Made by a program: the position numbers and the translations under genes. The notes under the pieces are model-generated. The model did not search any database. It saw only the letters and a list, made by a program, of their open reading frames with translations, and was not told where the DNA came from. Positions 1 to 64,000 of a DNA stretch of 64,000 nt are shown piece after piece; position 1 is the stretch's first letter, and each line of letters starts with the position of its first letter. Location: NCBI RefSeq assembly GCF_030296015.1, contig NZ_AP027368.1, positions 2,170,001 to 2,234,000 of the forward strand, given 5' to 3'. The stretch is from Ferrimonas sp. YFM (lineage in GTDB: Bacteria > Pseudomonadota > Gammaproteobacteria > Enterobacterales > Shewanellaceae).

Positions 1-255
1 GTGACTCATCAGGCCGGCCACCAGACCACCGGACCCGGTACGCATCAGCTCCCGGGTCAGGGCCAGGGGCTCCTCCACCGAGGCGGGCGTGCCGCCAAAC
101 TCTTCCGGATAGCCCAGGCCCAGCAGGCCGGCTTCGGCTGCCAGCTGATACAGCTCTCTGGGCAACTGTCCCTGTTGCTCCCACTTCTCCAGGTTGGGGC
201 TGATGTGGCGATCGACGAAACGGAACACGCTTTGGGCTATCTGTTCTTTGCTCAT
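1..255 (-). CDS. Acyl-CoA dehydrogenase, N-terminal part (cut by window edge)
   Basis: Eighty-five codons of an acyl-CoA dehydrogenase N-terminal helical domain are visible; the rest lies left of the window. The start ATG (253-255) overlaps the stop of the SDR gene upstream in an ATGA junction, so the two are translationally coupled. The visible stretch has the family pattern of an amphipathic first helix, then W-E and an L-G-L-G-Y-P-E-E-F-G-G motif near residues 52-62 where the acyl/FAD pocket begins. It is the last visible gene of the leftward catabolic operon and would oxidise an acyl-CoA with FAD. The substrate cannot be read from this fragment. Confidence 0.85.
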   Translation of the reverse strand, partial: MSKEQIAQSVFRFVDRHISPNLEKWEQQGQLPRELYQLAAEAGLLGLGYPEEFGGTPASVEEPLALTRELMRTGSGGLVAGLMSH

Positions 256-1085
256 GACTCATCCAGAAACAGGTCGGTGAAAAATTCGGTGGCGCCCTCC
301 TGATAGGCGTAGTGGTCAAACTGGGTCTGGCCAAAACGCCGCAGCAGATCCTCGTCCACCAGCAGCTCACCGGTGAGCTCCTGGGGTGGCTGACTCAAAA
401 TGGTGTAGGCGGCGTCCGCCATGATCTGCGGGGTGCGGCTGACGGGAAACAGCTGCTCACCACCGGCCTCATACTTCACCGCGTCGGTTGCGATGGTGGT
501 TCTGGGCCACAGGGAGTTCACGGCGATTGTGTCCGGGCGAAACTCTTCGGCCATGCCCAGGGTCAGCATCGACATGCCGTACTTGGTGGTGGTGTAGGGG
601 CCGTAATCCTTGAACCACTTGGGATCCAGGTTGATCGGCGGAGAGAGGTTGAGGATATGACCGCCGCCGCTCTTGCGCATCAGGGGGACCAGGTACTGGG
701 CGCAAAGCAGTACCGCGCGGTTGTTGACCTGGAACATCAGATCGTATTTGCGAGCCGGGGTGCGCTCCACATTGGTCAGGCGGATGGCGCCGGCGTTGTT
801 GATCAGTCCATCGAGCCGACCAAACTCTGCCTCGACCCGTTCGGCCAACTGCTGCACCGAGGCTTCCTGGCGAACATCCAGTTGCACGGCAATGGCCTTC
901 TGGTCCATGGCCAGAATCTCATCGCAGACGCTGTGGATGGTGCCGGGGAGCTTAGGATGGGGTTTGTCCGACTTGGCGGCCACCACGATGGTGGCGCCAT
1001 GGGAGGCGAGTTTGAGGGCCATGGCCCGGCCAATGCCTCGGCTGGCGCCGGTGATCACATAGACTTTTCCTTGCAGGTTTAACAT
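252..1085 (-). CDS. Short-chain dehydrogenase/reductase, HSDL2/AtuG-like
   Basis: A 277-residue SDR. The Rossmann motif TGASRGIG sits at residues 13-20, NNAG near 97-100, and the catalytic Y and K appear as YTTTKYG near 165. A KSDKPHPKLPGTIHS segment after the second strand is typical of the HSDL2-type SDRs that accompany acyl-CoA carboxylase clusters, including AtuG of Pseudomonas. It probably oxidises or reduces a hydroxyacyl or terpenoid intermediate with NAD(P). The gene begins 9 bp after the carboxylase alpha gene and overlaps the next gene by 4 bp. Family is secure; substrate is inferred from context. Confidence 0.85.
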   Translation of the reverse strand: MLNLQGKVYVITGASRGIGRAMALKLASHGATIVVAAKSDKPHPKLPGTIHSVCDEILAMDQKAIAVQLDVRQEASVQQLAERVEAEFGRLDGLINNAGAIRLTNVERTPARKYDLMFQVNNRAVLLCAQYLVPLMRKSGGGHILNLSPPINLDPKWFKDYGPYTTTKYGMSMLTLGMAEEFRPDTIAVNSLWPRTTIATDAVKYEAGGEQLFPVSRTPQIMADAAYTILSQPPQELTGELLVDEDLLRRFGQTQFDHYAYQEGATEFFTDLFLDES

Positions 1086-1094
1086 GGTTTCTCC

Positions 1095-3005
1095 CTAATC
1101 CTCGATGGTGATCAATAACTGGTTGGTTTTTACCTGGTCGCCGGTCTCTACCGTCAACTGAGTGACTCTGCCTGCGCGGCCTGCGGTTAGAGGCAGCTCC
1201 ATCTTCATCGCCTCCAGGGTCAGCAGGGGCTGCTCCGCTTCGACCCGGTCTCCCTGTTTCACCAACACCGACTGGATGCAGCCATCCATCAGGGCGCGAA
1301 CCTGACCGTCGTGGCTCTCGTTGGCGTTGTCCGGTGCCGCCAGGGTCTGGTCGTGGAACCGGTAGTTTTGCCCGCGCCACCCCAGGGTGACCCCATGAGT
1401 GTGGCGGCTGAACGCCAGGGTACGGCGATGCTCATCTATCTGGCAGATCAGGGTATGGGGGTGACCATGTTCAACCCTGACGGCGTAGTCTTCCTCGGAC
1501 AGTTGGACCCTGGTGCCCTGGCCCTCCGGACGCAGAGATAAGCTGTTGCTCTCCTTACCATAGTCCAGTCTCAGAGAGAGGGGGCGACAAGCTGGGCTGT
1601 TGCCGCACAGCACCACAGATGCCAGGGCCCAAAGCCAGGGGGGCGGCGCCGGAATGGCGCAGGGGTGGGGGTGGCGATCCAGCCAGGTGGTGTCCGCTTC
1701 CCCAGACTGGATTACCGGCTCTGCCAGCAGTCGTGTCAGGTAGCCCTGATTGGTGGTGATGCCCATCAGCCGGGTTTGCTCCAGGGCACGCTTCAGCCGG
1801 CGAAGGGCGGTGGGCCGGTCCGGGCCCCAGGCGATGAGTTTGGCCAGCATGGGATCGTAATGGCGGCTGACGCTGATGCCCTCGGCCAAGGCGTGATCCA
1901 CTCTGATACCGTCACCCTGAGGGGGCTGCCAGTGCTCTATGGTGCCGGTGGCCGGCAAAAAGCTTTGGCTGGGGTCTTCCGCGTAGAGGCGCGCTTCCAC
2001 GGCGCAGCCTGACAGCGTTACCTGCTCCTGAGTGAGGGGCAGGGGGGCGCCCGCCGCCACGGCAATTTGCCAGGCCACCAGATCCTGGCCGGTGATCATC
2101 TCGGTGACCGGGTGTTCCACCTGAAGCCTGGTGTTCATCTCCAGGAAGTAGAAGGTACCGTCCTCAGCCAACAGGAACTCCACGGTCCCCGCGCCCTGGT
2201 AGCCACAATGGCGTGCCAGGGCGACGGCGGCCTGGCCCATGCGCTGGCGCAACGCCTGACTGAGACCGGGGGCTGGCGCCTCCTCTATCACCTTCTGATG
2301 GCGCCGCTGCAATGAGCAGTCCCGCTCTCCCAGGAAGATATGCTGGCCATGGCTGTCGCTGAACACCTGAACTTCGATGTGACGGGCGCCGGTGAGGGCA
2401 GCCTCCAGAATCAGCTGTTCGCTGCCAAATGCCTTGGCCGACTCCGAGCGGGCCAGCTCAATCAAGCCGGGCAGTTCTGCCTCAGTGCGGGCCAGCCTCA
2501 TCCCTTTGCCCCCTCCACCTGCGGCGGCCTTGATCATCACCGGCAGGCCTATGGACAGGGCTTCGTCGGTCAGCCTGGTGACACTCTGATCTTGCCCCTG
2601 ATAGCCGGGAATGCAGGGGACGCCGGCCTCCTTGGCCGCCGCCTTGGCCCTGGCCTTGTCGCCCATCAGGTCGATGACCTCAGCCGAGGGGCCGATAAAG
2701 GTGATCCCCTCCTGACGGCATCGGCGGGCAAACTCCCCTTGCTCCGACAGGAAGCCATAACCGGGGTGGATGGCATCGGCGCCAGTGCTGTGGGCTGCCC
2801 TGATGATGGCGTCCACATTGAGGTAGGAGTCGGCGGCGGGGTCCTCGCCCAGGCAGTAGGCTTCATCGGCCAGGTCCAACACCGGCGAGTCGGCATCGGC
2901 CTCGGAGTAGACCGCCACGGTGCGGTACCCCAGGCTCCTGGCGCTGGAGAGGATTCGCGCCGCAATCTCGCCCCGATTGGCCACCAGCAGTGTATGGAAT
3001 CCCAT
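1095..3005 (-). CDS. Acyl-CoA carboxylase alpha subunit (biotin carboxylase plus biotin carrier domain)
   Basis: A 636-residue protein with an N-terminal biotin carboxylase (VANRGEIAARI at 8-18, ATP-grasp glycine loop GGGGKGM near 163-169, EMNTRLQVEHPVTE near 287-300) and a C-terminal biotinyl domain carrying EAMKMELPL, where the lysine is biotinylated. It charges biotin with CO2 using ATP and hands it to the carboxyltransferase encoded two genes upstream in the same operon. The domain order is that of the alpha subunits of methylcrotonyl-, geranyl- and related acyl-CoA carboxylases. The SDR and dehydrogenase neighbours and the TetR regulator make an AtuF-type role likelier than LiuD, but substrate specificity is inference. 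Confidence 0.92.
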   Translation of the reverse strand: MGFHTLLVANRGEIAARILSSARSLGYRTVAVYSEADADSPVLDLADEAYCLGEDPAADSYLNVDAIIRAAHSTGADAIHPGYGFLSEQGEFARRCRQEGITFIGPSAEVIDLMGDKARAKAAAKEAGVPCIPGYQGQDQSVTRLTDEALSIGLPVMIKAAAGGGGKGMRLARTEAELPGLIELARSESAKAFGSEQLILEAALTGARHIEVQVFSDSHGQHIFLGERDCSLQRRHQKVIEEAPAPGLSQALRQRMGQAAVALARHCGYQGAGTVEFLLAEDGTFYFLEMNTRLQVEHPVTEMITGQDLVAWQIAVAAGAPLPLTQEQVTLSGCAVEARLYAEDPSQSFLPATGTIEHWQPPQGDGIRVDHALAEGISVSRHYDPMLAKLIAWGPDRPTALRRLKRALEQTRLMGITTNQGYLTRLLAEPVIQSGEADTTWLDRHPHPCAIPAPPPWLWALASVVLCGNSPACRPLSLRLDYGKESNSLSLRPEGQGTRVQLSEEDYAVRVEHGHPHTLICQIDEHRRTLAFSRHTHGVTLGWRGQNYRFHDQTLAAPDNANESHDGQVRALMDGCIQSVLVKQGDRVEAEQPLLTLEAMKMELPLTAGRAGRVTQLTVETGDQVKTNQLLITIED

Positions 3006-3009
3006 GGCG

Positions 3010-4164
3010 TTACCTTTGCGCTCTGGGCAGGGTGCCCATGGCTTTGCAGATGATCCCCAGCATCACTTCGTCGGCGCCGCCGCCGATGGAGCACAGCCTC
3101 TGGTCACGATAGGCGCGGGAGACCGGGTTGTCCCACATAAAACCCATGCCGCCCCAGTACTGCAGGCAGGCGTCGGTGACTTCACGGCAGAGCCGTCCCC
3201 CCTTGAGCTTGGCCATGGAGGCCAGGGTGGTGACCTCTTCGCCGGCGACGTGGGCGGCAGTGGCCCGGTAGACCAGGGCCCGCAGGCACTCGACCTCGGT
3301 CTGCAGCTCGGCAAGGCGGAAGTGCACCGATTGATTATCCAGGATGCTCTGACCAAAGGCGGTTCTTTGACCGGCGTACTCTATGGTCTGATTGATGCAG
3401 TTCTCCAACATGCGGATGCACATGGCGCCGCCAAACAGGCGCTCCTCCTGAAACTGCATCATCTGCAGGGTGAAGCCGGCCCCTTCGTCGCCGATGCGAT
3501 TGGACTTTGGCACCCGCACCTCATCGAAAAAGATCTGGGCGGTGTCCGAGCTTCGCATCCCCAGTTTATCTAGCTTGGGGGAGAGGGTGATCCCCGGCGT
3601 GTTCGTGGGAACGATGATCAGCGACTTGTTCTTGTGGGCCGGGCCGTCAGAGGTGTTGGCCAGCAGGCAGAGGAAGTCCGCCTGGGTGGCGTTGGTGATC
3701 CACATCTTGGTGCCGTTGATTACATAGTGGTCGCCGTCGCTGCGCGCCTTGGTCTTGATGGCGGAGACGTCGGAGCCGGCATGGGGTTCGCTGACCGCAA
3801 TGGCGGCCACCATCTCGCCGGCGATGGCCGGCGCCAGGTAGCGTGCCCGCAGCTCATCCGAGCCAAACCTGGCCAGGGCCGGGGTGGCCATATCGGTCTG
3901 CACGCCAATGGACAGCGGCACGCCGCCGCAGAGCGCCGCACCTATCTCCTCGGCAAACACCACCTGATAGCTGTAATCCAGTCCCAGCCCCCCGAAGGCG
4001 GTGGGCTTGGTGATCCCCAGCAGCCCCAGTTCCCCCAACTTGCCCATCAGCTCCCGGGCCGGGTAGATTCCGTCTCGCTCCCACTGATCCACATGGGGGT
4101 TGATCTCCTGGGCCACAAACTGGCGGACCGTTTGTCTGAGTTGCTCGTGTTCCTGGGTAAACAT
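3010..4164 (-). CDS. Acyl-CoA dehydrogenase (AtuD-like)
   Basis: A complete 384-residue acyl-CoA dehydrogenase. Visible family motifs are AVSEPHAGSDVSAIKT near 142-157 (flavin and acyl binding), the K-x-W-I-T-N-A strand near 172-178, and a C-terminal region with QYWGGMGFMWDNPVSRAYRD near 342-361. The usual catalytic-base region is around residue 363 (RDQR), and I cannot pick out the glutamate with certainty. It starts 32 bp after the carboxyltransferase and ends 4 bp before the carboxylase alpha gene, so it is in the operon. In atu-type pathways this enzyme desaturates citronellyl-CoA before carboxylation; a branched or medium-chain substrate is equally possible. Confidence 0.88.
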   Translation of the reverse strand: MFTQEHEQLRQTVRQFVAQEINPHVDQWERDGIYPARELMGKLGELGLLGITKPTAFGGLGLDYSYQVVFAEEIGAALCGGVPLSIGVQTDMATPALARFGSDELRARYLAPAIAGEMVAAIAVSEPHAGSDVSAIKTKARSDGDHYVINGTKMWITNATQADFLCLLANTSDGPAHKNKSLIIVPTNTPGITLSPKLDKLGMRSSDTAQIFFDEVRVPKSNRIGDEGAGFTLQMMQFQEERLFGGAMCIRMLENCINQTIEYAGQRTAFGQSILDNQSVHFRLAELQTEVECLRALVYRATAAHVAGEEVTTLASMAKLKGGRLCREVTDACLQYWGGMGFMWDNPVSRAYRDQRLCSIGGGADEVMLGIICKAMGTLPRAQR

Positions 4165-4196
4165 CCTCTGTTCTCCTTAATGATTGGGCTCTGGGG

Positions 4197-5804
4197 TCAA
4201 AAGCGGCTGACGCCGAAACTGTTGCTGCCGCCCTCGCGCTCCTTGGCGGTGAGGCACAGGTGCAGCAACATCGCCAGGTGACGGCGTGTGTCTCTGGGTT
4301 CGATGATGGCGTCATCCCACAAGCGGGCGCTGCAGGCCAGCGGGGTGGAGGCGGCCTCCATCATGGCTTCGGTCTGTTGTTGCAGCGCATCGAGCTTGGC
4401 CTCGTCCACCGCCCCGGCTTTGGCCATGCGCGCCTGGGTGACGCTGCGCAGCACCTGGCCGGCCTGGGCGGGGCCCATGACGGCGGTGCGGCTGTTGGGC
4501 CAGGCCAGGATAAAGCGCGGATCCAAACCACGGCCGCACATGGCGTAGTTGCCGGCGCCATAGGAGCCGCCCACCATCAGGCTGAGTTTGGGCACGGTGG
4601 CGTTGGCCACCGCCTGAATCAGTTTGGACCCGTGCTTGATGATGCCGCTTTGTTCGGCGTCGGTGCCCACCATGAATCCTGTGGTGTTGTGGACAAACAG
4701 CAGGGGCAGTCCTGCCTGCTGGCACAGCTGAATGAACTGAGCCGCTTTGCAGGCGCCCTTGGCGGTGATAGGACCGTTGTTGCCGATGACGCCCAGCTTC
4801 TGTCCTTCGATGGCCATGTGACCGCACAGAGTCTGGGTGTCAAACTGGGCCTTGAACTCCAACAGCTCCGAGCCGTCGGCGAGGCGGGCCAACAGCTCCC
4901 TGACGTCATAGGGCCGTTTGGGATCATCGGGCACTATCGCCATCAGATCCTCAGCGGGGTAGCAGGGGGGCATGCCGGACGGGACAGTCCCCAGTTCGAA
5001 GCGCTGACACAGGGTGGGCAGCAGCGCCCGGGCCTGGCGAATGGCATCCCGGTCATCCAGGGCCAGGTATTCACCACTGCCGGCCTGGCCCAGATGCATC
5101 TCTGCGCCCCCCAGGGTTTCGTCGTCGGCCTGTTCGCCGGTGGCGGCTTTTAATAGGTGGGGACCCGCCAGATACATGGTGGCCTGCTGCTTCACCATGA
5201 TCACATAGTCGGACAGCCCGGGCTGATAGGCACCCCCAGCGGTGGCCGAACCATGGACCAGGGTGATTTGCGGGATGCCAGCGGCGGAGAGCCGCGCCTG
5301 ATTGGCAAAGGCGCGGCCGCCCTCGATGAAGGTGTCGGTGGCATAGTTGAGGTTGGCGCCGCCGCTTTGGGCCAGGGTTACCAGGGGCAGCCGGTTCTCC
5401 AGGGCGATCTGCTGCATTCTGAGCTTCTTCTTCAGCCCCATTGGCGAGACCGTGCCCCCTTTGACCGCGTAGTTGTCCGCCACCACCACACAGGGGATCC
5501 CCTGGATCCTTCCCAGGCCGGCGATGCAGCCGCCGCCGGCGCCGCGACCATCGCTGTCGTCGTCCATCAGATGACCGGCAAGGGCACCCAGTTCCAGGAA
5601 GGGGGCGTCCCTGTCCAGCAGCAGGGCCAGCCTGTCCCTGGGCAGGAGCATGCCCCTGGCCTGATATCGCTCACGAGCGGACTCCGCCGCGTCCTCCACC
5701 TTGGCCAATACCCGCTGCACCCGCTCCCATGCCAGGGTCATGGCCTGTCGATTGGCATCGGCCTGCTGGTCACACAAACGAAGGCGGCTGTTAATCTTCG
5801 CCAT
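4197..5804 (-). CDS. Acyl-CoA carboxylase beta subunit (carboxyltransferase)
   Basis: A 535-residue carboxyltransferase with the two crotonase-like halves. The N-terminal half has ERYQARGMLLPRDRLALLLD near 45-64 and an oxyanion-hole QSGGANL near 149. The C-terminal half has HNTTGFMVG near 370 and GGSYGAGNYAMCGRG near 410. It transfers the carboxyl group from biotin to an enoyl- or acyl-CoA. The start overlaps the upstream SDR by 14 bp, pointing to a polycistronic mRNA. It is of the methylcrotonyl/geranyl-CoA carboxylase class rather than the acetyl-CoA carboxylase AccD class, since both halves are on one chain and there is no zinc ribbon. Confidence 0.92.
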   Translation of the reverse strand: MAKINSRLRLCDQQADANRQAMTLAWERVQRVLAKVEDAAESARERYQARGMLLPRDRLALLLDRDAPFLELGALAGHLMDDDSDGRGAGGGCIAGLGRIQGIPCVVVADNYAVKGGTVSPMGLKKKLRMQQIALENRLPLVTLAQSGGANLNYATDTFIEGGRAFANQARLSAAGIPQITLVHGSATAGGAYQPGLSDYVIMVKQQATMYLAGPHLLKAATGEQADDETLGGAEMHLGQAGSGEYLALDDRDAIRQARALLPTLCQRFELGTVPSGMPPCYPAEDLMAIVPDDPKRPYDVRELLARLADGSELLEFKAQFDTQTLCGHMAIEGQKLGVIGNNGPITAKGACKAAQFIQLCQQAGLPLLFVHNTTGFMVGTDAEQSGIIKHGSKLIQAVANATVPKLSLMVGGSYGAGNYAMCGRGLDPRFILAWPNSRTAVMGPAQAGQVLRSVTQARMAKAGAVDEAKLDALQQQTEAMMEAASTPLACSARLWDDAIIEPRDTRRHLAMLLHLCLTAKEREGGSNSFGVSRF

Positions 5805-6678
5805 CGCGGCCTCCCTGAAGCACCTTGGGCGCCTGGGCTCTGTGGAAGCCGTCGAATCCCTGGTTATTGTGTGCCTGTTCCCGGCCTATGGGCCAGGTGG
5901 CGGACCCCAGAGAGGCGCCGCCGTCCACCTTGATGGTGGCCCCGTTGATGAAGGCCGCGCCCGGGGAGAGCAGGAAGGTGACCGCCGCCGAGACCTCAGC
6001 CTCGGTGGCCATCCGTTTGAGGGGGACCTGGGCCTGCAACTTGGGGATCAGGGAGCGCATCGGCTCCTCATAGGTGTCCATGCCGCTGGAAGCAACCCAG
6101 CCCGGGGCCACGGAGTTTACCCGTACTCCGCTGTGACCCCATTCCCAGGCGGCGGTTTTACTGAAGTTCTCCATGCCGGCCCGGGCTGCGCCGGAGTGGC
6201 CCATACCGGGCATGCCGTTGTGAAAGTCCGCGGTGATGTTGACCACAGAGCCGCCATTTTGCTTCATCCACTGCCGGTAGCACTCCCTGGCCATCAGGAA
6301 GCCCCCGACCAGGTTGGTGTAGACCACGGCGCTGAACCCCTTGAGGCTGATCTGCTCAAGGGGGGAGGGGAACTGACCGCCGGCGTTATTGACCAGAGCA
6401 TCGATTTGGCCGTGTTGTTCAAGGAGGCTGGCTATGGCCTGGACCACGCCGGGTTCATCGCGAATATCCAGGGTGTACAGGCTGGCCTGGCCACCGTCAT
6501 CTCGGATCTCGCCGCATACTTTCTCCAGCTTATGGGTGGAACGGCCAATGAGGACCACCTGAGCGCCCAGGGAGGCCAGTTCGTGGGCGATGCAGCGGCC
6601 AATGCCGCTGCCGCCGCCGGTGACCAGTATCACCTGTTCTTGGAACAGGCCTGGGCGGTAGATGCTCTGATAATGCAT
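5791..6678 (-). CDS. Short-chain dehydrogenase, AtuB-like; first gene of the catabolic operon
   Basis: A 295-residue SDR with TGGGSGIGR at 20-28 and NNAG near 97. The usual catalytic Tyr-x-x-x-Lys is not obvious: the expected place near 162-170 reads GHSGAARAGMENFSKTAAWEWG, with Ala in the Tyr position and Ala-Gly where YxxxK should be. That pattern is seen in 2,4-dienoyl-CoA-reductase-like SDRs, which lack the tyrosine. A C-terminal FINGATIKVDGGASLG tail is standard for the family. It begins 153 bp from the divergent tetR gene and is the promoter-proximal gene. Family is certain; reduction of an unsaturated acyl-CoA is inference. Confidence 0.85.
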   Translation of the reverse strand: MHYQSIYRPGLFQEQVILVTGGGSGIGRCIAHELASLGAQVVLIGRSTHKLEKVCGEIRDDGGQASLYTLDIRDEPGVVQAIASLLEQHGQIDALVNNAGGQFPSPLEQISLKGFSAVVYTNLVGGFLMARECYRQWMKQNGGSVVNITADFHNGMPGMGHSGAARAGMENFSKTAAWEWGHSGVRVNSVAPGWVASSGMDTYEEPMRSLIPKLQAQVPLKRMATEAEVSAAVTFLLSPGAAFINGATIKVDGGASLGSATWPIGREQAHNNQGFDGFHRAQAPKVLQGGRDGED

Positions 6679-6732
6679 GGGGACTCCTTGTCCTTCGGCT
6701 GTCTGAGTTGCTGCATTTTTAACCTAGCCTAG

Positions 6733-6742
6733 CAAGCGCTTG
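6733..6742. promoter_or_regulatory. Candidate TetR operator palindrome
   Basis: A perfect 10-bp palindrome, CAAGCGCTTG, lies in the 153-bp divergent intergenic region between the SDR operon and the tetR gene. Divergent TetR regulators usually bind such a site and repress both promoters. Only the palindrome is seen; binding is inferred. Confidence 0.45.
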
Positions 6743-6831
6743 GTTTGCAACTCCGCAGGGGCAGGGTTACTCTCTGAACCATAAAGTGTTGCCCCTCGGG
6801 ACGGTGCAACAGCGAGATCTGCGGAGAAAAG

Positions 6832-7452
6832 ATGAGCCAGAGCGTGGAACAAACACTGATTGAGCAGGGGGTGTTGGTGGACCCAAACAGTGCAAGGGGC
6901 CGGTTGTTGACCCAGGCGGCCAGGCTATTTCGGCAAAAAGGGTACCAAAGCACGACAGTCCGGGATCTGGCCAGTGCCGTGGGCATTCTCTCGGGCAGCC
7001 TGTTTCATCACTACAAAAACAAGGAGGCCATTCTCAAGGCGGTGATGGTGGAGGGGATCCATCACACCATGGCGAGGATGCGTTCAGAGCTGGCGGCGCA
7101 GAGCAGCACCGAGGGCCGGTTGCGGGCGCTCATCGCCTGCGAGCTGGATGCCCTCAACGGCGATTGGGGGGATGCCATGGCGGTGGTGATCAATGAGTGG
7201 CGCTTTCTGTCCGATGGGGGGCAGCAGGATATCCTGGCGCTCAGGGAGGAGTATGAGCAGATGTGGCTGGATCTCCTTTATCAGGCCAGGAAAGAGAGGC
7301 TGATCACAGCATCCCCCAAAGTTCTGCGTAAACTGCTCTACGGTGCCATCACCTGGACCGACAAATGGTTCGACAGCTCCGGTGAGCTCAGTTATCAGGA
7401 GCTGACCGACGCCATTTTGCAGCTGGCGATCAAACCTGCCTCAGATCCCTGA
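6832..7452 (+). CDS. TetR-family regulator of the acyl-CoA catabolic operon
   Basis: A 206-residue TetR protein. The N-terminal helix-turn-helix reads AARLFRQKGYQSTTVRDLA at about 28-46, followed by SGSLFHHYKNKEAIL near 53-67, the classic recognition-helix region. The C-terminal ligand-binding half is unlike that of any specific subfamily I can name. It is divergent from the SDR-carboxylase operon, as AtuR is from atuA-H in Pseudomonas, so it probably represses that operon until an acyl-CoA or terpenoid ligand binds. ATG 6832 follows GGAGAAAAG, a good ribosome binding site. Confidence 0.85.
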   Translation: MSQSVEQTLIEQGVLVDPNSARGRLLTQAARLFRQKGYQSTTVRDLASAVGILSGSLFHHYKNKEAILKAVMVEGIHHTMARMRSELAAQSSTEGRLRALIACELDALNGDWGDAMAVVINEWRFLSDGGQQDILALREEYEQMWLDLLYQARKERLITASPKVLRKLLYGAITWTDKWFDSSGELSYQELTDAILQLAIKPASDP

Positions 7453-7524
7453 GGGGTAACGGAGAAATCATTTTGCTCCGCGGCCCCGAATTACCTTGAT
7501 CTCCCCGTCATTATCTCTGAAACT

Positions 7525-7536
7525 AAACGGGTGTTT
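7525..7536. promoter_or_regulatory. PsrA/FadR-type operator candidate (AAAC-N4-GTTT)
   Basis: The palindrome AAACGGGTGTTT lies 36 bp before the acyl-CoA dehydrogenase start. PsrA of gammaproteobacteria recognises an AAAC-N4-GTTT-type inverted repeat upstream of fatty-acid degradation genes. The match is short and could arise by chance; its position in front of a fadE-like gene is what makes it worth listing. Confidence 0.4.
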
Positions 7537-7571
7537 TAAATTTGTGTTTAATACCCAGTCAGGAAGAAGAG

Positions 7572-9335
7572 ATGCAATATAACGCCCCCCTTACCGAGAT
7601 GCAGTTTCTGCTCAAGGATGTGTTCAAGGCGTCTGAGGTGTGGCAATCCGTGCCCGCCTTGAGCGATGCCATCGATATGGATACCGCTGCCGCCATCCTG
7701 GAGGAGGGGGCAAAGATCACTCAAACCCTGATTGCGCCGCTCAACCGAGAGGGTGACGAAGAGGGCGTGCGCTTCGAGCAGGGCATGGTCTACACCCCAA
7801 AAGGCTATAAAGAGGCCTATCAGACCTACGCCGAGTCCGGCTGGGTGGGTCTGTCCGGTGAGCCAGAGTATGGCGGCATGGGCATGCCCAAGATGCTGGG
7901 TGTGCTGTTCGACGAGATGGTCTACTCCGCCTCGAACGCCTTCGCCCTCTATGGTTCTCTGACTGCTGGTGCCGCCCTGTGTATCGCGGCCCACGGAGAT
8001 GAGACTCTGAAGCAGACCTACCTGCCCAAACTCTACTCCGGCGAGTGGAGCGGTGCCATGGACATGACCGAACCCCAGTCCGGTTCGGATCTCAGCCAGT
8101 TGCGCACCAAGGCGGTATCCCAGGAGGATGGCAGCTACCTGCTGACCGGCTCCAAGATCTTCATCACCGGCGGCGACCACGATCTGACCGAGAACGTGGT
8201 GCACCTGGTGCTGGCCAAACTGCCCGATGCCCCCGGGGGCAGCCGTGGCATCTCCCTGTTCCTGGTGCCTAAGTTCAAGGTGAATGAGGACGGCAGCGTG
8301 GGTGAGGCTAATGGGGTCACCTGTGGTGCGGTGGAGCACAAGATGGGCATCAAGGCCTCGGCCACCTGCGTGATCAATTTCGACAACGCCCAGGGCTATC
8401 TGGTGGGCCGGGTAAACCGTGGCCTGATCGCCATGTTCACCATGATGAACTATGAGCGCCTCTCCATCGGCATCCAGGGCCTGGGCTGTGGTGAAGCGGC
8501 CTATCAGCTGGCGGCCGATTACGCCCGTGAGCGTAAGCAGGGCAAGGGCAGTGGCCGCGGCCTGGGTGGCGAAGCCGATCCCATCGTGGTTCACGGTGAC
8601 GTACGCCGTATGCTGCTGGACATCGCCTCGGTCACCGAAGCGGGGCGCGCCCTGTCTGTGTACACCGGCATGCAGCTGGATCTGGCCAAACATGGTGAGG
8701 GCGAGGTTCAGAAGCGGGCCTCCACCCAGGTGGCACTGCTGACCCCGCTGGCCAAAGCCTTTTTCAGCGACAAGGGGCTGGAGTGCACCATCGCCGCCCA
8801 GCAGGTGTTTGGCGGCCACGGCTACATCCGTGAATGGGGAGTAGAGCAGCTGGTACGCGATGCCCGCATCGCTCAAATCTACGAAGGCACCAACGGCATT
8901 CAGGCGCTGGATCTGCTCGGTCGCAAAGTGCTGGGTGACAAGGGCCAAGCCCTGTCGGAACTTAAGCGTCAGGCGGAGCAGGAGCTGGAAGGCCTGAGCG
9001 CCCAGTGGTTTGGTTATCGCACTCAGTTGCTGGGACTGTTCGATGCCCTGCTGGAGAAGGCCGCCGAACTGGTCAACAGCAGCACCCGCAATGATGCGGT
9101 CAACAGCGCCGCCACCGATTATCTGCACGCTGCAGGCTACGCCATCTATGGCTGGATGTGGCTGAAGATGGTCAAGGCGGCGGAAGAGGGTGAGATGGAG
9201 GAGTCCTTCGTTGCCCGCAAGGGGATGCTGGCTCGCTACTTCTTCGAGCGTCAGCTGCCTCGTGCCGACTATCACCTTAAGGTGATCCATCAGGATCCCG
9301 AGGTGATCATGTCCATGCCCAACGACTGGTTCTGA
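7572..9335 (+). CDS. Acyl-CoA dehydrogenase, long 587-residue FadE-type with extra C-terminal domain
   Basis: A 587-residue dehydrogenase of the class with an additional C-terminal helical domain, longer than the usual 380-residue type. Motifs are MDMTEPQSGSDLSQLRT near 161-177, GSKIFITGGDHD near 197-208, and QQVFGGHGYIREWGVEQLVRDARI near 412-435, followed by IYEGTNGIQALDLLGRK, which carries the catalytic glutamate (YEGT). ATG 7572 follows AGGAAGAAG; a TTG 30 bp further upstream is in frame but has no ribosome binding site. It is transcribed away from the TetR gene and ends in a strong terminator, so it is probably a single-gene unit. It catalyses the first step of beta-oxidation. Confidence 0.93.
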   Translation: MQYNAPLTEMQFLLKDVFKASEVWQSVPALSDAIDMDTAAAILEEGAKITQTLIAPLNREGDEEGVRFEQGMVYTPKGYKEAYQTYAESGWVGLSGEPEYGGMGMPKMLGVLFDEMVYSASNAFALYGSLTAGAALCIAAHGDETLKQTYLPKLYSGEWSGAMDMTEPQSGSDLSQLRTKAVSQEDGSYLLTGSKIFITGGDHDLTENVVHLVLAKLPDAPGGSRGISLFLVPKFKVNEDGSVGEANGVTCGAVEHKMGIKASATCVINFDNAQGYLVGRVNRGLIAMFTMMNYERLSIGIQGLGCGEAAYQLAADYARERKQGKGSGRGLGGEADPIVVHGDVRRMLLDIASVTEAGRALSVYTGMQLDLAKHGEGEVQKRASTQVALLTPLAKAFFSDKGLECTIAAQQVFGGHGYIREWGVEQLVRDARIAQIYEGTNGIQALDLLGRKVLGDKGQALSELKRQAEQELEGLSAQWFGYRTQLLGLFDALLEKAAELVNSSTRNDAVNSAATDYLHAAGYAIYGWMWLKMVKAAEEGEMEESFVARKGMLARYFFERQLPRADYHLKVIHQDPEVIMSMPNDWF

Positions 9336-9348
9336 TTCAGTTTCTTGT

Positions 9349-9378
9349 AAAAACGGCGCCCAGGTGGCGCCGTTTTTT
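9349..9378 (+). terminator. Rho-independent terminator of the acyl-CoA dehydrogenase gene
   Basis: GC-rich stem AAACGGCGCC pairing with GGCGCCGTTT around a CAGGT loop, followed by six T. It begins 14 bp after the stop codon. A-rich and T-rich flanks let it also serve the convergent GGDEF-like gene. Confidence 0.9.
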
Positions 9379-9402
9379 GTTGGGGAGCCCGAAACGACGA
9401 GC

Positions 9403-10704
9403 CTATGATCCCAGCTGCAGGGGGCCGGAGACCGCCTGAGGCTGCCACAATGTGGCGTGACTGGCATCGAGCACTTCATCGATGTCACTGTCCCAGCTGG
9501 TGATGAGGCGGATGCGCAGATTGTGGCTGATGGGCAGGGCCTCAAGGGGAGGGTTGTGTTTCAGCCGGGCGTCCACCTTGGCGGCGATGGCGGTCAGTTG
9601 GTTACGCGGGACCTCCCCGTGGTGGTCGAAGCAGGCGGTCAGCACCACCAGTTGGTCTCCCAGGCGGCTGACAAAGTCCTCTTTGCGCACCACGTTGCGA
9701 AGCTGCTCGGCGCCCCAGCTTAATAACCTGGACAGGTGCTCCTCACCAATGGGGTCTTCGCCCAGGCTGACGAAATCCACAAACAGCAGGGCGGCCACCT
9801 CCTCTTTACGCTGCAGCCTGGCCAGCTCCTGCTCCAGGCGGCCAGCCAACTGCTGGGGTTGCTCCTCCTGGGCGAACAGCGCTTCGGGTGGTGGCGGCGC
9901 AACGTTAAGCAGAAACCCTTCGGCCAGACCGTGGATGGAGATCATCAGAGCTTCCCTCTGGCCGTTTGCCAGGGTGCAGATCTGCTGAAGGTGGACGGGC
10001 TGTTGGCGACTGATGGCCAGGTTGGCGCCGCTGACCTGGGGAAACAGCCGGTTGATGGGCTGATGGGTCATGGCATTGAGTGGGCTGCCCAACAGGTGAC
10101 TGAGTCCGGGCGACGCCCACTCCAGGCGCTGATGCTCATCGACAAAGGCCAGGGCAAGGGAAGGGTGTTGGGTGATCTTCTGCAGCCTGGCCAGTTCCCG
10201 ATGCTGCGCATTTTGCCGGATCTCTGCGGCCAGCCGCCGTGCGGAGGTGGCCATCAGCGTCTTGGGCAGGCTGTTCTCCTCCAGCAGGTTGTTGTGCAGG
10301 GCAATCAGGTGGTACTGACGATGATCCTGAGTGTCGCTCAACCTCTGGGCCAGGTAGCTCCTGACCGGCAGTTGCTGCAACAGCCCCCAGTGGGCAAATC
10401 GCCTCATGTTGTTGCTGAACACCATGAAGTCGGCGTGTTCACCAGAGGGGTAGAGCAGCCGGCAGGGGGCATCTTCCAATGGGTAGCTGAATCCGGCCTT
10501 GGGGCTGCCGGCTTCACTGATGGCAAGCAGGTGAACCTGACCCTCAACGGTTTCGGCCAATGCCACCCAGGGCCACCCCTGGAGCCGGTACAGGCTCAGA
10601 CCTATATGATGAAGCAGCGCTTCGCCTTCGGCAGGCTGAGCCAACCGACGCCAGGCTTCAATCTCTTTCACCTTGTCGTGCAGCAGCTGATTGTCCATCT
10701 GCAC
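9403..10704 (-). CDS. GAF/PAS protein with degenerate GGDEF domain
   Basis: A 433-residue cytosolic protein with no membrane segment. The N-terminal 160 residues look like a GAF-type sensor, residues 190-270 resemble a PAS fold, and the last 140 align with a diguanylate cyclase fold. The active-site GGDEF is replaced: the segment reads FVSRLGDQLVVLTA, where active enzymes have R-x-G-G-D-E-F-x-x-L. GTP cyclisation is therefore unlikely; a regulatory or c-di-GMP-sensing role is possible, but no upstream RxxD inhibitory site stands out. Its first codon could be ATG 10704 or the third residue ATG 10698. Domain assignment beyond the GGDEF remnant is tentative. Confidence 0.7.
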   Translation of the reverse strand: MQMDNQLLHDKVKEIEAWRRLAQPAEGEALLHHIGLSLYRLQGWPWVALAETVEGQVHLLAISEAGSPKAGFSYPLEDAPCRLLYPSGEHADFMVFSNNMRRFAHWGLLQQLPVRSYLAQRLSDTQDHRQYHLIALHNNLLEENSLPKTLMATSARRLAAEIRQNAQHRELARLQKITQHPSLALAFVDEHQRLEWASPGLSHLLGSPLNAMTHQPINRLFPQVSGANLAISRQQPVHLQQICTLANGQREALMISIHGLAEGFLLNVAPPPPEALFAQEEQPQQLAGRLEQELARLQRKEEVAALLFVDFVSLGEDPIGEEHLSRLLSWGAEQLRNVVRKEDFVSRLGDQLVVLTACFDHHGEVPRNQLTAIAAKVDARLKHNPPLEALPISHNLRIRLITSWDSDIDEVLDASHATLWQPQAVSGPLQLGS

Positions 10705-10869
10705 CCCCGTCCCGATGATGCCTGGGTATAGTCCTGTTAAGGTTATTTAACCTCTTGATACCGCTAGCATAGTATAAAAACCCACCACCACATAGTGCTA
10801 TCTCCTTGATCAGATTCCCCTCCTTTGCCAATAATGACATTGAGCTCATGAACAAAAAGGAGAGAGACC

Positions 10870-10962
10870 ATGAGTCAGGAGATGAAGTTTGCTCTAATCA
10901 GCTCGGCGGCTATTTTGGGGGGAATTCTAGCCCTTGGATTGGTGGCCATTACCTACGCCTGA
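10870..10962 (+). CDS. ynhF: YnhF-like small membrane protein (30 residues)
   Basis: A 30-codon ORF preceded by AAGGAGAGAG 4-7 bp upstream, a strong ribosome binding site. The product is a single hydrophobic helix with the opening M-S-x-x-x-K-F-x-L and a G-x-x-x-A-x-G-L ending, closely matching the 29-residue E. coli YnhF in length, start and hydrophobic spacing. YnhF is an inner-membrane micro-protein of unknown function. The gene is isolated between the GGDEF-like gene (divergent) and pssA. Confidence 0.72.
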   Translation: MSQEMKFALISSAAILGGILALGLVAITYA

Positions 10963-11185
10963 ATCGGATGCCGGGTGACGTCTCACACACAAGTGGGTCC
11001 TGGCATAGCTCAAAATCCGTTTTTTCTGTTCAGTAAATCAACATTTAGGCTTCTGTTGAAACCTCGCCTCTTGCCCGTCAATCAAGGGTTTGCTTTACTA
11101 CTTGGCTAAATCGGACCTGCGTTTATCCCGGTCGGCACCCGGTCATCAACCGAGTGCACGTCAATCAGGGAAACGCCTATGACCC

Positions 11186-12556
11186 ATGCTATGGAGTACC
11201 GTCATTACCATGAAGATGGCGCCCTCACAGACCCCCGCCTGGCTTCTCGAGTTGCCTGGCACGGCGATCAGTGCTGACAATCTCGAGATCCTGCTGGATA
11301 CCGCCAGTTTTAAGAGTCGACTGCTGGAGGGGATACGATCTGCCAAGACACGCATCTATCTGGCTGCCCTCTATCTTCAGAACGACGAAGCGGGCAGGGA
11401 GGTACTCAATGCGCTGTATGAGGCCAAACAAGCGAATCCTGAGCTGGATGTTCACGTGCTGGTGGACTTCCACCGTTCCCGCCGTGGCCTGATCGGCAAG
11501 GGGCCCCAGGTAGGCAATGACCAGTTCTATCGTGATACCGCGGCTCGTTACACTCACCAGATTGAGATTCACGGTGTGCCGGTGAAAAACCGTGAGTGGA
11601 TGGGGGTGTTGCACCTTAAGGGGTTCGTCATTGACGACACCGTCTACTACAGCGGTGCCAGCATCAACAACGTCTACCTGCACCAGCAGGAGAAATACCG
11701 CTACGACCGATATCACCTGATCCACAGTCAGCCCCTGGCCGACAGCATGGTGAACTACATCAGAGACAACCTGATCGCCAGCAGTGCGGTGATCTCCCTG
11801 TTGTCGCCGCCCCTGCCGACCCTCAAGCAGATGAAGAGCTCGGTGCGTCAGCTGCGCCTGAGGTTGGTGCGTGCCCGTTACCAGGTGGATGGTCAGCCAG
11901 GCGACGGCGCCATGATTTTCCCTCTATCCGGCCTGGGCCGCACGGAAAATCTGCTGAACAAAACCATTGAGCGTCTGCTGGGCGAAGCCCGGGAGCGGGT
12001 GTTTATCTGTACGCCCTATTTCAACTTGCCAAGACCACTGATGGCGGCCATCTCCAAGCTGATGAAGCGTGGCATCAAGGTGGATCTGGTGGTTGGCGAC
12101 AAGACGGCCAACGATTTCTATATCCCGCCGGGCCAGCCTTTTAGCCCAGTGGGTGCCTTGCCCTATCTGTATGAGCAGAATCTGCGCCGGTTTGCCAAGC
12201 GCCACCGCAGGGCCATCGATGCCGGATTGCTGAACCTGCGCCTGTGGCTGGATGAGGGTCACAGTTACCACCTGAAGGGGATGCAGATTGACGATGATTA
12301 CTATCTGCTCACCGGTAATAACCTGAACCCCAGGGCCTGGGCCCTGGATCTGGAAAATGGCCTGCTGATCCAGGATCCCAAGGAGGAGCTTAGGGATGCC
12401 TTTACCCGTGAGCGGGAGGCGATCCTGACCCACACCACGCGGGTGAACAGCTATGATGCCCTCGAGAGCCTGGACAGTTACCCGGATCCGGTGAAAAAGT
12501 TGTTGAAACGGCTTCGACGGGTGCGGGCAGACCTGCTGCTCAAGCGCATTCTCTGA
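11186..12556 (+). CDS. pssA: CDP-diacylglycerol-serine O-phosphatidyltransferase (phosphatidylserine synthase)
   Basis: A 456-residue PssA of the phospholipase-D superfamily (E. coli type), making phosphatidylserine from CDP-diacylglycerol and serine, the first step to phosphatidylethanolamine. Both HKD motifs are present: HLKGFVIDD near 138-146 followed by YSGASINNVYLHQ, and HLKGMQIDDDYYLLTGNNLNPRAW near 356-379. A YFNLPRPL and VGDKTANDFYIPPGQPF region matches the E. coli protein closely. Start choice is uncertain: ATG 11186, 11210 and 11216 are in frame, and none has an ideal ribosome binding site. No signal peptide; the enzyme is ribosome- or membrane-associated in E. coli. Confidence 0.95.
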   Translation: MLWSTVITMKMAPSQTPAWLLELPGTAISADNLEILLDTASFKSRLLEGIRSAKTRIYLAALYLQNDEAGREVLNALYEAKQANPELDVHVLVDFHRSRRGLIGKGPQVGNDQFYRDTAARYTHQIEIHGVPVKNREWMGVLHLKGFVIDDTVYYSGASINNVYLHQQEKYRYDRYHLIHSQPLADSMVNYIRDNLIASSAVISLLSPPLPTLKQMKSSVRQLRLRLVRARYQVDGQPGDGAMIFPLSGLGRTENLLNKTIERLLGEARERVFICTPYFNLPRPLMAAISKLMKRGIKVDLVVGDKTANDFYIPPGQPFSPVGALPYLYEQNLRRFAKRHRRAIDAGLLNLRLWLDEGHSYHLKGMQIDDDYYLLTGNNLNPRAWALDLENGLLIQDPKEELRDAFTREREAILTHTTRVNSYDALESLDSYPDPVKKLLKRLRRVRADLLLKRIL

Positions 12557-12659
12557 TCTTCGGCCTCCGTTGGAGTCGGCTGCATAAATAGTCAGTGTTG
12601 CTCGATAGAGGCTGATCTCCTCCGACCAGAGATGGTTAGGATTTCAAAAAGTTATAGAT

Positions 12660-12693
12660 AACCCATCAAATCCGTTTGATGGGTTGTTTTTTT
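12660..12693 (+). terminator. Rho-independent terminator
   Basis: Perfect 11-bp stem (AACCCATCAAA / TTTGATGGGTT) around a TCCG loop, followed by GTTTTTTT. It lies about 100 bp after pssA and 85 bp before aspC, separating the two transcripts. Confidence 0.92.
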
Positions 12694-12778
12694 GGCCCTT
12701 CGGGGGTGACGGCGGTGCCAAAAATGCGGGTAAGGTGATATAACTTAGGCCACCACTTACCCTCGAAGAAGCTGCATA

Positions 12779-13969
12779 ATGTTTGAGAACATCCCCCAAG
12801 CCCCTGCCGACCCCATTCTTGGCCTGAACGAGGCCTTTAAAACCGATCCCCGTCCCAACAAGGTGAACCTTGGTGTCGGTGTGTATAAGGACGCCGAAGG
12901 TCAGACCCCTGTGCTGAAGTGCGTCAAGAAAGCGGAAGCCAGGCTGCTTGAGCAGCAGAAGACCAAGAGTTACCTCTCCATCGACGGGTTGCCAGAATAT
13001 GCCGCCGCCGTTCAGGCACTGCTGTTTGGTGCCCAGAGCGCCATCATCAGTGGTCAGAGAGCGCGTACCGCCCAGGCTCCGGGAGGCACCGGCGCACTGA
13101 GGGTGGCGGCGGACTTTGCCAAGAACAACCTGGAAGCCCGCAAGGTGTGGATCAGCAACCCCAGCTGGGCCAACCACGCTCAGATCTTTGAAGCCGTGGG
13201 TTTCGAAGTGGCTTACTACCGCTACTATGATGCCGAGTCCAAGAGCCTGGACTTCGACGGCATGAAGGCGGATCTGCAGGGGATCGAGGCGGGGGATCTG
13301 GTGATCCTGCACGGCTGCTGTCACAACCCCAGTGGTATCGACCCAACTGAAGCCCAGTGGACCGAGCTGGCGGACGTGGCCAAGGCGCGCGGCTGGCTGC
13401 CCCTGTTCGATTTCGCCTACCAGGGTTTTGCCACCGACGTGGAAGAGGACGCGACCGGTCTGCGCCTGTTCGCCGAGCGTCTGCCAGAGCTGCTGGTGGC
13501 CAGCAGTTTCTCCAAGAACTTCGGCCTCTACAATGAGCGCACCGGCGCCTTTACCCTGGTGGCCAGCGACAGCGATGAAGCCAATCGTGCCTTTTCCCAG
13601 GTCAAGAAGGTGATCCGCGCCAACTACTCCAACCCACCGGCCCATGGTGCCATGGTGGTGGCCACCATCCTGGCGGATGAGGAGCTCAAAGCTCTGTGGT
13701 TGGAAGAGTTGGCCAGCATGCGTCAGCGCATCAAAGAGATGCGCACCGACTTCGTGGCTCGCCTCAAGCAAGCGGGTGTGGCCGGCGACTTCAGCTTCAT
13801 CGAGCAGCAGAACGGCATGTTCAGCTTCTCCGGCCTGAATCCGGACCAGGTGGCGGCCCTAAAGGAAGAGTACGCCATCTACATCGTCCGTTCAGGCCGC
13901 ATCAACGTTGCCGGCATGACAGAGGCCAACATCCAGTATCTGGTGGATGCCATCGCCGCCGTGCTCTAA
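12779..13969 (+). CDS. aspC: Aspartate (aromatic) aminotransferase, class I PLP enzyme
   Basis: A 396-residue class Ia aminotransferase, the same length as E. coli AspC. The PLP lysine is K246 in [15 protein letters not shown]. Substrate arginines are expected in the G-V-G-V-Y-K-D loop region and in the C-terminal [29 protein letters not shown] is nearly identical to the AspC signature, which favours AspC over TyrB. It converts oxaloacetate and glutamate to aspartate and 2-oxoglutarate. It sits alone between terminators. A GC-rich inverted repeat at 13996-14032, inside the 3' end of the convergent gene and followed by CTCGTTTT, may end its transcript. Confidence 0.92.
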
Positions 13970-13992
13970 CGCCCTGTTAGAGACACCTGTTA

Positions 13993-14907
13993 TCAGGGCC
14001 GACTGCTGACCATCTGGATCATCAGTCGGCCCGCTCGTTTTACCCCCCTGTTGTCGTAGCGGTTCCACAACGCCTTGAGCTGGAACACCAGCGCCCGACC
14101 AAACTCCCTCTGCTCCTGATACCACTCCGCGTACCCCAGGTTGATCCTGGCCAGGGCGCTGTGGATCGCGGCCGGGTGCTTATGAAAATCAGGCTGATGG
14201 CGGTTGAGGATCTCGGTCATGGCATTGAGCCTTTTCAGCCTGGCCATGGAGATGGATCCCGGCCGCATCAGGTAATCGCACTGGCAATCGGGCAGGGCGA
14301 TGGTTGGGTAAGCTTTGGCAATCTTCAGCCACAGCTCCCAGTCGGACGCCGATGCCAGTCGTGTATCGAAGCCGCCCGCTTCCTCTATGGCCTGGCGCCG
14401 GGCCATCACAGTGGAGGTGCCGATGACGTTCTCTGCCAGGAGCTGCTGCGGGGCAACATAGTTGGGCAGGAGAGGCAGGTAACGCTGGAACTCCGGCCAG
14501 AAGCTGAAGCAGTCGATGATCTGCTCTCCCTCCGGGTTGATGTGCATGTAGTTGGTGAAGCACAGCGCCGCGTCGGGCCGGTTGACCAGCACCTGCCACT
14601 GGCTACGCAACTTGTCGGGGTGCCAGGTGTCGTCTGCGTCAAGAAAGGCGATCCAGTCGCACTGAGTCAGGGCGATGGCGGCATTGCGCGCCGCCGAGCA
14701 GCCCACCCCCTCCAGACGCAAACTGTTCAGCTTGGGGTGGATCATCTTCTGGGTTTGCAGCCATTCGGTGGTGCCGTCGTCTGAGCCGTCGTCTATGACC
14801 CAGATCTCCCGGGCTGGCAGAGACTGTTTCCAGACTGAGTTGAGGGCACGGGGCAGGTAGTCCAGGCAGTTGTGGCTGGGTATTACGACACAGATACTGG
14901 GTTCCAT
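13993..14907 (-). CDS. Family 2 glycosyltransferase flanking the syp-like cluster
   Basis: A 304-residue GT-A fold glycosyltransferase starting SICVVIPSHNCLDYL, with the metal-binding FLDADDTWHPDKL near 82-94 and a DWELWLKIAK acceptor-site motif near 182-191. It transfers a nucleotide-activated sugar to a lipid-linked glycan. ATG 14907 has AGGAG 7 bp upstream; the open frame extends 19 codons further but without signals. It is transcribed away from the polysaccharide cluster. On its own strand a sigma-54-type element (14943-14958) sits about 36 bp before the start, and a LuxO-type box is shared with the divergent cluster promoter. Co-regulation with the cluster is inferred. Confidence 0.88.
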   Translation of the reverse strand: MEPSICVVIPSHNCLDYLPRALNSVWKQSLPAREIWVIDDGSDDGTTEWLQTQKMIHPKLNSLRLEGVGCSAARNAAIALTQCDWIAFLDADDTWHPDKLRSQWQVLVNRPDAALCFTNYMHINPEGEQIIDCFSFWPEFQRYLPLLPNYVAPQQLLAENVIGTSTVMARRQAIEEAGGFDTRLASASDWELWLKIAKAYPTIALPDCQCDYLMRPGSISMARLKRLNAMTEILNRHQPDFHKHPAAIHSALARINLGYAEWYQEQREFGRALVFQLKALWNRYDNRGVKRAGRLMIQMVSSRP

Positions 14908-14942
14908 TTGGCAACTCCTGTGGTTGATAGTGTCAACGACTC

Positions 14943-14958
14943 TGCAGGATGAATGCCA
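14943..14958 (-). promoter_or_regulatory. Candidate sigma-54 promoter of the flanking GT2 gene
   Basis: On the minus strand the sequence TGGCATTCATCCTGCA has GG and GC 12 bp apart, as sigma-54 -24/-12 promoters require. It differs from TGGCAC-N5-TTGCA at the last base of the -24 hexamer and the first base of the -12 element. Predicted start of transcription is about 25 nt before ATG 14907. Confidence 0.5.
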
Positions 14959-15043
14959 GTGCACGTAACCTTATGAACTAAAACAGTAAAAATCCTGTTT
15001 TCCCGTCGGGTTGTCGCGAATCTGCCTTTGGCCGGCAAGGGTT

Positions 15044-15056
15044 TTGCAGAATGCAA
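15044..15056. promoter_or_regulatory. LuxO/SypG-type enhancer box
   Basis: A perfect TTGCA-GAA-TGCAA palindrome, the known LuxO-binding consensus (TTGCA-WWW-TGCAA). It is 64 bp upstream of the weak -24 element before the sypJ-like gene and 98 bp from the -24 element of the divergent GT2 gene. It is a likely binding site for the LuxO-like activator encoded at 29678-31105. Confidence 0.7.
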
Positions 15057-15107
15057 AGATACCGGAGTCGTCCGGATAAACATCTTTTAAAACAATGATA
15101 TAAAAAT

Positions 15108-15123
15108 TGGCCCGCTTCTTGTT
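15108..15123 (+). promoter_or_regulatory. Weak sigma-54 promoter candidate for the sypJ-P operon
   Basis: TGGCCC-GCTTC-TTGTT: the -24 GG is intact, but the -12 GC is GT. On sequence alone this is a weak match. It is listed because its distance to the LuxO-type box (64 bp) is almost the same as in the two stronger promoters of this locus (65 bp each), and it precedes the first gene of the operon by about 40 bp. Confidence 0.45.
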
Positions 15124-15161
15124 TGTGTCAGGCTACTGTCCACACACTTTCGGAGCGGACC

Positions 15162-16307
15162 ATGAAGAGCATCGCCTACGTCATTCCCAGTTTTCCTGTG
15201 TTGTCCGAGACCTTCGTGGTCAACGAGATGACCGCCATGGCCGAGCTGGGGCACAAAATACTGCCCATCGCCCTGGAGACCCGCCCCGAGGTGGATAACG
15301 AGCTCCATCGCCACTGGGTGCGGCATATGGTGACTCCCTGGAACGTCAGCAAGCTGTCTCTGGCTAAGATGCTGATGCGGGCGCCATTCAACCCGGAGCT
15401 GTGGCGCTTTCTGGCCAGCCAGAGTGGCTTCAGTGCCCGCGGTTTGCTGCTGCTTGGCGTCAGGATCGCGGTTCAGGCCAAAGGGTGCGACCACATTCAC
15501 GCTCACTTCGCCCAGCACAGCGCCGCCGCCGCCATTGTGGCCGCACGTTTGCTGGGCATTACCGTCTCCTTTGTTGGCCATGGTGCGGACGTTTATCGGG
15601 CGCCGGCGGATCTGGAGCTGAAACTGCGCCACAGCGATCTGTCCATCGCCGTGTGCCGTGAGATGAGAGAGATGTTCTCCCCCCACTGCAAGGGGATCAC
15701 CGCCCTGGTGCCTTGCGGCATCGACACCAACAAGTTCAGCCGCCAGGCACCCTCTGAAGGGGACAAACGCCTGTTGTTTGTAGGGCGTTTGGTGGAGAAA
15801 AAGGGGCTGGATACCCTGCTGATGGCGATGGCGCTGTTGGGGGATCCTGAACTGGAGCTGGATATCGTTGGCGATGGCCCCTTGAAACAGCAGTGGCAAA
15901 CCCTGGCCAAGGCCATGGGGCTCACCGGTGTTCGGTTTCTCGGCGCCCGGCCCCAGAGCTGGCTGGCCAGTGAAGGCAGCCACTATCTGGCCATGGTGGC
16001 CCCATACCGGGTGGCCAAAGATGGGGACCGCGATACCGGTCCGCTGATCTGTAAAGAGGCGATGGCCATGGGCCTGCCGGTCATCGCGTCCAGCCTGATG
16101 GGGCTGAAGGAACTGGTGTCATCCCGCACCGGCTTTCGTGTGCGCCCGGACGATCCTCAGTCCCTCAAGCGGGCGATCCGCGCGCTGTTGGCCATGCCGG
16201 AGGCAGAGAGACAAAAGCTGGGACTGAAGGGGCGTGAACGGGTACGCCGTCACTACGAGCTGAAGCTTCAGGCACGTCGGCTCTCCTCCCTGGTGGAGGC
16301 GCTGTGA
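15162..16307 (+). CDS. Group 1 glycosyltransferase, SypJ-like
   Basis: A 381-residue GT4/GT-B glycosyltransferase. The N-terminal half begins SIAYVIPSFPVLSETFVVNEM, the C-terminal half has LLFVGRLVEKKGLDTLL near 198-214 and the donor-binding E-x7-E region KEAMAMGLPVIAS near 299-311. ATG 15162 follows CGGAGCGGACC. It is the first gene of a tightly packed operon in which every later gene overlaps or abuts the previous one. Position just before the flippase matches sypJ of V. fischeri. It adds a sugar to the lipid-linked repeat unit at the cytoplasmic face of the inner membrane. Confidence 0.88.
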   Translation: MKSIAYVIPSFPVLSETFVVNEMTAMAELGHKILPIALETRPEVDNELHRHWVRHMVTPWNVSKLSLAKMLMRAPFNPELWRFLASQSGFSARGLLLLGVRIAVQAKGCDHIHAHFAQHSAAAAIVAARLLGITVSFVGHGADVYRAPADLELKLRHSDLSIAVCREMREMFSPHCKGITALVPCGIDTNKFSRQAPSEGDKRLLFVGRLVEKKGLDTLLMAMALLGDPELELDIVGDGPLKQQWQTLAKAMGLTGVRFLGARPQSWLASEGSHYLAMVAPYRVAKDGDRDTGPLICKEAMAMGLPVIASSLMGLKELVSSRTGFRVRPDDPQSLKRAIRALLAMPEAERQKLGLKGRERVRRHYELKLQARRLSSLVEAL

Positions 16308-17656
16308 TGTTGGGACGCACCTTTGGCCACTATGCCATCGCCGGCATCAGCCAGAAGGCCGTCGGCCTGATCCTGATTCCGGTGACAGCGCATTTTCTCG
16401 GTGCCCAGGGCTATGGTCAGTTGGCCCTGCTGGTGGCGGTGGCCAATCTGGGCAGCATAGTGGCGGCGCTGGGCCTGCCTGAGTATATGCAGCGTTACGC
16501 CTATCGCCGCGCCAAGTGTCTTCAGGCTGCCGTCCTGGGTGTCCGCTGGGCCGCTGTCCTGCTGCTGTTCTCGCCGCTCCTGGCCTGGAGCCTGGCGTCG
16601 CTGTTGCCCGGCGATCTTCACTGGAGCTGGCTGCAGTGGCTGATGGTCAACCTATCCCTGGGCTCCCTGATGGGTCTGCGCCTGGTGCTGCTCAGAGTGG
16701 CCCATCGCTCTGGCCGTTATCTGGGGCTGGTTGCGCTCCATTCGGCCTGTCATCTGAGCTTTACCCTGGTGGCCTTGATGGCAGACCTGGGCGCGGGCGG
16801 CATGATGGCCGCCGGCGCCATCGCCACCATAGTGGCCCTGACTCTGGAGGCGGGGCGATTCTGGATGAAGCTGGTCCTGCGCCCTTTGACCCGGGTTAAG
16901 TCTGTTCTGGTGTACAGCCTGCCATTGACGCTGTCTCTGGCGGCGACCTTTTCGATGAATGGCTATGAGCGCCCCTGGCTGTCTCAGGCGCTGTCCCTGG
17001 AGCAACTGGGGGCTTACACCCTGGTGGCCCAGTTGTGCTTGTTGCCGGCCTATGTGATGGAGCCCTTTATGCTGTGGTGGGGCCCCAAGCGCCATGTCCT
17101 GGCCAGCCGCGCCCGTTTTGATGAGATTGCTCGTTGGGTGACCCTGGCCGCCATCGGTCTGGCGTTGGCGATCGCCCTGGCAGCCCTGACCCTGCCCGTT
17201 ATGGTGACCGCTATGTTTGATGCGGCCTTCCATCCGGCGCTGACCTTCTTGCCGGGATTGCTGGCGGCGACACTGTTCCGGCAGCTGGCTGCGATGATGA
17301 ACCTGGGGTTGTATCACCGGCAAACCGGTAACCTGCCGCTTGTGCTGAATCTGGTGCTGGTGTTGCCGGCCCTGATTCTGATCCCTCTGGTCATCCAGTC
17401 CTGGGGTGCCCAGGGCCTGGTTTGGCTACTGGTGGGGTTGATGGCAGTCAAGTTTGTCCTGTCCCTGGTGGTGAGCCAGTACCTGCTGCCGCTTCCCTAC
17501 GACTATCCGGTGTTGCTGGCGGTGTTGCTGACACTGATGCTTGGGCTGTTTGTCTCACCCCTGTGGCTGATTGTTGCGACCCTGATGAGCCTGACCGCTC
17601 TGATCAGACACTCTCGCAAGCAGGCTGGCGGCGCAGTGCTGGAGGGGGCCAAATGA
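16307..17656 (+). CDS. Polysaccharide flippase (Wzx/MOP family), SypK-like
   Basis: A 449-residue integral membrane protein with about twelve to fourteen hydrophobic segments. It starts GRTFGHYAIAGISQKAVGLILIP, the amphipathic entry typical of Wzx and RfbX transporters (TFxxYxxxxxxxxxxG). It would flip undecaprenyl-PP-linked repeat units across the inner membrane. ATG 16307 overlaps the stop of the preceding glycosyltransferase (TGATG), and its own stop overlaps the next start (ATGA), so expression is coupled. Gene order glycosyltransferase-flippase-polymerase matches sypJ-K-L. Confidence 0.87.
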   Translation: MLGRTFGHYAIAGISQKAVGLILIPVTAHFLGAQGYGQLALLVAVANLGSIVAALGLPEYMQRYAYRRAKCLQAAVLGVRWAAVLLLFSPLLAWSLASLLPGDLHWSWLQWLMVNLSLGSLMGLRLVLLRVAHRSGRYLGLVALHSACHLSFTLVALMADLGAGGMMAAGAIATIVALTLEAGRFWMKLVLRPLTRVKSVLVYSLPLTLSLAATFSMNGYERPWLSQALSLEQLGAYTLVAQLCLLPAYVMEPFMLWWGPKRHVLASRARFDEIARWVTLAAIGLALAIALAALTLPVMVTAMFDAAFHPALTFLPGLLAATLFRQLAAMMNLGLYHRQTGNLPLVLNLVLVLPALILIPLVIQSWGAQGLVWLLVGLMAVKFVLSLVVSQYLLPLPYDYPVLLAVLLTLMLGLFVSPLWLIVATLMSLTALIRHSRKQAGGAVLEGAK

Positions 17657-19008
17657 ACCGATTGCCGTTGGCCATTGCCTGTGCATTGCCCCTCTCCCTG
17701 TTGGCGGCAGCAGAGCCGCTTGTGCTGGCTTTGGGCTGGGCTGCCGCCTTCGGCATGCTGCTGATGGCGCGCCTTCCCATTGTGTTGTGTCTGGCCTTCG
17801 TCCTGTTCTCCACCTTCCGACTTCACGAGCTGGATCCTCGCCTGCTGTCACTGAGATTGCCCCAGTTACTGGCCATGGCGTCCCTGGCGGTGCTGCTGTG
17901 GCAACTGGTGGTGGTGAAATCGGCCAGGACCACCCTGTACCGAGAAGGCTGGCTGCTCCTCGGTCTGTTCGGCGTCACCACGGTGGGCATGGTGTTGGCC
18001 ACCAACTCCGGACTGGCCTTCGGTTATTGGAGTGGCAACTGGATCAAGGTGGTGATCATGTGTCTGGCCATCTCCTGGCTGCTGAAGGATCGCAGTCAGA
18101 TGGCCTTGGCCGGTTGGCTGATCATCCTGTCCGGCGCCCTGGTGGCCGCGGTTGCCCTGTACAACAGCGCCAATGGCCTGCAGGTGGTTGAGGGGACCCG
18201 GGTCACCATAGGTCGCAGCTGGGGCTCCATGCTGGGGGATCCCAATGATCTGGCGTTGGTGTTGCTGCTGCCGGTGAGCTTTGCCCTCAATCGCGCCCTG
18301 ACGCCGCTGCCGGGCAGGGCGGTGGCGATGGTTGTCCTGGTTGCCCTGATCCTGGCGCTGCTGGCGACCCAAAGCCGAGGCGGATTGCTGGGGCTGTGCG
18401 CCATCAGCGGCTGCAGTGTGCTGCTGCGCTATCGCTTGCCCAAATGGGTGTGGCTGCTGGCGCCCGTCGCCTTGTTGCTGCTGATGAGCCTGGCGGGGAT
18501 CAACGAGCGCCAGAGCGGTGGTGCGGCCGAGAGCGGCATCGACGAGTCCGCCATGGGCCGGCTGTACGCCTGGCAGGCGGCGATCTCCATGGGGTTGTCT
18601 CACCCTCTGTTCGGGGTGGGGCTGGACAACTTCTACTCCAATTACTTTTTCCACTCGCCTCACTGGGATGGCCGCAATCATGCGGTGCACAGCAGCTGGT
18701 TTCAGGTATTGGCCGAAGCAGGCGTTCTCGGGCTGTTGCTGTTTGTCGGCTTTGTGGCGGGGTTGATACAGCGCGCCCGCCGTCTGCGCCGGTTACTGGC
18801 AGAGGGCGGGGATGCGGATGCGCTCAGTTGGGCATCCGCTCTCTACTCCGGCCTGATTGGTTTTGCGGTCAGTGCCACCTTCCTGACCCAGGCCTTCACC
18901 TGGCCTCTGTACGTCATGGCGTCCCTGGTCTGGGCCGGTTGGCGAATCTATTTGAGTGTTCCTGAACTGTCAAAAGGGGAAAACCATGTTTCTTACTCCT
19001 GCGCTTAA
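17653..19008 (+). CDS. O-antigen ligase/polymerase-like protein (Wzy/WaaL family), SypL-like
   Basis: A 451-residue polytopic membrane protein with about ten hydrophobic segments and a large periplasmic loop after the WAAIS-type helix. The loop holds GVGLDNF and HAVHSSWFQVLAEAG near 318-360, the W-x-Q/H-N-x-x-L-x-x-x-x-E-x-G signature shared by Wzy polymerases and WaaL ligases. ATG 17653 overlaps the flippase stop. In the syp cluster SypL holds this place. I cannot tell polymerase from ligase by sequence alone; a single such gene in the operon favours polymerase. Confidence 0.83.
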   Translation: MNRLPLAIACALPLSLLAAAEPLVLALGWAAAFGMLLMARLPIVLCLAFVLFSTFRLHELDPRLLSLRLPQLLAMASLAVLLWQLVVVKSARTTLYREGWLLLGLFGVTTVGMVLATNSGLAFGYWSGNWIKVVIMCLAISWLLKDRSQMALAGWLIILSGALVAAVALYNSANGLQVVEGTRVTIGRSWGSMLGDPNDLALVLLLPVSFALNRALTPLPGRAVAMVVLVALILALLATQSRGGLLGLCAISGCSVLLRYRLPKWVWLLAPVALLLLMSLAGINERQSGGAAESGIDESAMGRLYAWQAAISMGLSHPLFGVGLDNFYSNYFFHSPHWDGRNHAVHSSWFQVLAEAGVLGLLLFVGFVAGLIQRARRLRRLLAEGGDADALSWASALYSGLIGFAVSATFLTQAFTWPLYVMASLVWAGWRIYLSVPELSKGENHVSYSCA

Positions 19009-19654
19009 ACAGAAACTGCGGCCCTGGTACCTCAGGGCCCGTGGCCTGCAGATGCCGCCGGTGGCGGTGATCTACCGCCCCCTGAGCTGGCTGCTGACCT
19101 CACTGAAGACGGTGTGTAGCGAAATGGGGCGCATCATGCTCTGGACCCCCATATTCCGAAGCCAGATTCAGGGTGGCGATGGCGTTTACCTCTACTCCGG
19201 AGTGCCACAGATACTGGGCCCGGTGCAGGTGAGCCTGGGTAAGGGGTGTCGTGTTAGCGGCATCTCCACCCTGTGCGGCCGGCCAGGGTCCACCCTCAAC
19301 GTGGGAGACAATGTGGACATCGGTTGGCAGAACACCATCGCCTGCGGCACCCATGTGGTGTTGGGCGACAACGTCCGCCTGGCACCCAGGGTGCTGCTTG
19401 CTGGCTACCCCGGGCACCCTTTGGATCCCCAGGCCCGGGCTGCCGGTGAGCCGGAACGCCCGGAGCAGGCTCGGGCGATCATCCTGGAGCGGGACGTCTG
19501 GCTGGGTACCGGGTCCATGGTGATGGCCGGTGTGACCATAGGCGCAGGCACCGTGGTGGCGGCGGGTTCAGTGGTCACCCGAGACCTGCCTCCTGGGGTG
19601 TTGGCCGGGGGCAATCCTGCCCGAGTGATTCGTCGTTTGGAGGAGAGATCATGA
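18986..19654 (+). CDS. Left-handed beta-helix acyltransferase (SypM-like)
   Basis: A 222-residue hexapeptide-repeat acetyltransferase. Imperfect hexad turns run from about residue 60 to 205, ending TIGAGTVVAAGSVVTRDLPPGVLAGGNPARVIRRLEE, the usual closing cap. The likely catalytic histidine lies in AGYPGHPLDP near 135-144. It probably O-acetylates a sugar of the exopolysaccharide using acetyl-CoA. ATG 18986 has AAGGGGAA upstream and overlaps the polymerase gene by 23 bp; the next gene starts on its stop codon. Position corresponds to sypM. Confidence 0.85.
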   Translation: MFLTPALKQKLRPWYLRARGLQMPPVAVIYRPLSWLLTSLKTVCSEMGRIMLWTPIFRSQIQGGDGVYLYSGVPQILGPVQVSLGKGCRVSGISTLCGRPGSTLNVGDNVDIGWQNTIACGTHVVLGDNVRLAPRVLLAGYPGHPLDPQARAAGEPERPEQARAIILERDVWLGTGSMVMAGVTIGAGTVVAAGSVVTRDLPPGVLAGGNPARVIRRLEERS

Positions 19655-20736
19655 AACCAAAGATGCTGATATTCGGTGAAGACTGGGGCCGTCATCCCTC
19701 CAGCAGCCAGCACCTGGCGCTGGCCATCCTGGATGAGGTGGAGATCACCTGGGTGAACTCCATCGGTCTGCGACAGCCGGGATGGCGCGACCTTGGCCGG
19801 TTGTTGAGCAAAGGGGTGGCCATCGGTGCCTCCAAAGGTCAGAAAGCGCCCTTTACCGTCGTTGCGCCAAAGCTGTGGCCCATGGCCAGCCAACCCTGGG
19901 TGCGGTCACTGAACCGCGCCATGCTCAGGTCCCAATTAGCTGAACACGGCCCCTTTGATTACGTTTGGTGCGCTCTGCCCAGCGCCGTGGAGTATCTGGA
20001 TCTCTTTCCCCAGAGTCAGGTGATCTACTACTGTGGCGACGATTTCAACGCCCTGTCCGGGGTCGACCATCAAAAAGTTGCGCCCCTGGAGCTGCGCTTA
20101 CTGGAGAAGGCGCACCTAGTGTGCTGCGCGTCTGAATCGCTGCGACAGAAACTGGGCCTGGAGACCAGCCATCTGTTGCCCCATGGCGTGGATCTGACTC
20201 AGTTCTCGCGGCCCCAGGAGCGACCGGCCGATCTGCCTCCGGGTCCGGTTCTTGGTTTTTACGGGGCGTTGGCGCCCTGGCTGGACTACGACCTGCTGGC
20301 CCAGCTGGCGGACCTGATGCCAGAGTGCAACCTGGTGCTCATCGGCCCCAACCTGGCGTGTCCGACGACCCTGCTGCAAAGAAGTAACGTCCACTGGCTG
20401 GGCCCCAGGCCCCACGCCAGTCTGGCGGCCTATGCCCAACACTTCGATGTCGCCCTGCTGCCGTTCAGGGATTGCCCCCAGATCCAGGCCTGTAACCCAC
20501 TCAAGATGAGAGAGTACCTGGCCGCCGGGTGCAGCGTGGTATCCACCCGCTTCGAGGCCGCCCAGGACCAGGCCGGTGTCGATGTCACCGAAGACACAGA
20601 GCAGTTCTTGGCTCAGGTGTTGCTGCGGCTGTTAAGTCCGGCGTCCCGGGTAGAACAGCGCATGTCGGTGGTCGGTCAGGGGTGGCAAGAGCGTGGCAAT
20701 GAGCTTTTGCGACTGTTGCAGTTTGCAAGCGCCTAG
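19651..20736 (+). CDS. Glycosyltransferase, GT-B fold, SypN-like
   Basis: A 361-residue protein with the architecture of a GT-B glycosyltransferase: an N-terminal half ending in VIYYCGDDFNALSG near 126-139, and a C-terminal half with VLGFYGALAPWLDYDLL near 198-214 and CNPLKMREYLAAGCSVVSTRF near 276-296, the donor-site E-x-L-A-A-G-x-P/S-V-V-S motif. It overlaps the acetyltransferase stop by 4 bp. The 3' end of the coding sequence contains a LuxO-type box at 20716-20728. Position matches sypN. Confidence 0.83.
   Translation: MKPKMLIFGEDWGRHPSSSQHLALAILDEVEITWVNSIGLRQPGWRDLGRLLSKGVAIGASKGQKAPFTVVAPKLWPMASQPWVRSLNRAMLRSQLAEHGPFDYVWCALPSAVEYLDLFPQSQVIYYCGDDFNALSGVDHQKVAPLELRLLEKAHLVCCASESLRQKLGLETSHLLPHGVDLTQFSRPQERPADLPPGPVLGFYGALAPWLDYDLLAQLADLMPECNLVLIGPNLACPTTLLQRSNVHWLGPRPHASLAAYAQHFDVALLPFRDCPQIQACNPLKMREYLAAGCSVVSTRFEAAQDQAGVDVTEDTEQFLAQVLLRLLSPASRVEQRMSVVGQGWQERGNELLRLLQFASA
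20716..20728. promoter_or_regulatory. LuxO/SypG-type enhancer box inside the 3' end of the sypN-like gene
   Basis: A perfect TTGCA-GTT-TGCAA match to the LuxO consensus, 65 bp upstream of the sigma-54 promoter at 20781. It overlaps the last codons of the sypN-like gene. Confidence 0.7.
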
Positions 20737-20780
20737 AGGTGCATCAAGGTAAATTATTGAAATAATTAGACAATAAATAA

Positions 20781-20796
20781 TGGCACGAGGTGTGCA
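20781..20796 (+). promoter_or_regulatory. Sigma-54 promoter before the lipoprotein and sypO-R genes
   Basis: TGGCAC-GAGGT-GTGCA: perfect -24 hexamer, -12 element one base from TTGCA, GG and GC 12 bp apart. The predicted transcript starts about 23 nt before ATG 20830. This fits V. fischeri, where SypG drives several internal promoters of the cluster. Confidence 0.75.
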
Positions 20797-20829
20797 CTTG
20801 ATTGGTATCAAGCCCAGTGGGAGAGACCG

Positions 20830-21195
20830 ATGAAGTGGATACCTTTAATGCTGTTGTTGCTCCTCGGCGGGTGTGCCTCCACCTCCTCAGACCAAGAGCA
20901 ATCTCAGCAGTCCAATGCGCCCATGGTCACCTTGACCTGGCCCGAGGATGGTCGCGTGCTGCTGTGGCTGCAGGGACAACTGCCGTCGGATCTGTTTCGG
21001 AGCCAGAAGATGACCGTGGAACTCGGTCCTCTGCCTGAGGCGCCGGCCTGGTACTCCGCCTTCGTGGCCGAGCAAAGGCTGGCAGAGCTGGAGAATGCTC
21101 TGAGATCCATGGGCTACCAGGGCAGGGTGGAGGGCAGTTATCTGCCCTCGGCGACGCCGGATCAGGTCCGGTTGGGAGCCGCCTATGCCTATTGA
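20830..21195 (+). CDS. Small lipoprotein of unknown function in the polysaccharide operon
   Basis: A 121-residue protein with a lipoprotein signal: hydrophobic LMLLLLLGGC, with the lipobox cysteine at residue 17. The mature part is short, acidic and without cysteine or transmembrane segments. It ends by overlapping the Wzz-like gene by 11 bp, which couples the two. I do not recognise the family. By position it may assist the chain-length regulator or the export complex at the outer membrane. It has its own sigma-54 promoter directly upstream. I recall no equivalent in the V. fischeri syp cluster. Confidence 0.75.
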   Translation: MKWIPLMLLLLLGGCASTSSDQEQSQQSNAPMVTLTWPEDGRVLLWLQGQLPSDLFRSQKMTVELGPLPEAPAWYSAFVAEQRLAELENALRSMGYQGRVEGSYLPSATPDQVRLGAAYAY

Positions 21196-22627
21196 ACAGG
21201 CACTGGTGTTTGCCTATCGCCTGCTGTGCCAGTTGTGGCAAAAGCGCTATCTGGTGGTGATTCCCGCTGTGGTGACCGGTCTGGTGCTGGCTCTGCATGC
21301 GTTTTCGGGAAAGGCCAAGTATCAGAGCCAGACCTCACTGCTGCTCCAGGAGTCGGCGCTCTCCAACCCCTTCCTGAAAGATTTGTCGGTGTCGGTCCGC
21401 CTCAAGGAGCGCCTCGATGGCCTGCGGGCCCTGTTGCACAGCCGCTATGTCATGGCTGAAGTGGCCGGCGCCGCCGGACTGACGTCGGACGATATGGCGG
21501 AAGGGCAGAAGGAGGCGGTCTACCGCAGGCTGGCAGGCGCCACCCACCTGCACCTCAGTGGCGACTCTCTGGTCACCATCGGACTGTTGTGGGACACCCC
21601 GGAGCAGGCCCGGCATCTGCTGACCCTGATCAGTGCCAGCTTTCAACAGCGGCTGATGGACCCGGGTCAGCGGGCCGTAGACAACTCCGAACGCTTCCTC
21701 TCTGAGCAGCTTGCGCTTCAGGAGACCAGCCTGGCGGATGTGGAGGGGGAGCTGGCCCGCTTCAAGCAGGAGCACGCCAATCTGCTGCCCAACCTGTTGG
21801 GGGCCAATAACATGGCGCTGCTGGAGGCGGAAGCGCAAATCCGCAGCAAGCTGGTTGAACTGGAGGGGGCACGCGCCCAACTCGTTCAGCTCAAGGGCCA
21901 GTTGAAGATGGCCAACCCCATAGTCAGTGAGATCGAGAAACAGATTGTCTCAACCCGGGCACAACTGGCGCTGCTCAAAAGTCGCTACACAGACCGCCAC
22001 TCCCAGGTGAAAGGGGTCAAGGCTAGGCTGGCCCAGTTGCAGCAAGAGAAACAGCGTCTGTTGCAGGAGACGGCTGCTGAGGAGGACCGCCATCTTGAGG
22101 AGCTGTGGCAACTGGCGACCACCTTTAAGCCGGAGGAGGGCGACAGTCAGGCGCCTCTGCTGGTGTCCCAGCTGCAGTCACTGCAGGAGTCCAGCAACCT
22201 GGTGGTGACCCTGGAGGGGGAGCTGAAGGTTCTGGAAGCCCACAAGGCCTCCATTCTGGAGCGTATGGGCCGCAGTGCCGAAGTGGAGCAGCAGTTGGCT
22301 GAGCTCGAGCGCCTGGCCGAGGGCAAACGATCTCTCTACAGCGAGCTGTTGGAGCGATACGAGAAAGCCCGTGTCACAGGCCAGCTGGGACGTTTTGAGG
22401 CTCCAGAGAAGGTCAGGGTCATCGACAGGCCAAATTTGCCTTCAGGCGCCATTGGGGCGCCCTGGTGGCTGATGGGTGTGCTGGGCCTCTTCGGCGGAGC
22501 CGGCCTGGGCGTCGCCCTGGCGGTGCTGGGGCTGTTGCTGGACAGAAAAATCTATCGTCAGGAGCAAATCGAACGCCTGAGCGGCGCACCGGTGCTCGCC
22601 GAATACACTATCGAGGGAGAAGGCTGA
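21185..22627 (+). CDS. Polysaccharide co-polymerase / chain-length determinant (Wzz-GumC type), SypO-like
   Basis: A 480-residue protein with an N-terminal transmembrane helix near 18-38, a long periplasmic part with coiled-coil helices around 165-300 and 330-400, and a second transmembrane helix near 423-450 preceded by VRVIDRPNLPSGAIGAPWW, the P-x-x-P-x-x-P-rich Wzz signature. There is no C-terminal kinase domain or tyrosine cluster, so it is a PCP-2a-like protein without kinase; a separate small ATPase-like protein is encoded at 28919. It sets chain length or couples polymerisation with export. It overlaps both neighbours. Confidence 0.87.
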   Translation: MPIEQALVFAYRLLCQLWQKRYLVVIPAVVTGLVLALHAFSGKAKYQSQTSLLLQESALSNPFLKDLSVSVRLKERLDGLRALLHSRYVMAEVAGAAGLTSDDMAEGQKEAVYRRLAGATHLHLSGDSLVTIGLLWDTPEQARHLLTLISASFQQRLMDPGQRAVDNSERFLSEQLALQETSLADVEGELARFKQEHANLLPNLLGANNMALLEAEAQIRSKLVELEGARAQLVQLKGQLKMANPIVSEIEKQIVSTRAQLALLKSRYTDRHSQVKGVKARLAQLQQEKQRLLQETAAEEDRHLEELWQLATTFKPEEGDSQAPLLVSQLQSLQESSNLVVTLEGELKVLEAHKASILERMGRSAEVEQQLAELERLAEGKRSLYSELLERYEKARVTGQLGRFEAPEKVRVIDRPNLPSGAIGAPWWLMGVLGLFGGAGLGVALAVLGLLLDRKIYRQEQIERLSGAPVLAEYTIEGEG

Positions 22628-23703
22628 TGAAACCCGTATTGGTACAACTGGTGCAAAGAATGTCCGTCGGTGGCCTGGAGACCATGGCCCTGACCCTGGG
22701 GGCCCGCCTGGAGGCGCAATTTGAGGTGCATTACCTCTCGCTTGAGGGAGAGACCGGCGCTCTGATAGACGCCTGGCCCAGGTTGGCCAATCTGGGTCAC
22801 TTCAAGGCCCTGAACAAGGGCAGTGGCGTGGACGCTCGGCTGATACAGCGTCTTCGCCGCTACTTCAAACAGCACAAGGTCACTCATCTGCACAGCCACC
22901 ATATTGGCCCCCTTATCTACGGTGGGGCGGCGGCATTTGGCCTGGGAGTGACCCATGTCCACACCCATCACGACGGCTGGAGTCTCACCCTGGGTCGTCA
23001 GAAACAGCTGACCCGTGCCGCGGAAACCCTGTTTCGACCCGCCATGGTGGCCGATGCCGATACGGTGGCCGACGCCTATCAGGGCCAGGGGTGCAGAATT
23101 GAAAAGGTGATTCCCAATGGGGTGGCTGCGTCGACCTTTTTGCCCGCGGACCAGCAAGCGGCCCGGCGCCGTTTTGGCCTGCCCGCCAGGGCACTGCTGC
23201 TGGGCACCGCCTGTCGCCTCGAACCGGTGAAAGGGGTTGACCGGTTGCTCTCCCTGCTGACGCACCTGCCGGAAGAGGTGCATCTGGTGATTGCCGGGGA
23301 GGGGGGAGAGAAGCCGCAACTGCAAGCCATGGCGCAACACCTGAAGGTTGCCCAGCGCTGCCATTTTCTTGGTCAGGTTGAGCGGATGGAGCAGTGGTAC
23401 CCCGCCCTGGATCTTTTTTGTCTGGCCAGCCACAGCGAAGGGGCCCCCATGTCTTTGCTGGAGGCGCAGGCCTGCGAAGTCCCGGTGATGGTGCCGGATG
23501 TCGGTAACTGTCGCAATATGGTGTGTACCGAAATGGGCCATGTGCTCGACGTGGCGGAGGTGGAGTCCTGGGTCAGACCGGTTCGCCGCCTGATGGCTCT
23601 GAGCCGCCAGAGGCGAGGGGCACTGCGACGTTTCGTGCTCAGTAGCGGCAGCGATGACGCCATGGCCCAACAGTACCTGTCACTGATGGAGGAGAGATCA
23701 TGA
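22627..23703 (+). CDS. Group 1 glycosyltransferase, SypP-like
   Basis: A 358-residue GT4 protein. It opens VLVQLVQRMSVGGLETMALTL near residues 4-24, the acceptor-site glycine-rich loop of this family, with THLHSHHIGPLIYGG near 88-102, a GTACRLEPVKGVDRLLSLL donor-domain start near 196, and a SEGAPMSLLEAQACEVPVMV donor-binding motif near 271-290. The start ATG overlaps the previous stop (TGATG), and its stop overlaps the next ATG. It is the SypP position. The same MSVGG-E-T pattern occurs in transferases that act on lipid-linked saccharides. Confidence 0.88.
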   Translation: MKPVLVQLVQRMSVGGLETMALTLGARLEAQFEVHYLSLEGETGALIDAWPRLANLGHFKALNKGSGVDARLIQRLRRYFKQHKVTHLHSHHIGPLIYGGAAAFGLGVTHVHTHHDGWSLTLGRQKQLTRAAETLFRPAMVADADTVADAYQGQGCRIEKVIPNGVAASTFLPADQQAARRRFGLPARALLLGTACRLEPVKGVDRLLSLLTHLPEEVHLVIAGEGGEKPQLQAMAQHLKVAQRCHFLGQVERMEQWYPALDLFCLASHSEGAPMSLLEAQACEVPVMVPDVGNCRNMVCTEMGHVLDVAEVESWVRPVRRLMALSRQRRGALRRFVLSSGSDDAMAQQYLSLMEERS

Positions 23704-25460
23704 TGGTGTTTATCGTCTGGAGTTTGATCACCACACTGCTGATCATCAACCTGATTGTGTACCCGAGGTGGATGGGGTGGCTGGGAACGCGTCAGCGAAA
23801 CGCTCCGACCCCTTTGCAGCAACAGAGAGTGGATAAAATCACCCTGGTGATCCCCTGCTACAACGAAGGGCGGGAGCTGAATTTCAAGTTGAACAACCTG
23901 CTCAGGTTGACCCGACCCCTGTGCCCGGTGACGGTTGAAGTCCTGCTCGATGGCTGTCGGGATGACAGCGCCGACGTGGTCCGGCGCTGGCAATCCAGGT
24001 TTGAGGCCAGGGGTATGGCGCTGCAGGCGCGCGAATTTGGCGACAACCGGGGCAAAGTACACCGCCTGAATCAGGCGTTGGGTCGGCTCAAGGGCCGTGT
24101 GGGTGAATTGGTTCTGCTCAGTGACTGCAGTGCCCTGTTGGGGCGGGATACCCTGACCCTGGCGGAGCAGAGGTTCAGTGACCCCCATCTTGGGGCGCTG
24201 GCGGGCAGATACACCCACGGCACAGACAGTCGCCTTGCCCGTCACTGGGCCGGGCTCAGCCGCTGCCGCGCCGGCGAGGCCAGCCTAGGGGCCGTCATGG
24301 GCGGGCCGGGGGCGTTGTTGCTGCTGCGCAGTGAGTGCATCACCGAACTGGCCCCGGACTGCATCAACGATGATTTCGAGCTGGTGATGGCGGTGCTGAG
24401 GCAGGGTTATCGGACCGGCTATGAAGCCAAGATGCGGGCGGTGGATGTGGCGCCCCGCTCATCGGAGCGTTTGTTTGGCCAAAGGATGCGAATCGCGGCC
24501 GGCAATCTCCAGCAGCTGTCCTCGCTGGGCCGGACTCTGGCTATTCTGTCATGGCCTGCGCGGATTGCCGCTTTGCTGGGTAAGGGGCTTCGCGCCCTGG
24601 TTCCCATGCTGCTGCCCGCCTGGGCCGGGCTGACCCTGATGCTGCCGGCGCAGCACCCTGTGACCCAGCCCCTGGTGCTGCCTCTGATTGGAGCGGTGTG
24701 CGCCTTGGTGCTCTATGCCCTGGTCAGGCCCAAGAGCAAGGTGGGCATCATACTGACGGCGCTATGTGGGGCCTTGCTGGGGTGTTGGTGCCGCCTGACC
24801 GGCACCCGGGTGGGTTGGTCCAGGCTTGAAGGAGGGTTTCAGCCCCTGCTTGTTCGGGTGTTCAAGCGGGGTGTCGATCTTCTGGTGGGGGGATCCCTGT
24901 TGTTGCTGACTCTGCCTCTGTTTCCCCTGGTGGCGCTGATGATCAAACTGGACTCCCCGGGCCCGGTTTTCTATCGCCAACTCAGGATAGGGGCCCGATA
25001 CGACGACAGGACCGAGCTTTGCTACGTCACCAAGTTTCGTTCCATGGTGCAGGATGCGGAGAAAGCCGGCGCCAGGTGGGCAACCAAGGGCGACAGCAGG
25101 GTGACCCGGGTAGGGCGGTTTGTCCGCGCCACCAGGCTGGATGAGTTACCCCAGTTGTTTCAGGTGATCAGCGGTGAGTTGTCTTTGGTTGGCCCCAGGC
25201 CTGAGCGTCCGCAGATTTGTGGCGAACTGGAAGCCCAATTGCCCTTCTACCTGGAACGCACCTTTGAGCTTCAGCCGGGGATCACTGGATTGGCTCAGGT
25301 GCATCAGGCGGGGGACACCAGTCTGGAGGATGTAAAGCAGAAGCTGTTGTATGACCATGCCTATGGTGCCGCGTTGTCGACGCCAGCCACCTATTTTGCC
25401 ATGGAGTGGCAGGTTTTGAGGAAAACCATCATGGTGGTCCTGGGGGCAAAGGGCCACTAG
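23700..25460 (+). CDS. Fused GT2 glycosyltransferase and undecaprenyl-phosphate sugar phosphotransferase (SypQ-SypR fusion)
   Basis: A 586-residue protein made of two enzymes. Residues 1-25 are a membrane anchor, and 45-280 a processive-type GT2 domain (TLVIPCYNEGRELN, DCSALL, INDDFELVMAVLRQGY). Residues 295-375 hold further membrane helices. Residues 388-586 are a complete initiating sugar phosphotransferase (WcaJ/WbaP C-terminal type: VDLLVGGSLLLLTLPLFP, KFRSM, RLDELPQLFQVISGELSLVGPRPE, LQPGITGLAQV). In V. fischeri syp these two activities are the separate neighbouring genes sypQ and sypR. There is no stop or frameshift between the domains, so the fusion is real in this sequence. The second half would start repeat-unit synthesis on undecaprenyl phosphate. 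Confidence 0.88.
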   Translation: MMVFIVWSLITTLLIINLIVYPRWMGWLGTRQRNAPTPLQQQRVDKITLVIPCYNEGRELNFKLNNLLRLTRPLCPVTVEVLLDGCRDDSADVVRRWQSRFEARGMALQAREFGDNRGKVHRLNQALGRLKGRVGELVLLSDCSALLGRDTLTLAEQRFSDPHLGALAGRYTHGTDSRLARHWAGLSRCRAGEASLGAVMGGPGALLLLRSECITELAPDCINDDFELVMAVLRQGYRTGYEAKMRAVDVAPRSSERLFGQRMRIAAGNLQQLSSLGRTLAILSWPARIAALLGKGLRALVPMLLPAWAGLTLMLPAQHPVTQPLVLPLIGAVCALVLYALVRPKSKVGIILTALCGALLGCWCRLTGTRVGWSRLEGGFQPLLVRVFKRGVDLLVGGSLLLLTLPLFPLVALMIKLDSPGPVFYRQLRIGARYDDRTELCYVTKFRSMVQDAEKAGARWATKGDSRVTRVGRFVRATRLDELPQLFQVISGELSLVGPRPERPQICGELEAQLPFYLERTFELQPGITGLAQVHQAGDTSLEDVKQKLLYDHAYGAALSTPATYFAMEWQVLRKTIMVVLGAKGH

Positions 25461-25465
25461 CACCC

Positions 25466-25501
25466 GGCCGGTATCGGGCATCAACAGTCCCGGTACCGGC
25501 C
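25466..25501. terminator. Strong hairpin closing the sypJ-R operon
   Basis: A 13-bp stem with one G-T pair (GGCCGGTATCGGG / CCCGGTACCGGCC) around a 10-nt loop, starting 5 bp after the stop codon. There is no downstream T-run, so it may act as a weak terminator or mRNA 3' stabiliser, not a classic rho-independent site. Confidence 0.6.
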
Positions 25502-25555
25502 AAAAATCCCAGGCTTAGGCGCGTCTGCGCTTCCTTCCATTTTGCAAATCGACCA

Positions 25556-25568
25556 TTGCAAAACGCAT
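25556..25568. promoter_or_regulatory. Partial LuxO/SypG-type box before sypA
   Basis: TTGCA-AAA-CGCAT: one perfect half-site and a 3-of-5 second half. It lies exactly 65 bp upstream of the sigma-54 promoter at 25621, the same distance as at 20716/20781. A further TTTTGCAA half-site starts at 25540, so two adjacent weak sites may work together. Confidence 0.5.
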
Positions 25569-25620
25569 TCTCTCTCTGACAAGTGCCATTAAGTTATTGT
25601 ATTTATTGGGTTTGTTTTGT

Positions 25621-25636
25621 TGGCACTCTCTTTGCT
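25621..25636 (+). promoter_or_regulatory. Sigma-54 promoter of the sypA-D operon
   Basis: TGGCAC-TCTCT-TTGCT matches the -24/-12 consensus (TGGCAC-N5-TTGCW) at every conserved base. The predicted start lies about 43 nt upstream of ATG 25691. SypG-type activators drive sypA from such a promoter in V. fischeri. Confidence 0.85.
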
Positions 25637-25690
25637 CAAGGTTAAGGGTCGGAACTGTTCCGGCCCTTTACGAATATTGGGAGAGTGATC

Positions 25691-26011
25691 ATGGCTATTC
25701 AACTGGATCAGACATTGGCACCCACCAAGGTGGCTGCACCCCAGCAGTTCGATATCGACCACATAGGCCCCATCAAGGAGAGTTTTGAAGACCTGCTGAT
25801 GGACAGCGGCCAGTTGGTGGTGGTTGATCTGTCCCAGACCGATTTCATCGACTCCTCCGGCATCGGCGCCATCATCTATCTGTTCAAGCGCCTCAAGAGT
25901 CAACAACGTGTCCTTCAGCTTCAGGGCGTCCATGGCCAGCCCAAGCGCATCCTGACCATGCTCCGGGTCGACAGGGCCATCCCCTTTGTTGGCGGAGAGG
26001 TGGCGGCATGA
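25691..26011 (+). CDS. sypA: STAS-domain regulator, SypA-like
   Basis: A 106-residue single-domain STAS protein (anti-sigma-factor antagonist fold). The phosphorylation loop reads TDFIDSSGIGAII, with serines at 55 and 56; Ser56 is the residue controlled by SypE kinase/phosphatase in V. fischeri SypA. ATG 25691 follows GGGAGAG. It overlaps the next gene by 4 bp and sits behind the best sigma-54 promoter of the window. In V. fischeri unphosphorylated SypA is needed for biofilm formation. No SypE-like kinase/phosphatase is present in this window. Confidence 0.88.
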   Translation: MAIQLDQTLAPTKVAAPQQFDIDHIGPIKESFEDLLMDSGQLVVVDLSQTDFIDSSGIGAIIYLFKRLKSQQRVLQLQGVHGQPKRILTMLRVDRAIPFVGGEVAA

Positions 26012-26835
26012 GAGCATTGTTAGCCGTTGTCATGCTCAGTGGTTGTGCCCAGTGGCCCGAAGAGGGCCAGGGGGGCATGGCGGATGAGAAGACCCCCTGG
26101 GAAAGTTACTTGAATACACCGGCTTTCCAGCAAGAGCAGCAACAGTTGCGTCAGCGCACAGTGGAGGCGCAGATGGGGCTGGATCTGTTGCGATTGCGCG
26201 GCTCTATGGCTTGCCTGCCCGCCCGCCAGATGCAAGCCGAGCTGTTATTGGCCCGGGTCCGGGGGGAACTGGCGGAAGGGCTGTTTGCCGATGCGTCGGA
26301 AAACATGCTGATCCTAGAGGACCAGGTTCACCGCCTGGGTGTTCGCCTTAACTATGTCACCGCCAAGCTGGGGTGCAGCGCGACTTATCGCACGTCGGGC
26401 TCCGACACTGCTGGCGGCCAGGGTGATGCGGACAAGGTGATGGGTTTGCTCCATTCCGAGCAGTTTGCCGACGACCGCTCGGAACTGCTGCCGGAGTTTC
26501 GTCAGAGGTTGGCACGTCTGGCCACCGAGATGAAGGCCCATCCTCACTGGCACCTGAAGATTGCGGGTCATGCGGACCAGAGGGGCAGTGAGCAGTACAA
26601 CCTGGCACTGGCCGGCCGGCGTGCTCAGTCTGTAGCCACCTATCTGCAAGAGCATGGCGTCAGCCCAACCCAGATCTCCGTTGAGGCCAAAGGCGAATCG
26701 CAGCCTGTGGGTGATAACAGCACCCGCACCGGTCGCCTGGCAAACCGGCGGGTCACCCTGCAACTGCTGCAAGGGGAATCGCAGTCCTCACAGGTGGCGC
26801 TGCGCCACTGGGATGATGAGTCGAGGAGAGAGTGA
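26008..26835 (+). CDS. sypB: OmpA-family lipoprotein, SypB-like
   Basis: A 275-residue protein with a short lipoprotein signal (hydrophobic LLAVVMLSGC, cysteine at residue 13), a helical middle part, and a C-terminal OmpA/Pal peptidoglycan-binding domain from about 145 to 260. The domain shows IAGHADQRGSEQYNLALAGR near 189-208 and the closing NRRVTL. It would anchor the export apparatus to peptidoglycan and the outer membrane. It is translationally coupled to the STAS gene before it and to the export gene after it, exactly the sypA-B-C arrangement. Confidence 0.87.
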   Translation: MRALLAVVMLSGCAQWPEEGQGGMADEKTPWESYLNTPAFQQEQQQLRQRTVEAQMGLDLLRLRGSMACLPARQMQAELLLARVRGELAEGLFADASENMLILEDQVHRLGVRLNYVTAKLGCSATYRTSGSDTAGGQGDADKVMGLLHSEQFADDRSELLPEFRQRLARLATEMKAHPHWHLKIAGHADQRGSEQYNLALAGRRAQSVATYLQEHGVSPTQISVEAKGESQPVGDNSTRTGRLANRRVTLQLLQGESQSSQVALRHWDDESRRE

Positions 26836-28922
26836 TGAGATACCTCTGTCTGCTTGTGATGATGCTGGTGTTCTTTCCTGTTCAGGCCGAAGAGGAGCGG
26901 CGCCTGAAGCCCGGCGACAGCCTGATGGTCCTGCTGCCTGGTGAGCCTGACTTCGACCAGCCGTTTCAGCTGGACAACCAGGGAAAGATCCGGCTGCCGG
27001 AAGCGGGCAGGGTGGCGCTGCGCGGCAAAACCCTGGAGCAGGCAAAGGTGACCATCAAACTGGCCCTGTCCAGTGTCTACCTCAACCTGGACCAGTTTGA
27101 TCTTGAGCTCGAAGCCCCTCAACTGCTGATTCGGGTGCTGGGTTATGTGGATGCACCGGGGGAGGTGCTGCTGCCCGCCGACGGCAATGTGCAGATGGCC
27201 ATCGAAGCCGCCGGGGGCCTGCGTCCCGGTGCCCAGCTGGACCGCCTCCAGGTTCAGCGAGGTGACGAGATCATCCCCTTCGATTACAAGGCGTACCTGG
27301 ACAGCGGTAACGACCGTCTGCTGCCCCCACTGAAAAGTGAGGATCGTCTGTTTGTGCCGGCCTCTCCGTTGACTGGAAACGTTGAAGTGAATTTTGATGC
27401 CCGGTCATTGATCGCCGGTGGGGATGGGGCGGGTAAGCGCGAGGCCATTACCCTGTTTGGCGAGGTGCGTAATCCCGGCACCTTCTCCATCAAGGGGGAG
27501 ATGACCCTGGTGGATGCGCTGATGCGGGCGGAAGGGGTGACCCGCTATGGCGACGTCAGCCACATCCGGGTGATCACCGAAAACGTTCCCTACCTGTTCG
27601 ATCTGAAAAGTTATCTGGACGAAGGGGAGTCCAAAACCCTGCCGCCGGTGGGGCCTGGTACCCTGGTGTATGTGCCCATTCAGGTGGACGTGGTGTCCAA
27701 CACCCAGAGGACGGTGTATGTGATGGGTGAGGTTCAGCAGCCGGGCGCCTATGAGACCGGCGATCAGGTGACCTTCCTGGATCTGCTGGCCAATGCCGGG
27801 GGCCCGACCCGCTTCGCCGAAACCCGTAACATCCGCCTGCTGCGCCAGAACCAGAGTGTGGTGGAGGTGGATCTGCTCTCTTACACCGAAAGCCGTCAGA
27901 GTGCGCCTCTGCCCGCCATCGAGCCCGGTGACGTCATCTTCGTGCCAGAGAAAACCGACGTTAACGAAAAATCCTGGCTGAAGATCCCCTCGGATCGGGC
28001 GATCAAGATCGTCGGCGCCATGAACAAACCCGGCCGCTATGAGTGGGACGACGCCATGTCCTTCCTGGACCTGTTTGCCCATGCGGAGGGGCCCAAACAA
28101 CACGCCAACCTGGCGGAGATTGAAATCCTCAAGGAGAGTGGCGACAAGTACGTGTTCGACCTGGACAAGTTCATCAAGCAGGGGGGCAGCTATGCCGCGC
28201 TGCCGGACCTGGAAGCGGGGGACACCGTCATCGTCAACGAACTGCCTTGGGATCCCACGGACAACAAGTCTTCCTGGATTCGACAAGGGCCGGAAAGTTC
28301 CATCTATGTGTTCGGTCAGGTGGAGTCCCCCGGTCGTTACGCCTTTACCTCGCAGCTGAGCTTCCTGGACATCCTGGCCGCGGCGGATGGCCCCACAGAT
28401 GAGGCGGATCTGGGGCAGATACGCATCACCCACAGAGATGGCAGCCAGGCCAGGGTGACTCAGCTGAATCTCGCCCGCTATTTCGAAACCGGTGATGAGA
28501 GTGTGCTGCCCAAGGTGTTGCCTGGGGACACCATCTTCCTGCCCCAGAGAGACAGGCAGTGGCTGGAGAAACCCGCAGAGCAGGTGGTGCGCCTGATGGG
28601 GGCGGTGAACAAACCGGGCCGCTACAGTTTCGACGACACCATGAACCTGCTGGATCTGCTGGCTGAAGCCGGTGGCCCTAAGGAGAACGCCTACATCGAA
28701 AAGATCATCGTGGTTCAGCACAGCTGTTGTGAGCCTCAGGCCAGGGTGTTTGATCTCAAGGAGTTTGTCCTTCGGCCTAACTATGCGCAGATCCCTGTGC
28801 TGCGCCCCGGAGATACCGTGTACGTTCCGGATGAGGAGCAGTCCAACTGGCACGTCTTTATCAATGGCGTTCGTGATGCCCTGAGCATCGTTGCCCTGGT
28901 TGCCCTGGGAGGTGCCATATGA
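26832..28922 (+). CDS. sypC: Polysaccharide export protein with six SLBB repeats, SypC-like
   Basis: A 696-residue periplasmic/outer-membrane protein with a cleavable signal peptide (FFPVQAEE, cut near residue 19). An N-terminal poly-export domain (LKPGDSLMVLLPG near 25-37) follows, then six SLBB repeats, each opening with hydrophobic-x-G-x-x-x-x-P-G: LGYVDAPG, FGEVRNPG, MGEVQQPG, VGAMNKPG, FGQVESPG and MGAVNKPG. It ends in a hydrophobic stretch. Wza has two or three SLBB-type domains, so this one is unusually long. There is no lipobox cysteine. It would form the secretion channel for the polysaccharide; position and neighbours match sypC. Confidence 0.88.
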   Translation: MMRYLCLLVMMLVFFPVQAEEERRLKPGDSLMVLLPGEPDFDQPFQLDNQGKIRLPEAGRVALRGKTLEQAKVTIKLALSSVYLNLDQFDLELEAPQLLIRVLGYVDAPGEVLLPADGNVQMAIEAAGGLRPGAQLDRLQVQRGDEIIPFDYKAYLDSGNDRLLPPLKSEDRLFVPASPLTGNVEVNFDARSLIAGGDGAGKREAITLFGEVRNPGTFSIKGEMTLVDALMRAEGVTRYGDVSHIRVITENVPYLFDLKSYLDEGESKTLPPVGPGTLVYVPIQVDVVSNTQRTVYVMGEVQQPGAYETGDQVTFLDLLANAGGPTRFAETRNIRLLRQNQSVVEVDLLSYTESRQSAPLPAIEPGDVIFVPEKTDVNEKSWLKIPSDRAIKIVGAMNKPGRYEWDDAMSFLDLFAHAEGPKQHANLAEIEILKESGDKYVFDLDKFIKQGGSYAALPDLEAGDTVIVNELPWDPTDNKSSWIRQGPESSIYVFGQVESPGRYAFTSQLSFLDILAAADGPTDEADLGQIRITHRDGSQARVTQLNLARYFETGDESVLPKVLPGDTIFLPQRDRQWLEKPAEQVVRLMGAVNKPGRYSFDDTMNLLDLLAEAGGPKENAYIEKIIVVQHSCCEPQARVFDLKEFVLRPNYAQIPVLRPGDTVYVPDEEQSNWHVFINGVRDALSIVALVALGGAI

Positions 28923-29563
28923 CCCTGAGACAGGATCCCTTCAGCGGCCTGACCACCCTGGTTCAGAGCAAGGGGGTGGCCAGTCTGGCCATCGCCGATC
29001 TTGGCGGAGGCAGTGCTGCCTGGGTCAGTCAGGCCCTGGCCCAGAGGCTTCAATCCCTCGGCGATGCCACCCTGATGCTGGAGTTGGCGGAACAATCGCA
29101 TGCAAGCTGGAGTCTGGACGACATCAGCGCTCATACGGCCATCAGCAATCAGGGTGGCCTGGCCTACCTGGGGGCGCCTGAGCAGCATAGGCCCCTTCAG
29201 TTGAACAGCCTGGTGCAGGCTTTGCTCAGGTGGCAACAGGAGTTTTGCACCGTAGTGGTCCATGCCGGATCGGCACTTGAGGAGAGGGGCATCTTGGCCA
29301 TCTCTGGCTGTCAGGGTGTATTGCTGGTGGTGGATGGCGGGCGCGACGATGAAGAGAAGCTTGAACGCCTCAAGGTTCGCCTGAAGCATCAGGGGGTAAT
29401 GCTGATGGGGGTGGTACACAATCGCAGCGCACTGCCGACTCTGGGCCGGGAACTGGCCGCATCCCTGACACGACGTCTTGGCTGGTTGTCCCGCCACAAC
29501 TGGTTTGAACGCCTGCAGGGCTGGCTGCAGCAGAACCGTTTTCTCAATGGCCATTGGAGCTAA
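28919..29563 (+). CDS. CpsD/Wzc-like P-loop protein lacking the Walker A motif, SypD position
   Basis: A 214-residue protein shaped like the cytoplasmic ATPase half of bacterial tyrosine kinases. The Walker A place (residues 26-36) reads ADLGGGSAAWV, without the lysine and serine/threonine of GxxGxGKS/T. A Walker A' strand-like LMLELAEQ and a hydrophobic strand with VVVHAGSA are still recognisable, as is a VLLVVDGG strand near 144. No C-terminal tyrosine cluster is present; the end is basic and tryptophan-rich. It is probably catalytically dead, and a structural partner of the Wzz-like protein at 21185. It overlaps the export gene by 4 bp. It could also be a distant ParA-like protein. Confidence 0.65.
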   Translation: MTLRQDPFSGLTTLVQSKGVASLAIADLGGGSAAWVSQALAQRLQSLGDATLMLELAEQSHASWSLDDISAHTAISNQGGLAYLGAPEQHRPLQLNSLVQALLRWQQEFCTVVVHAGSALEERGILAISGCQGVLLVVDGGRDDEEKLERLKVRLKHQGVMLMGVVHNRSALPTLGRELAASLTRRLGWLSRHNWFERLQGWLQQNRFLNGHWS

Positions 29564-29677
29564 GCCACTGTCCAGGGTGGTTTATATAAATTAATCAACT
29601 TTTTTAGTCACTTCCTAGCAATTGCGCCCGCTAGTCACCTACAATTTTATCTGTAGAGGCATAGAGGGAGCTTTGCC

Positions 29678-31105
29678 ATGGCGCAGTCGCAACATCGCGT
29701 ACTACTGATTGAAGACACCGAGTCGCTAGCTCGGGTGTATCAAGCCTATCTGAAAGAGAGCAGTGTCTCGGTGGAACATGTGACCACCTTTGCCCAGGCC
29801 AAAGAGAGCCTGGTCAGGCAACTGCCCTCCTTGGTTCTTCTGGACCTTCACCTTCCGGATCAGGATGGCATCGAGCTGCTGAGGATGCTGCACAACAGCG
29901 GCTGCACCGTGCCGGTTATTGTGATCACCGCCAACAGCTCTGTGGAAACCGCCGTGGAGGCGATGCGCCTCGGCGCCTACGATTTCGTCACCAAACCGGT
30001 GGAGGCCAGGCGCCTTCAGGTCACGGTTCACAACGCCCTGAACTACTACGCGCTCAACCGCCTCGTTGATCAGCTCGAAAACCGTCAGGCCAGAGCCAGT
30101 TTCCATCAGTTTGTCGGGGCCAGCACTTCGATGCAGGCGGTCTACCAGATGATTGAGCGCAGTGCCCGTAGCCGGGCGACGGTCTTTGTCCTGGGAGAAA
30201 GTGGCACGGGTAAGGAGTTGTGCGCCGAGGCGCTGCATCAGGAGTCGGCCCGCAAGGAGAACCCCTTTATTCCGCTGAATTGTGCGGCCATCCCCAAGGA
30301 GCTGGTGGAGAGTGAACTCTTTGGCCATGTGAAGGGGGCCTTTACCGGTGCTCAGAAGGAGCGGCAGGGGGCGGTGATGGCCGCCAACGGTGGTACCCTT
30401 TTCCTGGATGAGATCTGCGAGATGGAGCTGGATCTGCAGGCCAAGCTGCTGCGCTTCCTGCAAACCTCAACCATTCAGCCCGTTGGCAGTGACGAGCGAA
30501 TCAAAGTGGACGTTCGCATCGTCTGCGCCAGCAACCGCGATCCCTGGAAAGAGGTAGAGGAGGGGCGTTTCCGTGAAGATCTCTATTACCGCTTGCATGT
30601 CCTGCCCATCCATCTGCCTCCCCTGAGGCAGAGGGGAGACGACATCCTTCTGTTGGCAAAGCGCTTTTTACAGGCCTATGGCGCCGAGGAGGGCAAACGC
30701 TTCGTCGGATTCAGCCGCCAGGCCGAGTGGATCATGAGCAAGTTTGGCTGGCCAGGGAATGTTCGTCAGCTGCAGAACCTGATGCGTCAACTGGCGGTGA
30801 TTCACCCCGGGGGCAAGGTGGCCAGTGAAGATCTTCCGCCGCCGCTGAACAAGGTGGCCTGTGACGAGGGCTCAGAAGGCGCCGCCCAGTTTCAGTGGGC
30901 CCGCCCGCCACAGCAGGCGGCCGTTAAGGAGAGGGCAGAGGCGACCGTGGCGGTGCCCGAGCCTCAGTCTTTGGCCGACATCGAAAGGCAGGCCATTGAG
31001 GAGGCCATCGAACGGTGCAATGGCAATATCACCCAGGCGGCCAACCTGTTGGAGGTGAGCCCCTCCACCATCTATCGCAAGATGCAGGTGTGGCAACAGG
31101 CTTAG
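29678..31105 (+). CDS. sypG: Sigma-54-dependent response regulator, SypG/LuxO-like
   Basis: A 475-residue NtrC-class activator. Receiver domain at 1-125 with phospho-acceptor D56 (LLDLHLPD) and the acidic pair E12-D13; AAA+ domain at about 145-380 with Walker A GESGTGKE at 173-180 and the sigma-54 contact loop GAFTGA at 220-225; Fis-type helix-turn-helix at about 430-475. Sequence is closest to LuxO and SypG (AEALHQES, CEMELDLQAKLLRFLQT, DPWKEVEEGRFREDLYYRLHVLP). It is the obvious activator for the five -24/-12 promoters of this locus and for the TTGCA-N3-TGCAA boxes. It is 114 bp after the sypD-like gene and converges with a glycosyltransferase gene. Confidence 0.92.
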   Translation: MAQSQHRVLLIEDTESLARVYQAYLKESSVSVEHVTTFAQAKESLVRQLPSLVLLDLHLPDQDGIELLRMLHNSGCTVPVIVITANSSVETAVEAMRLGAYDFVTKPVEARRLQVTVHNALNYYALNRLVDQLENRQARASFHQFVGASTSMQAVYQMIERSARSRATVFVLGESGTGKELCAEALHQESARKENPFIPLNCAAIPKELVESELFGHVKGAFTGAQKERQGAVMAANGGTLFLDEICEMELDLQAKLLRFLQTSTIQPVGSDERIKVDVRIVCASNRDPWKEVEEGRFREDLYYRLHVLPIHLPPLRQRGDDILLLAKRFLQAYGAEEGKRFVGFSRQAEWIMSKFGWPGNVRQLQNLMRQLAVIHPGGKVASEDLPPPLNKVACDEGSEGAAQFQWARPPQQAAVKERAEATVAVPEPQSLADIERQAIEEAIERCNGNITQAANLLEVSPSTIYRKMQVWQQA

Positions 31106-31107
31106 GG

Positions 31108-32157
31108 TTAACCCTGCAGGTCTGCCCTGGCCTCCCTGTCAGGGTCGTCTGCATCTCGAGAACACTGACCGTAGAGTGACAGGCACAGGGCGAGGCTGTC
31201 GTCGCCACTCCAGTGGTGAATGATGCGCTCTTTGGCCTTGGCACTCAATTCGGCTAACCGATGAGCAGGATGGCTTGCCATCTGAATCACTGCCTGTGTC
31301 ATGGCGTCCATGTTACCGGACTCGACCAGAGTACCTACCTGGTTATCCACCAATTGCGACAGGTCACCCACGTCGAAGGCGATAACAGGAACGCCACAGG
31401 CCATGGCCTCCAGCGCCACCATGGGCAGGCCTTCGTATCTGGATGTCAGGATGAGGGCGTCCAGTTCCGGCAGGCGGCGGGGCATATCAGCGACCTGACC
31501 ATGATGCACTATGGCGCTGCCTTTGATGAGACTGACCATCTCGCCATCTCCGAAACTGTGCCAACGGTACTGAGGCAGTGCTCGGGAAAGCGCGACAAAA
31601 CGGTCGAAGCCCTTGTCCGCGCACAGGCGACCGACGAAACCCAGGGTAAAGGGGCGCCCGAAACGGCTTTTGCAAACCGTTGGCCGGCTGACCCAGTTAC
31701 GAATCAACCGGCAATCGCCGCCGACTCTGTGCTGAATGGCCCGGGACACGGCCAGATTCAGGCTCAGGGAGGAGCTTTGCAGGTCGGCCCAAAGGTACAG
31801 GGCCAGTTTACCCTTACCGGGGTCACCGTTATGAAAGGTGGTGACACAAGGGCGGCCGCTGCCCAGGGTGGCCATGCGGCACAATATGGATGCCTTGTAG
31901 CCGTGTGCGTGCAATACCCCTTGCTGATGGTGCCGTTTCAATTGGGACAGCTTATGGTGCCAGCGACCATTTAATTCAATAAAAGCAACTTTTTGCATCT
32001 TGAGTTGCAAAATGAAACTAGACTCTGGGTAAGATGAGATAAGGACCACTTCAACCTTACGACCCGACAGCTTCAACCTGTGGTAGAGCTGACAGACATG
32101 CGCCTCGATACCGCCGTAGTGACGGCCATCCAGGACCAGTTTGATGGTGGGAAGCAT
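31108..32157 (-). CDS. Group 1 glycosyltransferase at the right flank of the syp-like cluster
   Basis: A 349-residue GT4 enzyme. It opens IKLVLDGRHYGGIEAHVCQL, with HGYKASILCRM near 92-102, a C-terminal domain start FTLGFVGRLCADKGFDRFV near 190-208, and donor-site SRYEGLPMVALEAMACGVPVIAF near 258-280. ATG 32157 has AGGA about 9 bp upstream; the longer frame to 32346 runs through the intergenic region and is not credible. It is tail-to-tail with sypG (2 bp apart) and has its own sigma-54 element (32199-32214), suggesting it belongs to the same regulon, perhaps as the counterpart of SypH or SypI. Confidence 0.86.
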   Translation of the reverse strand: MLPTIKLVLDGRHYGGIEAHVCQLYHRLKLSGRKVEVVLISSYPESSFILQLKMQKVAFIELNGRWHHKLSQLKRHHQQGVLHAHGYKASILCRMATLGSGRPCVTTFHNGDPGKGKLALYLWADLQSSSLSLNLAVSRAIQHRVGGDCRLIRNWVSRPTVCKSRFGRPFTLGFVGRLCADKGFDRFVALSRALPQYRWHSFGDGEMVSLIKGSAIVHHGQVADMPRRLPELDALILTSRYEGLPMVALEAMACGVPVIAFDVGDLSQLVDNQVGTLVESGNMDAMTQAVIQMASHPAHRLAELSAKAKERIIHHWSGDDSLALCLSLYGQCSRDADDPDREARADLQG

Positions 32158-32198
32158 AGGCCATTGTCCTGCAGGAGAGGGATTGTGATTACAACTCT

Positions 32199-32214
32199 TG
32201 CATCGATAGTGCCA
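32199..32214 (-). promoter_or_regulatory. Sigma-54 promoter of the right-flank glycosyltransferase
   Basis: Read on the minus strand: TGGCAC-TATCG-ATGCA. The -24 hexamer is perfect, the -12 element one base off TTGCA, and GG-to-GC spacing is 12. The predicted start is about 30 nt before ATG 32157. I find no clear TTGCA-N3-TGCAA box about 65 bp upstream, where the other promoters have theirs. Confidence 0.62.
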
Positions 32215-32257
32215 GATTGCGTATTTGGAGCAGAATTTGCCTATACAAGGAGAGATG

Positions 32258-32602
32258 ATGGCAGTGATTCTCAATGAAAACTCCATAAGGAACCTGGCCA
32301 GTGACGCCGGCGAGGATCTGCTTGGGGAGCTGATTACGGTGTTCATTGATGAGATGGGCTACAGAAAGACTCAGGTGGAAGAGGCTTGTTTGCTTTACCA
32401 GTATCAGGAGCTGGCCCACAGTATCAAAGGCTCCGCCCTGACCTTCGGCGCAGAAGCCCTGGCTGAGCTGGCCTCGGTGATCGAACGCCGCGCTAAAGGG
32501 GGGGACGATCTGGTGAAGGAGCAACTGCCCGAACTGGTCGACTGCCTGGTTGAGACTCGTGACCGGTATCAGGGCTACCTGGACGGGTTGGAGTCAGCCT
32601 GA
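32258..32602 (+). CDS. Stand-alone Hpt phosphotransfer protein (LuxU-like)
   Basis: A 114-residue single Hpt domain. The phosphorylatable histidine is in AHSIKGSALTFGAEALAELA, near residue 56. Length and fold match LuxU, the phosphorelay protein that feeds LuxO. ATG 32258 is 5 bp after AAGGAG; ATG 32255 is also possible. It lies 1.2 kb from the LuxO/SypG-like regulator and is the obvious phosphate donor for it. In V. fischeri the Hpt domain of SypF does this job. No hybrid kinase for it is in the window. Its 3' end overlaps the convergent yvcK gene by 28 bp. Confidence 0.85.
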   Translation: MAVILNENSIRNLASDAGEDLLGELITVFIDEMGYRKTQVEEACLLYQYQELAHSIKGSALTFGAEALAELASVIERRAKGGDDLVKEQLPELVDCLVETRDRYQGYLDGLESA

Positions 32603-33450
32603 ATGATCTCATGCAGTGCCTGGCCGAGAAGCACAGGGCTGTGATAAGGGGAGTCCAGTGGCGCCAGGGGGCGATACTGGGTGTGACTGTCCTGATCATC
32701 TGATTCTCCGTTGCACAGCAACAGATCCACCTTGATGCCCGTCAGAGTATGCAGAAGCTCTCTCTGCTGCTCCGGGGCACACTCACCGACGGCGCCGTGT
32801 TCGGGCGCCAGATTCGCGATCATCACCAGGGGAACCTGCCTCTGCAGCAATGCCTGGCGTATCTCCGGCACCAGCAGTGGCGGTGCCAGGCTGGTGATGA
32901 TGCTGCCGGGGCCAATCACCACCATGTCGGCGCGCTTGAGTTGCTCCAGGGCTTCGTCACAGGCCGGTACCCTGGGATAGAGGCTGAGTTCATTTGGCAG
33001 CATGGCGGCGCCATCGATCTCCACTTCGCCCACTCTGATGCTGCCGTCCTGATAGCCGGCTTTCAGCTGGGTTGGCAGTTCAGCCATGGGGATAAGGGCG
33101 TGGGGTACTTCCAGAAGGCGGCACAGAAGTTCAACCGCATCGCTGGGGCGCACGCAAAGGCTGTCCAGGGCTTGCAACATAAGGTTGCCCAGGTTGTGAC
33201 CGTTGAGCTCGGATTGTTCATCGAATCTGAAGTCCAGAAGCAGTCTGCCGAGATGATCCGCGCTCACCAGGCTGCTCAGGCAGTTCCTGATGTCTCCGAA
33301 GGCGATGCCGCCAAAGTTTTCCCTCAGGCGCCCGGTTGAGCCGCCGTTGTCTGTGGTGGCGATAATGGCGGACAGATTCATAGGGTAGGGGGAGAGGGCC
33401 TGTAAAACCCGGCTGAGACCGTGGCCTCCGCCCATGGCTACAACGTTCAT
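32575..33450 (-). CDS. yvcK: YvcK/CofD-like UDP-sugar-binding protein (gluconeogenesis factor family)
   Basis: A 291-residue protein with the YvcK/YbhK nucleotide-binding signature VVAMGGGHGLSRVLQAL at 3-19 and ATTDNGGSTGRLRENF near 31-46, then GDIRNCLSSL and VIGPGSIITSLAPPLLVPEI near 172-191. YvcK of Bacillus binds UDP-N-acetylglucosamine and supports cell-wall homeostasis on gluconeogenic substrates; E. coli YbhK is the closest relative. It overlaps the Hpt gene tail-to-tail. Placement next to a sugar-nucleotide-consuming exopolysaccharide locus may be coincidental. Confidence 0.9.
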   Translation of the reverse strand: MNVVAMGGGHGLSRVLQALSPYPMNLSAIIATTDNGGSTGRLRENFGGIAFGDIRNCLSSLVSADHLGRLLLDFRFDEQSELNGHNLGNLMLQALDSLCVRPSDAVELLCRLLEVPHALIPMAELPTQLKAGYQDGSIRVGEVEIDGAAMLPNELSLYPRVPACDEALEQLKRADMVVIGPGSIITSLAPPLLVPEIRQALLQRQVPLVMIANLAPEHGAVGECAPEQQRELLHTLTGIKVDLLLCNGESDDQDSHTQYRPLAPLDSPYHSPVLLGQALHEIIQADSNPSR

Positions 33451-33540
33451 AATGTTGACCGCAGACTAGTCATATATAGTTGAATAATGACGCATATCTG
33501 CATGACTTCAAATTAATTACCCTAAAATTTCTTAATTGCC

Positions 33541-33569
33541 TTGAACCTGGGGTCCGGTTCTGATGTAAT
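33541..33569 (+). promoter_or_regulatory. Sigma-70 promoter of tRNA-Cys
   Basis: TTGAAC (33541-33546), 17-bp spacer, TGTAAT (33564-33569), followed by a GC-rich discriminator GCGCTGCG, as in growth-rate-controlled stable-RNA promoters. The start of transcription is expected near 33576, about 22 nt before the mature tRNA. Confidence 0.75.
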
Positions 33570-33597
33570 GCGCTGCGTTCGACGACAGGTCGAATCT

Positions 33598-33671
33598 GGC
33601 GCGTTGGCAGAGTGGCTATGCAGCGGATTGCAAATCCGTGGACCTCGGTTCGACTCCGGGACGCGCCTCCA
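33598..33671 (+). tRNA. tRNA-Cys (GCA anticodon)
   Basis: A complete 74-nt cloverleaf with encoded CCA. The acceptor stem GGCGCGT pairs with ACGCGCC, the discriminator is T (U73, the cysteine identity base), and the anticodon loop is TTGCAAA with GCA. The T-arm sequence is GGTTCGACTCC. It is followed at once by a rho-independent terminator and then by three decayed copies of itself. Confidence 0.97.
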
Positions 33672-33682
33672 TATTGAACGAG

Positions 33683-33713
33683 AAAGCGGTAACCTCAGGG
33701 TTGCCGCTTTTTT
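33683..33713 (+). terminator. Terminator of tRNA-Cys
   Basis: A 12-bp stem with one G-T pair (AAAGCGGTAACC / GGTTGCCGCTTT), TCAG loop, six T. It starts 11 nt after CCA. An almost identical hairpin with a TTCG loop recurs at 33811-33841 after the second copy. Confidence 0.92.
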
Positions 33714-33721
33714 CGTATTGA

Positions 33722-33799
33722 GTGCGTTATGGCAACGTGGATTGCAAATCCGTGGACCGTCATTCTGTCAACCCCTCTCGACTCCGGGACGCGCCTCCA
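33722..33799 (+). repeat. Degenerate tRNA-Cys copy 2
   Basis: It keeps the 19-bp anticodon-region core GGATTGCAAATCCGTGGAC at 33739-33757 unchanged and the last 23 bases of the tRNA (CTCG through CCTCCA, 33777-33799) unchanged. The D-arm is lost, the 5' acceptor strand is altered (AGTGCGT), and about 17 foreign bases sit where the 5' half of the T-stem should be. It cannot fold as a tRNA. Confidence 0.88.
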
Positions 33800-33810
33800 T
33801 ATTGAACGAG

Positions 33811-33841
33811 AAAGCGGTAACCTTCGGGTTGCCGCTTTTTT
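33811..33841 (+). terminator. Second copy of the tRNA-Cys terminator
   Basis: Same stem as at 33683 with loop TTCG instead of TCAG and a six-T tail. It shows that the duplicated unit includes the terminator. Confidence 0.88.
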
Positions 33842-33848
33842 CGTATTG

Positions 33849-33926
33849 GCGGGTCGTGATGCAGAGGATTGCAAATCCGTGGACCGTAACTCTGCCAACC
33901 CCCCTCGACTCCGGGATGCGCCTCCA
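33849..33926 (+). repeat. Degenerate tRNA-Cys copy 3
   Basis: The core GGATTGCAAATCCGTGGAC is again exact (33866-33884), followed by the same type of insertion (GTAACTCTGCC then a C-run) and the tRNA 3' end with one change (CGGGATGCGCCTCCA). The 5' half of the tRNA is unrecognisable. A shorter terminator-like hairpin (33941-33967, stem AAGCTACCC / GGGTGGCTT, seven T) follows. Confidence 0.87.
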
Positions 33927-33940
33927 CTTTCAAACAGAAA

Positions 33941-33967
33941 AAGCTACCCTCGGGTGGCTTTTTTTGT
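33941..33967 (+). terminator. Terminator-like hairpin after copy 3
   Basis: Stem AAGCTACCC / GGGTGGCTT with one T-G pair and a tight CTCG-type loop, followed by seven T. It is diverged from the first two terminators but in the same relative place. Confidence 0.8.
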
Positions 33968-33978
33968 ATCTGGGGCCA

Positions 33979-34047
33979 CGCGTCAGTGAGGATTGCAAAT
34001 CCGTGGACCGTAATTCTGCCCCCCCCTTCAACTCCGAACACTCCTCT
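33979..34047 (+). repeat. Degenerate tRNA-Cys copy 4 (most decayed)
   Basis: The 19-bp core is still exact (33990-34008) and the insertion is recognisable (GTAATTCTGCC then C-run), but the 3' tRNA end has drifted (TTCAACTCCGAACACTCCTCT). Decay increases with distance from the functional gene everywhere except in the core. Confidence 0.8.
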
Positions 34048-34140
34048 GGTTTCACGCAGACACGCCCAAGTTTGGATTGAGGTGGGTAAACTTCCGCCGC
34101 GGACGCCTCCACTGGGACAAACCCTTTGAACAGAATCAAC

Positions 34141-34164
34141 AACGGCCACTAAACAGTGGCCGTT
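34141..34164. terminator. Perfect inverted repeat, possible terminator
   Basis: AACGGCCACT and AGTGGCCGTT around AAAC, a 10-bp perfect stem. There is no T-run on either side, so termination would be weak. It closes the tRNA-Cys repeat array. Confidence 0.5.
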
Positions 34165-34269
34165 TGGGATGAGGCTGTCGCGAGCGACTTGCACTTTTAG
34201 ACTTTGGTCTATACTTATGGGCCGGCCTGAGACACGGCCCTCATCATTGTTCAAGCAAGGAGGCTCACG

Positions 34270-34356
34270 ATGAACGCACTGCAGTTTTTCCGCCTGTACC
34301 TTTTCTCGTTCGCTTTGATGCTGTTGTTTATTCTTCTTATTCCTACCTTAAAGTAG
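34270..34356 (+). CDS. Predicted 28-residue membrane micro-protein
   Basis: A short ORF with an excellent ribosome binding site (AAGGAGG, 6-7 bp before ATG 34270) and a TATACT -10-like hexamer about 55 bp further upstream (34210-34215, with TTGCAC at 34189). The product is a short polar head (M-N-A-L-Q-F-F-R) followed by about 18 hydrophobic residues and a C-terminal P-T-L-K, so a single membrane helix with a short tail. I do not recognise a family. It ends 1 bp from the convergent regulator-partner gene. Confidence 0.6.
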   Translation: MNALQFFRLYLFSFALMLLFILLIPTLK

Positions 34357-34357
34357 C

Positions 34358-34873
34358 TCAGTCAACGATCCGACATCCGCACACGGCGTTAGAGGGTTGA
34401 AAGAAGACTGCGGCGTAGCCCTCGTCGTCGTGCCGCTCCAGCAACCTCAGGGTCAGGTTGTGGGCGCCAACATTGGCCAGATTACTCTTGGCGAAGGAGT
34501 TCAGGTACTGCATGTGGGGCACCGGCTCGGCGTCCGGCTGATAGTACTCGGTTTGCACCTCGTCGATGGCCATCTCGAAGATGTTGTCCTTCACCGAACC
34601 ATCGATGATGCGGCCACTCATGGAGATCAGTGAGTTGGCATCACCATCTCGGTCAAAATAGCGGTAGCTGATGCTCGCCTGATCATCCTTAAGAACAAAG
34701 TCCGCAATCAGATAGTGTTTGGCGTCTTCGTTGGCGGTGCGGTCATAGAGCTCATTTCGGCAGTTCAGAGTCAAATCGGCACTCATTCCTGCGCCCAGTT
34801 TATTGGATACCAGCACCGCAACCAGCAGCAACAGCACGAACAGATTGATCAGTCTGAAATGGGATTTATTCAC
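34358..34873 (-). CDS. Membrane-anchored partner of the ToxR-like regulator
   Basis: A 171-residue protein with one N-terminal membrane helix (LINLFVLLLLVAVLVSN near 8-24) and a periplasmic domain of about 140 residues, including cysteines near 38 and two close to the end (VCGCRIVD). The layout recalls ToxS, TcpH or FidL-type partners, encoded downstream of ToxR-like regulators, that stabilise or sense through the regulator's periplasmic domain. It overlaps the regulator gene by 8 bp, so the two are co-translated. The precise family is not recognised. Confidence 0.75.
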   Translation of the reverse strand: MNKSHFRLINLFVLLLLVAVLVSNKLGAGMSADLTLNCRNELYDRTANEDAKHYLIADFVLKDDQASISYRYFDRDGDANSLISMSGRIIDGSVKDNIFEMAIDEVQTEYYQPDAEPVPHMQYLNSFAKSNLANVGAHNLTLRLLERHDDEGYAAVFFQPSNAVCGCRIVD

Positions 34874-35624
34874 AAATCGATACCTGCTTTAGCCAACTGG
34901 GATTAATGAACTCTGGGGTGGCCCTGAAGTCGCTGATCTTCATGTTTCGAATATCATGGCTCTTGCCCGCGCCAAACATGGTGATGTTGAGCATCTGCTG
35001 ATCGTGGGACAGCGCCAGCTTTACCTTCTTCCAGGGGGAGTAGACACAACTGGAAAAGTGGTTGGTAAGGAAGTCAGCGTACTTCTGCATCGCCTTGATG
35101 TTGGACTGAGAGCTGGTGACGATCTCTACCTCGATCATCTGGCCAAAATCGTTGTGAACCTCCTGAATGGAGGTGGACAGCGGTGGCGTCTGATAATGAT
35201 GGCTCAGAGTCTGGTAGAGCAGGGGAATGGAGACCACCAGTACGGCGACCACGCTCAGAATCTGCATGCTACGGACAAATTTCGGAGTCAGGCGCTTGCC
35301 CTCTCCTTTAACCGGGGCACTCTCGCTCTGCCCCAGGGGCACGAACTGGTAGCCCTCTTTGGGAACGGTGTGGATGCAGCTGGCGGCGGGCTCACCCAGG
35401 GTATGCCTGATGGTGAAGATCGCTTTGACCACCGCCGATTCACTGATCAACGGGGCGTCGCTGTCGCCACAGCTGAGCTCATGCTTACTGAGGGTAATAC
35501 CCGGATTTTCAATCAACTGGGTTAACACCAACAGCTCGCTGCGAGTCAGCAGCTTATTTTCGCCAGACTCCATATGCTGCAGGCAACCCTGCTCCGGAAT
35601 GAATCTGTACTGTCCTAAATCCAT
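34866..35624 (-). CDS. ToxR/CadC-like membrane-bound winged-helix regulator
   Basis: A 252-residue regulator: residues 1-100 form an OmpR-type winged helix (LLTRSELLVLTQLIENPG, VVKAIFTIRHTLGE and the wing HTVPKEGYQFV), 122-142 are a transmembrane helix (ILSVVAVLVVSIPLLYQTL), and 143-252 a periplasmic sensor with two cysteines (near 192 and 251). No receiver domain precedes the DNA-binding part, as in ToxR and CadC. It lies divergent to the split-Soret cytochrome operon with a 419-bp gap, and is a candidate regulator of that operon or of its own pair. Confidence 0.85.
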   Translation of the reverse strand: MDLGQYRFIPEQGCLQHMESGENKLLTRSELLVLTQLIENPGITLSKHELSCGDSDAPLISESAVVKAIFTIRHTLGEPAASCIHTVPKEGYQFVPLGQSESAPVKGEGKRLTPKFVRSMQILSVVAVLVVSIPLLYQTLSHHYQTPPLSTSIQEVHNDFGQMIEVEIVTSSQSNIKAMQKYADFLTNHFSSCVYSPWKKVKLALSHDQQMLNITMFGAGKSHDIRNMKISDFRATPEFINPSWLKQVSICE

Positions 35625-36043
35625 AGGGGATATCTATATCTGTTTAAACAAATGCTTAAGTCATTGTAGGTACCAAGTTTAACAAGGACCGTGATCAGAC
35701 TCCCTTTCTGTTCCGCTCACTGCTGACTTAGTTCCAAACTGTTAGCGAGCTCAACCTAGTCAACCATAACCAGCTGTGATCAATGTCACATCCATTACTC
35801 TTATTCTCCGGGAGGTAATCGCCAATTACCGCTAATAAGTAGTGTATTAATTTGTCATTTGTGGCAATGCCAGTGATTTGCTGTTCTTTAGCGGGTGCTA
35901 AAGTTTTGGGAGCCGAAATATTAGTTTGTTCTTAAGTGCCTAGATTACCGGGACCGGGCTCACATTATCAAGGGGCAGGGATTTCTAAAGTTGATACCGA
36001 GGCCACTGAAGAGGGCCACACAACTGAAACCTACCAAGAGGTA
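35625..36043. other. Long regulatory intergenic region
   Basis: A 419-bp gap between the ToxR-like gene (leftward) and the cytochrome gene (rightward). It is AT-richer than the neighbours and contains a perfect CRP site (35775-35790), a TAATAA -10-like hexamer at 35833-35838 at class I distance from it, and two imperfect tor-box-like decamers (CTGTTCTTTA at 35881 and TTGTTCTTAA at 35926, each 7 of 10 to CTGTTCATAT). I see no coding sequence in it. Confidence 0.6.
35775..35790. promoter_or_regulatory. CRP binding site (TGTGA-N6-TCACA)
   Basis: Both half-sites are perfect: TGTGA-TCAATG-TCACA. Its centre is 61-62 bp before the start predicted from TAATAA at 35833. In Shewanella CRP, not FNR, controls most anaerobic respiratory genes, which fits the cytochrome gene downstream. 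Confidence 0.8.
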
Positions 36044-36880
36044 ATGATGATGAGTATGGACCGTAGAAACGCACTGAAAAACATTATTGGTATCACCACC
36101 TGCGCCGCTGGTGCGACTCTGGTACCTTCCTTCGCCAACGCTGCTGAAGAAGCATGGAGCCTGACCCCAGCCGATCTGGGCACCCTGGCTTACGCGCCCA
36201 TCGACCCTATGAAGGTTGCTAAGCTTGCCTACAACCAAGACGTACGTAATAAGGGTTGTATGTATCAGGTGTTCCACGCACTGATCACCGCACTGGCTGA
36301 ATCTGAAAGCCCTGATGCTGCTAAGTTCGCCGCAATTCCTACCGCCATGTCTGTATATGGCTCCGGTGGTATCTTCGGCCAGGGCACTATCTGTGGTAAC
36401 AACAATGCCGCTGGTATGTTCTTCAAGCTGATCAATATCAAGGGTGAGTCTGCTTCCGCCCATCTGGCCAGCGTTTCAGCATACTACGAGCAAACTGCTC
36501 TGCCTTTGAACAGCGCTGAGTTCCTTGCTGGTGTGAAAGATGACCGTGATACTGACCTTACTCCTGAAGTGTTTGCTACAAAAGTTGGTGAGCCTACTAT
36601 CGCCAAGAGCCTGCTGTGTCACGCGTCTCTGACCCGTTGGGCTGACGCCAATGACATGGCCATTAAGGACAAGGGTATGCGTTGTCAGCTGCTGTCTGCT
36701 TCCATGGCCTATAAGATCGCCGAGATCTTGAACACTGCTTATGAAGCCGGTGATATGTCTGTATTCCCAGGCAAGACTCCAGCGACTACCGGCTGCTCTA
36801 GCTGCCACAACACCGCTTCTACCACTGTTCCTTCCGTGATGGCCGGCATGGAGTGCGATACCTGCCACGGTAACGACTAA
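36044..36880 (+). CDS. Tat-exported split-Soret-type dihaem cytochrome (C_GCAxxG_C_C family)
   Basis: A 278-residue protein. A twin-arginine signal (DRRNALKN then a hydrophobic stretch ending FANAA) directs it to the periplasm. The body carries cysteines in the C_GCAxxG_C_C pattern (KGCMYQVFHAL, GTICGNNNAAGM, LLCHASLTRW, MRCQLL). Two C-terminal haem motifs follow, CSSCH and CDTCH. This is the layout of split-Soret cytochrome c. ATG 36044 is 4-7 bp after GAGGT; four in-frame ATGs cluster there. Codon choice (GCT, GTT, GTA) differs from neighbours, as in highly expressed genes. A periplasmic electron carrier for anaerobic respiration is inferred. Confidence 0.82.
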   Translation: MMMSMDRRNALKNIIGITTCAAGATLVPSFANAAEEAWSLTPADLGTLAYAPIDPMKVAKLAYNQDVRNKGCMYQVFHALITALAESESPDAAKFAAIPTAMSVYGSGGIFGQGTICGNNNAAGMFFKLINIKGESASAHLASVSAYYEQTALPLNSAEFLAGVKDDRDTDLTPEVFATKVGEPTIAKSLLCHASLTRWADANDMAIKDKGMRCQLLSASMAYKIAEILNTAYEAGDMSVFPGKTPATTGCSSCHNTASTTVPSVMAGMECDTCHGND

Positions 36881-36902
36881 TTGAAGCGATAGGAGAATTA
36901 TC

Positions 36903-37457
36903 ATGAAACGTACACTCATCGCTTTAATGCTGGCAAATGTAGCCCTTGTGGGTTGTGGTAGTGACGACAACAACAATAATGTAGTCGAACCGCCGGTTGA
37001 CCCCGAGCCACCAGTAGTAGAGACCGTAGCTATCGCTGATGCTGAAACCATGGCCGTTGCTGACCTTGCTTTCAATGCCGAGTCTGGTGTGGTGACTTTT
37101 GCTCTTGCAACCGACGATGGAAAAGCCATCACTGGCCTGCAGGATGAAGCTAACCTGACTGCTTTTAACTTGGCATACGTTGGTCTGCCTGAGCCTAAGA
37201 AGCGCAATCACATGACTGAAGGTGATGGTCCTGGCGCGATTAAGGTTACTCTGCCTGCCCACCAGCAGCAGCAGTTCCCTTGCACTGCAGATGATTGCCA
37301 AGTTGAGATTACTGAGAGCGAAGCAACTCCTGGTAGTTACACCGTAACTCCGGTTAACTTCAAGTGGGACAGTGTCCCGGTAACCGTGAAAGCAGCACTG
37401 ACTTTCGCAACTGAAAAGGTGACGATCGCTCCTGAATGGACTGATATCACCCAATAA
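36903..37457 (+). CDS. Lipoprotein resembling the N-terminal domain of OmcA/MtrC-type proteins, without haem sites
   Basis: A 184-residue lipoprotein (ANVALVGCGSDDNNNN, cysteine at 18) with an acidic proline-rich linker and a beta-rich body. The stretch with GVVTFALATDDGKAITGLQDEANLTAFNLAYV resembles the first domain of OmcA/MtrC outer-membrane cytochromes, but no CxxCH occurs; two cysteines (near 124 and 129) could form a disulfide. It lies 22 bp after the cytochrome gene and shares its unusual codon use, so both form one operon. It may be an outer-membrane partner of the cytochrome; the OmcA-like reading is tentative. Confidence 0.65.
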   Translation: MKRTLIALMLANVALVGCGSDDNNNNVVEPPVDPEPPVVETVAIADAETMAVADLAFNAESGVVTFALATDDGKAITGLQDEANLTAFNLAYVGLPEPKKRNHMTEGDGPGAIKVTLPAHQQQQFPCTADDCQVEITESEATPGSYTVTPVNFKWDSVPVTVKAALTFATEKVTIAPEWTDITQ

Positions 37458-37480
37458 TAATCATCATTGCTGAAAACCTT

Positions 37481-37505
37481 AGCCGGCCTTCGGGTCGGCT
37501 TTTTT
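37481..37505 (+). terminator. Terminator of the cytochrome-lipoprotein operon
   Basis: AGCCGGCC / GGTCGGCT stem (one G-T pair) with the stable TTCG loop, then TTTTT. Confidence 0.92.
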
Positions 37506-37611
37506 GTGAGCAATTGATAACGCCGTAACTCCCACTTTCTGCTCTTTCCCCTTGAATCTGCCTCCGTCAGCGATAAAGATCCTTCACAGGATTATTACAT
37601 TGGACCCGCAA

Positions 37612-38331
37612 ATGAATCAGACAGGACAACGCATTCTGGTGGTGGAGGATGACCCGGTCACGCAGATGCGCCATGCCGGTTACTTTCAGCAGGCGGGTTA
37701 CCTGGTGGATACCGCAGACAGTGCGGCGCAGATGCGGGAGCGCATGGCCGCCAACCAGTATGAGTTGCTGCTGCTTGATGTGAATCTGCCCGATGAAGAC
37801 GGCATGATGCTGACCCGAATCCTACGCTCCGAGTCCAATGTTGGCATCATCCTGGTGACCGGCCGCTCTGATTCGGTGGATAAAATTGTTGGTCTCGAGA
37901 TGGGCGCCGACGACTATGTCACCAAGCCGGTGGAGATGCGAGAGCTGCTGGTGAGGGTAAAGAACCTGTTGTGGCGCATGAGCCTGGTAAAACAGGATGC
38001 GCCCCAACTGGGTGACAACAGCGAATGCCAGTTCGCCGGCTGGCGCTTTTCAACCGCGAGCCGTCAGTTGTGGCGCGGTGAAGAGCAGGTCAAGCTGACC
38101 AAGGCGGAGTTTGAGTTGTTGCACGCCTTCGTGTCCCACCCCCAACAGGTGCTGCCCAGAGAACGCCTGCTCAACCTTATCTCCCACCGCGTCGACGCTC
38201 CTAACGATCGCACCGTAGATGTGCTGGTGCGAAGACTGCGAGCTAAGATGGAGCAGGGGGAGGGCTATCCAACTTTGTTTGTCACCGTCCACGGTGAAGG
38301 TTATCTGTTCGGCTCGGCGGTGACTTCGTAA
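37612..38331 (+). CDS. torR: TMAO/DMSO-responsive response regulator TorR
   Basis: A 239-residue OmpR-class regulator. Receiver with D56 (LLLDVNLPDEDG), GIILVTGRSDSVDKIVGLEMGADDYVTKPVEMRELLVRVKNLLWR nearly identical to E. coli TorR, and a C-terminal winged helix (LTKAEFELLHAF, NDRTVDVLVRRLRAKM). ATG 37612 lacks a good ribosome binding site; a TTG at 37600 has AGGA 8 bp upstream and may be the true start, adding four residues. Its 3' end overlaps torT on the other strand by 31 bp. It should bind tor boxes such as those at 49041-49081. Confidence 0.93.
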   Translation: MNQTGQRILVVEDDPVTQMRHAGYFQQAGYLVDTADSAAQMRERMAANQYELLLLDVNLPDEDGMMLTRILRSESNVGIILVTGRSDSVDKIVGLEMGADDYVTKPVEMRELLVRVKNLLWRMSLVKQDAPQLGDNSECQFAGWRFSTASRQLWRGEEQVKLTKAEFELLHAFVSHPQQVLPRERLLNLISHRVDAPNDRTVDVLVRRLRAKMEQGEGYPTLFVTVHGEGYLFGSAVTS

Positions 38332-39278
38332 ATCGGCATGAAGCCGGGGCTGGAGAGGCTGTCGTCCACCAGATCAAGATGGTACCCCGGGGTCAGACTG
38401 ATGATGCTGGGCCCCATCACCTTGGGCAGGATTTCTCCCTGTTGCCAGCGGTGCGCCGCATCGATGGACATCTTGCCCTGCAGCCGCATCTGATCGGAAT
38501 TTGCCATCAGAATCTTACCCCTGAGCAGGGCCCGGTAGACCCCGTGGGTCAGGTAACTGCTTAATATCCTGGTTTTACCCTCGGCAAGGGGCTGACGAAG
38601 TTCATTTACAGCCACCTCCGTCGATACTGCGCCGCCGATGATAAGTTCCGGAACCGGATTGTCCGCCAGGTAGTCTTTGAGCAACTGCCGCTGAACGGCG
38701 GCACTGTTGCTTCCATAAAGCTCACCAACCACTTCAAGCCTGTCTGGCTCGACGGCGTCACTCACCCCTTTATTAATAAACTGATTGCCTCCGCGTCCCC
38801 GGGGACCATACATGATCAGGGTCTTTACCCGGCTGTTTGGTTTAAAGCGGCTATTGATAAATAAGCCCAGGTTTTTACCCATCTCATACCAGGACACGCC
38901 TACGGTGGCTATTACAGAGTCCGGCTCTACCTGGTTGATGACGGCCAGAGTGGGGGTCTTATTGAACTGACTCTTGATTCTTGGATCAATCTGATAGCTG
39001 ACACTGCCCAGCAGAACCAGATCGGCGCCCCAGGCTTGGCATTTGTAGAACTGCTCAACCTGAGTATCCTGATTGGCGTACCCACCGGCTTCCATCACCT
39101 TCAGTGCCATCCCATATTCTTTGGCGCGCTCGGCCATGCCCTGGTTAACGCTTATCCAGTAACTGTCTTTCAGGTGTGGATAGAGGGCACATACCTTAAA
39201 GGGAGCTGCATATAGCGGTTTGGAGGCAAGAAACAGAGTGGCAAATAGTGCGGCACGGGATGGGGTTAACACAGGCAA
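38301..39278 (-). CDS. torT: Periplasmic TMAO/DMSO-sensing protein TorT
   Basis: A 325-residue periplasmic binding protein of the ribose-binding/LacI fold with a signal peptide cut near SKPLYAAP (about residue 25). ALYPHLKDSYWISVNQGMAERAKEYGMALKVMEAGGYAN near 32-70, GADLVLLGSVSYQ and MYGPRGRGG match TorT of E. coli and Shewanella. It binds the N-oxide or S-oxide and presents it to TorS. It overlaps torR tail-to-tail and is divergent from torS with a 53-bp gap, an inverted arrangement compared with E. coli torT-torS. Confidence 0.9.
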   Translation of the reverse strand: MPVLTPSRAALFATLFLASKPLYAAPFKVCALYPHLKDSYWISVNQGMAERAKEYGMALKVMEAGGYANQDTQVEQFYKCQAWGADLVLLGSVSYQIDPRIKSQFNKTPTLAVINQVEPDSVIATVGVSWYEMGKNLGLFINSRFKPNSRVKTLIMYGPRGRGGNQFINKGVSDAVEPDRLEVVGELYGSNSAAVQRQLLKDYLADNPVPELIIGGAVSTEVAVNELRQPLAEGKTRILSSYLTHGVYRALLRGKILMANSDQMRLQGKMSIDAAHRWQQGEILPKVMGPSIISLTPGYHLDLVDDSLSSPGFMPIYEVTAEPNR

Positions 39279-39293
39279 TTACCTGATTTGGGG

Positions 39294-39311
39294 TACACTA
39301 TAGTTAGTGTA
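39294..39311. promoter_or_regulatory. Perfect inverted repeat between torT and torS
   Basis: TACACTA-TAGT-TAGTGTA, a 7-bp perfect dyad centred in the 53-bp divergent gap. It overlaps where both promoters must lie, so a dimeric repressor or activator could control both genes. It does not match the TorR box. Confidence 0.55.
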
Positions 39312-39331
39312 TCAGAGATGCTGCTGTCACC

Positions 39332-42130
39332 TTGAAACTCAATCGATTTTTGCCTAGTCGCTCACTCACTGCCAAGTTGTTGCTGGCCTTTCTGGCGCTG
39401 GCTTCTTTGTCCGTGCTCTCCTCCCTCGTAGGCTGGCTTTCCCTGTCGGAGCTGAAAACCGGTCATGATGCCCTGGCCCAGCGTGCGGTTCCTCTGTTTA
39501 ACCAGAGCCGGACCCTGGCGGAACTGGGGGGACGGATTGTGCTTACCGGCCAGTTCCTGACCCAGGTGGACGATCCCGCCGAACTGATTCGAACCGAGCA
39601 GCGCCTGAAAAGTGATATGGCTGCCCTGAATCGCCACATGGCTGAGTTTGGCCAGATTGGCCCAAACAGCCAGGTGAGTGCGCCGCTGCTGGCCACCAGC
39701 GAGCGGGTCGAGGCTCTGCTCTCGGAGCAGGTACAACTTGTGGGTGAAAGGCTGGCTCAGGAGCACAATTTTAACCAGGGGTTAGATCGCATCAATCAGG
39801 TTGCCCTGGATATGGCCAACCTGGTCGACTCTCAATTGGCCAACGCCGAGACCGCCATTGTGGCCCGCAGTATCGGCCTGTATGACACCGGGGAGGAGAG
39901 GGAGCGTCATGCTGACGATCTCATTGAGGTGGATTTGCTTCAACTCAGGCGCATGAGTGAACTCAAATACAACCTGGTGCGTCTTCGTCAGCAGTTGGTG
40001 TTGCTGCCTCAGGCTATGGAACAGCAGTCAGTAAACGCCCTGGGCCAGAAGTTTGAGAGCCTGAGTGGTTACCTGCCTCTGATGATTCAGGAGGTGAGGG
40101 ACCCTGAGCGCCGAAAGGCCATGGAGTCGATGATGACCCGGTTGGCTGAAGGGAGAGAGCTTTATCAACTCAGAAGCCAGCAACTGACCTTTGCGCCCAG
40201 GCTGGTGTCGTTGAGCAGCCAGGTGGAGCAGGAGTTTGCCCGGTTGAACAGCCGTATGGATGACTTGTTGCTTCGGGCCAATAACGCCATCAGCGATGCG
40301 GGCAAGCAGGCTGATGAAGCGTTTCGCTGGTCTCAAATCACCCTGGTGGTTCTCGGTCTTCTGGCTCTGGGCATCGGCTTACTGCTGGTCTGGCAGGTGG
40401 TGCTCAAGGACGTGGTGGTCCGAATCAACTACTACACCAGTGCGTTGCTCTCCCTGTCCGAGGGCGAGGTGAATGTTGAGGTGACCCCCAAGGGAGAAGA
40501 TGAATTGAGTCGCCTGGCTGGCGCAATTCGCACCTTCAAGGAAAACGTCATCGCCAGGCGCAAGGCGGAAGCCGAACTCAGGCACCAGCATAAGGTGCTT
40601 GAGCAGACAGTCTCCGAGCGAACCGTTGAGTTGTCTCTGGTAAACCGCAAGCTGGCGGAGCAACTTAAAGTCTCAGCCAAGGCCACTGAGGAAGCCGAGG
40701 ACGCCAGCCGGGCCAAGAGCAGCTTCCTGGCCACCATCAGCCATGAGATTCGCACCCCGATGAACGGCATCCTCGGCATGGCCCAGTTGATGGAGTCGGA
40801 TAATCTGACCTCGAAGCAGAAGGGGCAGTTGGCGGTGATTCAGCGCTCCGGTGAATCTCTGCTGGAGGTGATCAACGATGTGCTGGATTACTCCAAGATT
40901 GAAGCCGGAGAACTGGAGTTGGTCGCCGCACCCTGCGATCTGGCCGGTTTGGCCAGGGAGGTGGTGGATACTCTGGGCTCCGTAGCTTCAGGTAAGGGCC
41001 TGACGCTTGAGCTGAGCATCGAGAAGGGAGTGGCTGCCGCTTATCTGTGCGATCGCGCCAAGGTCCGCCAGATCATGATGAACCTGGCGTCTAATGGAGT
41101 GAAGTTTACCTCCCATGGGCGGGTCGATCTGGCCCTGGGCGTGAGGGGCAATCAGCTGTGCTTTAGTGTCTCGGATACCGGGCCAGGTATTGAGTCCGAC
41201 CGCCAGGATGCGATTTTTGAACCTTTCCGCCAGGCCGATGCACACCATACCCCGGGGGGGACCGGCCTGGGGCTCTCTATCAGTCGCAGACTGGCTGAGG
41301 CCATGGGGGGCACACTGTCCGTTGATAGTCAGCCGGGGCAGGGGGCCACCTTTACCCTGATGGTGGATGTGCCGCCTTGTGATGCTCCGGAGGTGGGGGT
41401 GAATCAGATAGAGATGCCGCCGCCAGGCTACTTGCTGGTGGTGGAAGACAACCCCACCAACCAGCTGGTGATAGCGGGATTCCTGGAGAAGTTGGGGCAG
41501 CGCTATCTGTTGGCGTCTGACGGCAGAGAGGCCCTGGATGCTCTGGAGCAGGGGCCTTTCGATCTGGCCCTGGTGGACATCAACCTGCCCGATATCAGCG
41601 GTGAACTGCTTCGGCCCCAGTTGGTGGAAAATCACCGCCTCGAGTTTGAGCGGCCCCTGCCGTGTCTGGCGATGACCGCCCATGCCTTCACCGAGCAGGT
41701 CGAGGCATTTATCGCCAGTGGGTTCGATGGCTTTATCGCCAAACCCCTGAAGCTGGAGGAGCTGGCCCTGGTACTCTGTGGTCAATCCAAAGTCAGCCTG
41801 GCCAGGGAGGATCGGGGTAATCATGAGTTGCTGAACCGGCAACAGCTGGAACAGGATCTGTCTGTGCTCGGAGCCGAGACTCTGGCAACCATGTGTCACC
41901 GTTTTCAAGCGGACGCTGAGCAGTTGCTCGCCTGTGAAGATGAGCAGTGGAAAGGGGCGATACACCGCCTTAAGGGCGGAGCAGGAGCCGTGGGCATGAG
42001 TGCTCTGGCCCAGGCTTGCGCCGAGCTGGAGCTATCCGGTAACTGGGGGGAAACGGCTCGGGAGAAACTGACTTTGCTGAGTGAAGCCAGTGTTGTGGCA
42101 TTCGATCTATGGCTGAAGCAAAAAGGCTGA
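39332..42130 (+). CDS. torS: Hybrid sensor histidine kinase TorS
   Basis: A 932-residue tripartite kinase. An N-terminal transmembrane helix (residues 12-35), a helical periplasmic sensor to about 330, a second helix (about 335-355), HAMP and coiled coil to 460, then HisKA with H471 (ATISHEIRTPMNG), HATPase with GTGLGLSISRRL, a receiver with D749 (ALVDINLPDISGELLRP) and an Hpt domain with H878 (IHRLKGGAGAVGM). It starts at TTG 39332: no in-frame ATG lies between the upstream stop and the membrane helix. Phosphate runs H471-D749-H878 to TorR. Its end converges with dmsG. Confidence 0.93.
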   Translation: MKLNRFLPSRSLTAKLLLAFLALASLSVLSSLVGWLSLSELKTGHDALAQRAVPLFNQSRTLAELGGRIVLTGQFLTQVDDPAELIRTEQRLKSDMAALNRHMAEFGQIGPNSQVSAPLLATSERVEALLSEQVQLVGERLAQEHNFNQGLDRINQVALDMANLVDSQLANAETAIVARSIGLYDTGEERERHADDLIEVDLLQLRRMSELKYNLVRLRQQLVLLPQAMEQQSVNALGQKFESLSGYLPLMIQEVRDPERRKAMESMMTRLAEGRELYQLRSQQLTFAPRLVSLSSQVEQEFARLNSRMDDLLLRANNAISDAGKQADEAFRWSQITLVVLGLLALGIGLLLVWQVVLKDVVVRINYYTSALLSLSEGEVNVEVTPKGEDELSRLAGAIRTFKENVIARRKAEAELRHQHKVLEQTVSERTVELSLVNRKLAEQLKVSAKATEEAEDASRAKSSFLATISHEIRTPMNGILGMAQLMESDNLTSKQKGQLAVIQRSGESLLEVINDVLDYSKIEAGELELVAAPCDLAGLAREVVDTLGSVASGKGLTLELSIEKGVAAAYLCDRAKVRQIMMNLASNGVKFTSHGRVDLALGVRGNQLCFSVSDTGPGIESDRQDAIFEPFRQADAHHTPGGTGLGLSISRRLAEAMGGTLSVDSQPGQGATFTLMVDVPPCDAPEVGVNQIEMPPPGYLLVVEDNPTNQLVIAGFLEKLGQRYLLASDGREALDALEQGPFDLALVDINLPDISGELLRPQLVENHRLEFERPLPCLAMTAHAFTEQVEAFIASGFDGFIAKPLKLEELALVLCGQSKVSLAREDRGNHELLNRQQLEQDLSVLGAETLATMCHRFQADAEQLLACEDEQWKGAIHRLKGGAGAVGMSALAQACAELELSGNWGETAREKLTLLSEASVVAFDLWLKQKG

Positions 42131-42155
42131 CCGGGAAACGCACGACCCGGTCAGC
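42126..42155. terminator. Bidirectional hairpin between torS and dmsG
   Basis: GCTGACCGGG / CCCGGTCAGC, a 10-bp perfect stem with a 10-nt loop that begins inside the last codons of torS. There is no T-run on the plus strand. Confidence 0.6.
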
Positions 42156-42166
42156 AACGACGCACT

Positions 42167-42817
42167 CTATTGGAAGAGCTGCAGGGAAAGGGGGGAGACA
42201 TCCAGCTCCTGCTTCAAACCATCAAGCAGGCTAGAGACCAGCAGGGCAATACCCTGGTAATAAGGGGTTTGCGCACCGTCAACCATCAATTCACAGAATC
42301 GGCCGCTCCAGGGCAACAGGTGTTCGCGCAGCAGGTCTTCGGCGACCTTTACCGGTACGCCATTCTCCTGTTTGATCTCCTCAGCCAACAGACTGCCCAG
42401 GACGGAGAGCATCAAACCAATATGGTCGATGGGCTCTTTGCTTTGGGTCGAGACCTCAATGCCATGGTGTTGGCAAAATGCCGCAAATGCTTCAGTAGAG
42501 GGGCCGCACAGCAATCGTTTTTCATGGAGGTAGGGAGAGCCCCAGGGAATGGCGCTCAGTTCACCCGGGCCCAGAAAAAGCTGCGTATAGTCTATTTTAA
42601 GCTTTGGCAGCAGGACGTCGTCAGACTCTGTCAGTGCCTGCTCCAACAACGCCAACCCCCGGCTTCGACAGGAATGCTCTCCGGTTTCCGGCCAGCTCTT
42701 CGCAACATCATTCTCTCTGAACTGTCCCAAAAGGAACTCGCTGGGTTCAAAATAGAGCGCGTGGTAGAGGACGTTGGCCTGTGCCTGATAGCAGCTCAGT
42801 TGTTCCTGATTCAGCAT
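42167..42817 (-). CDS. dmsG: TorD/DmsD-family molybdoenzyme chaperone (DmsG)
   Basis: A 216-residue all-helical TorD-family chaperone. The family signature appears as YTQLFLGPGELSAIPWGSPYLHE near 76-98 and EPIDHIGLMLSVLGSLLAEE near 127-146. It binds the Tat signal and apoenzyme of DmsA to help insert the molybdenum cofactor and prevent early export. It lies 70 bp after dmsB, with a rho-independent terminator between, so it is made only from read-through, from a lower level of transcript, or from a promoter I cannot see. Shewanella has a homologue in the same place (dmsG). Confidence 0.88.
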   Translation of the reverse strand: MLNQEQLSCYQAQANVLYHALYFEPSEFLLGQFRENDVAKSWPETGEHSCRSRGLALLEQALTESDDVLLPKLKIDYTQLFLGPGELSAIPWGSPYLHEKRLLCGPSTEAFAAFCQHHGIEVSTQSKEPIDHIGLMLSVLGSLLAEEIKQENGVPVKVAEDLLREHLLPWSGRFCELMVDGAQTPYYQGIALLVSSLLDGLKQELDVSPLSLQLFQ

Positions 42818-42843
42818 CGCCTTATCTCACTTTGTTTGTAAGG

Positions 42844-42869
42844 AAAAAAGGGGGAGCCTGAGCTCCCCC
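42844..42869 (-). terminator. Rho-independent terminator inside the dms operon, between dmsB and dmsG
   Basis: On the minus strand: GGGGGAGC-TCAG-GCTCCCCC followed by TTTTTT, 18 bp after the dmsB stop. It should reduce chaperone expression relative to the structural genes. Confidence 0.9.
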
Positions 42870-42887
42870 TCCTTGGGGTGTAACGTC

Positions 42888-43523
42888 TTACACTTCCGCT
42901 GAATTTAGTACCTCACCCTCACTGCTGCCACTGGGGCGGGTGAGACGGTTAGGCGTGATCAGTAGGTTGGGTGCAGTAACGTCGGCGGACGGCATGGGCG
43001 CAAAGTTCGGAGCCAGTGCCCCAGGGTACTTGGCTTTGAGCTCGTCCATTGGGCCGAAGTCCAGGGCACGCATGGGGCAGGACTCCACACAGCTGGGCTG
43101 TTTTCCGGCCTTGATGCGGTCGGCACAGCCATCGCACTTGGTCATTACGCCCTTGGCGCTGTCCATCTGCGGGGCGTCGTAAGGGCATGCGCGGGCACAG
43201 CTTTCACAACCGATGCAGACGGTGGCGTCCACCATCACCAGACCATCTTCACGGCGCTTATGCATGGCACCGGTTGGGCAGGCTTTAGTACACACCGGCT
43301 CGGAGCAGTGGTTACAGCCCAGAGAGGTGTAGTAGGCGAACACATTCTGGCTGACGGTACCGTCAGCGGACTCACTCCAGGTACCACCGCCATATTCATA
43401 TACCCGGCGCCAGTTCACGCCTACCGGCAGGTCAGAACGGTCTTTACAGGCGATTTGACAGGTTTTGCAACCGGTGCACTTGCTGGTGTCGACGTGAAAG
43501 CCGTATTGAACATTAGTACTCAT
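42888..43523 (-). CDS. dmsB: DMSO reductase iron-sulfur subunit DmsB
   Basis: A 211-residue ferredoxin-like subunit with four Cys clusters for four [4Fe-4S] centres: CTGCKTCQIACKDR, CNHCSEPVCTKACP, CIGCESCARACP, and CDGCADRI with CVESCP. It has no signal peptide, so it would be co-exported with DmsA by the Tat system. The gene starts 12 bp after dmsA. It carries electrons from the haem protein DmsE to DmsA. No DmsC membrane anchor is present, which fits the outer-membrane respiratory type rather than the E. coli inner-membrane type. Confidence 0.94.
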   Translation of the reverse strand: MSTNVQYGFHVDTSKCTGCKTCQIACKDRSDLPVGVNWRRVYEYGGGTWSESADGTVSQNVFAYYTSLGCNHCSEPVCTKACPTGAMHKRREDGLVMVDATVCIGCESCARACPYDAPQMDSAKGVMTKCDGCADRIKAGKQPSCVESCPMRALDFGPMDELKAKYPGALAPNFAPMPSADVTAPNLLITPNRLTRPSGSSEGEVLNSAEV

Positions 43524-43535
43524 TGTAAACTCCTA

Positions 43536-45956
43536 TCAAGCCTTACGGATTTCAACCAGGTTGGTGTGCTGGGGGTTACCCTTGGTAATTGCGGTAGTAC
43601 GGTGGGTGGTCAGTACGTTGACACAGCCGCCTTTATCCACGTTTCCGCCCTGGAACCAGGCACCCTGGCCCACAGCTGCCACGCCGACCATGATGCGGGG
43701 GGTCACCTTCACCTCTACCTCGATGGTGCCGCGGTCGTTGAATACGTGAACCTTATCGCCGGTTTGCAGCCCCCGCTTATTAGCGTCAATGGGGTTCATC
43801 CATACGGCGTCCTGTACCGCTTCGCGCAGCCAGGGTACGTTGTGATAGCTGGAGTGCGCTCGGCCCTTGGTGTGGTAACCGAACAACTGCAGCGGGTAGG
43901 TCTTCTTGGTTTCGCTATCCTCATAGCCTTCCCAGGTAGGGACATACTTGGGCAGGGCGGAGATAACGTCTCCCTCTTTGAGCTGCCAGGTCTTGGCTTT
44001 TTCGGCCAGACGAGAGGAGTAGATCTCAATCTTGCCGGACGGGGTGCCCAGAGGGTTGGCATCGGGATCCTTACGGAAATCTTCCAGGACAATGTAACTG
44101 CCGTTGGGCAGGTACTTACGGTGGATGCCCTGTGTCAGCATCACCTCTTTCTCAGGCAGGTCCGGAGTGGCGGCCTTGGCTTCGGCATAGAACTGGTTCA
44201 GCCAGTCTTCCCGTGATTTGCCTTCGGTGAATTCCGCTTCTACGCCCATGCGCTTGGCCAGATCAACACAGACTTCATAGATGGGGCGGGCTTCGAACAT
44301 GGGGCCAACACTGGAGCTCATCTGTACCAGGGTAGCGGTGTCGCCGGCGGAGTAGCTCTGGTAGATCAGGTCTTCGGACTCCAGCCAGGAAACGTCGGGC
44401 AGCAGGATGTCGGCGAACTTGGCGCTCGGGGTCATCCAGTTGTCTACCACCAGGATGAATTCGCACTTGCTCTCATCGGCGATGATCTTGGTGGTCTTGT
44501 TGACGTCGGAGTGCTGGTTGATCAGGGCGTTACCGCCGTAGTTGATGATCGCCTTGATGCTGTTGCCCAGCTTGCCATCGCCGTTCTCGTCCAGATCCAC
44601 ACCTTGAACACCGTCGGCCAGTACGGTCATGTTCTCACCGTCTTCGATGGCCTGGGTGAAGGTGAAGAAGGAGATCGCCTTCTTCACAGGGTTGGAGCCG
44701 GTGGGCATGAAGGGCGCGGTCAGGTAGGAACCCTTACACAGACCACCACAGTTGGTGCCTGGCAGACCCAGTTGACCCAACAGGATGGGCAGCATGTAGC
44801 CGGCACGGGTGTTGTTTTCACCGGCCGCCTGACGGTTCAGAGAGGCAGCAATCTGGATGAAGGGCGCTTTGGCGTCGGCCAGTTCACGGGCCAGTTCCAC
44901 GATGATGTGCTCTTCGATGCCGGTGATGGCAGAGGCCCAGGCTGGGGTCTTGGCATTGGCACCCGGAGTCAGGTCACCAATGGTGGTGTTGTCCAGGATG
45001 TAGGCTTTGTAGCTCTCTTCATAGCCTACGCCTGTGGGCATGGTTTTCTCATCATAGCCGACACAGTACTTGTCCAGGAACGCCTGGTCTACGCGGTTGT
45101 TGGTGATCCACTCGAAGGCCAGGGCCTCAAACAGGGCAGCATCAGTACCAGGACGGATGGCGATCCACTGATCTTCTTTACCCACGGCGGAATCGGTGTA
45201 GCGCGGGTCGATGATGATGGTCTTGAACTGCTTCTGACGCTTCTGCATCAGGAAGTCGTAGGCCTCACCGGAGCCGCTCATGCGGATCTCGGAGGGGTTG
45301 TAGCCCACCATCAGCACCAGATCGGAGTTCTGCATCTCAGAGACGCTGCTGCCTTGCCAGCCAGGACCGGCGGAGCCGTATGTCTGGCCCGCGGCTTCAT
45401 AAATCTGAGACCAGCTGTAATCGCCATAGGCATTCAGGTAACCGCCTTTGAGGTTCATCAGGCGGTACAGGCATTGCTTACCTGAGAAGTGATAACGGGC
45501 ACCGGAGTTGTAGGTGAAGTGGATGGACTCGTTGCCATAGTTGTCGATGGTGGCCTGCAGTTTTTCCGCGACCAGATCCAGGGCTTCATCCCAGCTGATG
45601 CGTTCGAACTGACCGCTGCCACGGGGGCCGACACGCTTCATGGGGTACTTGAGACGATCCGGAGCATAAACCCGTTTACGCAGGGAACGGCCACGCAGGC
45701 AGGCACGGACGTCGTGGTTACCGTACTCGTCTGTGGTGGTGAACTCAGACTCGATGCGGGTGATGATGCCGTCGCGGCTGTATACCTTCACCGGACAGTT
45801 GGAGCCACAGTTCACCAGGCAGGCGCTCCAGTTGAGCTTCTCTTCAACGGGCAGTACTGGCGGTGGTGTGGTTTTGGCGGACTCGGAGCTACAGCCGGTA
45901 ACGGCGGCTGCGGCACTCATTGCGGCGCTCATTTTTAGAAAATTGCGGCGTTCCAT
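43536..45956 (-). CDS. dmsA: Extracellular DMSO reductase catalytic subunit DmsA (Tat lipoprotein)
   Basis: An 806-residue molybdopterin oxidoreductase. Twin-arginine signal ERRNFLK at 2-8 and a lipobox VTGC with Cys22 indicate a Tat-exported lipoprotein, as in Shewanella where DmsA sits on the outer membrane. A [4Fe-4S] site is formed by C46, C50, C54 and C86. Ser181 in GDYSWSQI is the molybdenum ligand, marking the DMSO/TMAO reductase class. KGNPQHTNLVEI near the end belongs to the cofactor-binding domain IV. The reaction is DMSO plus two electrons and protons to dimethyl sulfide. It is 58 bp after dmsF, with a stable hairpin in the gap. Confidence 0.95.
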   Translation of the reverse strand: MERRNFLKMSAAMSAAAAVTGCSSESAKTTPPPVLPVEEKLNWSACLVNCGSNCPVKVYSRDGIITRIESEFTTTDEYGNHDVRACLRGRSLRKRVYAPDRLKYPMKRVGPRGSGQFERISWDEALDLVAEKLQATIDNYGNESIHFTYNSGARYHFSGKQCLYRLMNLKGGYLNAYGDYSWSQIYEAAGQTYGSAGPGWQGSSVSEMQNSDLVLMVGYNPSEIRMSGSGEAYDFLMQKRQKQFKTIIIDPRYTDSAVGKEDQWIAIRPGTDAALFEALAFEWITNNRVDQAFLDKYCVGYDEKTMPTGVGYEESYKAYILDNTTIGDLTPGANAKTPAWASAITGIEEHIIVELARELADAKAPFIQIAASLNRQAAGENNTRAGYMLPILLGQLGLPGTNCGGLCKGSYLTAPFMPTGSNPVKKAISFFTFTQAIEDGENMTVLADGVQGVDLDENGDGKLGNSIKAIINYGGNALINQHSDVNKTTKIIADESKCEFILVVDNWMTPSAKFADILLPDVSWLESEDLIYQSYSAGDTATLVQMSSSVGPMFEARPIYEVCVDLAKRMGVEAEFTEGKSREDWLNQFYAEAKAATPDLPEKEVMLTQGIHRKYLPNGSYIVLEDFRKDPDANPLGTPSGKIEIYSSRLAEKAKTWQLKEGDVISALPKYVPTWEGYEDSETKKTYPLQLFGYHTKGRAHSSYHNVPWLREAVQDAVWMNPIDANKRGLQTGDKVHVFNDRGTIEVEVKVTPRIMVGVAAVGQGAWFQGGNVDKGGCVNVLTTHRTTAITKGNPQHTNLVEIRKA

Positions 45957-45980
45957 AAGTTACCTCTTTTCTTTATCTGG

Positions 45981-46004
45981 GGGAGGGGAGCGGTCTCCCC
46001 TCCC
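45981..46004 (-). terminator. Perfect intercistronic hairpin between dmsF and dmsA
   Basis: GGGAGGGGAG / CTCCCCTCCC around a 4-nt loop, a 10-bp perfect stem, followed on the minus strand by CCCAGATAAAG, not a T-run. It is more likely an mRNA-processing or stabilising element, setting dmsF and dmsA ratios, than a true terminator. Confidence 0.55.
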
Positions 46005-46014
46005 TCCGGTTCGT

Positions 46015-47988
46015 TCACAAGGAGATGGAGTAGCTCAGCATCAGCTGATGGGCGTTGTAGTTGTGGTCCAGGTCACCCAGGGTGACCAGGCCATCTACCG
46101 CGTCCACGGCAACGCTGGCGTAATCTGTGTCGTAATAACGCTCGTAGCGGTAGTCCAGGCGCAGGTGGCTGCGCTCGCTCAGGCGGTACTTGGCAAACAG
46201 CCCTACAGAGTGGCTGTACTGGTAGTAGTCGTCGAACTGGCTGTTGGCTGCGCCACTGTTGCTGGAGCTGCTGTCGCTATTGGCAAACAGGTAATCGCCG
46301 CCGACGGTCAGCTTGTCCTGAAGCAGGCCGGCATATTCGAAGCCGCCGCCCAGGGAGACAAACTCGTCGTTGATCTCTGCGCTCCAGCCGTCGCCGTTCT
46401 GATCCGCATCGATCCACTGCTGGCCGGCAAAGCCGTACAGGGACAGCTGCTTATTGACCAGGTAGCTGATGGCCAGCTGGTAGCCGTAGTCGGTGGCACC
46501 GGTCAGGCCCAGCTCGGTGTCGGTGTAATCGTCATCGGCAAACTGCAGGTTCAGGTCCACGGACAGCGATGCCATGGGCTGATGGCGCAGCTTCACCTCG
46601 GCTTCGACGCGATCGCGATCCGCCAGGTGGTACTTGCGCAGCAAGGGGTTCTCTTCGCTGGAGCTGAGGTCGTTGGCCTGGTAGCGACTGCCGTCGCGTT
46701 GGCTGATGCCGCCTTTGAGTTCCACTTTCCACAGAGCCAGGTCGGTCAACTTCATTCCGGCCCACAGCTGGTGCTCGTCGGTGGTTTCTCGGGCACTGTG
46801 GCTGCGCTCTTTGCGGTCGAACTGATAGCCGGCATCCAGGCGGTAGCCCTTGGCCAGGCGGTACTGAACCTTGGCGCTGCCCCGGGTGTCCTCGCGATCC
46901 AAGAGCACGTTCTCTGACACCAGGCCGGTGGTGGCATTGAAGTCGTACTGGGGAAACTCGAAGCTGGAGCTTTGGTTATCCCGCTCGCTGTAGCGTCCGG
47001 CCAGTTGAACCCGCAGACGGGAGCTGGCCATCAGGGTATAGCGGGCGTCCATGTCCAGGGTGTCCACCTGACCATCCCAGCTTTGAATCGGGCTGGTCTG
47101 GGCATTGACCAGGGCGCTGTCCTGAATCATCCGGCCCAGGGACACGCGACCATCAAACACGCCGCCCTGTCCCCGAAGGTTGCCGGACAGGGTGACCTGA
47201 TGGGCTTCGTTATCAGGCTCAGGCGCCAACAGGCTGCCGTAGGTGTTGTGATACACCTCCTGGGTGTCGTTGTCGTAGGTGCTGCCCAGGTAGGAGAGGG
47301 CGGCCAGCCAGTTATCGCCGGCCACACTGGTGGTGGCGGTCAGCTCGTCGGTGCGGCTGTCCACCGGCTTGGCCAGAGTCACCGGGCTGGGGGTGGCCAC
47401 GGAGACCACCTTGTGCCCCTGCTTCTCCTCGGTGCGGTAACCCAGGTCGCCATCGACGTCGAAGCCGGCCAGTTGGGTGGTGGCACTGATGCCCATTGAG
47501 ACGCGGTTACGCTCGGTGCCCAGTACCGGCGAGTAGGGCTGGCCGCTGACCAGCTGATCGCCGCTGAAATAGTAGGGGGTGGACGCCTTATCACTGCCCA
47601 GCTTGTTGAGCTGGCGGTAGTCGGCGTACAGCTTGACGCTGCCGTTGCCCGTGGAGAGCCCGGCATCACCGTTGTCCATACCCAGGTTATGGGCGGTGGC
47701 GGTGGTGCGCCAGCCATTGTCGCTGTTAGCGCTAACCCGGCCATTGAGGGCGCCGAAGGCACCATCCTCTTCCTGGCCCAGGGCGTTACCGGCGTGGACA
47801 TCATCCAGTTCGGTGTAGCCCGCACCGATGGCGATGGTGCCACTGACGCTGGGTGGTGCGACGCAGCGCTTGCACTGCCACTTTTCGGCGCTGATCTTGT
47901 CGGTGTTGACCTTGGACAGGCTAAAGTCGGCGGCCAGTGCCGGCGTGGCGGCGGTCAGTATCGCCAGGGTGATGAGATTGAGTTTCAT
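46015..47988 (-). CDS. dmsF: MtrB/PioB-family outer-membrane beta-barrel DmsF
   Basis: A 657-residue outer-membrane protein. A signal peptide ends ATPALAAD (about residue 20). A CKRC motif at 39-42 is the CxxC typical of gammaproteobacterial MtrB homologues. The rest is made of many alternating amphipathic strands rich in Y, D and G and ends in a strand with the terminal SYSISL. It forms the porin sheath that lets the decahaem cytochrome DmsE contact the cell surface. dmsE lies 12 bp upstream, as in mtrAB and dmsEF of Shewanella. Confidence 0.94.
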   Translation of the reverse strand: MKLNLITLAILTAATPALAADFSLSKVNTDKISAEKWQCKRCVAPPSVSGTIAIGAGYTELDDVHAGNALGQEEDGAFGALNGRVSANSDNGWRTTATAHNLGMDNGDAGLSTGNGSVKLYADYRQLNKLGSDKASTPYYFSGDQLVSGQPYSPVLGTERNRVSMGISATTQLAGFDVDGDLGYRTEEKQGHKVVSVATPSPVTLAKPVDSRTDELTATTSVAGDNWLAALSYLGSTYDNDTQEVYHNTYGSLLAPEPDNEAHQVTLSGNLRGQGGVFDGRVSLGRMIQDSALVNAQTSPIQSWDGQVDTLDMDARYTLMASSRLRVQLAGRYSERDNQSSSFEFPQYDFNATTGLVSENVLLDREDTRGSAKVQYRLAKGYRLDAGYQFDRKERSHSARETTDEHQLWAGMKLTDLALWKVELKGGISQRDGSRYQANDLSSSEENPLLRKYHLADRDRVEAEVKLRHQPMASLSVDLNLQFADDDYTDTELGLTGATDYGYQLAISYLVNKQLSLYGFAGQQWIDADQNGDGWSAEINDEFVSLGGGFEYAGLLQDKLTVGGDYLFANSDSSSSNSGAANSQFDDYYQYSHSVGLFAKYRLSERSHLRLDYRYERYYDTDYASVAVDAVDGLVTLGDLDHNYNAHQLMLSYSISL

Positions 47989-48000
47989 GAGTCTCTCCCC

Positions 48001-48930
48001 TTAGCGCTGAAGCGCTTTGCCTTGTGGATGGTTGGAGCCGTGCACCTGGGTGTGGCAGTTCAGGCAACTGCCGCCGGCGGTAAAGGCAGAGTCGCCTTCG
48101 GCGCCATAGGGACGGCTGGCGTGAACATTGCCGCTGTGGCACTGCTGACACAGAAGAGGGGCACGGGTCTTGAGCAGGCTGTCGTTCATGCTGCCGTGAG
48201 GGGTATGACAGTTGCTGCAGTCATCGATGACCGGCTCGTGTTCCCACAGCTTGGGGCCCCGCTTTTCGGCGTGACAGCTGTAGCAGGTGTCATTGAGGCT
48301 GATGCGATTGAGGTCGGCATCGGTCTGGCTGCCATGAGGGTTGTGACAGTCGCTGCACTGCATCTCATCCCACTTCATGGGGTGACTGGAGCGCTGATGC
48401 ATCTGCATCTTCTGTTCGGTGTGGCACTGGGTACACACGCCGTTCTGAGCGGTCTGCTCCAGGATCGGGTCGGCGGCCACGTGCACCTGGTGACAGCTGG
48501 CGCAGGCCACCTCTTCCAGGTTGTGGGTGGAGCCATGCCAGCTTTGGCGCTCGGCGTCTTCATGACAGCTGAGACAGACGCTGTTCTGAGCCTCGGCGGT
48601 GGCCATGGCATCGGAGCCGAAATCGATCATCGGTTCCTTGCCCCCACGGTTGTGCTTGCCCTGGGGGCCGTGGCAGGCCTCACACTGGAGCCCGGCCATG
48701 GGGCTGTTCCCTGACATGGCGCCATGGACACCATCGAACAGGGCCATCACCTTGTCGTTTTTCTTGTGGCACATGAGGCAACTGTCTGCACCCTTGGTGG
48801 AGTAGTTGCCCTGATTGAACTTATCAATCAGTGTCTCCATCACCGCATCCTGGCCCTGGTCGCTCCAGGGAGCGGCGCTGGTACCGAAAGCGGCGGAGAC
48901 CAACAGTGCGACTAGCAGAGGACGTTTCAT
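48001..48930 (-). CDS. dmsE: Decahaem c-type cytochrome DmsE (MtrA family)
   Basis: A 309-residue periplasmic cytochrome with a signal peptide ([17 protein letters not shown]) and exactly ten CxxCH motifs: CLMCH, CEACH, CLSCH, CASCH, CTQCH, CSDCH, CYSCH, CSNCH, CQQCH and CLNCH. It carries electrons from the inner-membrane quinol dehydrogenase (not encoded here) through the DmsF barrel to DmsAB outside. ATG 48930 follows GAGAG; a GTG nine bases upstream is in frame. It is the first gene of the dms operon and lies just downstream of the tor boxes. Confidence 0.95.
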
Positions 48931-49353
48931 CAGTATCACTCTCTTGTCTGCTTGGGGTTGCGGGTGGTCACCTGGGTGCCACCCATCGGTTTTTGATGGC
49001 TCCAGAATAGGGAGGCGGTGTGAATAAGTTGGGCAGGGATATGAAAAATGAAGAACGGAATGTGAAAAGATATGAACAGATGCCGGGATAGTGTGAGTTA
49101 AGCCAAAGTTTTGACGCCGTGGCTGTTTTTTCCGGGCCGGACAATGTTCAGAAGCGTGAACTACCTCAATAGGAGTATCTGAAGTTTTTCCCAGGAGATG
49201 GGACGGATTGTGCTTGAGTGAGAGGCGTTCTCAGTCAGGTGACGGTTGTCATAAATAATATTAAATCAGTGAGTTAAACCGTGGTTGTTCGCGGTAGCCT
49301 GCCGGTGGGGTATGATGTCGCTTTTCCAGAGGTACTGAGGTGACTAGGTGAGC
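48931..49353. other. Divergent regulatory region between dmsE and an acetyltransferase gene
   Basis: A 423-bp gap. Near dmsE it holds a TATTCT -10-like hexamer on the minus strand (49004-49009) and directly upstream of it an array of tor boxes (49041-49081). I find no good -35 hexamer, as expected for an activator-dependent promoter. The right half (49100-49330) shows no recognisable element or ORF. Confidence 0.6.
49041..49081 (-). promoter_or_regulatory. TorR-binding array (tor boxes) upstream of dmsE
   Basis: Minus-strand decamers match the E. coli tor box CTGTTCATAT: an exact copy at 49072-49081, CTTTTCACAT at 49062-49071 directly abutting it, and TTTTTCATAT at 49041-49050; a degenerate copy lies between (about 49049-49058). 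Direct repeats with 10- and 21-bp steps put them on one face of the helix, as in the E. coli torC promoter, and they sit just upstream of the predicted dmsE -35 region. Confidence 0.75.
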
Positions 49354-49899
49354 ATGACTGAGTTGGAGAAGATGCGCGCGGGAGAGGTGTATTCTATGTT
49401 TGATGACGAACTGGACCTGCTCAGGGCCAAGGCCGAACGCCTTATCTTCCAGTTCAATCATGAGCCGGACCGGCAAACCCGCCGCCGTCATCTCGAGGAG
49501 CTGGGCATTAAGATGCACCCCAGTGCTCATATCCAGCAGCCCTTCACCACCTGTTATGGCTGCCACATCACACTGGGGGCCAACAGCTTCATCAATTGGG
49601 ATGCGGTGATCCTGGACCACGGCGGTGTCACCATAGGTGATCAGGTGCTCATTGGCCCCAAGGTTCAGATCTACACAGTAAACCACGCCCTGGATGCCGC
49701 CGCCCGTGCCGCAGGTGAAGAGCGGGCCCAACCTGTGGTGATCGGCGATCGCGCCTGGATCGGCGGCGGCGTGATCATCCTGCCCGGTGTCACCATTGGG
49801 GAGGAGGCCATAGTGGCCGCCGGTGCCGTGGTGACCCGGGACGTGGCCCCAGGCGATCGTGTCGGCGGCAACCCGGCAAAATCATTGGTAAGAAAATAG
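49354..49899 (+). CDS. Hexapeptide-repeat O-acetyltransferase, maltose/galactoside acetyltransferase-like
   Basis: A 181-residue left-handed beta-helix acetyltransferase. An N-terminal helical cap (EKMRAGEVYSMFDDELDLLR) is typical of the Maa/LacA group, followed by hexad repeats from about 58 and the closing VAAGAVVTRDVAPGDRVGGNPAKSLVRK. The catalytic histidine is in YTVNHALD near 109-116. It would acetylate a sugar with acetyl-CoA. Start choice: ATG 49354, with GAGGTG 11 bp upstream, or GTG 49348 with GAGG at 7 bp. It is followed after 68 bp by the AraC regulator. Confidence 0.88.
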   Translation: MTELEKMRAGEVYSMFDDELDLLRAKAERLIFQFNHEPDRQTRRRHLEELGIKMHPSAHIQQPFTTCYGCHITLGANSFINWDAVILDHGGVTIGDQVLIGPKVQIYTVNHALDAAARAAGEERAQPVVIGDRAWIGGGVIILPGVTIGEEAIVAAGAVVTRDVAPGDRVGGNPAKSLVRK

Positions 49900-49967
49900 G
49901 AAATGTACAAGCCCGGCGGGGACGGTCGTGCTGAAATGGGCCGACCAATGACGAGCAAGGGGACAAA

Positions 49968-50780
49968 GTGAATCGGGTTTGTATCAGTCAGAGCAGTATC
50001 GAAGGGGTCGGCCTCATCGATGCCAGCTATGGCAATTTTGCCTTTCGTCGCCATTATCATCTGGAGTTCCACATCGGCCTTATCGTCGGCGGGGCTCAGC
50101 GCTACCATTGCCGAGGCGCCAGCCATCGAGCGGCGCCGGGCCAGTTGGTGATGATGCCACCGGACCAGCTTCATGATGGTCAGGCTCAGGATGAGGGGGG
50201 CTATCGTACCCGGGTCTTTACCCTGGGCACGTCCTGGCTGTCGCGCTCCCTGGGGGAGATGACCGGTGAGAGGGAACTGGCGTTCTCTGAGCATCAGGTG
50301 GATGACCCTGCGCTGTATCGGGGACTGGTGATGGCGCACCGGGTGCTGGGTGACAATCAAAACCCCAGTCTGGCGCGAGACTGCCTGCCTCTGGAGATGC
50401 TGGAACAATTGCTGAGCCGCCATGGCTCAATGAGGCTGCGCCGAACACCTAAGTTGGGCAGCCGGGATCTGGACGAGATACGTGATTATATGATGGACAA
50501 CCTGGATCAGCCCATTCGGCTGGCGGACCTGGCCAAGCTGTGCGGCCTGACCGAAGCGGGACTGACACGGGCCTTCAAGTCGACTACCGGCTTGCCTCCT
50601 TACGCCTGGCTGTCGCGCTTCCGCCTGGAAAAGGCGATGGCCTGGCTTAAAGGGGGACGCAGTGTCACCGCAGTAGCTCAAGCTGTAGGCTTCTATGACC
50701 AGGCCCATTTTTCCAAGGTGTTCAAGCAACAATATGGCCTGACCCCTGGTCAGGTACGAGGCTGGGGAGGCGAGCCATGA
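49968..50780 (+). CDS. AraC-family transcriptional regulator
   Basis: A 270-residue regulator: cupin-like N-terminal domain (residues 10-100, HYHLEFHIGLIVGG) and C-terminal double helix-turn-helix (LADLAKLCGLTEAGLTRAFKSTTGLPPYAWLSRFRLEKAMAWL, then VAQAVGFYDQAHFSKVFKQQYGLTPGQVR). The start is GTG 49968 with AAGGGGA 7 bp upstream. It overlaps the LysE exporter gene by 4 bp; AraC-LysE pairs of this kind are common, and the regulator probably controls the exporter. Confidence 0.9.
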   Translation: MNRVCISQSSIEGVGLIDASYGNFAFRRHYHLEFHIGLIVGGAQRYHCRGASHRAAPGQLVMMPPDQLHDGQAQDEGGYRTRVFTLGTSWLSRSLGEMTGERELAFSEHQVDDPALYRGLVMAHRVLGDNQNPSLARDCLPLEMLEQLLSRHGSMRLRRTPKLGSRDLDEIRDYMMDNLDQPIRLADLAKLCGLTEAGLTRAFKSTTGLPPYAWLSRFRLEKAMAWLKGGRSVTAVAQAVGFYDQAHFSKVFKQQYGLTPGQVRGWGGEP

Positions 50781-51433
50781 TCGCATCCGAGTCCAGTTTG
50801 CTGCTCACCCTGGCAACGGTGCACGCCATCGCCCTGGCCAGTCCGGGCCCGGATGTGGCTCTGGTGGTGCAAAGTGCCACCCGCTACGGACGACGCACCG
50901 GATTTCTGATTGCCCTGGGATTGTCCATGGGGATCCTGCTTCACTCCATCTTCAGCCTTACCGGGGTCAGCCTGCTGATTCAGCAGCACCCGTTGTGGTT
51001 TGTGATCATCAAGCTTGCCGGAGGCAGCTACCTGCTGTGGCTGGGCACGGGCGCCCTGGGGTATGTACTCAGGCACAGGGGAGAGGGGCGTAGCCTGGCC
51101 AAGGTCGAGGTCGAGCGGGGGCTGGATGCGCCTGTTAAGGCGTTTACCCGTGGTTTTATGACCAATCTGCTGAACCCCAAGGCGCTGGTGTTCTTTGTGT
51201 CGCTGTTCTCCACCCTGGTGCCGGCGGATCTTTCTCTTGAAGGCAAGTTGAGTGCGCTGGCGATACTCTGGTCCCTCTCCCTGTTCTGGTTTGCCCTGCT
51301 GGCGCAGTTGCTCACCTCCAAGGCACTGCAGGCCAGATTGCAACGGGCGGCGCTGACCCTGGATGGCATCTGCGGTGCGGTGTTTGTGCTGGTGGGCGGC
51401 GGCATCCTCTGGAGCACATTGACCTCCTTATAA
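50777..51433 (+). CDS. LysE/RhtB-family amino-acid or metabolite exporter
   Basis: A 218-residue inner-membrane protein with five to six hydrophobic helices and the family signature ASPGPDVALVVQSATRYGRRTGFLIALG near 21-48, with GGSYLLWLGTGAL near 84. It ends 1 bp before a strong terminator. It exports amino acids, homoserine lactones or similar small molecules; substrate is unknown. Translational coupling to the AraC gene suggests ligand-controlled export. Confidence 0.9.
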   Translation: MIASESSLLLTLATVHAIALASPGPDVALVVQSATRYGRRTGFLIALGLSMGILLHSIFSLTGVSLLIQQHPLWFVIIKLAGGSYLLWLGTGALGYVLRHRGEGRSLAKVEVERGLDAPVKAFTRGFMTNLLNPKALVFFVSLFSTLVPADLSLEGKLSALAILWSLSLFWFALLAQLLTSKALQARLQRAALTLDGICGAVFVLVGGGILWSTLTSL

Positions 51434-51457
51434 AAAACGCTCCCTCGGGAGCGTTTT
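51434..51457. terminator. Bidirectional terminator
   Basis: AAAACGCTCCC / GGGAGCGTTTT with a minimal TC loop, T-rich on both strands. It serves the LysE gene and the convergent DUF4785-like gene, which ends 6 bp further right. Confidence 0.9.
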
Positions 51458-51462
51458 GTTTG

Positions 51463-52683
51463 TCAGAGCACCAGTTGGGGCGAGACTTCAAGCAAAGGGG
51501 CCATCCTGCTCTGGTCCGTCAGGGTAAGGGTGGCCAGCCTGTAAGGGGGCGTCAGCCCTTGTTTGGCCAGCAAATCCGGGACCAGGGGCAGCTGCCAGGC
51601 GTGCTGCCCCGGCTCCAGCCACCGCGCAGCCTGAAGCTGATACGCCGGCGCCCAGTTGCCTGAGCTGTCGGTGCCTTCCAGCCACAAAGTGATCTGATAA
51701 CGGCCCTGGGCCGATGCCTGTACCTTCAGCTCGAGTGACTCCAGTGTGTGCCTCCCCCAGTGGGAGGTGATCTGGGGAGCCAAACTGAGGGTTCGGCTGA
51801 CCCGTTTGACGGCGGTTTTGACCGTACGCTTGACCTCCTGCCCGTCCACCCTTCGCAGGGAGGTGACCACCAGCTCATCCGGCGCCACTCCCGGCAGGGG
51901 CAGCGTCTGTCCGGACACGGCCAGGGTGGGTTGACCCTCAGAGCCGGAAAAGGCGAGCTCGATGTTCTCTCCTGTGCTTAATCTGAGGCTGGCGGTGCGC
52001 TCAACGATCTCCGCGTCGTCGCTGCCGGACAGCGTCAGTTCGACGGGAAGACTGGTCTGCTCAGCCGCGACACGAGCCGGGCTTGCCAGGCTCAGTGTCC
52101 AGGGGGAGTGCTTCTCCTTGACGTGCACCAGGTACTTGGCATCTGCCATCAGGGACTGGTTGACCTTGAGACGATAGGCGCCGGGTTTAAGGGACGCGGA
52201 CAGCACCAGGGCACTGGAGCCATCATCAATTCCCGCGGTGGCCAGGGCGTCGGCATCGGCCATGGACTCGACCAGGTTGGGTTGCGCCTGCTTGTCGCCA
52301 ACAGGGCGCAGTTCAATGGAGGAGGGAACGACGCTTTCCCCTTTAATCGGAGTGCCTGTGTCCAGGTTCCAGCGAGGCGCAACCCGTATCAGGCTGCCGC
52401 CCTGGCTCAAAGGCAGGGCAACGCCGCGATTGAGCTCGGCGCCGCTGACCTCTGTCCAATACTCATCTGAGACCTGTTGTTGCACAGTTTGTGTGACAGG
52501 GCTGATGCCATCCCACAATTGTGCATAGCTGACGGCGTCCCGGCTCACCGGCAGTGGCTCGGCGGCGCTGTCGCTGAGGCTTTGTTCCGGCAGCTGCAGA
52601 GTCGCCGTGGTGCTAGAGTTGTCCTCAGAGCCACAGCCGCTGACGACTAAGGCAATGACGGGGACCAGTATCCAGTGCTTCAT
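51463..52683 (-). CDS. Secreted lipoprotein, probably DUF4785 family
   Basis: A 406-residue lipoprotein (VIALVVSGCGS, cysteine at 17). The mature part is beta-rich: an N-terminal region with SLIRVAPRWNLDTGTPI and a MADADALATAGIDDGSSALVLSA stretch, then two immunoglobulin-like beta domains and a C-terminal ISHWGRHTLES-type strand pattern with W-E/Q-A-W. I recall this as DUF4785, a family of unknown function found next to hydrolases in Shewanella-like bacteria. Its start overlaps the stop of the lipase-like gene by 4 bp, so they form one operon and may act together outside the cell. Confidence 0.65.
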   Translation of the reverse strand: MKHWILVPVIALVVSGCGSEDNSSTTATLQLPEQSLSDSAAEPLPVSRDAVSYAQLWDGISPVTQTVQQQVSDEYWTEVSGAELNRGVALPLSQGGSLIRVAPRWNLDTGTPIKGESVVPSSIELRPVGDKQAQPNLVESMADADALATAGIDDGSSALVLSASLKPGAYRLKVNQSLMADAKYLVHVKEKHSPWTLSLASPARVAAEQTSLPVELTLSGSDDAEIVERTASLRLSTGENIELAFSGSEGQPTLAVSGQTLPLPGVAPDELVVTSLRRVDGQEVKRTVKTAVKRVSRTLSLAPQITSHWGRHTLESLELKVQASAQGRYQITLWLEGTDSSGNWAPAYQLQAARWLEPGQHAWQLPLVPDLLAKQGLTPPYRLATLTLTDQSRMAPLLEVSPQLVL

Positions 52684-53531
52684 AGCAGCTCCTCCACTCG
52701 GTTGCGCAACAGGGTGTCCAGATTGAAGCAGGCTCTGCGACTTTGATGGTGACTCAAGGGTTCACTGCCTCGGGTCTTGTCGGTGTCGGTGAACCAGGGG
52801 GTGCCGGCCGCCGATTGCGAGCGGCACTCGAGAAAGCCATCGGAGCAATCGTCCAGCCAGTTCTGAGTGACCTCAAGGGCAACCTGATACTGATAGCCGC
52901 CGCAATAGCTGTCACTGTCCCAGACGGCGGAGTCCACATCGGAGCCGATGACCGGGTGAAAGGCCGTGGGCAGGGTGGGCCTGCCTGATGTGCCATAAAG
53001 CCAGTTCTGGTTGTAATGGCTCATCCAGCTCACTTGTTGCATCTTGACCGCATCGCTGTCGTAGCCGAGGATCCAGCCCAGTGTCGATTCAAATACGGTG
53101 CCGTTGTGGACCGCATCTGCCAGCGGAGTGCCGCCACTGGAGGGGGCCAGGGCGATCACCTGGTGGGTGGCATTGATGATGGACGGATAGCGTCCGTCCC
53201 AGGTCGGGTTGGAGAGGATCCAACGCACCACGTTGCCGCCGTTGGAGTGGGTCACCAGTATCAGCGAATCATTGCCCTGATTGATAAAACCGGTCAACTG
53301 GCTGGCCAGGCAACCCGCTGCCTGGTCATCCCACATGTACTGATCAAAGTCGCAGTTGACCACCAGGTAACGGCTCGGATCGGGCAGCCCCTGGCGGACT
53401 GAGTCGACGAACTCCCGGGTCCAGTAATCATCCAGTGCATTGGTCTGTTTTCCGGTTCCGTGAATAAACACCAGGCCGGGGTCGGCCATGGCCAATGGCG
53501 CCCAAAGCAACGCCAGCATCAAACTCCTCAT
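52680..53531 (-). CDS. Secreted alpha/beta hydrolase (lipase-like)
   Basis: A 283-residue protein with signal peptide (LMLALLWAPLAMADPG). The alpha/beta-hydrolase strand GLVFIHGTGK near 19-28 supplies an oxyanion-hole H-G. The nucleophile elbow is THSNGGN near 95-101 (S-x-G after a histidine, in place of GxSxG). ALAPSSGGTPLADAV follows, typical of PHB depolymerase- and lipase-like enzymes. Cysteines (about ten) suggest disulfides. ATG 53531 follows AAGGAGGTGACA, one of the best ribosome binding sites in the window. Substrate is unknown; the overlapping DUF4785-like lipoprotein may be an accessory. Confidence 0.82.
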   Translation of the reverse strand: MRSLMLALLWAPLAMADPGLVFIHGTGKQTNALDDYWTREFVDSVRQGLPDPSRYLVVNCDFDQYMWDDQAAGCLASQLTGFINQGNDSLILVTHSNGGNVVRWILSNPTWDGRYPSIINATHQVIALAPSSGGTPLADAVHNGTVFESTLGWILGYDSDAVKMQQVSWMSHYNQNWLYGTSGRPTLPTAFHPVIGSDVDSAVWDSDSYCGGYQYQVALEVTQNWLDDCSDGFLECRSQSAAGTPWFTDTDKTRGSEPLSHHQSRRACFNLDTLLRNRVEELL

Positions 53532-53804
53532 TGTCACCTCCTTGTATTGTGTGGGAGGCCCCAACAGCTCGGACCTGTTTGCAACCTAGGGGGTGACGTC
53601 GCCCGGCGCAATCCCCCAAAAGGGACAATCACCCAGGCTAAGCCTCTGAATCATCGCCCAAATTTGGTTCGGGCTTGATATGACGCGAGGGCAAGGTCGT
53701 CAGGCCGCCACAGAATCAGCCTTGGCTTACAGCGAAAGCAGAAGGAGCAGCCTCCCTTTGGGGCGATTGTCTCCCCCGCTGTGCCAAGCCGTGGTCAGCT
53801 TGAA

Positions 53805-55466
53805 CTAACCTCGTCGGGCGCCCTGGAGGTGGGGAGCCATACAGCTGGCAAAAATGTCTAGGCTCCGGTCATACAGGCTGGTGCCGACGGACATCAGCCC
53901 CAACACCGAGTGAAACAGGTTGTCGTGAGAAAAGCTGCCATGTCGGGCCAGGCGTTTCAGACACTGATTGTCTAACCCCTTGCTGGCCGCAAAGCTCTGG
54001 TTGCTCCAGAACAGCATGGGCACCTGGGTCTGCTCTTTTGGAGCCAATGAATAGGGAAAGCCGTGCAGATAAAGCCCATTTTCGCCCAAAGACTCACCAT
54101 GGTCAGACAGGTAGAGCAGGGCGGTGTTGTGGCTGCTACCGAACTCGGAGAGGGCATCGATCACCTGACTCAGCACATAATCGGTGTAGTAGAGGGTATT
54201 GTCGTATACATTGACCAGCTCCTCTTCGGAGCAGTTTTCGATGCTCGCCTGTTCACAGGCCGGAGTGAAAGGCCCCATCTCTTTGGGGTAGCGTTTGAAA
54301 TAGGTGGGACCGTGGCTGCCAATCAGGTGCAGTACGATGACGCCATCCTTTTTGGAGTGGCGAAGTTGCCGTTTTAGCGGAGAGAGCATTACCTGGTCGA
54401 CGCAGACACTGCCGTCACACCACTTAGGATGTTCGGATGGGTCCATCATCAGCATTGGGATGCGGTCGGCCACGCCCTTGCTGCCGCCATCGTTTTCCAA
54501 CCACAGGGTCTCCAGGCCAGCATAGTCGAGCAGATCCATCAGGTTGGATTGGTTGCGCGCCTGAGTGGCGTCGTAGTTGTCCCGGGTAAAAGGGGAGAAC
54601 ATGCAGGGAACCGATACCGAGGTAGCGGTTCCGCAGGAACTGACATCTTGGAAGGGGATCACCCCTCGCGCTCGGGTAAAGGGGTTGGTGTCTCGCTGAT
54701 AACCATAGTGGGCCAGGTTCTGAGCCCGGGCGGTTTCGCCCACCACCAGCACCAGCAGATCGGGTTTCTCCTCGTCAGCTGGGGTTGTCCGGTGGGCATC
54801 CTGGCCGATCACCTTGAAAGGCTGGGGTGGGGCGAGGTAAGTGTGAGACAGGTACTTGGCGCCGCTGTAGAGAGCGTGAGTAGGGATGATCATGCTCTTG
54901 AGATAGTTGTTGTTGCGGCCTACGGAGGCATAGTCCTGGTAGTAGACAAGGGCAATGCTGACTACCGAGGCCAGACAGGCCAATACGACTGCCAGCGAAG
55001 CCAATGTCGACCTGATACGACCGGGCGCACTCTGAGGTGCTCGCCAGATCAACACCGAAGGCAGCAGTGCCGTAACCAGAAACCACAGCAGCGCCTGCGG
55101 GGTCAGGTAGGCCAGAGCCTCGCCGCTGTGGGTTTCCGCGATGTTCTCTATCATGCCGTAATCGAAGACGACGCCGTAGGTCAGTGATCCGTAGCTGGCC
55201 AGGGAGGAGAGGACCACCAGGGTGCAGAGAAGGGGCTTTTTCTGCGGGCCCCAGCACAGCAAGGTAAACAGCAGCGTCAGAACGGAGCAGACAAACAGTG
55301 GGATGGACAGCACAAAGCCGGGGTCTACCCGACCCAGCCCGGCGAAGATCTCAGCCAGCTTGCGGTAGAAGGGGTAGTTGAGAAACAGGCCGATGTAGAG
55401 GGCGACCAGCAGGGGCAGGTGCCAGGGACGAAAGCGGATGGGTTTGGTAGTGGCTGGGTTGGTCAA
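53805..55466 (-). CDS. Phosphoethanolamine transferase, EptA/EptB/MCR-type
   Basis: A 553-residue protein: five membrane helices in the first 200 residues, then a periplasmic alkaline-phosphatase-type domain. The catalytic threonine is in VVGETARAQNLAHYGY, with metal ligands expected there, in GSHGPTYFKRYP and in YLSDHGESLGENG. Several cysteine pairs (SSCGTATSVSVPCMF, WCDGSVC, CEQASIENC) match the disulfides of EptA and MCR. It adds phosphoethanolamine from phosphatidylethanolamine to lipid A, lowering polymyxin sensitivity. A TTG start at 55466 behind AAGGAGAGAG is better than the longer frame. No two-component partner adjoins it. Confidence 0.9.
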   Translation of the reverse strand: MTNPATTKPIRFRPWHLPLLVALYIGLFLNYPFYRKLAEIFAGLGRVDPGFVLSIPLFVCSVLTLLFTLLCWGPQKKPLLCTLVVLSSLASYGSLTYGVVFDYGMIENIAETHSGEALAYLTPQALLWFLVTALLPSVLIWRAPQSAPGRIRSTLASLAVVLACLASVVSIALVYYQDYASVGRNNNYLKSMIIPTHALYSGAKYLSHTYLAPPQPFKVIGQDAHRTTPADEEKPDLLVLVVGETARAQNLAHYGYQRDTNPFTRARGVIPFQDVSSCGTATSVSVPCMFSPFTRDNYDATQARNQSNLMDLLDYAGLETLWLENDGGSKGVADRIPMLMMDPSEHPKWCDGSVCVDQVMLSPLKRQLRHSKKDGVIVLHLIGSHGPTYFKRYPKEMGPFTPACEQASIENCSEEELVNVYDNTLYYTDYVLSQVIDALSEFGSSHNTALLYLSDHGESLGENGLYLHGFPYSLAPKEQTQVPMLFWSNQSFAASKGLDNQCLKRLARHGSFSHDNLFHSVLGLMSVGTSLYDRSLDIFASCMAPHLQGARRG

Positions 55467-55589
55467 AGACTCTCTCCTTACAGGGGCATTGGCGGGGGAG
55501 AGCAATTATCCAAAAGGCGTGAGGGAAACGGCGTAAGCACATTGCAGCCTAGGCCGGGCTCAGGGTAAGGGCGGGGTAAGCTAAGGTAA

Positions 55590-55611
55590 CCGGGTGATGG
55601 GGATCACCCGG
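55590..55611. terminator. Perfect hairpin, possible second terminator
   Basis: CCGGGTGAT / ATCACCCGG around a GGGG loop, 9-bp perfect stem. It lies between the terminator of the chemoreceptor gene and the eptA-like gene. No T-run. Confidence 0.5.
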
Positions 55612-55618
55612 CCACAAA

Positions 55619-55669
55619 TAAAAACCGGGCGGCCGCAGATACTGGTTGGGCGAGGCAAGCGGCCGCCCG
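55619..55669 (-). terminator. Terminator of the chemoreceptor gene
   Basis: CGGGCGGCCGC / GCGGCCGCCCG, an 11-bp perfect stem with a 22-nt loop, followed on the minus strand by GTTTTTATTT; 6 bp after the stop codon. Confidence 0.85.
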
Positions 55670-55675
55670 AAGAAA

Positions 55676-57643
55676 TCAGAGGGAAAACTGTCGCGTCTGC
55701 TGCTCTAGCTGACCGGAGAGCTGAGACAGTTCACCGCTGGAGTCCGCAATGGTGCGGGTGGCCTCCTCGGTTTCGCGGATCCCGGTATCGATCACCTCAA
55801 TGTTGCGGGCAATCTCCTCGATGGTGGAGGCCTGCTCTTCGGCTGCGGTGGCGATCTGGGTGACCATGTCGTTGATCCCCTTCACCTCGGCGGACACCTG
55901 CTCATTGATCTCTGTGGCCATCTGAGCGATCTCCTGCACCTCTGTAGCCTGGCCGACATTGGCATGCATCATCTCGGCGGCGGAGTTGGTGCTGGAGACA
56001 ATGGACTCGATGATCCCTTCGATCTCTGTGGTCGACTCCTGGGTGGATTGAGCGAGCTTACGCACTTCATCGGCCACCACGGCGAAGCCGCGGCCGTGTT
56101 CACCGGCCCGGGCCGCTTCGATGGCCGCATTCAGGGCCAGCAGGTTAATCTGCTCAGATATCTGTTTGATCACCCCGAGGACGTTGACGATCTTGTCGCT
56201 GTTCTGTCTCAGCTGCACCATCTCCTCGGCGGTGGAGCGGGTGGTGTCCCCCAGAGAAACCAGGGACTGGTAAGTGTGCTGGATGTGACTGGTGCCCTCC
56301 TGGGACTTTTTCATCACTTCGTCACAGACGGAGGAGGCCTGGGCAGTGGTGGCCGCCACTTCGCTGATGGTCGCGGTCATCTGGGTGGTGGCGGTAACCG
56401 CCTGGGCGGATTGACTCTGTTGCTCCGCCGCAGACGCACTGGTCTGTTCGGTGACGGCAGCCAACTCCTCGGCGGTCGACGCCTGTTGTCCGGCAACCTG
56501 AGTCAGTTCCCCAATCACCAGCTTGAGTCGCTGAGTCATCTCCCCAAGGGCGCGTTGAAGCTGGCCCACCTCATCGAAGCGGGTTACCTCGACCTCACCG
56601 GTGAGGTCGCCCTGGGATACGGTCTCGGCGGTTTTGGCGGCGGCAATGATGGGGTTGGCCAAGGCCCGGCTGAACATCAGTCCGAACAGGGCAACCACAC
56701 TGGACACCAGCGCTAGGGTGACAAGGATGATCCAGCCGGTGCGCTCAAGGCTGGCAAAGGCTTCGTCGGCGTTCATCTCGCTGATCACCGCCCAACGGAT
56801 GTTGCCGATGTCCAGCGCACCATAGGCGCTGAGCACCTCATGGCCGTTGTATCCATCCACCAGCGCGATGCCACTCTCCCCCCGCAGGGCGGCCCTGACT
56901 GAAGGGTTATCGACACCGTTGTCCTCGACGGTTCCGGCGAAACTGGCCACCAGGGAGCGATTTTCCGGGTCCAGAAGGGAATCGGAGCGCATGCGGTAAT
57001 CCGGCCCCACCAGGAAATTCTCCCCTGTGTCGCCCATGCCGCTGCGGATCGCCATGGTGTCGCGAATCTTATCCGATGAAAGCTGCAGGGCCAGCAAGTG
57101 TCCGTTGCTCATGGGCTCGGCAATAAAGGCGGCCGGGGCGTCGTTGCTTGGGGCGTAGGGAGCGAAGTCGGTGATGCCAAACTGGCCGGTGGAGGCCACT
57201 TGACGCAACAGCTTGCCCAGTCCGGAGCTGGCATAGGTTCCGGTAAACATGTTGGTTTGATAATCCGCCTCGTGGGTCACCGTGAAATAGACGTAACCGG
57301 TTTCATCCACCAGAAACAGGTCGTAGTAGCCATAGTCATTGATGTAGTCCGCAAAAAACTGGGCGTAACTCTGCGGGGGAAGGTGAGGCACCGCCTCGGC
57401 GAGGATTTTGATGTCCACCTCCCGTTCATGGAAGTAGGCGGTGAGCTCCTTGCGTTTCATCTCGTTGATGGCGGACAGCTGGTTATATACCTTCTGCTCC
57501 ACGTCGGCCCTGGACTGAAATGTGGCGATCAGTGTGGTGATCAGAGCGGGAACCAGGCCAATGAGCAGAAAGGCCAGGGTCAGTTTGGTTTTCAGGCCCC
57601 ACTGTCGGTAGAAGGGCGCGTTGGTGGCTTGAGCATCAGCCAT
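55676..57643 (-). CDS. Methyl-accepting chemotaxis protein with Cache-type periplasmic sensor
   Basis: A 655-residue chemoreceptor. A membrane helix at 20-42, a periplasmic dCache-like domain to about 305 ([42 protein letters not shown]), a second helix at 310-332, HAMP to 385, and a long coiled-coil signalling domain whose hairpin tip reads [36 protein letters not shown] near 495-530. It has no CheR-binding pentapeptide; the C-terminus is QTRQFSL. It lies alone behind a terminator, divergent from a second chemoreceptor across 468 bp. Confidence 0.93.
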
Positions 57644-58111
57644 GAATCATCTCCCCTTGGTGACTCAGCCTTAGGCCTTGTCCAAGCGGTTCGCTCCCTG
57701 AACTGTTATTAGGTCTCCCATTCCGTGAGATGACTCAATTCTTTGTTTTTTTTGTGTTCAGGCCCATGAATGAGCCTCAGGCAGCATAACCCGTATAGGT
57801 TGCAGTTTTGTTAACTTGGTTTTTAAGCGGAATTACTGCACCGTTTAACTTGATATTTGCCGCTTAATAACAATGATATACACCCTTATTTATTTAGCTT
57901 TTAAGCAAAAGCGTAACCCTGGCAGCGTTCAGGCTCGCGCAATCCGGCCTTTTGTGAAGGGCCAGTATTGCAATTTGGGGGTGTGGACAGGGTGCGGGAT
58001 GCATCAAATAATTCACAACTTCCTGAGCTAACGCTGATTTTGGTTACATGGATGTAGGCATGTGCTCACTTAAGGATATTCTTAAGTAGAGACGTTATTG
58101 GGGATAGCCTT
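57644..58111. other. Divergent intergenic region between two chemoreceptor genes
   Basis: 468 bp, AT-rich in its middle. It contains a perfect ACTTAAG-N6-CTTAAGT inverted repeat at 58068-58087, just upstream of the second chemoreceptor. I find no convincing sigma-28 or sigma-70 hexamers and no ORF with a ribosome binding site. Confidence 0.6.
58068..58087. promoter_or_regulatory. Inverted repeat ACTTAAG-N6-CTTAAGT
   Basis: Perfect 7-bp arms, 24 bp before ATG 58112. Position over or just after the promoter suggests a repressor operator; an mRNA leader hairpin is the alternative. Confidence 0.5.
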
Positions 58112-59209
58112 ATGTTTATGACCGTCAAGCAGCACCGACTGGCCAAAGAGGCGGTGGAAGCGAAGCTGCAACAGGAGATTCGGCAGAATCAGCAGCAGTT
58201 AGTTGATCTGGAAGCGCGCAACCGGCAGCTGGAAGAGGAGGTCGCCAGGCTCTCCCATCAGAGCAATCTGAGCCGCGATCTGATGGCCACTTACCTGAGC
58301 AGTGGAGAGATGCTGCAGCAGATCCGAACCGCGCTGGCCGACAATACCGGCAAGCTCAAAGAGGAGGAGGAGGAGCTGTCCGCCATCGATGCCACTTTCA
58401 GTGCCACCCGGGAAGCCATAGGCCGCTTGGACCAGCGCAGTCAGCGAGTGTTACTGGAGTCACAACGCAATGTGGACGCCGTCTCCCAACTAGAGCGCTC
58501 CACCTCGGGCATCAATACCCTGGTGTCCACCATTCAGGAGATCGCCGATCAGACCAACTTGCTGGCGTTGAATGCCGCCATCGAAGCCGCCCGGGCCGGT
58601 GAGGCGGGAAGGGGGTTTGCCGTGGTCGCCGATGAGGTCAGAAACCTGGCGGCCAAGGCGTCGGACGCCAGCGGCAAGATTGAGGAGCTGTTGCGGGAGG
58701 TGCTGGGCCAGAGCCGGCAGCTCAAAGAGAGCGCGGCGGTAAGCCAGGAGTGCATCGAAGAGGTGTCAGCTTCATCGACCCAGATTGGCAGCGTGGTGGA
58801 TGAGGTGATGAACCAGGCGGCCCATATGAAGCGGGTGATCGGTAATGTCTCTACCACCACCTTCCTGGATACGGTAAAGCTGGATCACGCCGTGTGGAAA
58901 CATGGCGTCTATGAGCAGGTGGTGAACGACCAGCTGGAGCAAACCCCCTGCAGCCATAAGAACTGCCGATTTGGCCTCTGGTATGCGGATGTGGGTCAGT
59001 AAAGCCGGTACCGTAACCTGGCTGCCTTCGACCGGGTGGACCTGCCTCACCAGAGGGTGCACCAAAGCGGTATCGACGCGGTTGAAAAGGCCAGGGCAGG
59101 GGATCACCAGGCCTATGTGTCGGCCCTGGCGCAGATGGAGTCGGCCAGCGTTGAAGTGGTCAGCGCCCTGGAGCAGATGGCCGCAGAGCTAACCACCAAA
59201 GAAGCATAA
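58112..59209 (+). pseudogene. Cytosolic chemoreceptor with zinc-binding CZB domain, broken by an in-frame TAA at 59000-59002
   Basis: A soluble receptor: N-terminal coiled coil (residues 5-60), chemotaxis signalling domain with [33 protein letters not shown] near 149-181, then a CZB domain. The CZB begins with [12 protein letters not shown] near 259-270 and [12 protein letters not shown] near 285-296, after which codon 297 is TAA. Reading on in the same frame restores the rest of a CZB domain (SRYRNLAAFDRVDLPHQRVHQSG to the stop at 59209), with the two further zinc-ligand histidines. So a single nonsense codon removes half the zinc site. The truncated 296-residue protein keeps the signalling tip and might still be made. 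Sequencing error or read-through are alternatives. Confidence 0.85.
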
Positions 59210-59211
59210 AG

Positions 59212-59237
59212 AAAGAGGACCCAGGGGGTCCTCTTTT
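59212..59237 (+). terminator. Rho-independent terminator after the CZB chemoreceptor
   Basis: AAAGAGGACCC / GGGTCCTCTTT, 11-bp stem with an AGG loop and a T tail. It starts 3 bp after the distal stop codon at 59209, not after the premature one, which supports 59209 as the original gene end. Confidence 0.9.
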
Positions 59238-59260
59238 CATCTATTTGCGAGACTCTGGTG

Positions 59261-59611
59261 TCAAGCCTCGTAGAGCTTGGCCAGCTCCATGGCGTCCAGC
59301 TCTGGTGCGTCGCCGTCCACGGGCCAATCGCAGCCAACCAGCACATTGTCTTCATTGAGATCGTTGAGCCAGAACTCAAAGAAGTCCTCTAGGGGGATAA
59401 AGCTCGCCTGGTACTGGGACCAATCATCCACACAGTGGGCTTTGGCGCCCTCTTCGGTAGACCACAGGGGCAGTACGTCGCTCTCTTCGAACTGGGAAGA
59501 GTCGCAGATAACCCACTCATCACCCAGGCTCAGGCCCCAAAATCCGCGATTTTCAAAGGTGGCGGCGACAAAGGCCTTAACGGATTCAGGGGTGGTGTTC
59601 ATCTTGATCAT
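59261..59611 (-). CDS. DUF2750-domain protein
   Basis: A 116-residue acidic cytosolic protein. The opening VKAFVAATFENRGFWGLSLGDEWVIC, W-S-T-E-E-G-A-K-A-H-C in the middle and a C-terminal DNVLVGCDWPVDGDAPE are the features of DUF2750, a small family of unknown function widespread in gammaproteobacteria. ATG 59611 follows AAGGAGAGAGT. It is 9 bp downstream of the hypothetical gene at 59621-60007, so the two are one transcript. Confidence 0.82.
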   Translation of the reverse strand: MIKMNTTPESVKAFVAATFENRGFWGLSLGDEWVICDSSQFEESDVLPLWSTEEGAKAHCVDDWSQYQASFIPLEDFFEFWLNDLNEDNVLVGCDWPVDGDAPELDAMELAKLYEA

Positions 59612-59620
59612 ACTCTCTCC

Positions 59621-60007
59621 TTAGCCTTCGAAGGGCTCATTGAGCTGACGTTTCAGTACTGGGTTGCGGCGGGCTGCCTTGATGTTCTTCAACATCAGCT
59701 TGATGCCGCGGGCCAGCACGCTCTCCAGGTGAGACGCGCGCTGCTCTTCGGAAATGTCGGCGTCCTGGGTCAGGCGCAGAGTCTCTGCGGTGGCACCGAG
59801 CAGGTTGTAGGTGACGGAAGCGTGCAGGCGTTCGAAGTTACCCAGGATGCTCTGGGCGCTGGCGGGCAGACGCTCGAAGTCGTGACGAAGGGGTTGCTCA
59901 ACCGCTTCGTAGATGGAGCGAAGGCCATCGTAGGCTTCGGTTTCCAGGTTGTAGAAATCGGCAATCTGCTGAAGTTCAGGCGCCAGATTTTGGGTATCGG
60001 TCATCAT
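59621..60007 (-). CDS. Small helical protein of unknown function
   Basis: A 128-residue, all-helical, soluble protein with no cysteine, signal peptide or membrane segment. Notable segments are IADFYNLETEAYDGLRSIYEAVEQPLR near 15-41 and a basic C-terminus KLMLKNIKAARRNPVLKRQLNEPFEG. Two ATG codons stand in tandem at the start. I do not recognise the family. It is the first gene of a pair with the DUF2750 gene and begins 74 bp from the viaA stop, so it could also be read from the ravA-viaA transcript. Confidence 0.7.
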   Translation of the reverse strand: MMTDTQNLAPELQQIADFYNLETEAYDGLRSIYEAVEQPLRHDFERLPASAQSILGNFERLHASVTYNLLGATAETLRLTQDADISEEQRASHLESVLARGIKLMLKNIKAARRNPVLKRQLNEPFEG

Positions 60008-60081
60008 CTATTCCTGTATGGGGCAAGCCCCTGAAAAATTTGCCGCTGATGGTACCAGAAAGCGAAATCAAATAGCAGGGT

Positions 60082-61569
60082 TCAGGCGGAGCCCTGAATC
60101 CCCTGAGACAGAATGGCCGCCTCGGCGGACAGTCTGGTGTCGGCGTCGGGATCTCTGAGCCTTTCACTGATGGCACCAGTTTCACCGTCGTAGTGCCACT
60201 GACAGTCGAACAGAGTCTGGTAGCGATCGTTGCCGACGATCTCGCCAATCACCACAGCATAGAAGCGATTGCCACGCTCCCTCATGCCGCACATGGCCAG
60301 TTCCTGCTCACTGGGAAGGTTGGCCATGACAAAGTCAGACAGGATCACCAGATCCGCCAGTCTGAAGGCCTGCTTCTCCATCAAGTCTAATGCTGAATTC
60401 AGGGCGGGCACCACGTCGGTGCCGCCATAGAAAGATTGTCCCAGGAAGCCCAGCAGGGCAGGGAGGGCATCGCCACTGGAGAGGTTCAGGGTAGCCACTT
60501 CGGTGGAAAAGTTGATCAGATAGCAGGGTCGCTGGGCCGACTGGGCGGTCAGCGCCAGGTAGAGGCTGACCGCCTTGGCCACCTGTTCTGGCGCGCCTTC
60601 CATGGACAGGCTGGTGTCCACGCAAAGGATCATGGGGCCGTTGTTCTCTTCGAAGCGCACCGCATGATGCTCCCACACCTCACAGGTGACGTACTCCCGC
60701 TCCCACCCCCGACGGTCGAAACAGGCGAGCTGAGACTCAAGGTAGCGCAGGTTAAACAGGGTATCGGCCATCTCTTCTCCCACCAGAGAGAGCTCGGAGG
60801 GCAGGGTCAGAGGGATGTCGCGGCCGCTGCGGATGCCGCTGATGGACTCCGGGGCCGGGGCGTTGTCCATCAGTATTGGCAGCTTACGTTTGACCTTGAT
60901 GGGCTCCAGCCGCTCGCCGAAGCTGGGCTGACGCATCTTGCCGATGCGGCGACACAGGTCCATCACTTGTGGGTTCTCCCCCAGGTAATCCGCCCAGCGT
61001 TTCAATTGCTCAATGTCGGTGTGGCCTTGTTGCACGGCGGAAAAATCCACCAGTCGGCCCGGATCCAGCCCAAGAGGCTCGAAGTGGCGGCTCAGTTCGC
61101 TGATCATCTTCAGCCAGGTCTTTAACTGCTCCAGCATATCCTGGCGAAATCCTGAGAGTCGCTGTATCTGCCAGCTGGCTTCCAGCCGCTCCAGTTGCTT
61201 GCGCCACTCCATCTGCATCAGCTTGCGGACCAGGGTGATGCCGTCTCGTCTGCCGGCGGCGGAGCTCAGCTGGTTCTGCCAGAAGCGGTGGTTGTCCGGC
61301 ACGCCCTCCTGATGCAACAGGGCCTGGAACTGCTGCCACTCCTCGAGCATCGCCTGGCGGTTGTCCCCCTGGTGACTGAGGGAGTGAGTCGCCGCATCGA
61401 GGTTTGCCCTGTGAATCCGATAGGGGTTTTCCTCTTCGAGGATCCGCTGAGCTCCCAGCTCCAGTTTGTCCAGAGTTTGTTGCAGCCTGGCGTTGAGTGT
61501 CGGCGAGGCACTCAAAACGTCGCCGTAGCTTTGATACAGCGACTCGGTCAGCTCGGTTTGCAGGGTCAC
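60082..61569 (-). CDS. viaA: VWA-domain protein ViaA, partner of RavA
   Basis: A 495-residue protein, similar to E. coli ViaA (483). The N-terminal two thirds are helical; the C-terminal von Willebrand A domain has the MIDAS motif DTSLS in GPMILCVDTSLSMEGAPEQVAK, FYGGTDVVPALNSAL and LVILSDFVMANLPS. It stimulates the RavA ATPase; in E. coli the pair helps assemble or insert cofactors in respiratory complexes. The start chosen is GTG 61569, with GGAG 5 bp upstream: its GTGA overlaps the stop of the frame-restored ravA. A longer frame opens at ATG 61599. Confidence 0.87.
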   Translation of the reverse strand: MTLQTELTESLYQSYGDVLSASPTLNARLQQTLDKLELGAQRILEEENPYRIHRANLDAATHSLSHQGDNRQAMLEEWQQFQALLHQEGVPDNHRFWQNQLSSAAGRRDGITLVRKLMQMEWRKQLERLEASWQIQRLSGFRQDMLEQLKTWLKMISELSRHFEPLGLDPGRLVDFSAVQQGHTDIEQLKRWADYLGENPQVMDLCRRIGKMRQPSFGERLEPIKVKRKLPILMDNAPAPESISGIRSGRDIPLTLPSELSLVGEEMADTLFNLRYLESQLACFDRRGWEREYVTCEVWEHHAVRFEENNGPMILCVDTSLSMEGAPEQVAKAVSLYLALTAQSAQRPCYLINFSTEVATLNLSSGDALPALLGFLGQSFYGGTDVVPALNSALDLMEKQAFRLADLVILSDFVMANLPSEQELAMCGMRERGNRFYAVVIGEIVGNDRYQTLFDCQWHYDGETGAISERLRDPDADTRLSAEAAILSQGIQGSA

Positions 61570-61657
61570 GCCTGCTCCAGGGCCAGAATCTGGCTGCATT
61601 TGAGCGCGTGCAGTTCCATATCCGCGATCTGGGCCAGCCGCCCCTCCATGGCGTTGT

Positions 61658-63163
61658 TCACTTGTGAAGCCGGGACGAAGGGGAGTCGCAGCAGCCCTGA
61701 TAGTGCGTCAGCTCCTGCTCGGCGCTGGCGCGGGACTGCTCCAGGCGCTGCAGCGCCTGAGCGACCTTGGCGGTCACCCTGTCCACCTCGGCACGATTGA
61801 TCTTGTCCCGCCGGTCCCCTCTGTGGTGACGGATGCCCGGTTTGAAGCTGTTGACCACCCAGGCGTTGGAGTCGAAATTGCCGTTGTCGTTGTAACGGAT
61901 GGACAGGGTGCCGTGCTCGTCAAACTGGCACTGCACCAGCTCCATCTCCTTGCCCAGGGTATCCATGGGGTGGAAGGGGCGGCGGGTATTCATCTGTTCC
62001 TGGTGCACGTAGAAGTCCAGATAGACAGGCTCCTTTCGGGACAGGCCATGCTCATAGGTGGCCATTGCCTTAACGTAGAAGAAGCGATTGCGATCCTTCT
62101 GACGCCGCTCCTCTTCGCCGCCAAAGAAGTACTGCTGAGGATAAAACTCCACGGTGTCGTAGACAGGCTCCTGATGGAACAACAGGGTCTGCAGCTGCTC
62201 ATGCCAGAGATCGATGTCCAGATAGAGTGACGCCAGGCCTTCTCCATCGGCGCAGGCCACCTCAAATACCGCTTGCTCCACCAGTTGATACACCTGCTCT
62301 CTGTGGTCTGGCTCTGACCACAGACAGTGGCGCAGCAGCAAGGCATCGCTGTGGTTGGTTTCGCTGCGGTCATTGAAGAAGGCGGAGGCTTTAAGCAGCA
62401 GAGCGGCGCGTTGCCAACGGCGGTCGGACACATAGAGGTGCAGAGAGTCTGAGCGCTCTTCTATTTGTCGCCTTAGGTGACGGATGACCGCCAAAGTGCC
62501 GGGACTCAAGGTGACCAGGGCGAGCTCCTTTTGCCAGCTTTGCCACTGGGACAGGGAGATGCGCCCTTTTACCTCCAGGGGGGCGCTCAGGGGAGGCTGC
62601 TGCAACAGGTGCTCAAAGTTATCCCAGCGGCGGGTGGGGCCCACATTCAGGCGGATAAGGAAGCGGTCGTAAAGGGCGTCCAGGCCCTGATCATCCTGAG
62701 GGATCTCATTGGACGCCGCCATCAGCGCCATCAGCGGCACAGGCAGAGAGTGTTCGCCATTTCGGAACAGGCGCTCGTTGATCAGGGTCAGCAGGGTATT
62801 CAGAATGGCGGGGCTGGATTTCCAAATCTCGTCGAGGAAGGCAAAGCGCGCAGTGGGGAGGTAGCCATCCACCTGGCGCAGATATCTGTCCTCTTTCAGC
62901 TCTTTAAGGGACACCGGGCCGAACACCTCGTCCGGGGTGCTGAACCGATTCATCAGACATTCAAAATAGTCCTCACCCTCGAAGGCCTGGGCGATTCGCC
63001 TGGCCATCAGGCTCTTGGCGGTGCCAGGGGGGCCGTAAAGGAAGCTGTTTTGTCCGGTCAGTGCGCCCAGCAGGGCCACGGCAAGGGTCTCTTCCCGCTC
63101 CTGCAGGCCAACCTGCAACTGATCGATAAGGGCTTGAATCTGGGATTGTCTGGCATTACCCAT
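61658..63163 (-). CDS. ravA: MoxR-family AAA+ ATPase RavA, 3' end frameshifted
   Basis: A 501-residue AAA+ ATPase. Walker A GPPGTAKS near 42-49, Walker B FLDEIWKSSPAILNTLLTLINERLFRNGEHS near 104-134, sensor and arginine finger near AASNEIPQDDQGLDALYDRFLIRL, then the RavA-specific VSDRRWQRAALLLKASAFFNDRS. ATG 63163 has GGAG 6 bp upstream and aligns with the E. coli start. The reading frame ends at 61658 with a short foreign tail, but at a GGGG run (61680-61683, plus strand) a one-base shift opens a frame that continues FVPASQVNNAM, like the E. coli C-terminus, to a stop at 61566 overlapping the viaA start. One base appears to be missing. Confidence 0.88.
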   Translation of the reverse strand: MGNARQSQIQALIDQLQVGLQEREETLAVALLGALTGQNSFLYGPPGTAKSLMARRIAQAFEGEDYFECLMNRFSTPDEVFGPVSLKELKEDRYLRQVDGYLPTARFAFLDEIWKSSPAILNTLLTLINERLFRNGEHSLPVPLMALMAASNEIPQDDQGLDALYDRFLIRLNVGPTRRWDNFEHLLQQPPLSAPLEVKGRISLSQWQSWQKELALVTLSPGTLAVIRHLRRQIEERSDSLHLYVSDRRWQRAALLLKASAFFNDRSETNHSDALLLRHCLWSEPDHREQVYQLVEQAVFEVACADGEGLASLYLDIDLWHEQLQTLLFHQEPVYDTVEFYPQQYFFGGEEERRQKDRNRFFYVKAMATYEHGLSRKEPVYLDFYVHQEQMNTRRPFHPMDTLGKEMELVQCQFDEHGTLSIRYNDNGNFDSNAWVVNSFKPGIRHHRGDRRDKINRAEVDRVTAKVAQALQRLEQSRASAEQELTHYQGCCDSPSSRLHK

Positions 63164-63345
63164 GGGGCTCTCCGCCTGGTCAACTCTTTTTACCATACTA
63201 CCTTCCACGGGCTTCGCCACTGAGTGTGGGGGCCCCAAGTTGTGAAAAGGGTCACCCTTAGCCTGACCTGGATTCAATTTTCTCCGAAGATGATGATTCT
63301 TTTCTGGACGGCTATGGATTAAGCTTCAGAAAAAGGGAGAGTTTT

Positions 63346-63750
63346 ATGGACTTTGACAAGCTGACCCTATTGGCCGGGGAGCGCAGTGCCACCCGAGGCC
63401 TGAACTATTTCAATGAGGGCCGGGTGGGCAGCCTGACCCTAAGCGGTGATCAGGTGGTGGCCCTGGTTGAGGGAAGAGAGCCGTACTCGGTGACCCTGAC
63501 CATCAATGACACCACCCTCGAGGGAGAGTGCTCCTGCCCGGCGTCGGATCACAGCGAGTTCTGCAAGCATTGCGTCGCCGTCGCCCTGGCGTGGGAGCAG
63601 GAGAGGCGTGCCCCCAGTTGGCTGGTCAATCACCTTAAGCGACAGAGGAAAGACCAACTCATTGACCACCTGGTCCGGCAGATCATGGCAGACGAGGTTT
63701 TGGCCAACAAATGGCAGCGGCGCGTCGAGTCTGCAAAGCTAAAGAAATAA
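63346..63750 (+). CDS. SWIM zinc-finger protein
   Basis: A 134-residue protein with a SWIM motif, C-x-C-x(n)-C-x-H: ECSCPASDHSEFCKHCVAVALAW near 61-83. The N-terminal half (RSATRGLNYFNEGRVGSLTLSGDQVVALVEG) is the usual lead-in of SWIM proteins, where residues before the zinc finger form a small beta sheet. SWIM domains bind DNA or protein; free-standing ones of this size often accompany SNF2 helicases, but none is adjacent. ATG 63346 has GGGAGAG at a normal distance. Confidence 0.87.
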   Translation: MDFDKLTLLAGERSATRGLNYFNEGRVGSLTLSGDQVVALVEGREPYSVTLTINDTTLEGECSCPASDHSEFCKHCVAVALAWEQERRAPSWLVNHLKRQRKDQLIDHLVRQIMADEVLANKWQRRVESAKLKK

Positions 63751-63819
63751 TTACATTCCCTTTTCAGTTTTTATTTAGATCGGTTTTAAATTGTCGCTGA
63801 GAGGCGCCTTTAGTAGTGT

Positions 63820-64000
63820 ATGAGCAGAATAATAAGAATGAAGGATGCTCAGTTGCCGAACTCCCACTTTTTTGGGTCGCGCTTCTCCCATGTGATCTCC
63901 ACAGTCCTCAGTGCTTTGGTTGGTCTGTCCATGCTGAGTGTCTCTCTCTGGGCCGGCGCCGAAGAGGCGGAATCTCTGCAGGCGCAGAAGATGGAAGCGG
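63820..64000 (+). CDS. N-terminus of a predicted secreted protein, cut by the window edge
   Basis: Sixty codons open to the right edge. A basic N-terminus is followed by a hydrophobic stretch (VISTVLSALVGLSMLSVSLWAG) and AEEAES, the look of a signal peptide cut after W-A-G-A or of a signal anchor. ATG 63820 and ATG 63838 are both possible; neither has a strong ribosome binding site. The remainder is outside the window, so no function can be given. Confidence 0.6.
   Translation, partial: MSRIIRMKDAQLPNSHFFGSRFSHVISTVLSALVGLSMLSVSLWAGAEEAESLQAQKMEA

Follow-up and report, generated by a model that had tools for sequence, protein, structure and literature searches.

A LuxO/SypG-class activator probably controls a syp/scv-type polysaccharide cluster in Ferrimonas

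In the marine bacterium Ferrimonas sp. YFM (GCF_030296015.1), a window of 64,000 nt was analyzed, corresponding to positions 2,170,001-2,234,000 of the forward strand of NZ_AP027368.1. It contains three plus-strand units of polysaccharide genes and the gene of a sigma-54 activator between two outward-facing glycosyltransferase genes, with an Hpt gene and a YvcK-type gene further to the right (Table 1). Comparisons were made with the own genome (4.66 Mb), with a genus sample of 14 Ferrimonas genomes and, for the promoters, with the three plus-strand units of 8 related species, giving 24 promoters. Several of the matches behind the unit 1 annotations score below the NCBIfam cutoffs, and the family search returned no match for the 214-aa protein of unit 3, whose gene is separated from that of the activator by 115 bp. 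STAS, OmpA, SLBB exporter and sigma-54 response regulator genes are found together, the combination that marks a syp/scv-type locus. By its gene content, this is a syp/scv-type exopolysaccharide cluster of Ferrimonas, the polymer being its predicted product. The SypE and SypF regulators of such loci are missing here: the window has no full-length SypE-like protein, which is present in only 2 of the 8 species (G008 and G005), and no SypF-like kinase adjoins the activator. The exporter and an activator of this class co-occur in the same 9 of the 14 Ferrimonas genomes, while the other 5 have neither.

Table 1. Genes, sigma-54 elements and putative activator boxes of the cluster, in window coordinates.
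Feature	Position	Strand	Remarks
Left outward-facing glycosyltransferase, GT2 type	13993..14907	-	PF00535; predicted start codon
-24/-12 element TGGCATTCATCCTGCA	14943..14958	-	score 14.6, 4th in window
Perfect box TTGCAGAATGCAA	15044..15056		common to the promoters at 14943 (-) and 15108 (+)
Weak -24/-12 element TGGCCCGCTTCTTGTT, unit 1	15108..15123	+	score 11.2, rank 14 in window
Unit 1	15162..20736	+	glycosyltransferase, flippase-like, polymerase/ligase-like, acetyltransferase-like, glycosyltransferase
Perfect box TTGCAGTTTGCAA	20716..20728		before unit 2
-24/-12 element TGGCACGAGGTGTGCA, unit 2	20781..20796	+	score 16.2, 2nd in window
Unit 2	20830..25460	+	lipoprotein-like, chain-length-determinant-like, glycosyltransferase, GT2/sugar-phosphate transferase fusion
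Upstream box TTCCATTTTGCAA	25535..25547		one mismatch; centred 80 bp before the 25621 element
Box TTGCAAAACGCAT	25556..25568		two mismatches; centred 59 bp before the 25621 element
-24/-12 element TGGCACTCTCTTTGCT, unit 3	25621..25636	+	score 17.8, top score in window
Unit 3	25691..29563	+	STAS protein (SypA-like), OmpA-family protein, SLBB polysaccharide exporter, 214-aa protein
LuxO/SypG-class activator	29678..31105	+	receiver (Asp56), AAA+ with GAFTGA at 220, Fis-type HTH
Right outward-facing glycosyltransferase, GT4 type	31108..32160	-	PF13692; predicted start codon
-24/-12 element TGGCACTATCGATGCA	32199..32214	-	score 15.0, 3rd in window
LuxU-like Hpt protein, His54	32258..32602	+	PF01627
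YvcK-type gene	32575..33450	-	shares 41% identity with the yvcK next to luxO-luxU of G055

Five -24/-12 elements and three TTGCA-N3-TGCAA boxes, described in an earlier note made from the sequence alone, were all found again at their positions. With a sigma-54 matrix, the four best matches of the 64 kb are 25621+, 20781+, 32214- and 14958-, the last two being the minus-strand elements that begin at 32199 and 14943. TGG and GC at -24/-12 spacing precede genes as in sigma-54 promoters, and four of the five elements are strong. The weak one, 15108, has GT in place of GC at -12 and could not be called by the sigma-54 scan alone, but it is credible because relatives keep both box and element. Conservation was also observed for the minus-strand elements, the one at 14943 being kept in all 7 species with the left glycosyltransferase gene and the one at 32199 in all 8.

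Perfect boxes number 6 in the whole genome, 2 of them in the cluster (control 0). Allowing up to one mismatch raises the number to 65 (control 19), that is, 59 further boxes beyond the perfect ones. The boxes at 15044 and 20716 are indeed perfect, but the third, formerly called half-perfect, has two mismatches, and a better box lies 21 bp further up, at 25535. The position of the 25556 box is repeated in F. futtsuensis (L037); the public genome of F. futtsuensis DSM 18154 carries the cluster. From box start to element start, the spacing in the three plus-strand promoters was remeasured as 64, 65 and 65 bp, the same values as before; from the middle of the box to the first base of TGG, it is 58, 59 and 59 bp. 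The centre of the 15044 box lies 58 bp from the 15108+ element and 92 bp from the 14943- element. We also searched for pairs of a perfect box and TGG-N9-TGC at 37-67 bp, using the reversed pattern as control. The own genome has a single match, the unit 2 promoter (20716 box and 20781 element), and the 14 genomes have 9, of which 8 are in the cluster and one is on contig 12 of G006 (control 0). A candidate target beyond the cluster is a box at genome position 1414012. The enrichment of pairs that the earlier note had proposed to look for is thus found in the cluster.

In the related species, a box with at most two mismatches is centred 57-60 bp upstream in 17 of the 24 promoters, a range picked after the distances had been looked at. 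In 1000 shuffles, the mean was 0.15 promoters with such a box and the maximum 2, although the shuffles overstate independence since the 8 species are related. In the remaining 7 promoters the box is not at this distance, and for G007 unit 2 and G011 unit 3 no box with up to two mismatches was found at 30-130 bp. Before unit 1, it lies at 47 bp in two species, and in another one the best box is at 101 bp; the left divergent element is accompanied by a box 89-92 bp away in 5 of 7 species. The constant spacing claimed before holds for most promoters but is not strict, with distances of 47, 80 and 89-102 bp also occurring. The spacing appears to be about even and kept among related species.

The right-hand flank is different. 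No box with up to two mismatches was found within 330 bp upstream of the 32199- promoter in any of the 8 species. Judging from the predicted start codons, the likely start of the right glycosyltransferase gene is near 32160 and that of the Hpt gene near 32255-32258, which makes 32199-32214 intergenic. A TTGCA-N3-TGCAA-like site with one or two mismatches occurs inside the glycosyltransferase gene, at 196-247 bp, in 7 of the 8 species. We do not claim it as a downstream enhancer, since it does not lie at a fixed distance and since, both in the window and in G007, its bases are codons of F-x-L-Q. Both outward-facing glycosyltransferases had been placed in the regulon; the left one shares the 15044 box, while control of the right one by the local activator is unsupported.

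The activator has the receiver, the AAA+ domain with GAFTGA and the HTH of a group I sigma-54 enhancer-binding protein, the GAFTGA motif being intact as noted before. The best solved relative is LuxO (5ep0, E 2.2e-133) and the best family is the LuxO equivalog NF041946, with 607.2 bits, below its cutoff of 800. The recognition helix SPSTIYRK is common to the activator, LuxO and SypG rows, and Gln144 stands at the position of the LuxO linker glycine, where a relative within the genus has Gly144. In both trees, the Ferrimonas activator falls outside the LuxO clade and outside the SypG clade. The AU test rejected neither its union with LuxO (p 0.30) nor that with SypG (p 0.21), and strict orthology to either was set aside. 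We place it in the LuxO/SypG class, probably as a lineage of its own. No sigma-54 promoter scoring at least 10.5 was found for the activator gene itself in any of the 8 species, and a sigma-70-type scan gave no plus-strand site before it. In that scan, however, shuffles give more sites than the real sequence (4.4 vs 2), and the terminator scan is no better than shuffles, so that read-through from 25621 into the activator gene is only the likelier source of its expression.

As previously noted, the locus encodes a LuxU-like Hpt protein, with LuxU (1y6d, E 2.6e-10) as best solved relative and the LuxU equivalog NF041948 as best family (53.5 bits, below the cutoff of 140). Its gene is at the locus in 7 of the 8 species; it was not found there in G010, where activator, boxes and cluster are present. 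The arrangement of activator, Hpt and yvcK is similar to that of the Vibrionaceae luxO locus, where yvcK neighbors luxU. Compared with the luxO-locus order uvrB-luxO-luxU-yvcK, the window has Hpt and yvcK, no uvrB, and a glycosyltransferase gene inserted between activator and Hpt. As for the input, LuxQ was considered as kinase and discarded: no LuxQ sensor domain scored above cutoff in the 14 genomes, and the matches in 4 of them, including the own one, are sub-threshold and cover just 43-44 residues. In G007 (Ferrimonas) and in G235 (another family), the activator and Hpt genes have genes for a FIST protein and for a hybrid kinase lacking an Hpt domain beside them, the FIST proteins reaching 43.6 and 56.8 bits, far short of the NosP cutoff of 450. 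The pair is absent from the window and from the searched stretches of the 7 other syntenic loci, and this neighbor in one relative is a possible input.

Taken together, these observations make it probable, at the level of sequence, that a sigma-54 activator of the LuxO/SypG class, encoded in the syp/scv-type cluster itself, controls this cluster. In the proposed relay, phosphate would go from a sensor kinase to His54 of the LuxU-like Hpt protein and then on to Asp56 of the activator. Much like SypG at syp, the activator would bind the boxes, which lie about 60 bp (in some cases 80 or 47 bp) before the -24 element, and open sigma-54 RNA polymerase at 25621, 20781 and 15108; the 15044 box, being common to both promoters, may also serve 14943. 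The earlier reading of a sigma-54 cluster with LuxO-type enhancers is borne out by the four best elements of the window, by the concentration of pairs in the cluster and by the spacing kept across species. Speaking against it are the weakness of the 15108 element by itself, the 7 promoters with no box at 57-60 bp, the missing box at 32199, the Hpt gene not found at the G010 locus and the 59 further one-mismatch boxes of the genome.

Among the alternatives, the activator might simply be LuxO in its quorum-sensing role, with its main outputs elsewhere and the cluster as one of several targets. The Hpt and yvcK neighbors, the best family and structure, the unrejected union with LuxO, luxS in all 14 genus genomes and one perfect box outside the cluster with an element at 59 bp are in its favor. 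On the other hand, Qrr RNA was not found in any of the 14 genomes under stricter filters, the LuxQ sensor domain and the LuxO cutoff are both missed, activator class and exporter share the same genomes, and perfect-box pairs concentrate in the cluster, which leaves this explanation improbable. It is still less credible, and in our view very unlikely, that other sigma-54 activators use the elements and that the boxes are incidental. The 32199 element is kept without an upstream box, and the own genome has 11 matches to sigma-54 activators at 1e-60 or better, but most promoters have box and element at a kept distance, and an activator whose recognition helix is LuxO-like is encoded in the cluster itself. 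That the elements and boxes of so long a region are mere chance matches can practically be dismissed, as the earlier note had argued for the spacing: weak single elements like that at 15108 occur often (69,440 bp of DNA from outside contain 16 sites scoring at least 11), but the perfect boxes, the pairs and the shuffles all stand against it.

The preferred reading, a cluster with its own activator, has close parallels in known systems. For syp/scv-type clusters, four operons have been described, and all four have a sigma-54 promoter together with SypG sites (PMC10804989). In the syp locus of Vibrio fischeri with SypG (scv/ScvE and rbd/RbdG in other vibrios), genes for STAS, OmpA and SLBB-exporter proteins follow one another, a LuxO-like sigma-54 response regulator is encoded within the cluster, and several operons are preceded by sigma-54 promoters and activator sites, as here (PMC10804989 and PMC8941931). 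Unlike syp, the Ferrimonas activator has no adjoining SypF-like kinase but a separate LuxU-like Hpt gene, and its boxes are perfect LuxO-type ones of the TTGCAWWWTGCAA type reported for LuxO, whereas TTCTCANNNTGMDWN is the motif reported for SypG (PMC10162802). The main text of the scv survey contains no mention of Ferrimonas. With the LuxO-LuxU relay of Vibrionaceae, Ferrimonas shares the proximity of the activator to yvcK and to a LuxU-like Hpt gene, and also the linker region and the recognition helix. It differs from that relay in that no Qrr RNA was found, in the missing uvrB neighbor, in the intervening glycosyltransferase gene and in the polysaccharide genes as putative direct targets. 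The loci of G007 and G235 resemble the NosP-VpsS-LuxU system of V. cholerae, where NosP controls VpsS and VpsS exchanges phosphate with LuxU (PMC6769237).

A variant of a known switch appears to exist in Ferrimonas, in which a LuxO relative turns on a biofilm-type polysaccharide cluster directly through evenly spaced boxes. Here, a LuxO-like activator close to a LuxU-like gene and yvcK seems to be coupled directly to the structural genes for a polysaccharide, in a genus in which no Qrr RNA was found. This bears on the origin of the quorum-sensing LuxO and biofilm SypG regulators and fits the reported ability of SypG to act on the qrr1 promoter of V. fischeri as well. As a tentative and rather doubtful extension, the Ferrimonas locus could have kept the ancestral state of the LuxO/SypG family, a LuxU-LuxO phosphorelay fed by FIST and hybrid kinase and directly driving polysaccharide genes, with the Qrr LuxO branch and SypG as later specializations of one biofilm switch. 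The 24 related promoters offer a natural series for the study of enhancer distance and helical phase in sigma-54 activation.

In the window, the five sigma-54 -24/-12 elements that the earlier note had placed before the units of one exopolysaccharide locus were recovered, four of them as the top matrix sites. A scan of both strands with a sigma-54 matrix gave as best sites those of units 3 and 2 and of the right and left flanking glycosyltransferases. The fifth (15108+) scores 11.2 and ranks 14 in the window, the GC of its -12 being replaced by GT. With a score of at least 14, the 19.6-kb cluster contains 4 sites against 0.56 expected (2 in 69,440 bp of other genome DNA), and with the same comparison DNA the excess is smaller at a cutoff of 11 (12 sites against 4.5 expected). 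Searching the genome for TGGCAY-N6-TGCW yields 68 matches, against 13 for the reversed control. Six of the 68 lie at window 14-33 kb, including 19380+ and 32873-, which are intragenic and probably matches by chance.

Coordinates of the cluster features and their surroundings (window positions)
Feature	Position	Strand	Remark
Element, left glycosyltransferase	14943..14958	-	
Element, unit 1	15108	+	
Element, unit 2	20781	+	lipoprotein gene first
Element, unit 3	25621	+	
Activator gene	29678..31105	+	
Element, right glycosyltransferase	32199..32214	-	
Hpt gene	32258..32602	+	
yvcK	32575..33450	-	
Degenerate repeats	33541-34254		past yvcK
tRNA-Cys	33598-33671		single; left end of the repeats (ARAGORN)
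Response regulator, periplasmic-type protein, hybrid kinase	37612-42127		TorRTS-like set by eye; comparison covered the kinase region alone, against a kinase of genome G007

Perfect TTGCA-N3-TGCAA boxes are found 6 times in the genome, 2 of them within the cluster (control 0), and 65 boxes have one mismatch at most (control 19). One such one-mismatch box, TTGGAGTCTGCAA, is found at genome positions 40400, 229451, 238805, 291695, 416653, 708468 and 2931424, with at least 7 copies among the matches listed, perhaps from a multi-copy gene. The genome-wide co-occurrence of box and element, a check proposed beforehand in the earlier note, bore out the claim: searching 14 genomes of the genus for a perfect box, a gap of 37-67 bp and TGG-N9-TGC, we obtained 9 matches (control 0), 8 in the cluster and 1 elsewhere (in G006, a Ferrimonas). 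The 8 comprise 7 before the lipoprotein gene and 1 before unit 1 of G011, the sole match in our own genome being 20716/20781. The pairing is nearly specific to the cluster. In three genomes of another genus of the family (G030, G022 and G014; L051-L053), sigma-54-like elements near a related activator are preceded, on one strand, by several perfect boxes at distances of 67-91 bp.

Gene order in the cluster is conserved among 8 species (our own, F. futtsuensis [G009], G008, G005, G011, G010, G002 and G007). For the 3 plus-strand units of each, with starts set by BLAST, the highest-scoring element no more than 165 bp from the start was chosen, ignoring boxes. Of these 24 promoters, 17 have a box of up to two mismatches whose centre lies 57-60 bp from the T of TGG, against a mean of 0.15 and a maximum of 2 in 1000 dinucleotide shuffles, a statistic to be read with caution since the range was fixed after the distances were seen and orthologous promoters are non-independent. 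In the window alone, 2 of 3 promoters have such a box, a count matched by 0 of 5000 shuffles; the element chosen automatically there was a spurious one at 15033 instead of 15108. A distance near the claimed 64-65 bp is kept in most promoters, but one strictly constant spacing is not supported. The box of unit 1 in G011 and G010 is at 47 bp, about one helical turn less than the main spacing, and five promoters have a second box at 80-81 bp, about two turns more. The best boxes of G002 do not fit (101 in unit 1, 73 in unit 3), and no box with up to two mismatches was found for G007 unit 2 and G011 unit 3. At 25621, the stronger box is the one at 80 bp; the claimed one at 59 has two mismatches, despite which it is kept in F. 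futtsuensis.

Among the four other perfect boxes, that at genome position 1414012 has at the same 59 bp TGGCATGGAAATTTCT (L002:1501-1581), a weak sigma-54 element with a poor -12. It lies 52 bp ahead of the ATG of a gene whose product has DUF6923, GEVED and LruC domains (L223:6126-8192). About 0.003 such pairings are expected for four boxes, taking the comparison-DNA site rate and the observed score as cutoff. This gene is a candidate matrix-protein target outside the cluster. In V. fischeri, the bmp and bal genes, outside syp, also lost induction without SypG, according to PMC10804989.

The earlier note had included both outward-facing glycosyltransferases in the regulon, which is sustained for the left one only. 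Its element is kept in all 7 species having the gene: five have a box at 89-92 bp, G011 at 102 bp and G002 at 46 bp. As unit 1 has the same box, the two divergent promoters probably share it. All 8 species keep the right element, but in none do the 330 bp upstream contain a box of up to two mismatches; this promoter is probably sigma-54 dependent. A mirror-image sigma-54 promoter, in which two opposite-strand -24/-12 elements with a common TGCA -12 core face the right glycosyltransferase gene and the Hpt gene, lies between these two genes in 3 of 8 species (G008, G005 and G011; L038, L039 and L040), not including that of the window. The observation of five elements, three of them with boxes, is confirmed with corrections, and its interpretation as a sigma-54/LuxO-box regulon finds support at units 1-3 and at the left flanking glycosyltransferase, but not at 32199.

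The protein comparisons support the local NtrC-class activator and the LuxU-like Hpt protein. The former has receiver, AAA+ (with GAFTGA) and Fis-type HTH domains, LuxO 5ep0 as closest solved structure and LuxO as top NCBIfam model (607 bits against 800 required); both libraries return LuxU as the best relative of the latter, with a score under the LuxU cutoff. F. futtsuensis (NZ_AUGL01000006.1) carries a 95% identical activator, and alphaproteobacterial metagenome-assembled genomes (L080, L081, L083, L084) have activators 47-52% identical. From 95 collected proteins, we built a quick tree of 86 and, after removing long branches and near copies, a careful one of 50. The careful tree supports the Ferrimonas clade (100/100), the SypG clade (94/94) and, more weakly, the LuxO group (79/59; 99 in the quick tree), with Ferrimonas grouping with four activators of family f25 (82/72). 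AU tests reject neither Ferrimonas + LuxO (p 0.30) nor Ferrimonas + SypG (p 0.21). The activator is filed in the LuxO/SypG class, as neither LuxO nor SypG. G006 has a SypG-type activator and cluster instead.

In Vibrionaceae, a label given to some compared genomes by inference from Qrr, neighbours and tree, the order is uvrB-luxO-luxU-yvcK. The window has activator, glycosyltransferase, Hpt and yvcK, with no uvrB found. The Hpt gene was found in 7 of 8 species, being absent at this locus in G010, and therefore the relay there needs another donor. In G008, a SypE-like protein (HATPase, receiver, SpoIIE phosphatase) is directly ahead of the activator (L038, reverse strand 4272-5789); it is also in G005 (77% identity) and absent from the window.

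In G007, yvcK is directly followed by genes for a FIST-domain protein and an Hpt-less hybrid kinase composed of HisKA, HATPase and receiver domains (L215:5331-8604), and G235, from another family, has activator, Hpt, FIST protein and such a kinase in a row (L222:4419-7741). Both FIST proteins weakly match the NosP model; for that of G007, neither the window nor the searched stretches of the other 6 syntenic loci gave a match. In V. cholerae, as PMC6769237 describes, VpsS is under NosP control and exchanges phosphate with LuxU; by analogy, a FIST/hybrid-kinase input might exist in the window's species.

In LuxO, a linker containing a conserved glycine keeps the protein inactive; PMC10162802 names SypG as the sole further activator for which this linker is predicted. 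The F/Y-x-G-F-I/V-G stretch is present in the Ferrimonas rows of our alignment. At the column matched to this glycine in that alignment, an assignment helped by Asn in a Vibrio SypG row (as PMC10162802 reports for V. splendidus), the window and F. futtsuensis have Gln144, and the other 6 species have Gly. Gln144 may relax the linker lock.

With stricter filters, which can lose weak matches, Qrr RNA was found in none of the genus's 14 genomes and in 1 of 60 relatives (G055, 4 copies). The LuxQ sensor domain is above cutoff in 0/14, and luxS is present in 14/14, by itself no evidence of signalling. Nine of the 14 genomes carry the SLBB exporter, and these are also the 9 with best activator matches in the LuxO/SypG class. 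A relay near yvcK in this arrangement was not described in the literature covered by our search. The Ferrimonas cluster belongs to the already-known syp/SypG kind and is a variant on it, with no Qrr found, in which a relay near yvcK apparently drives polysaccharide genes.
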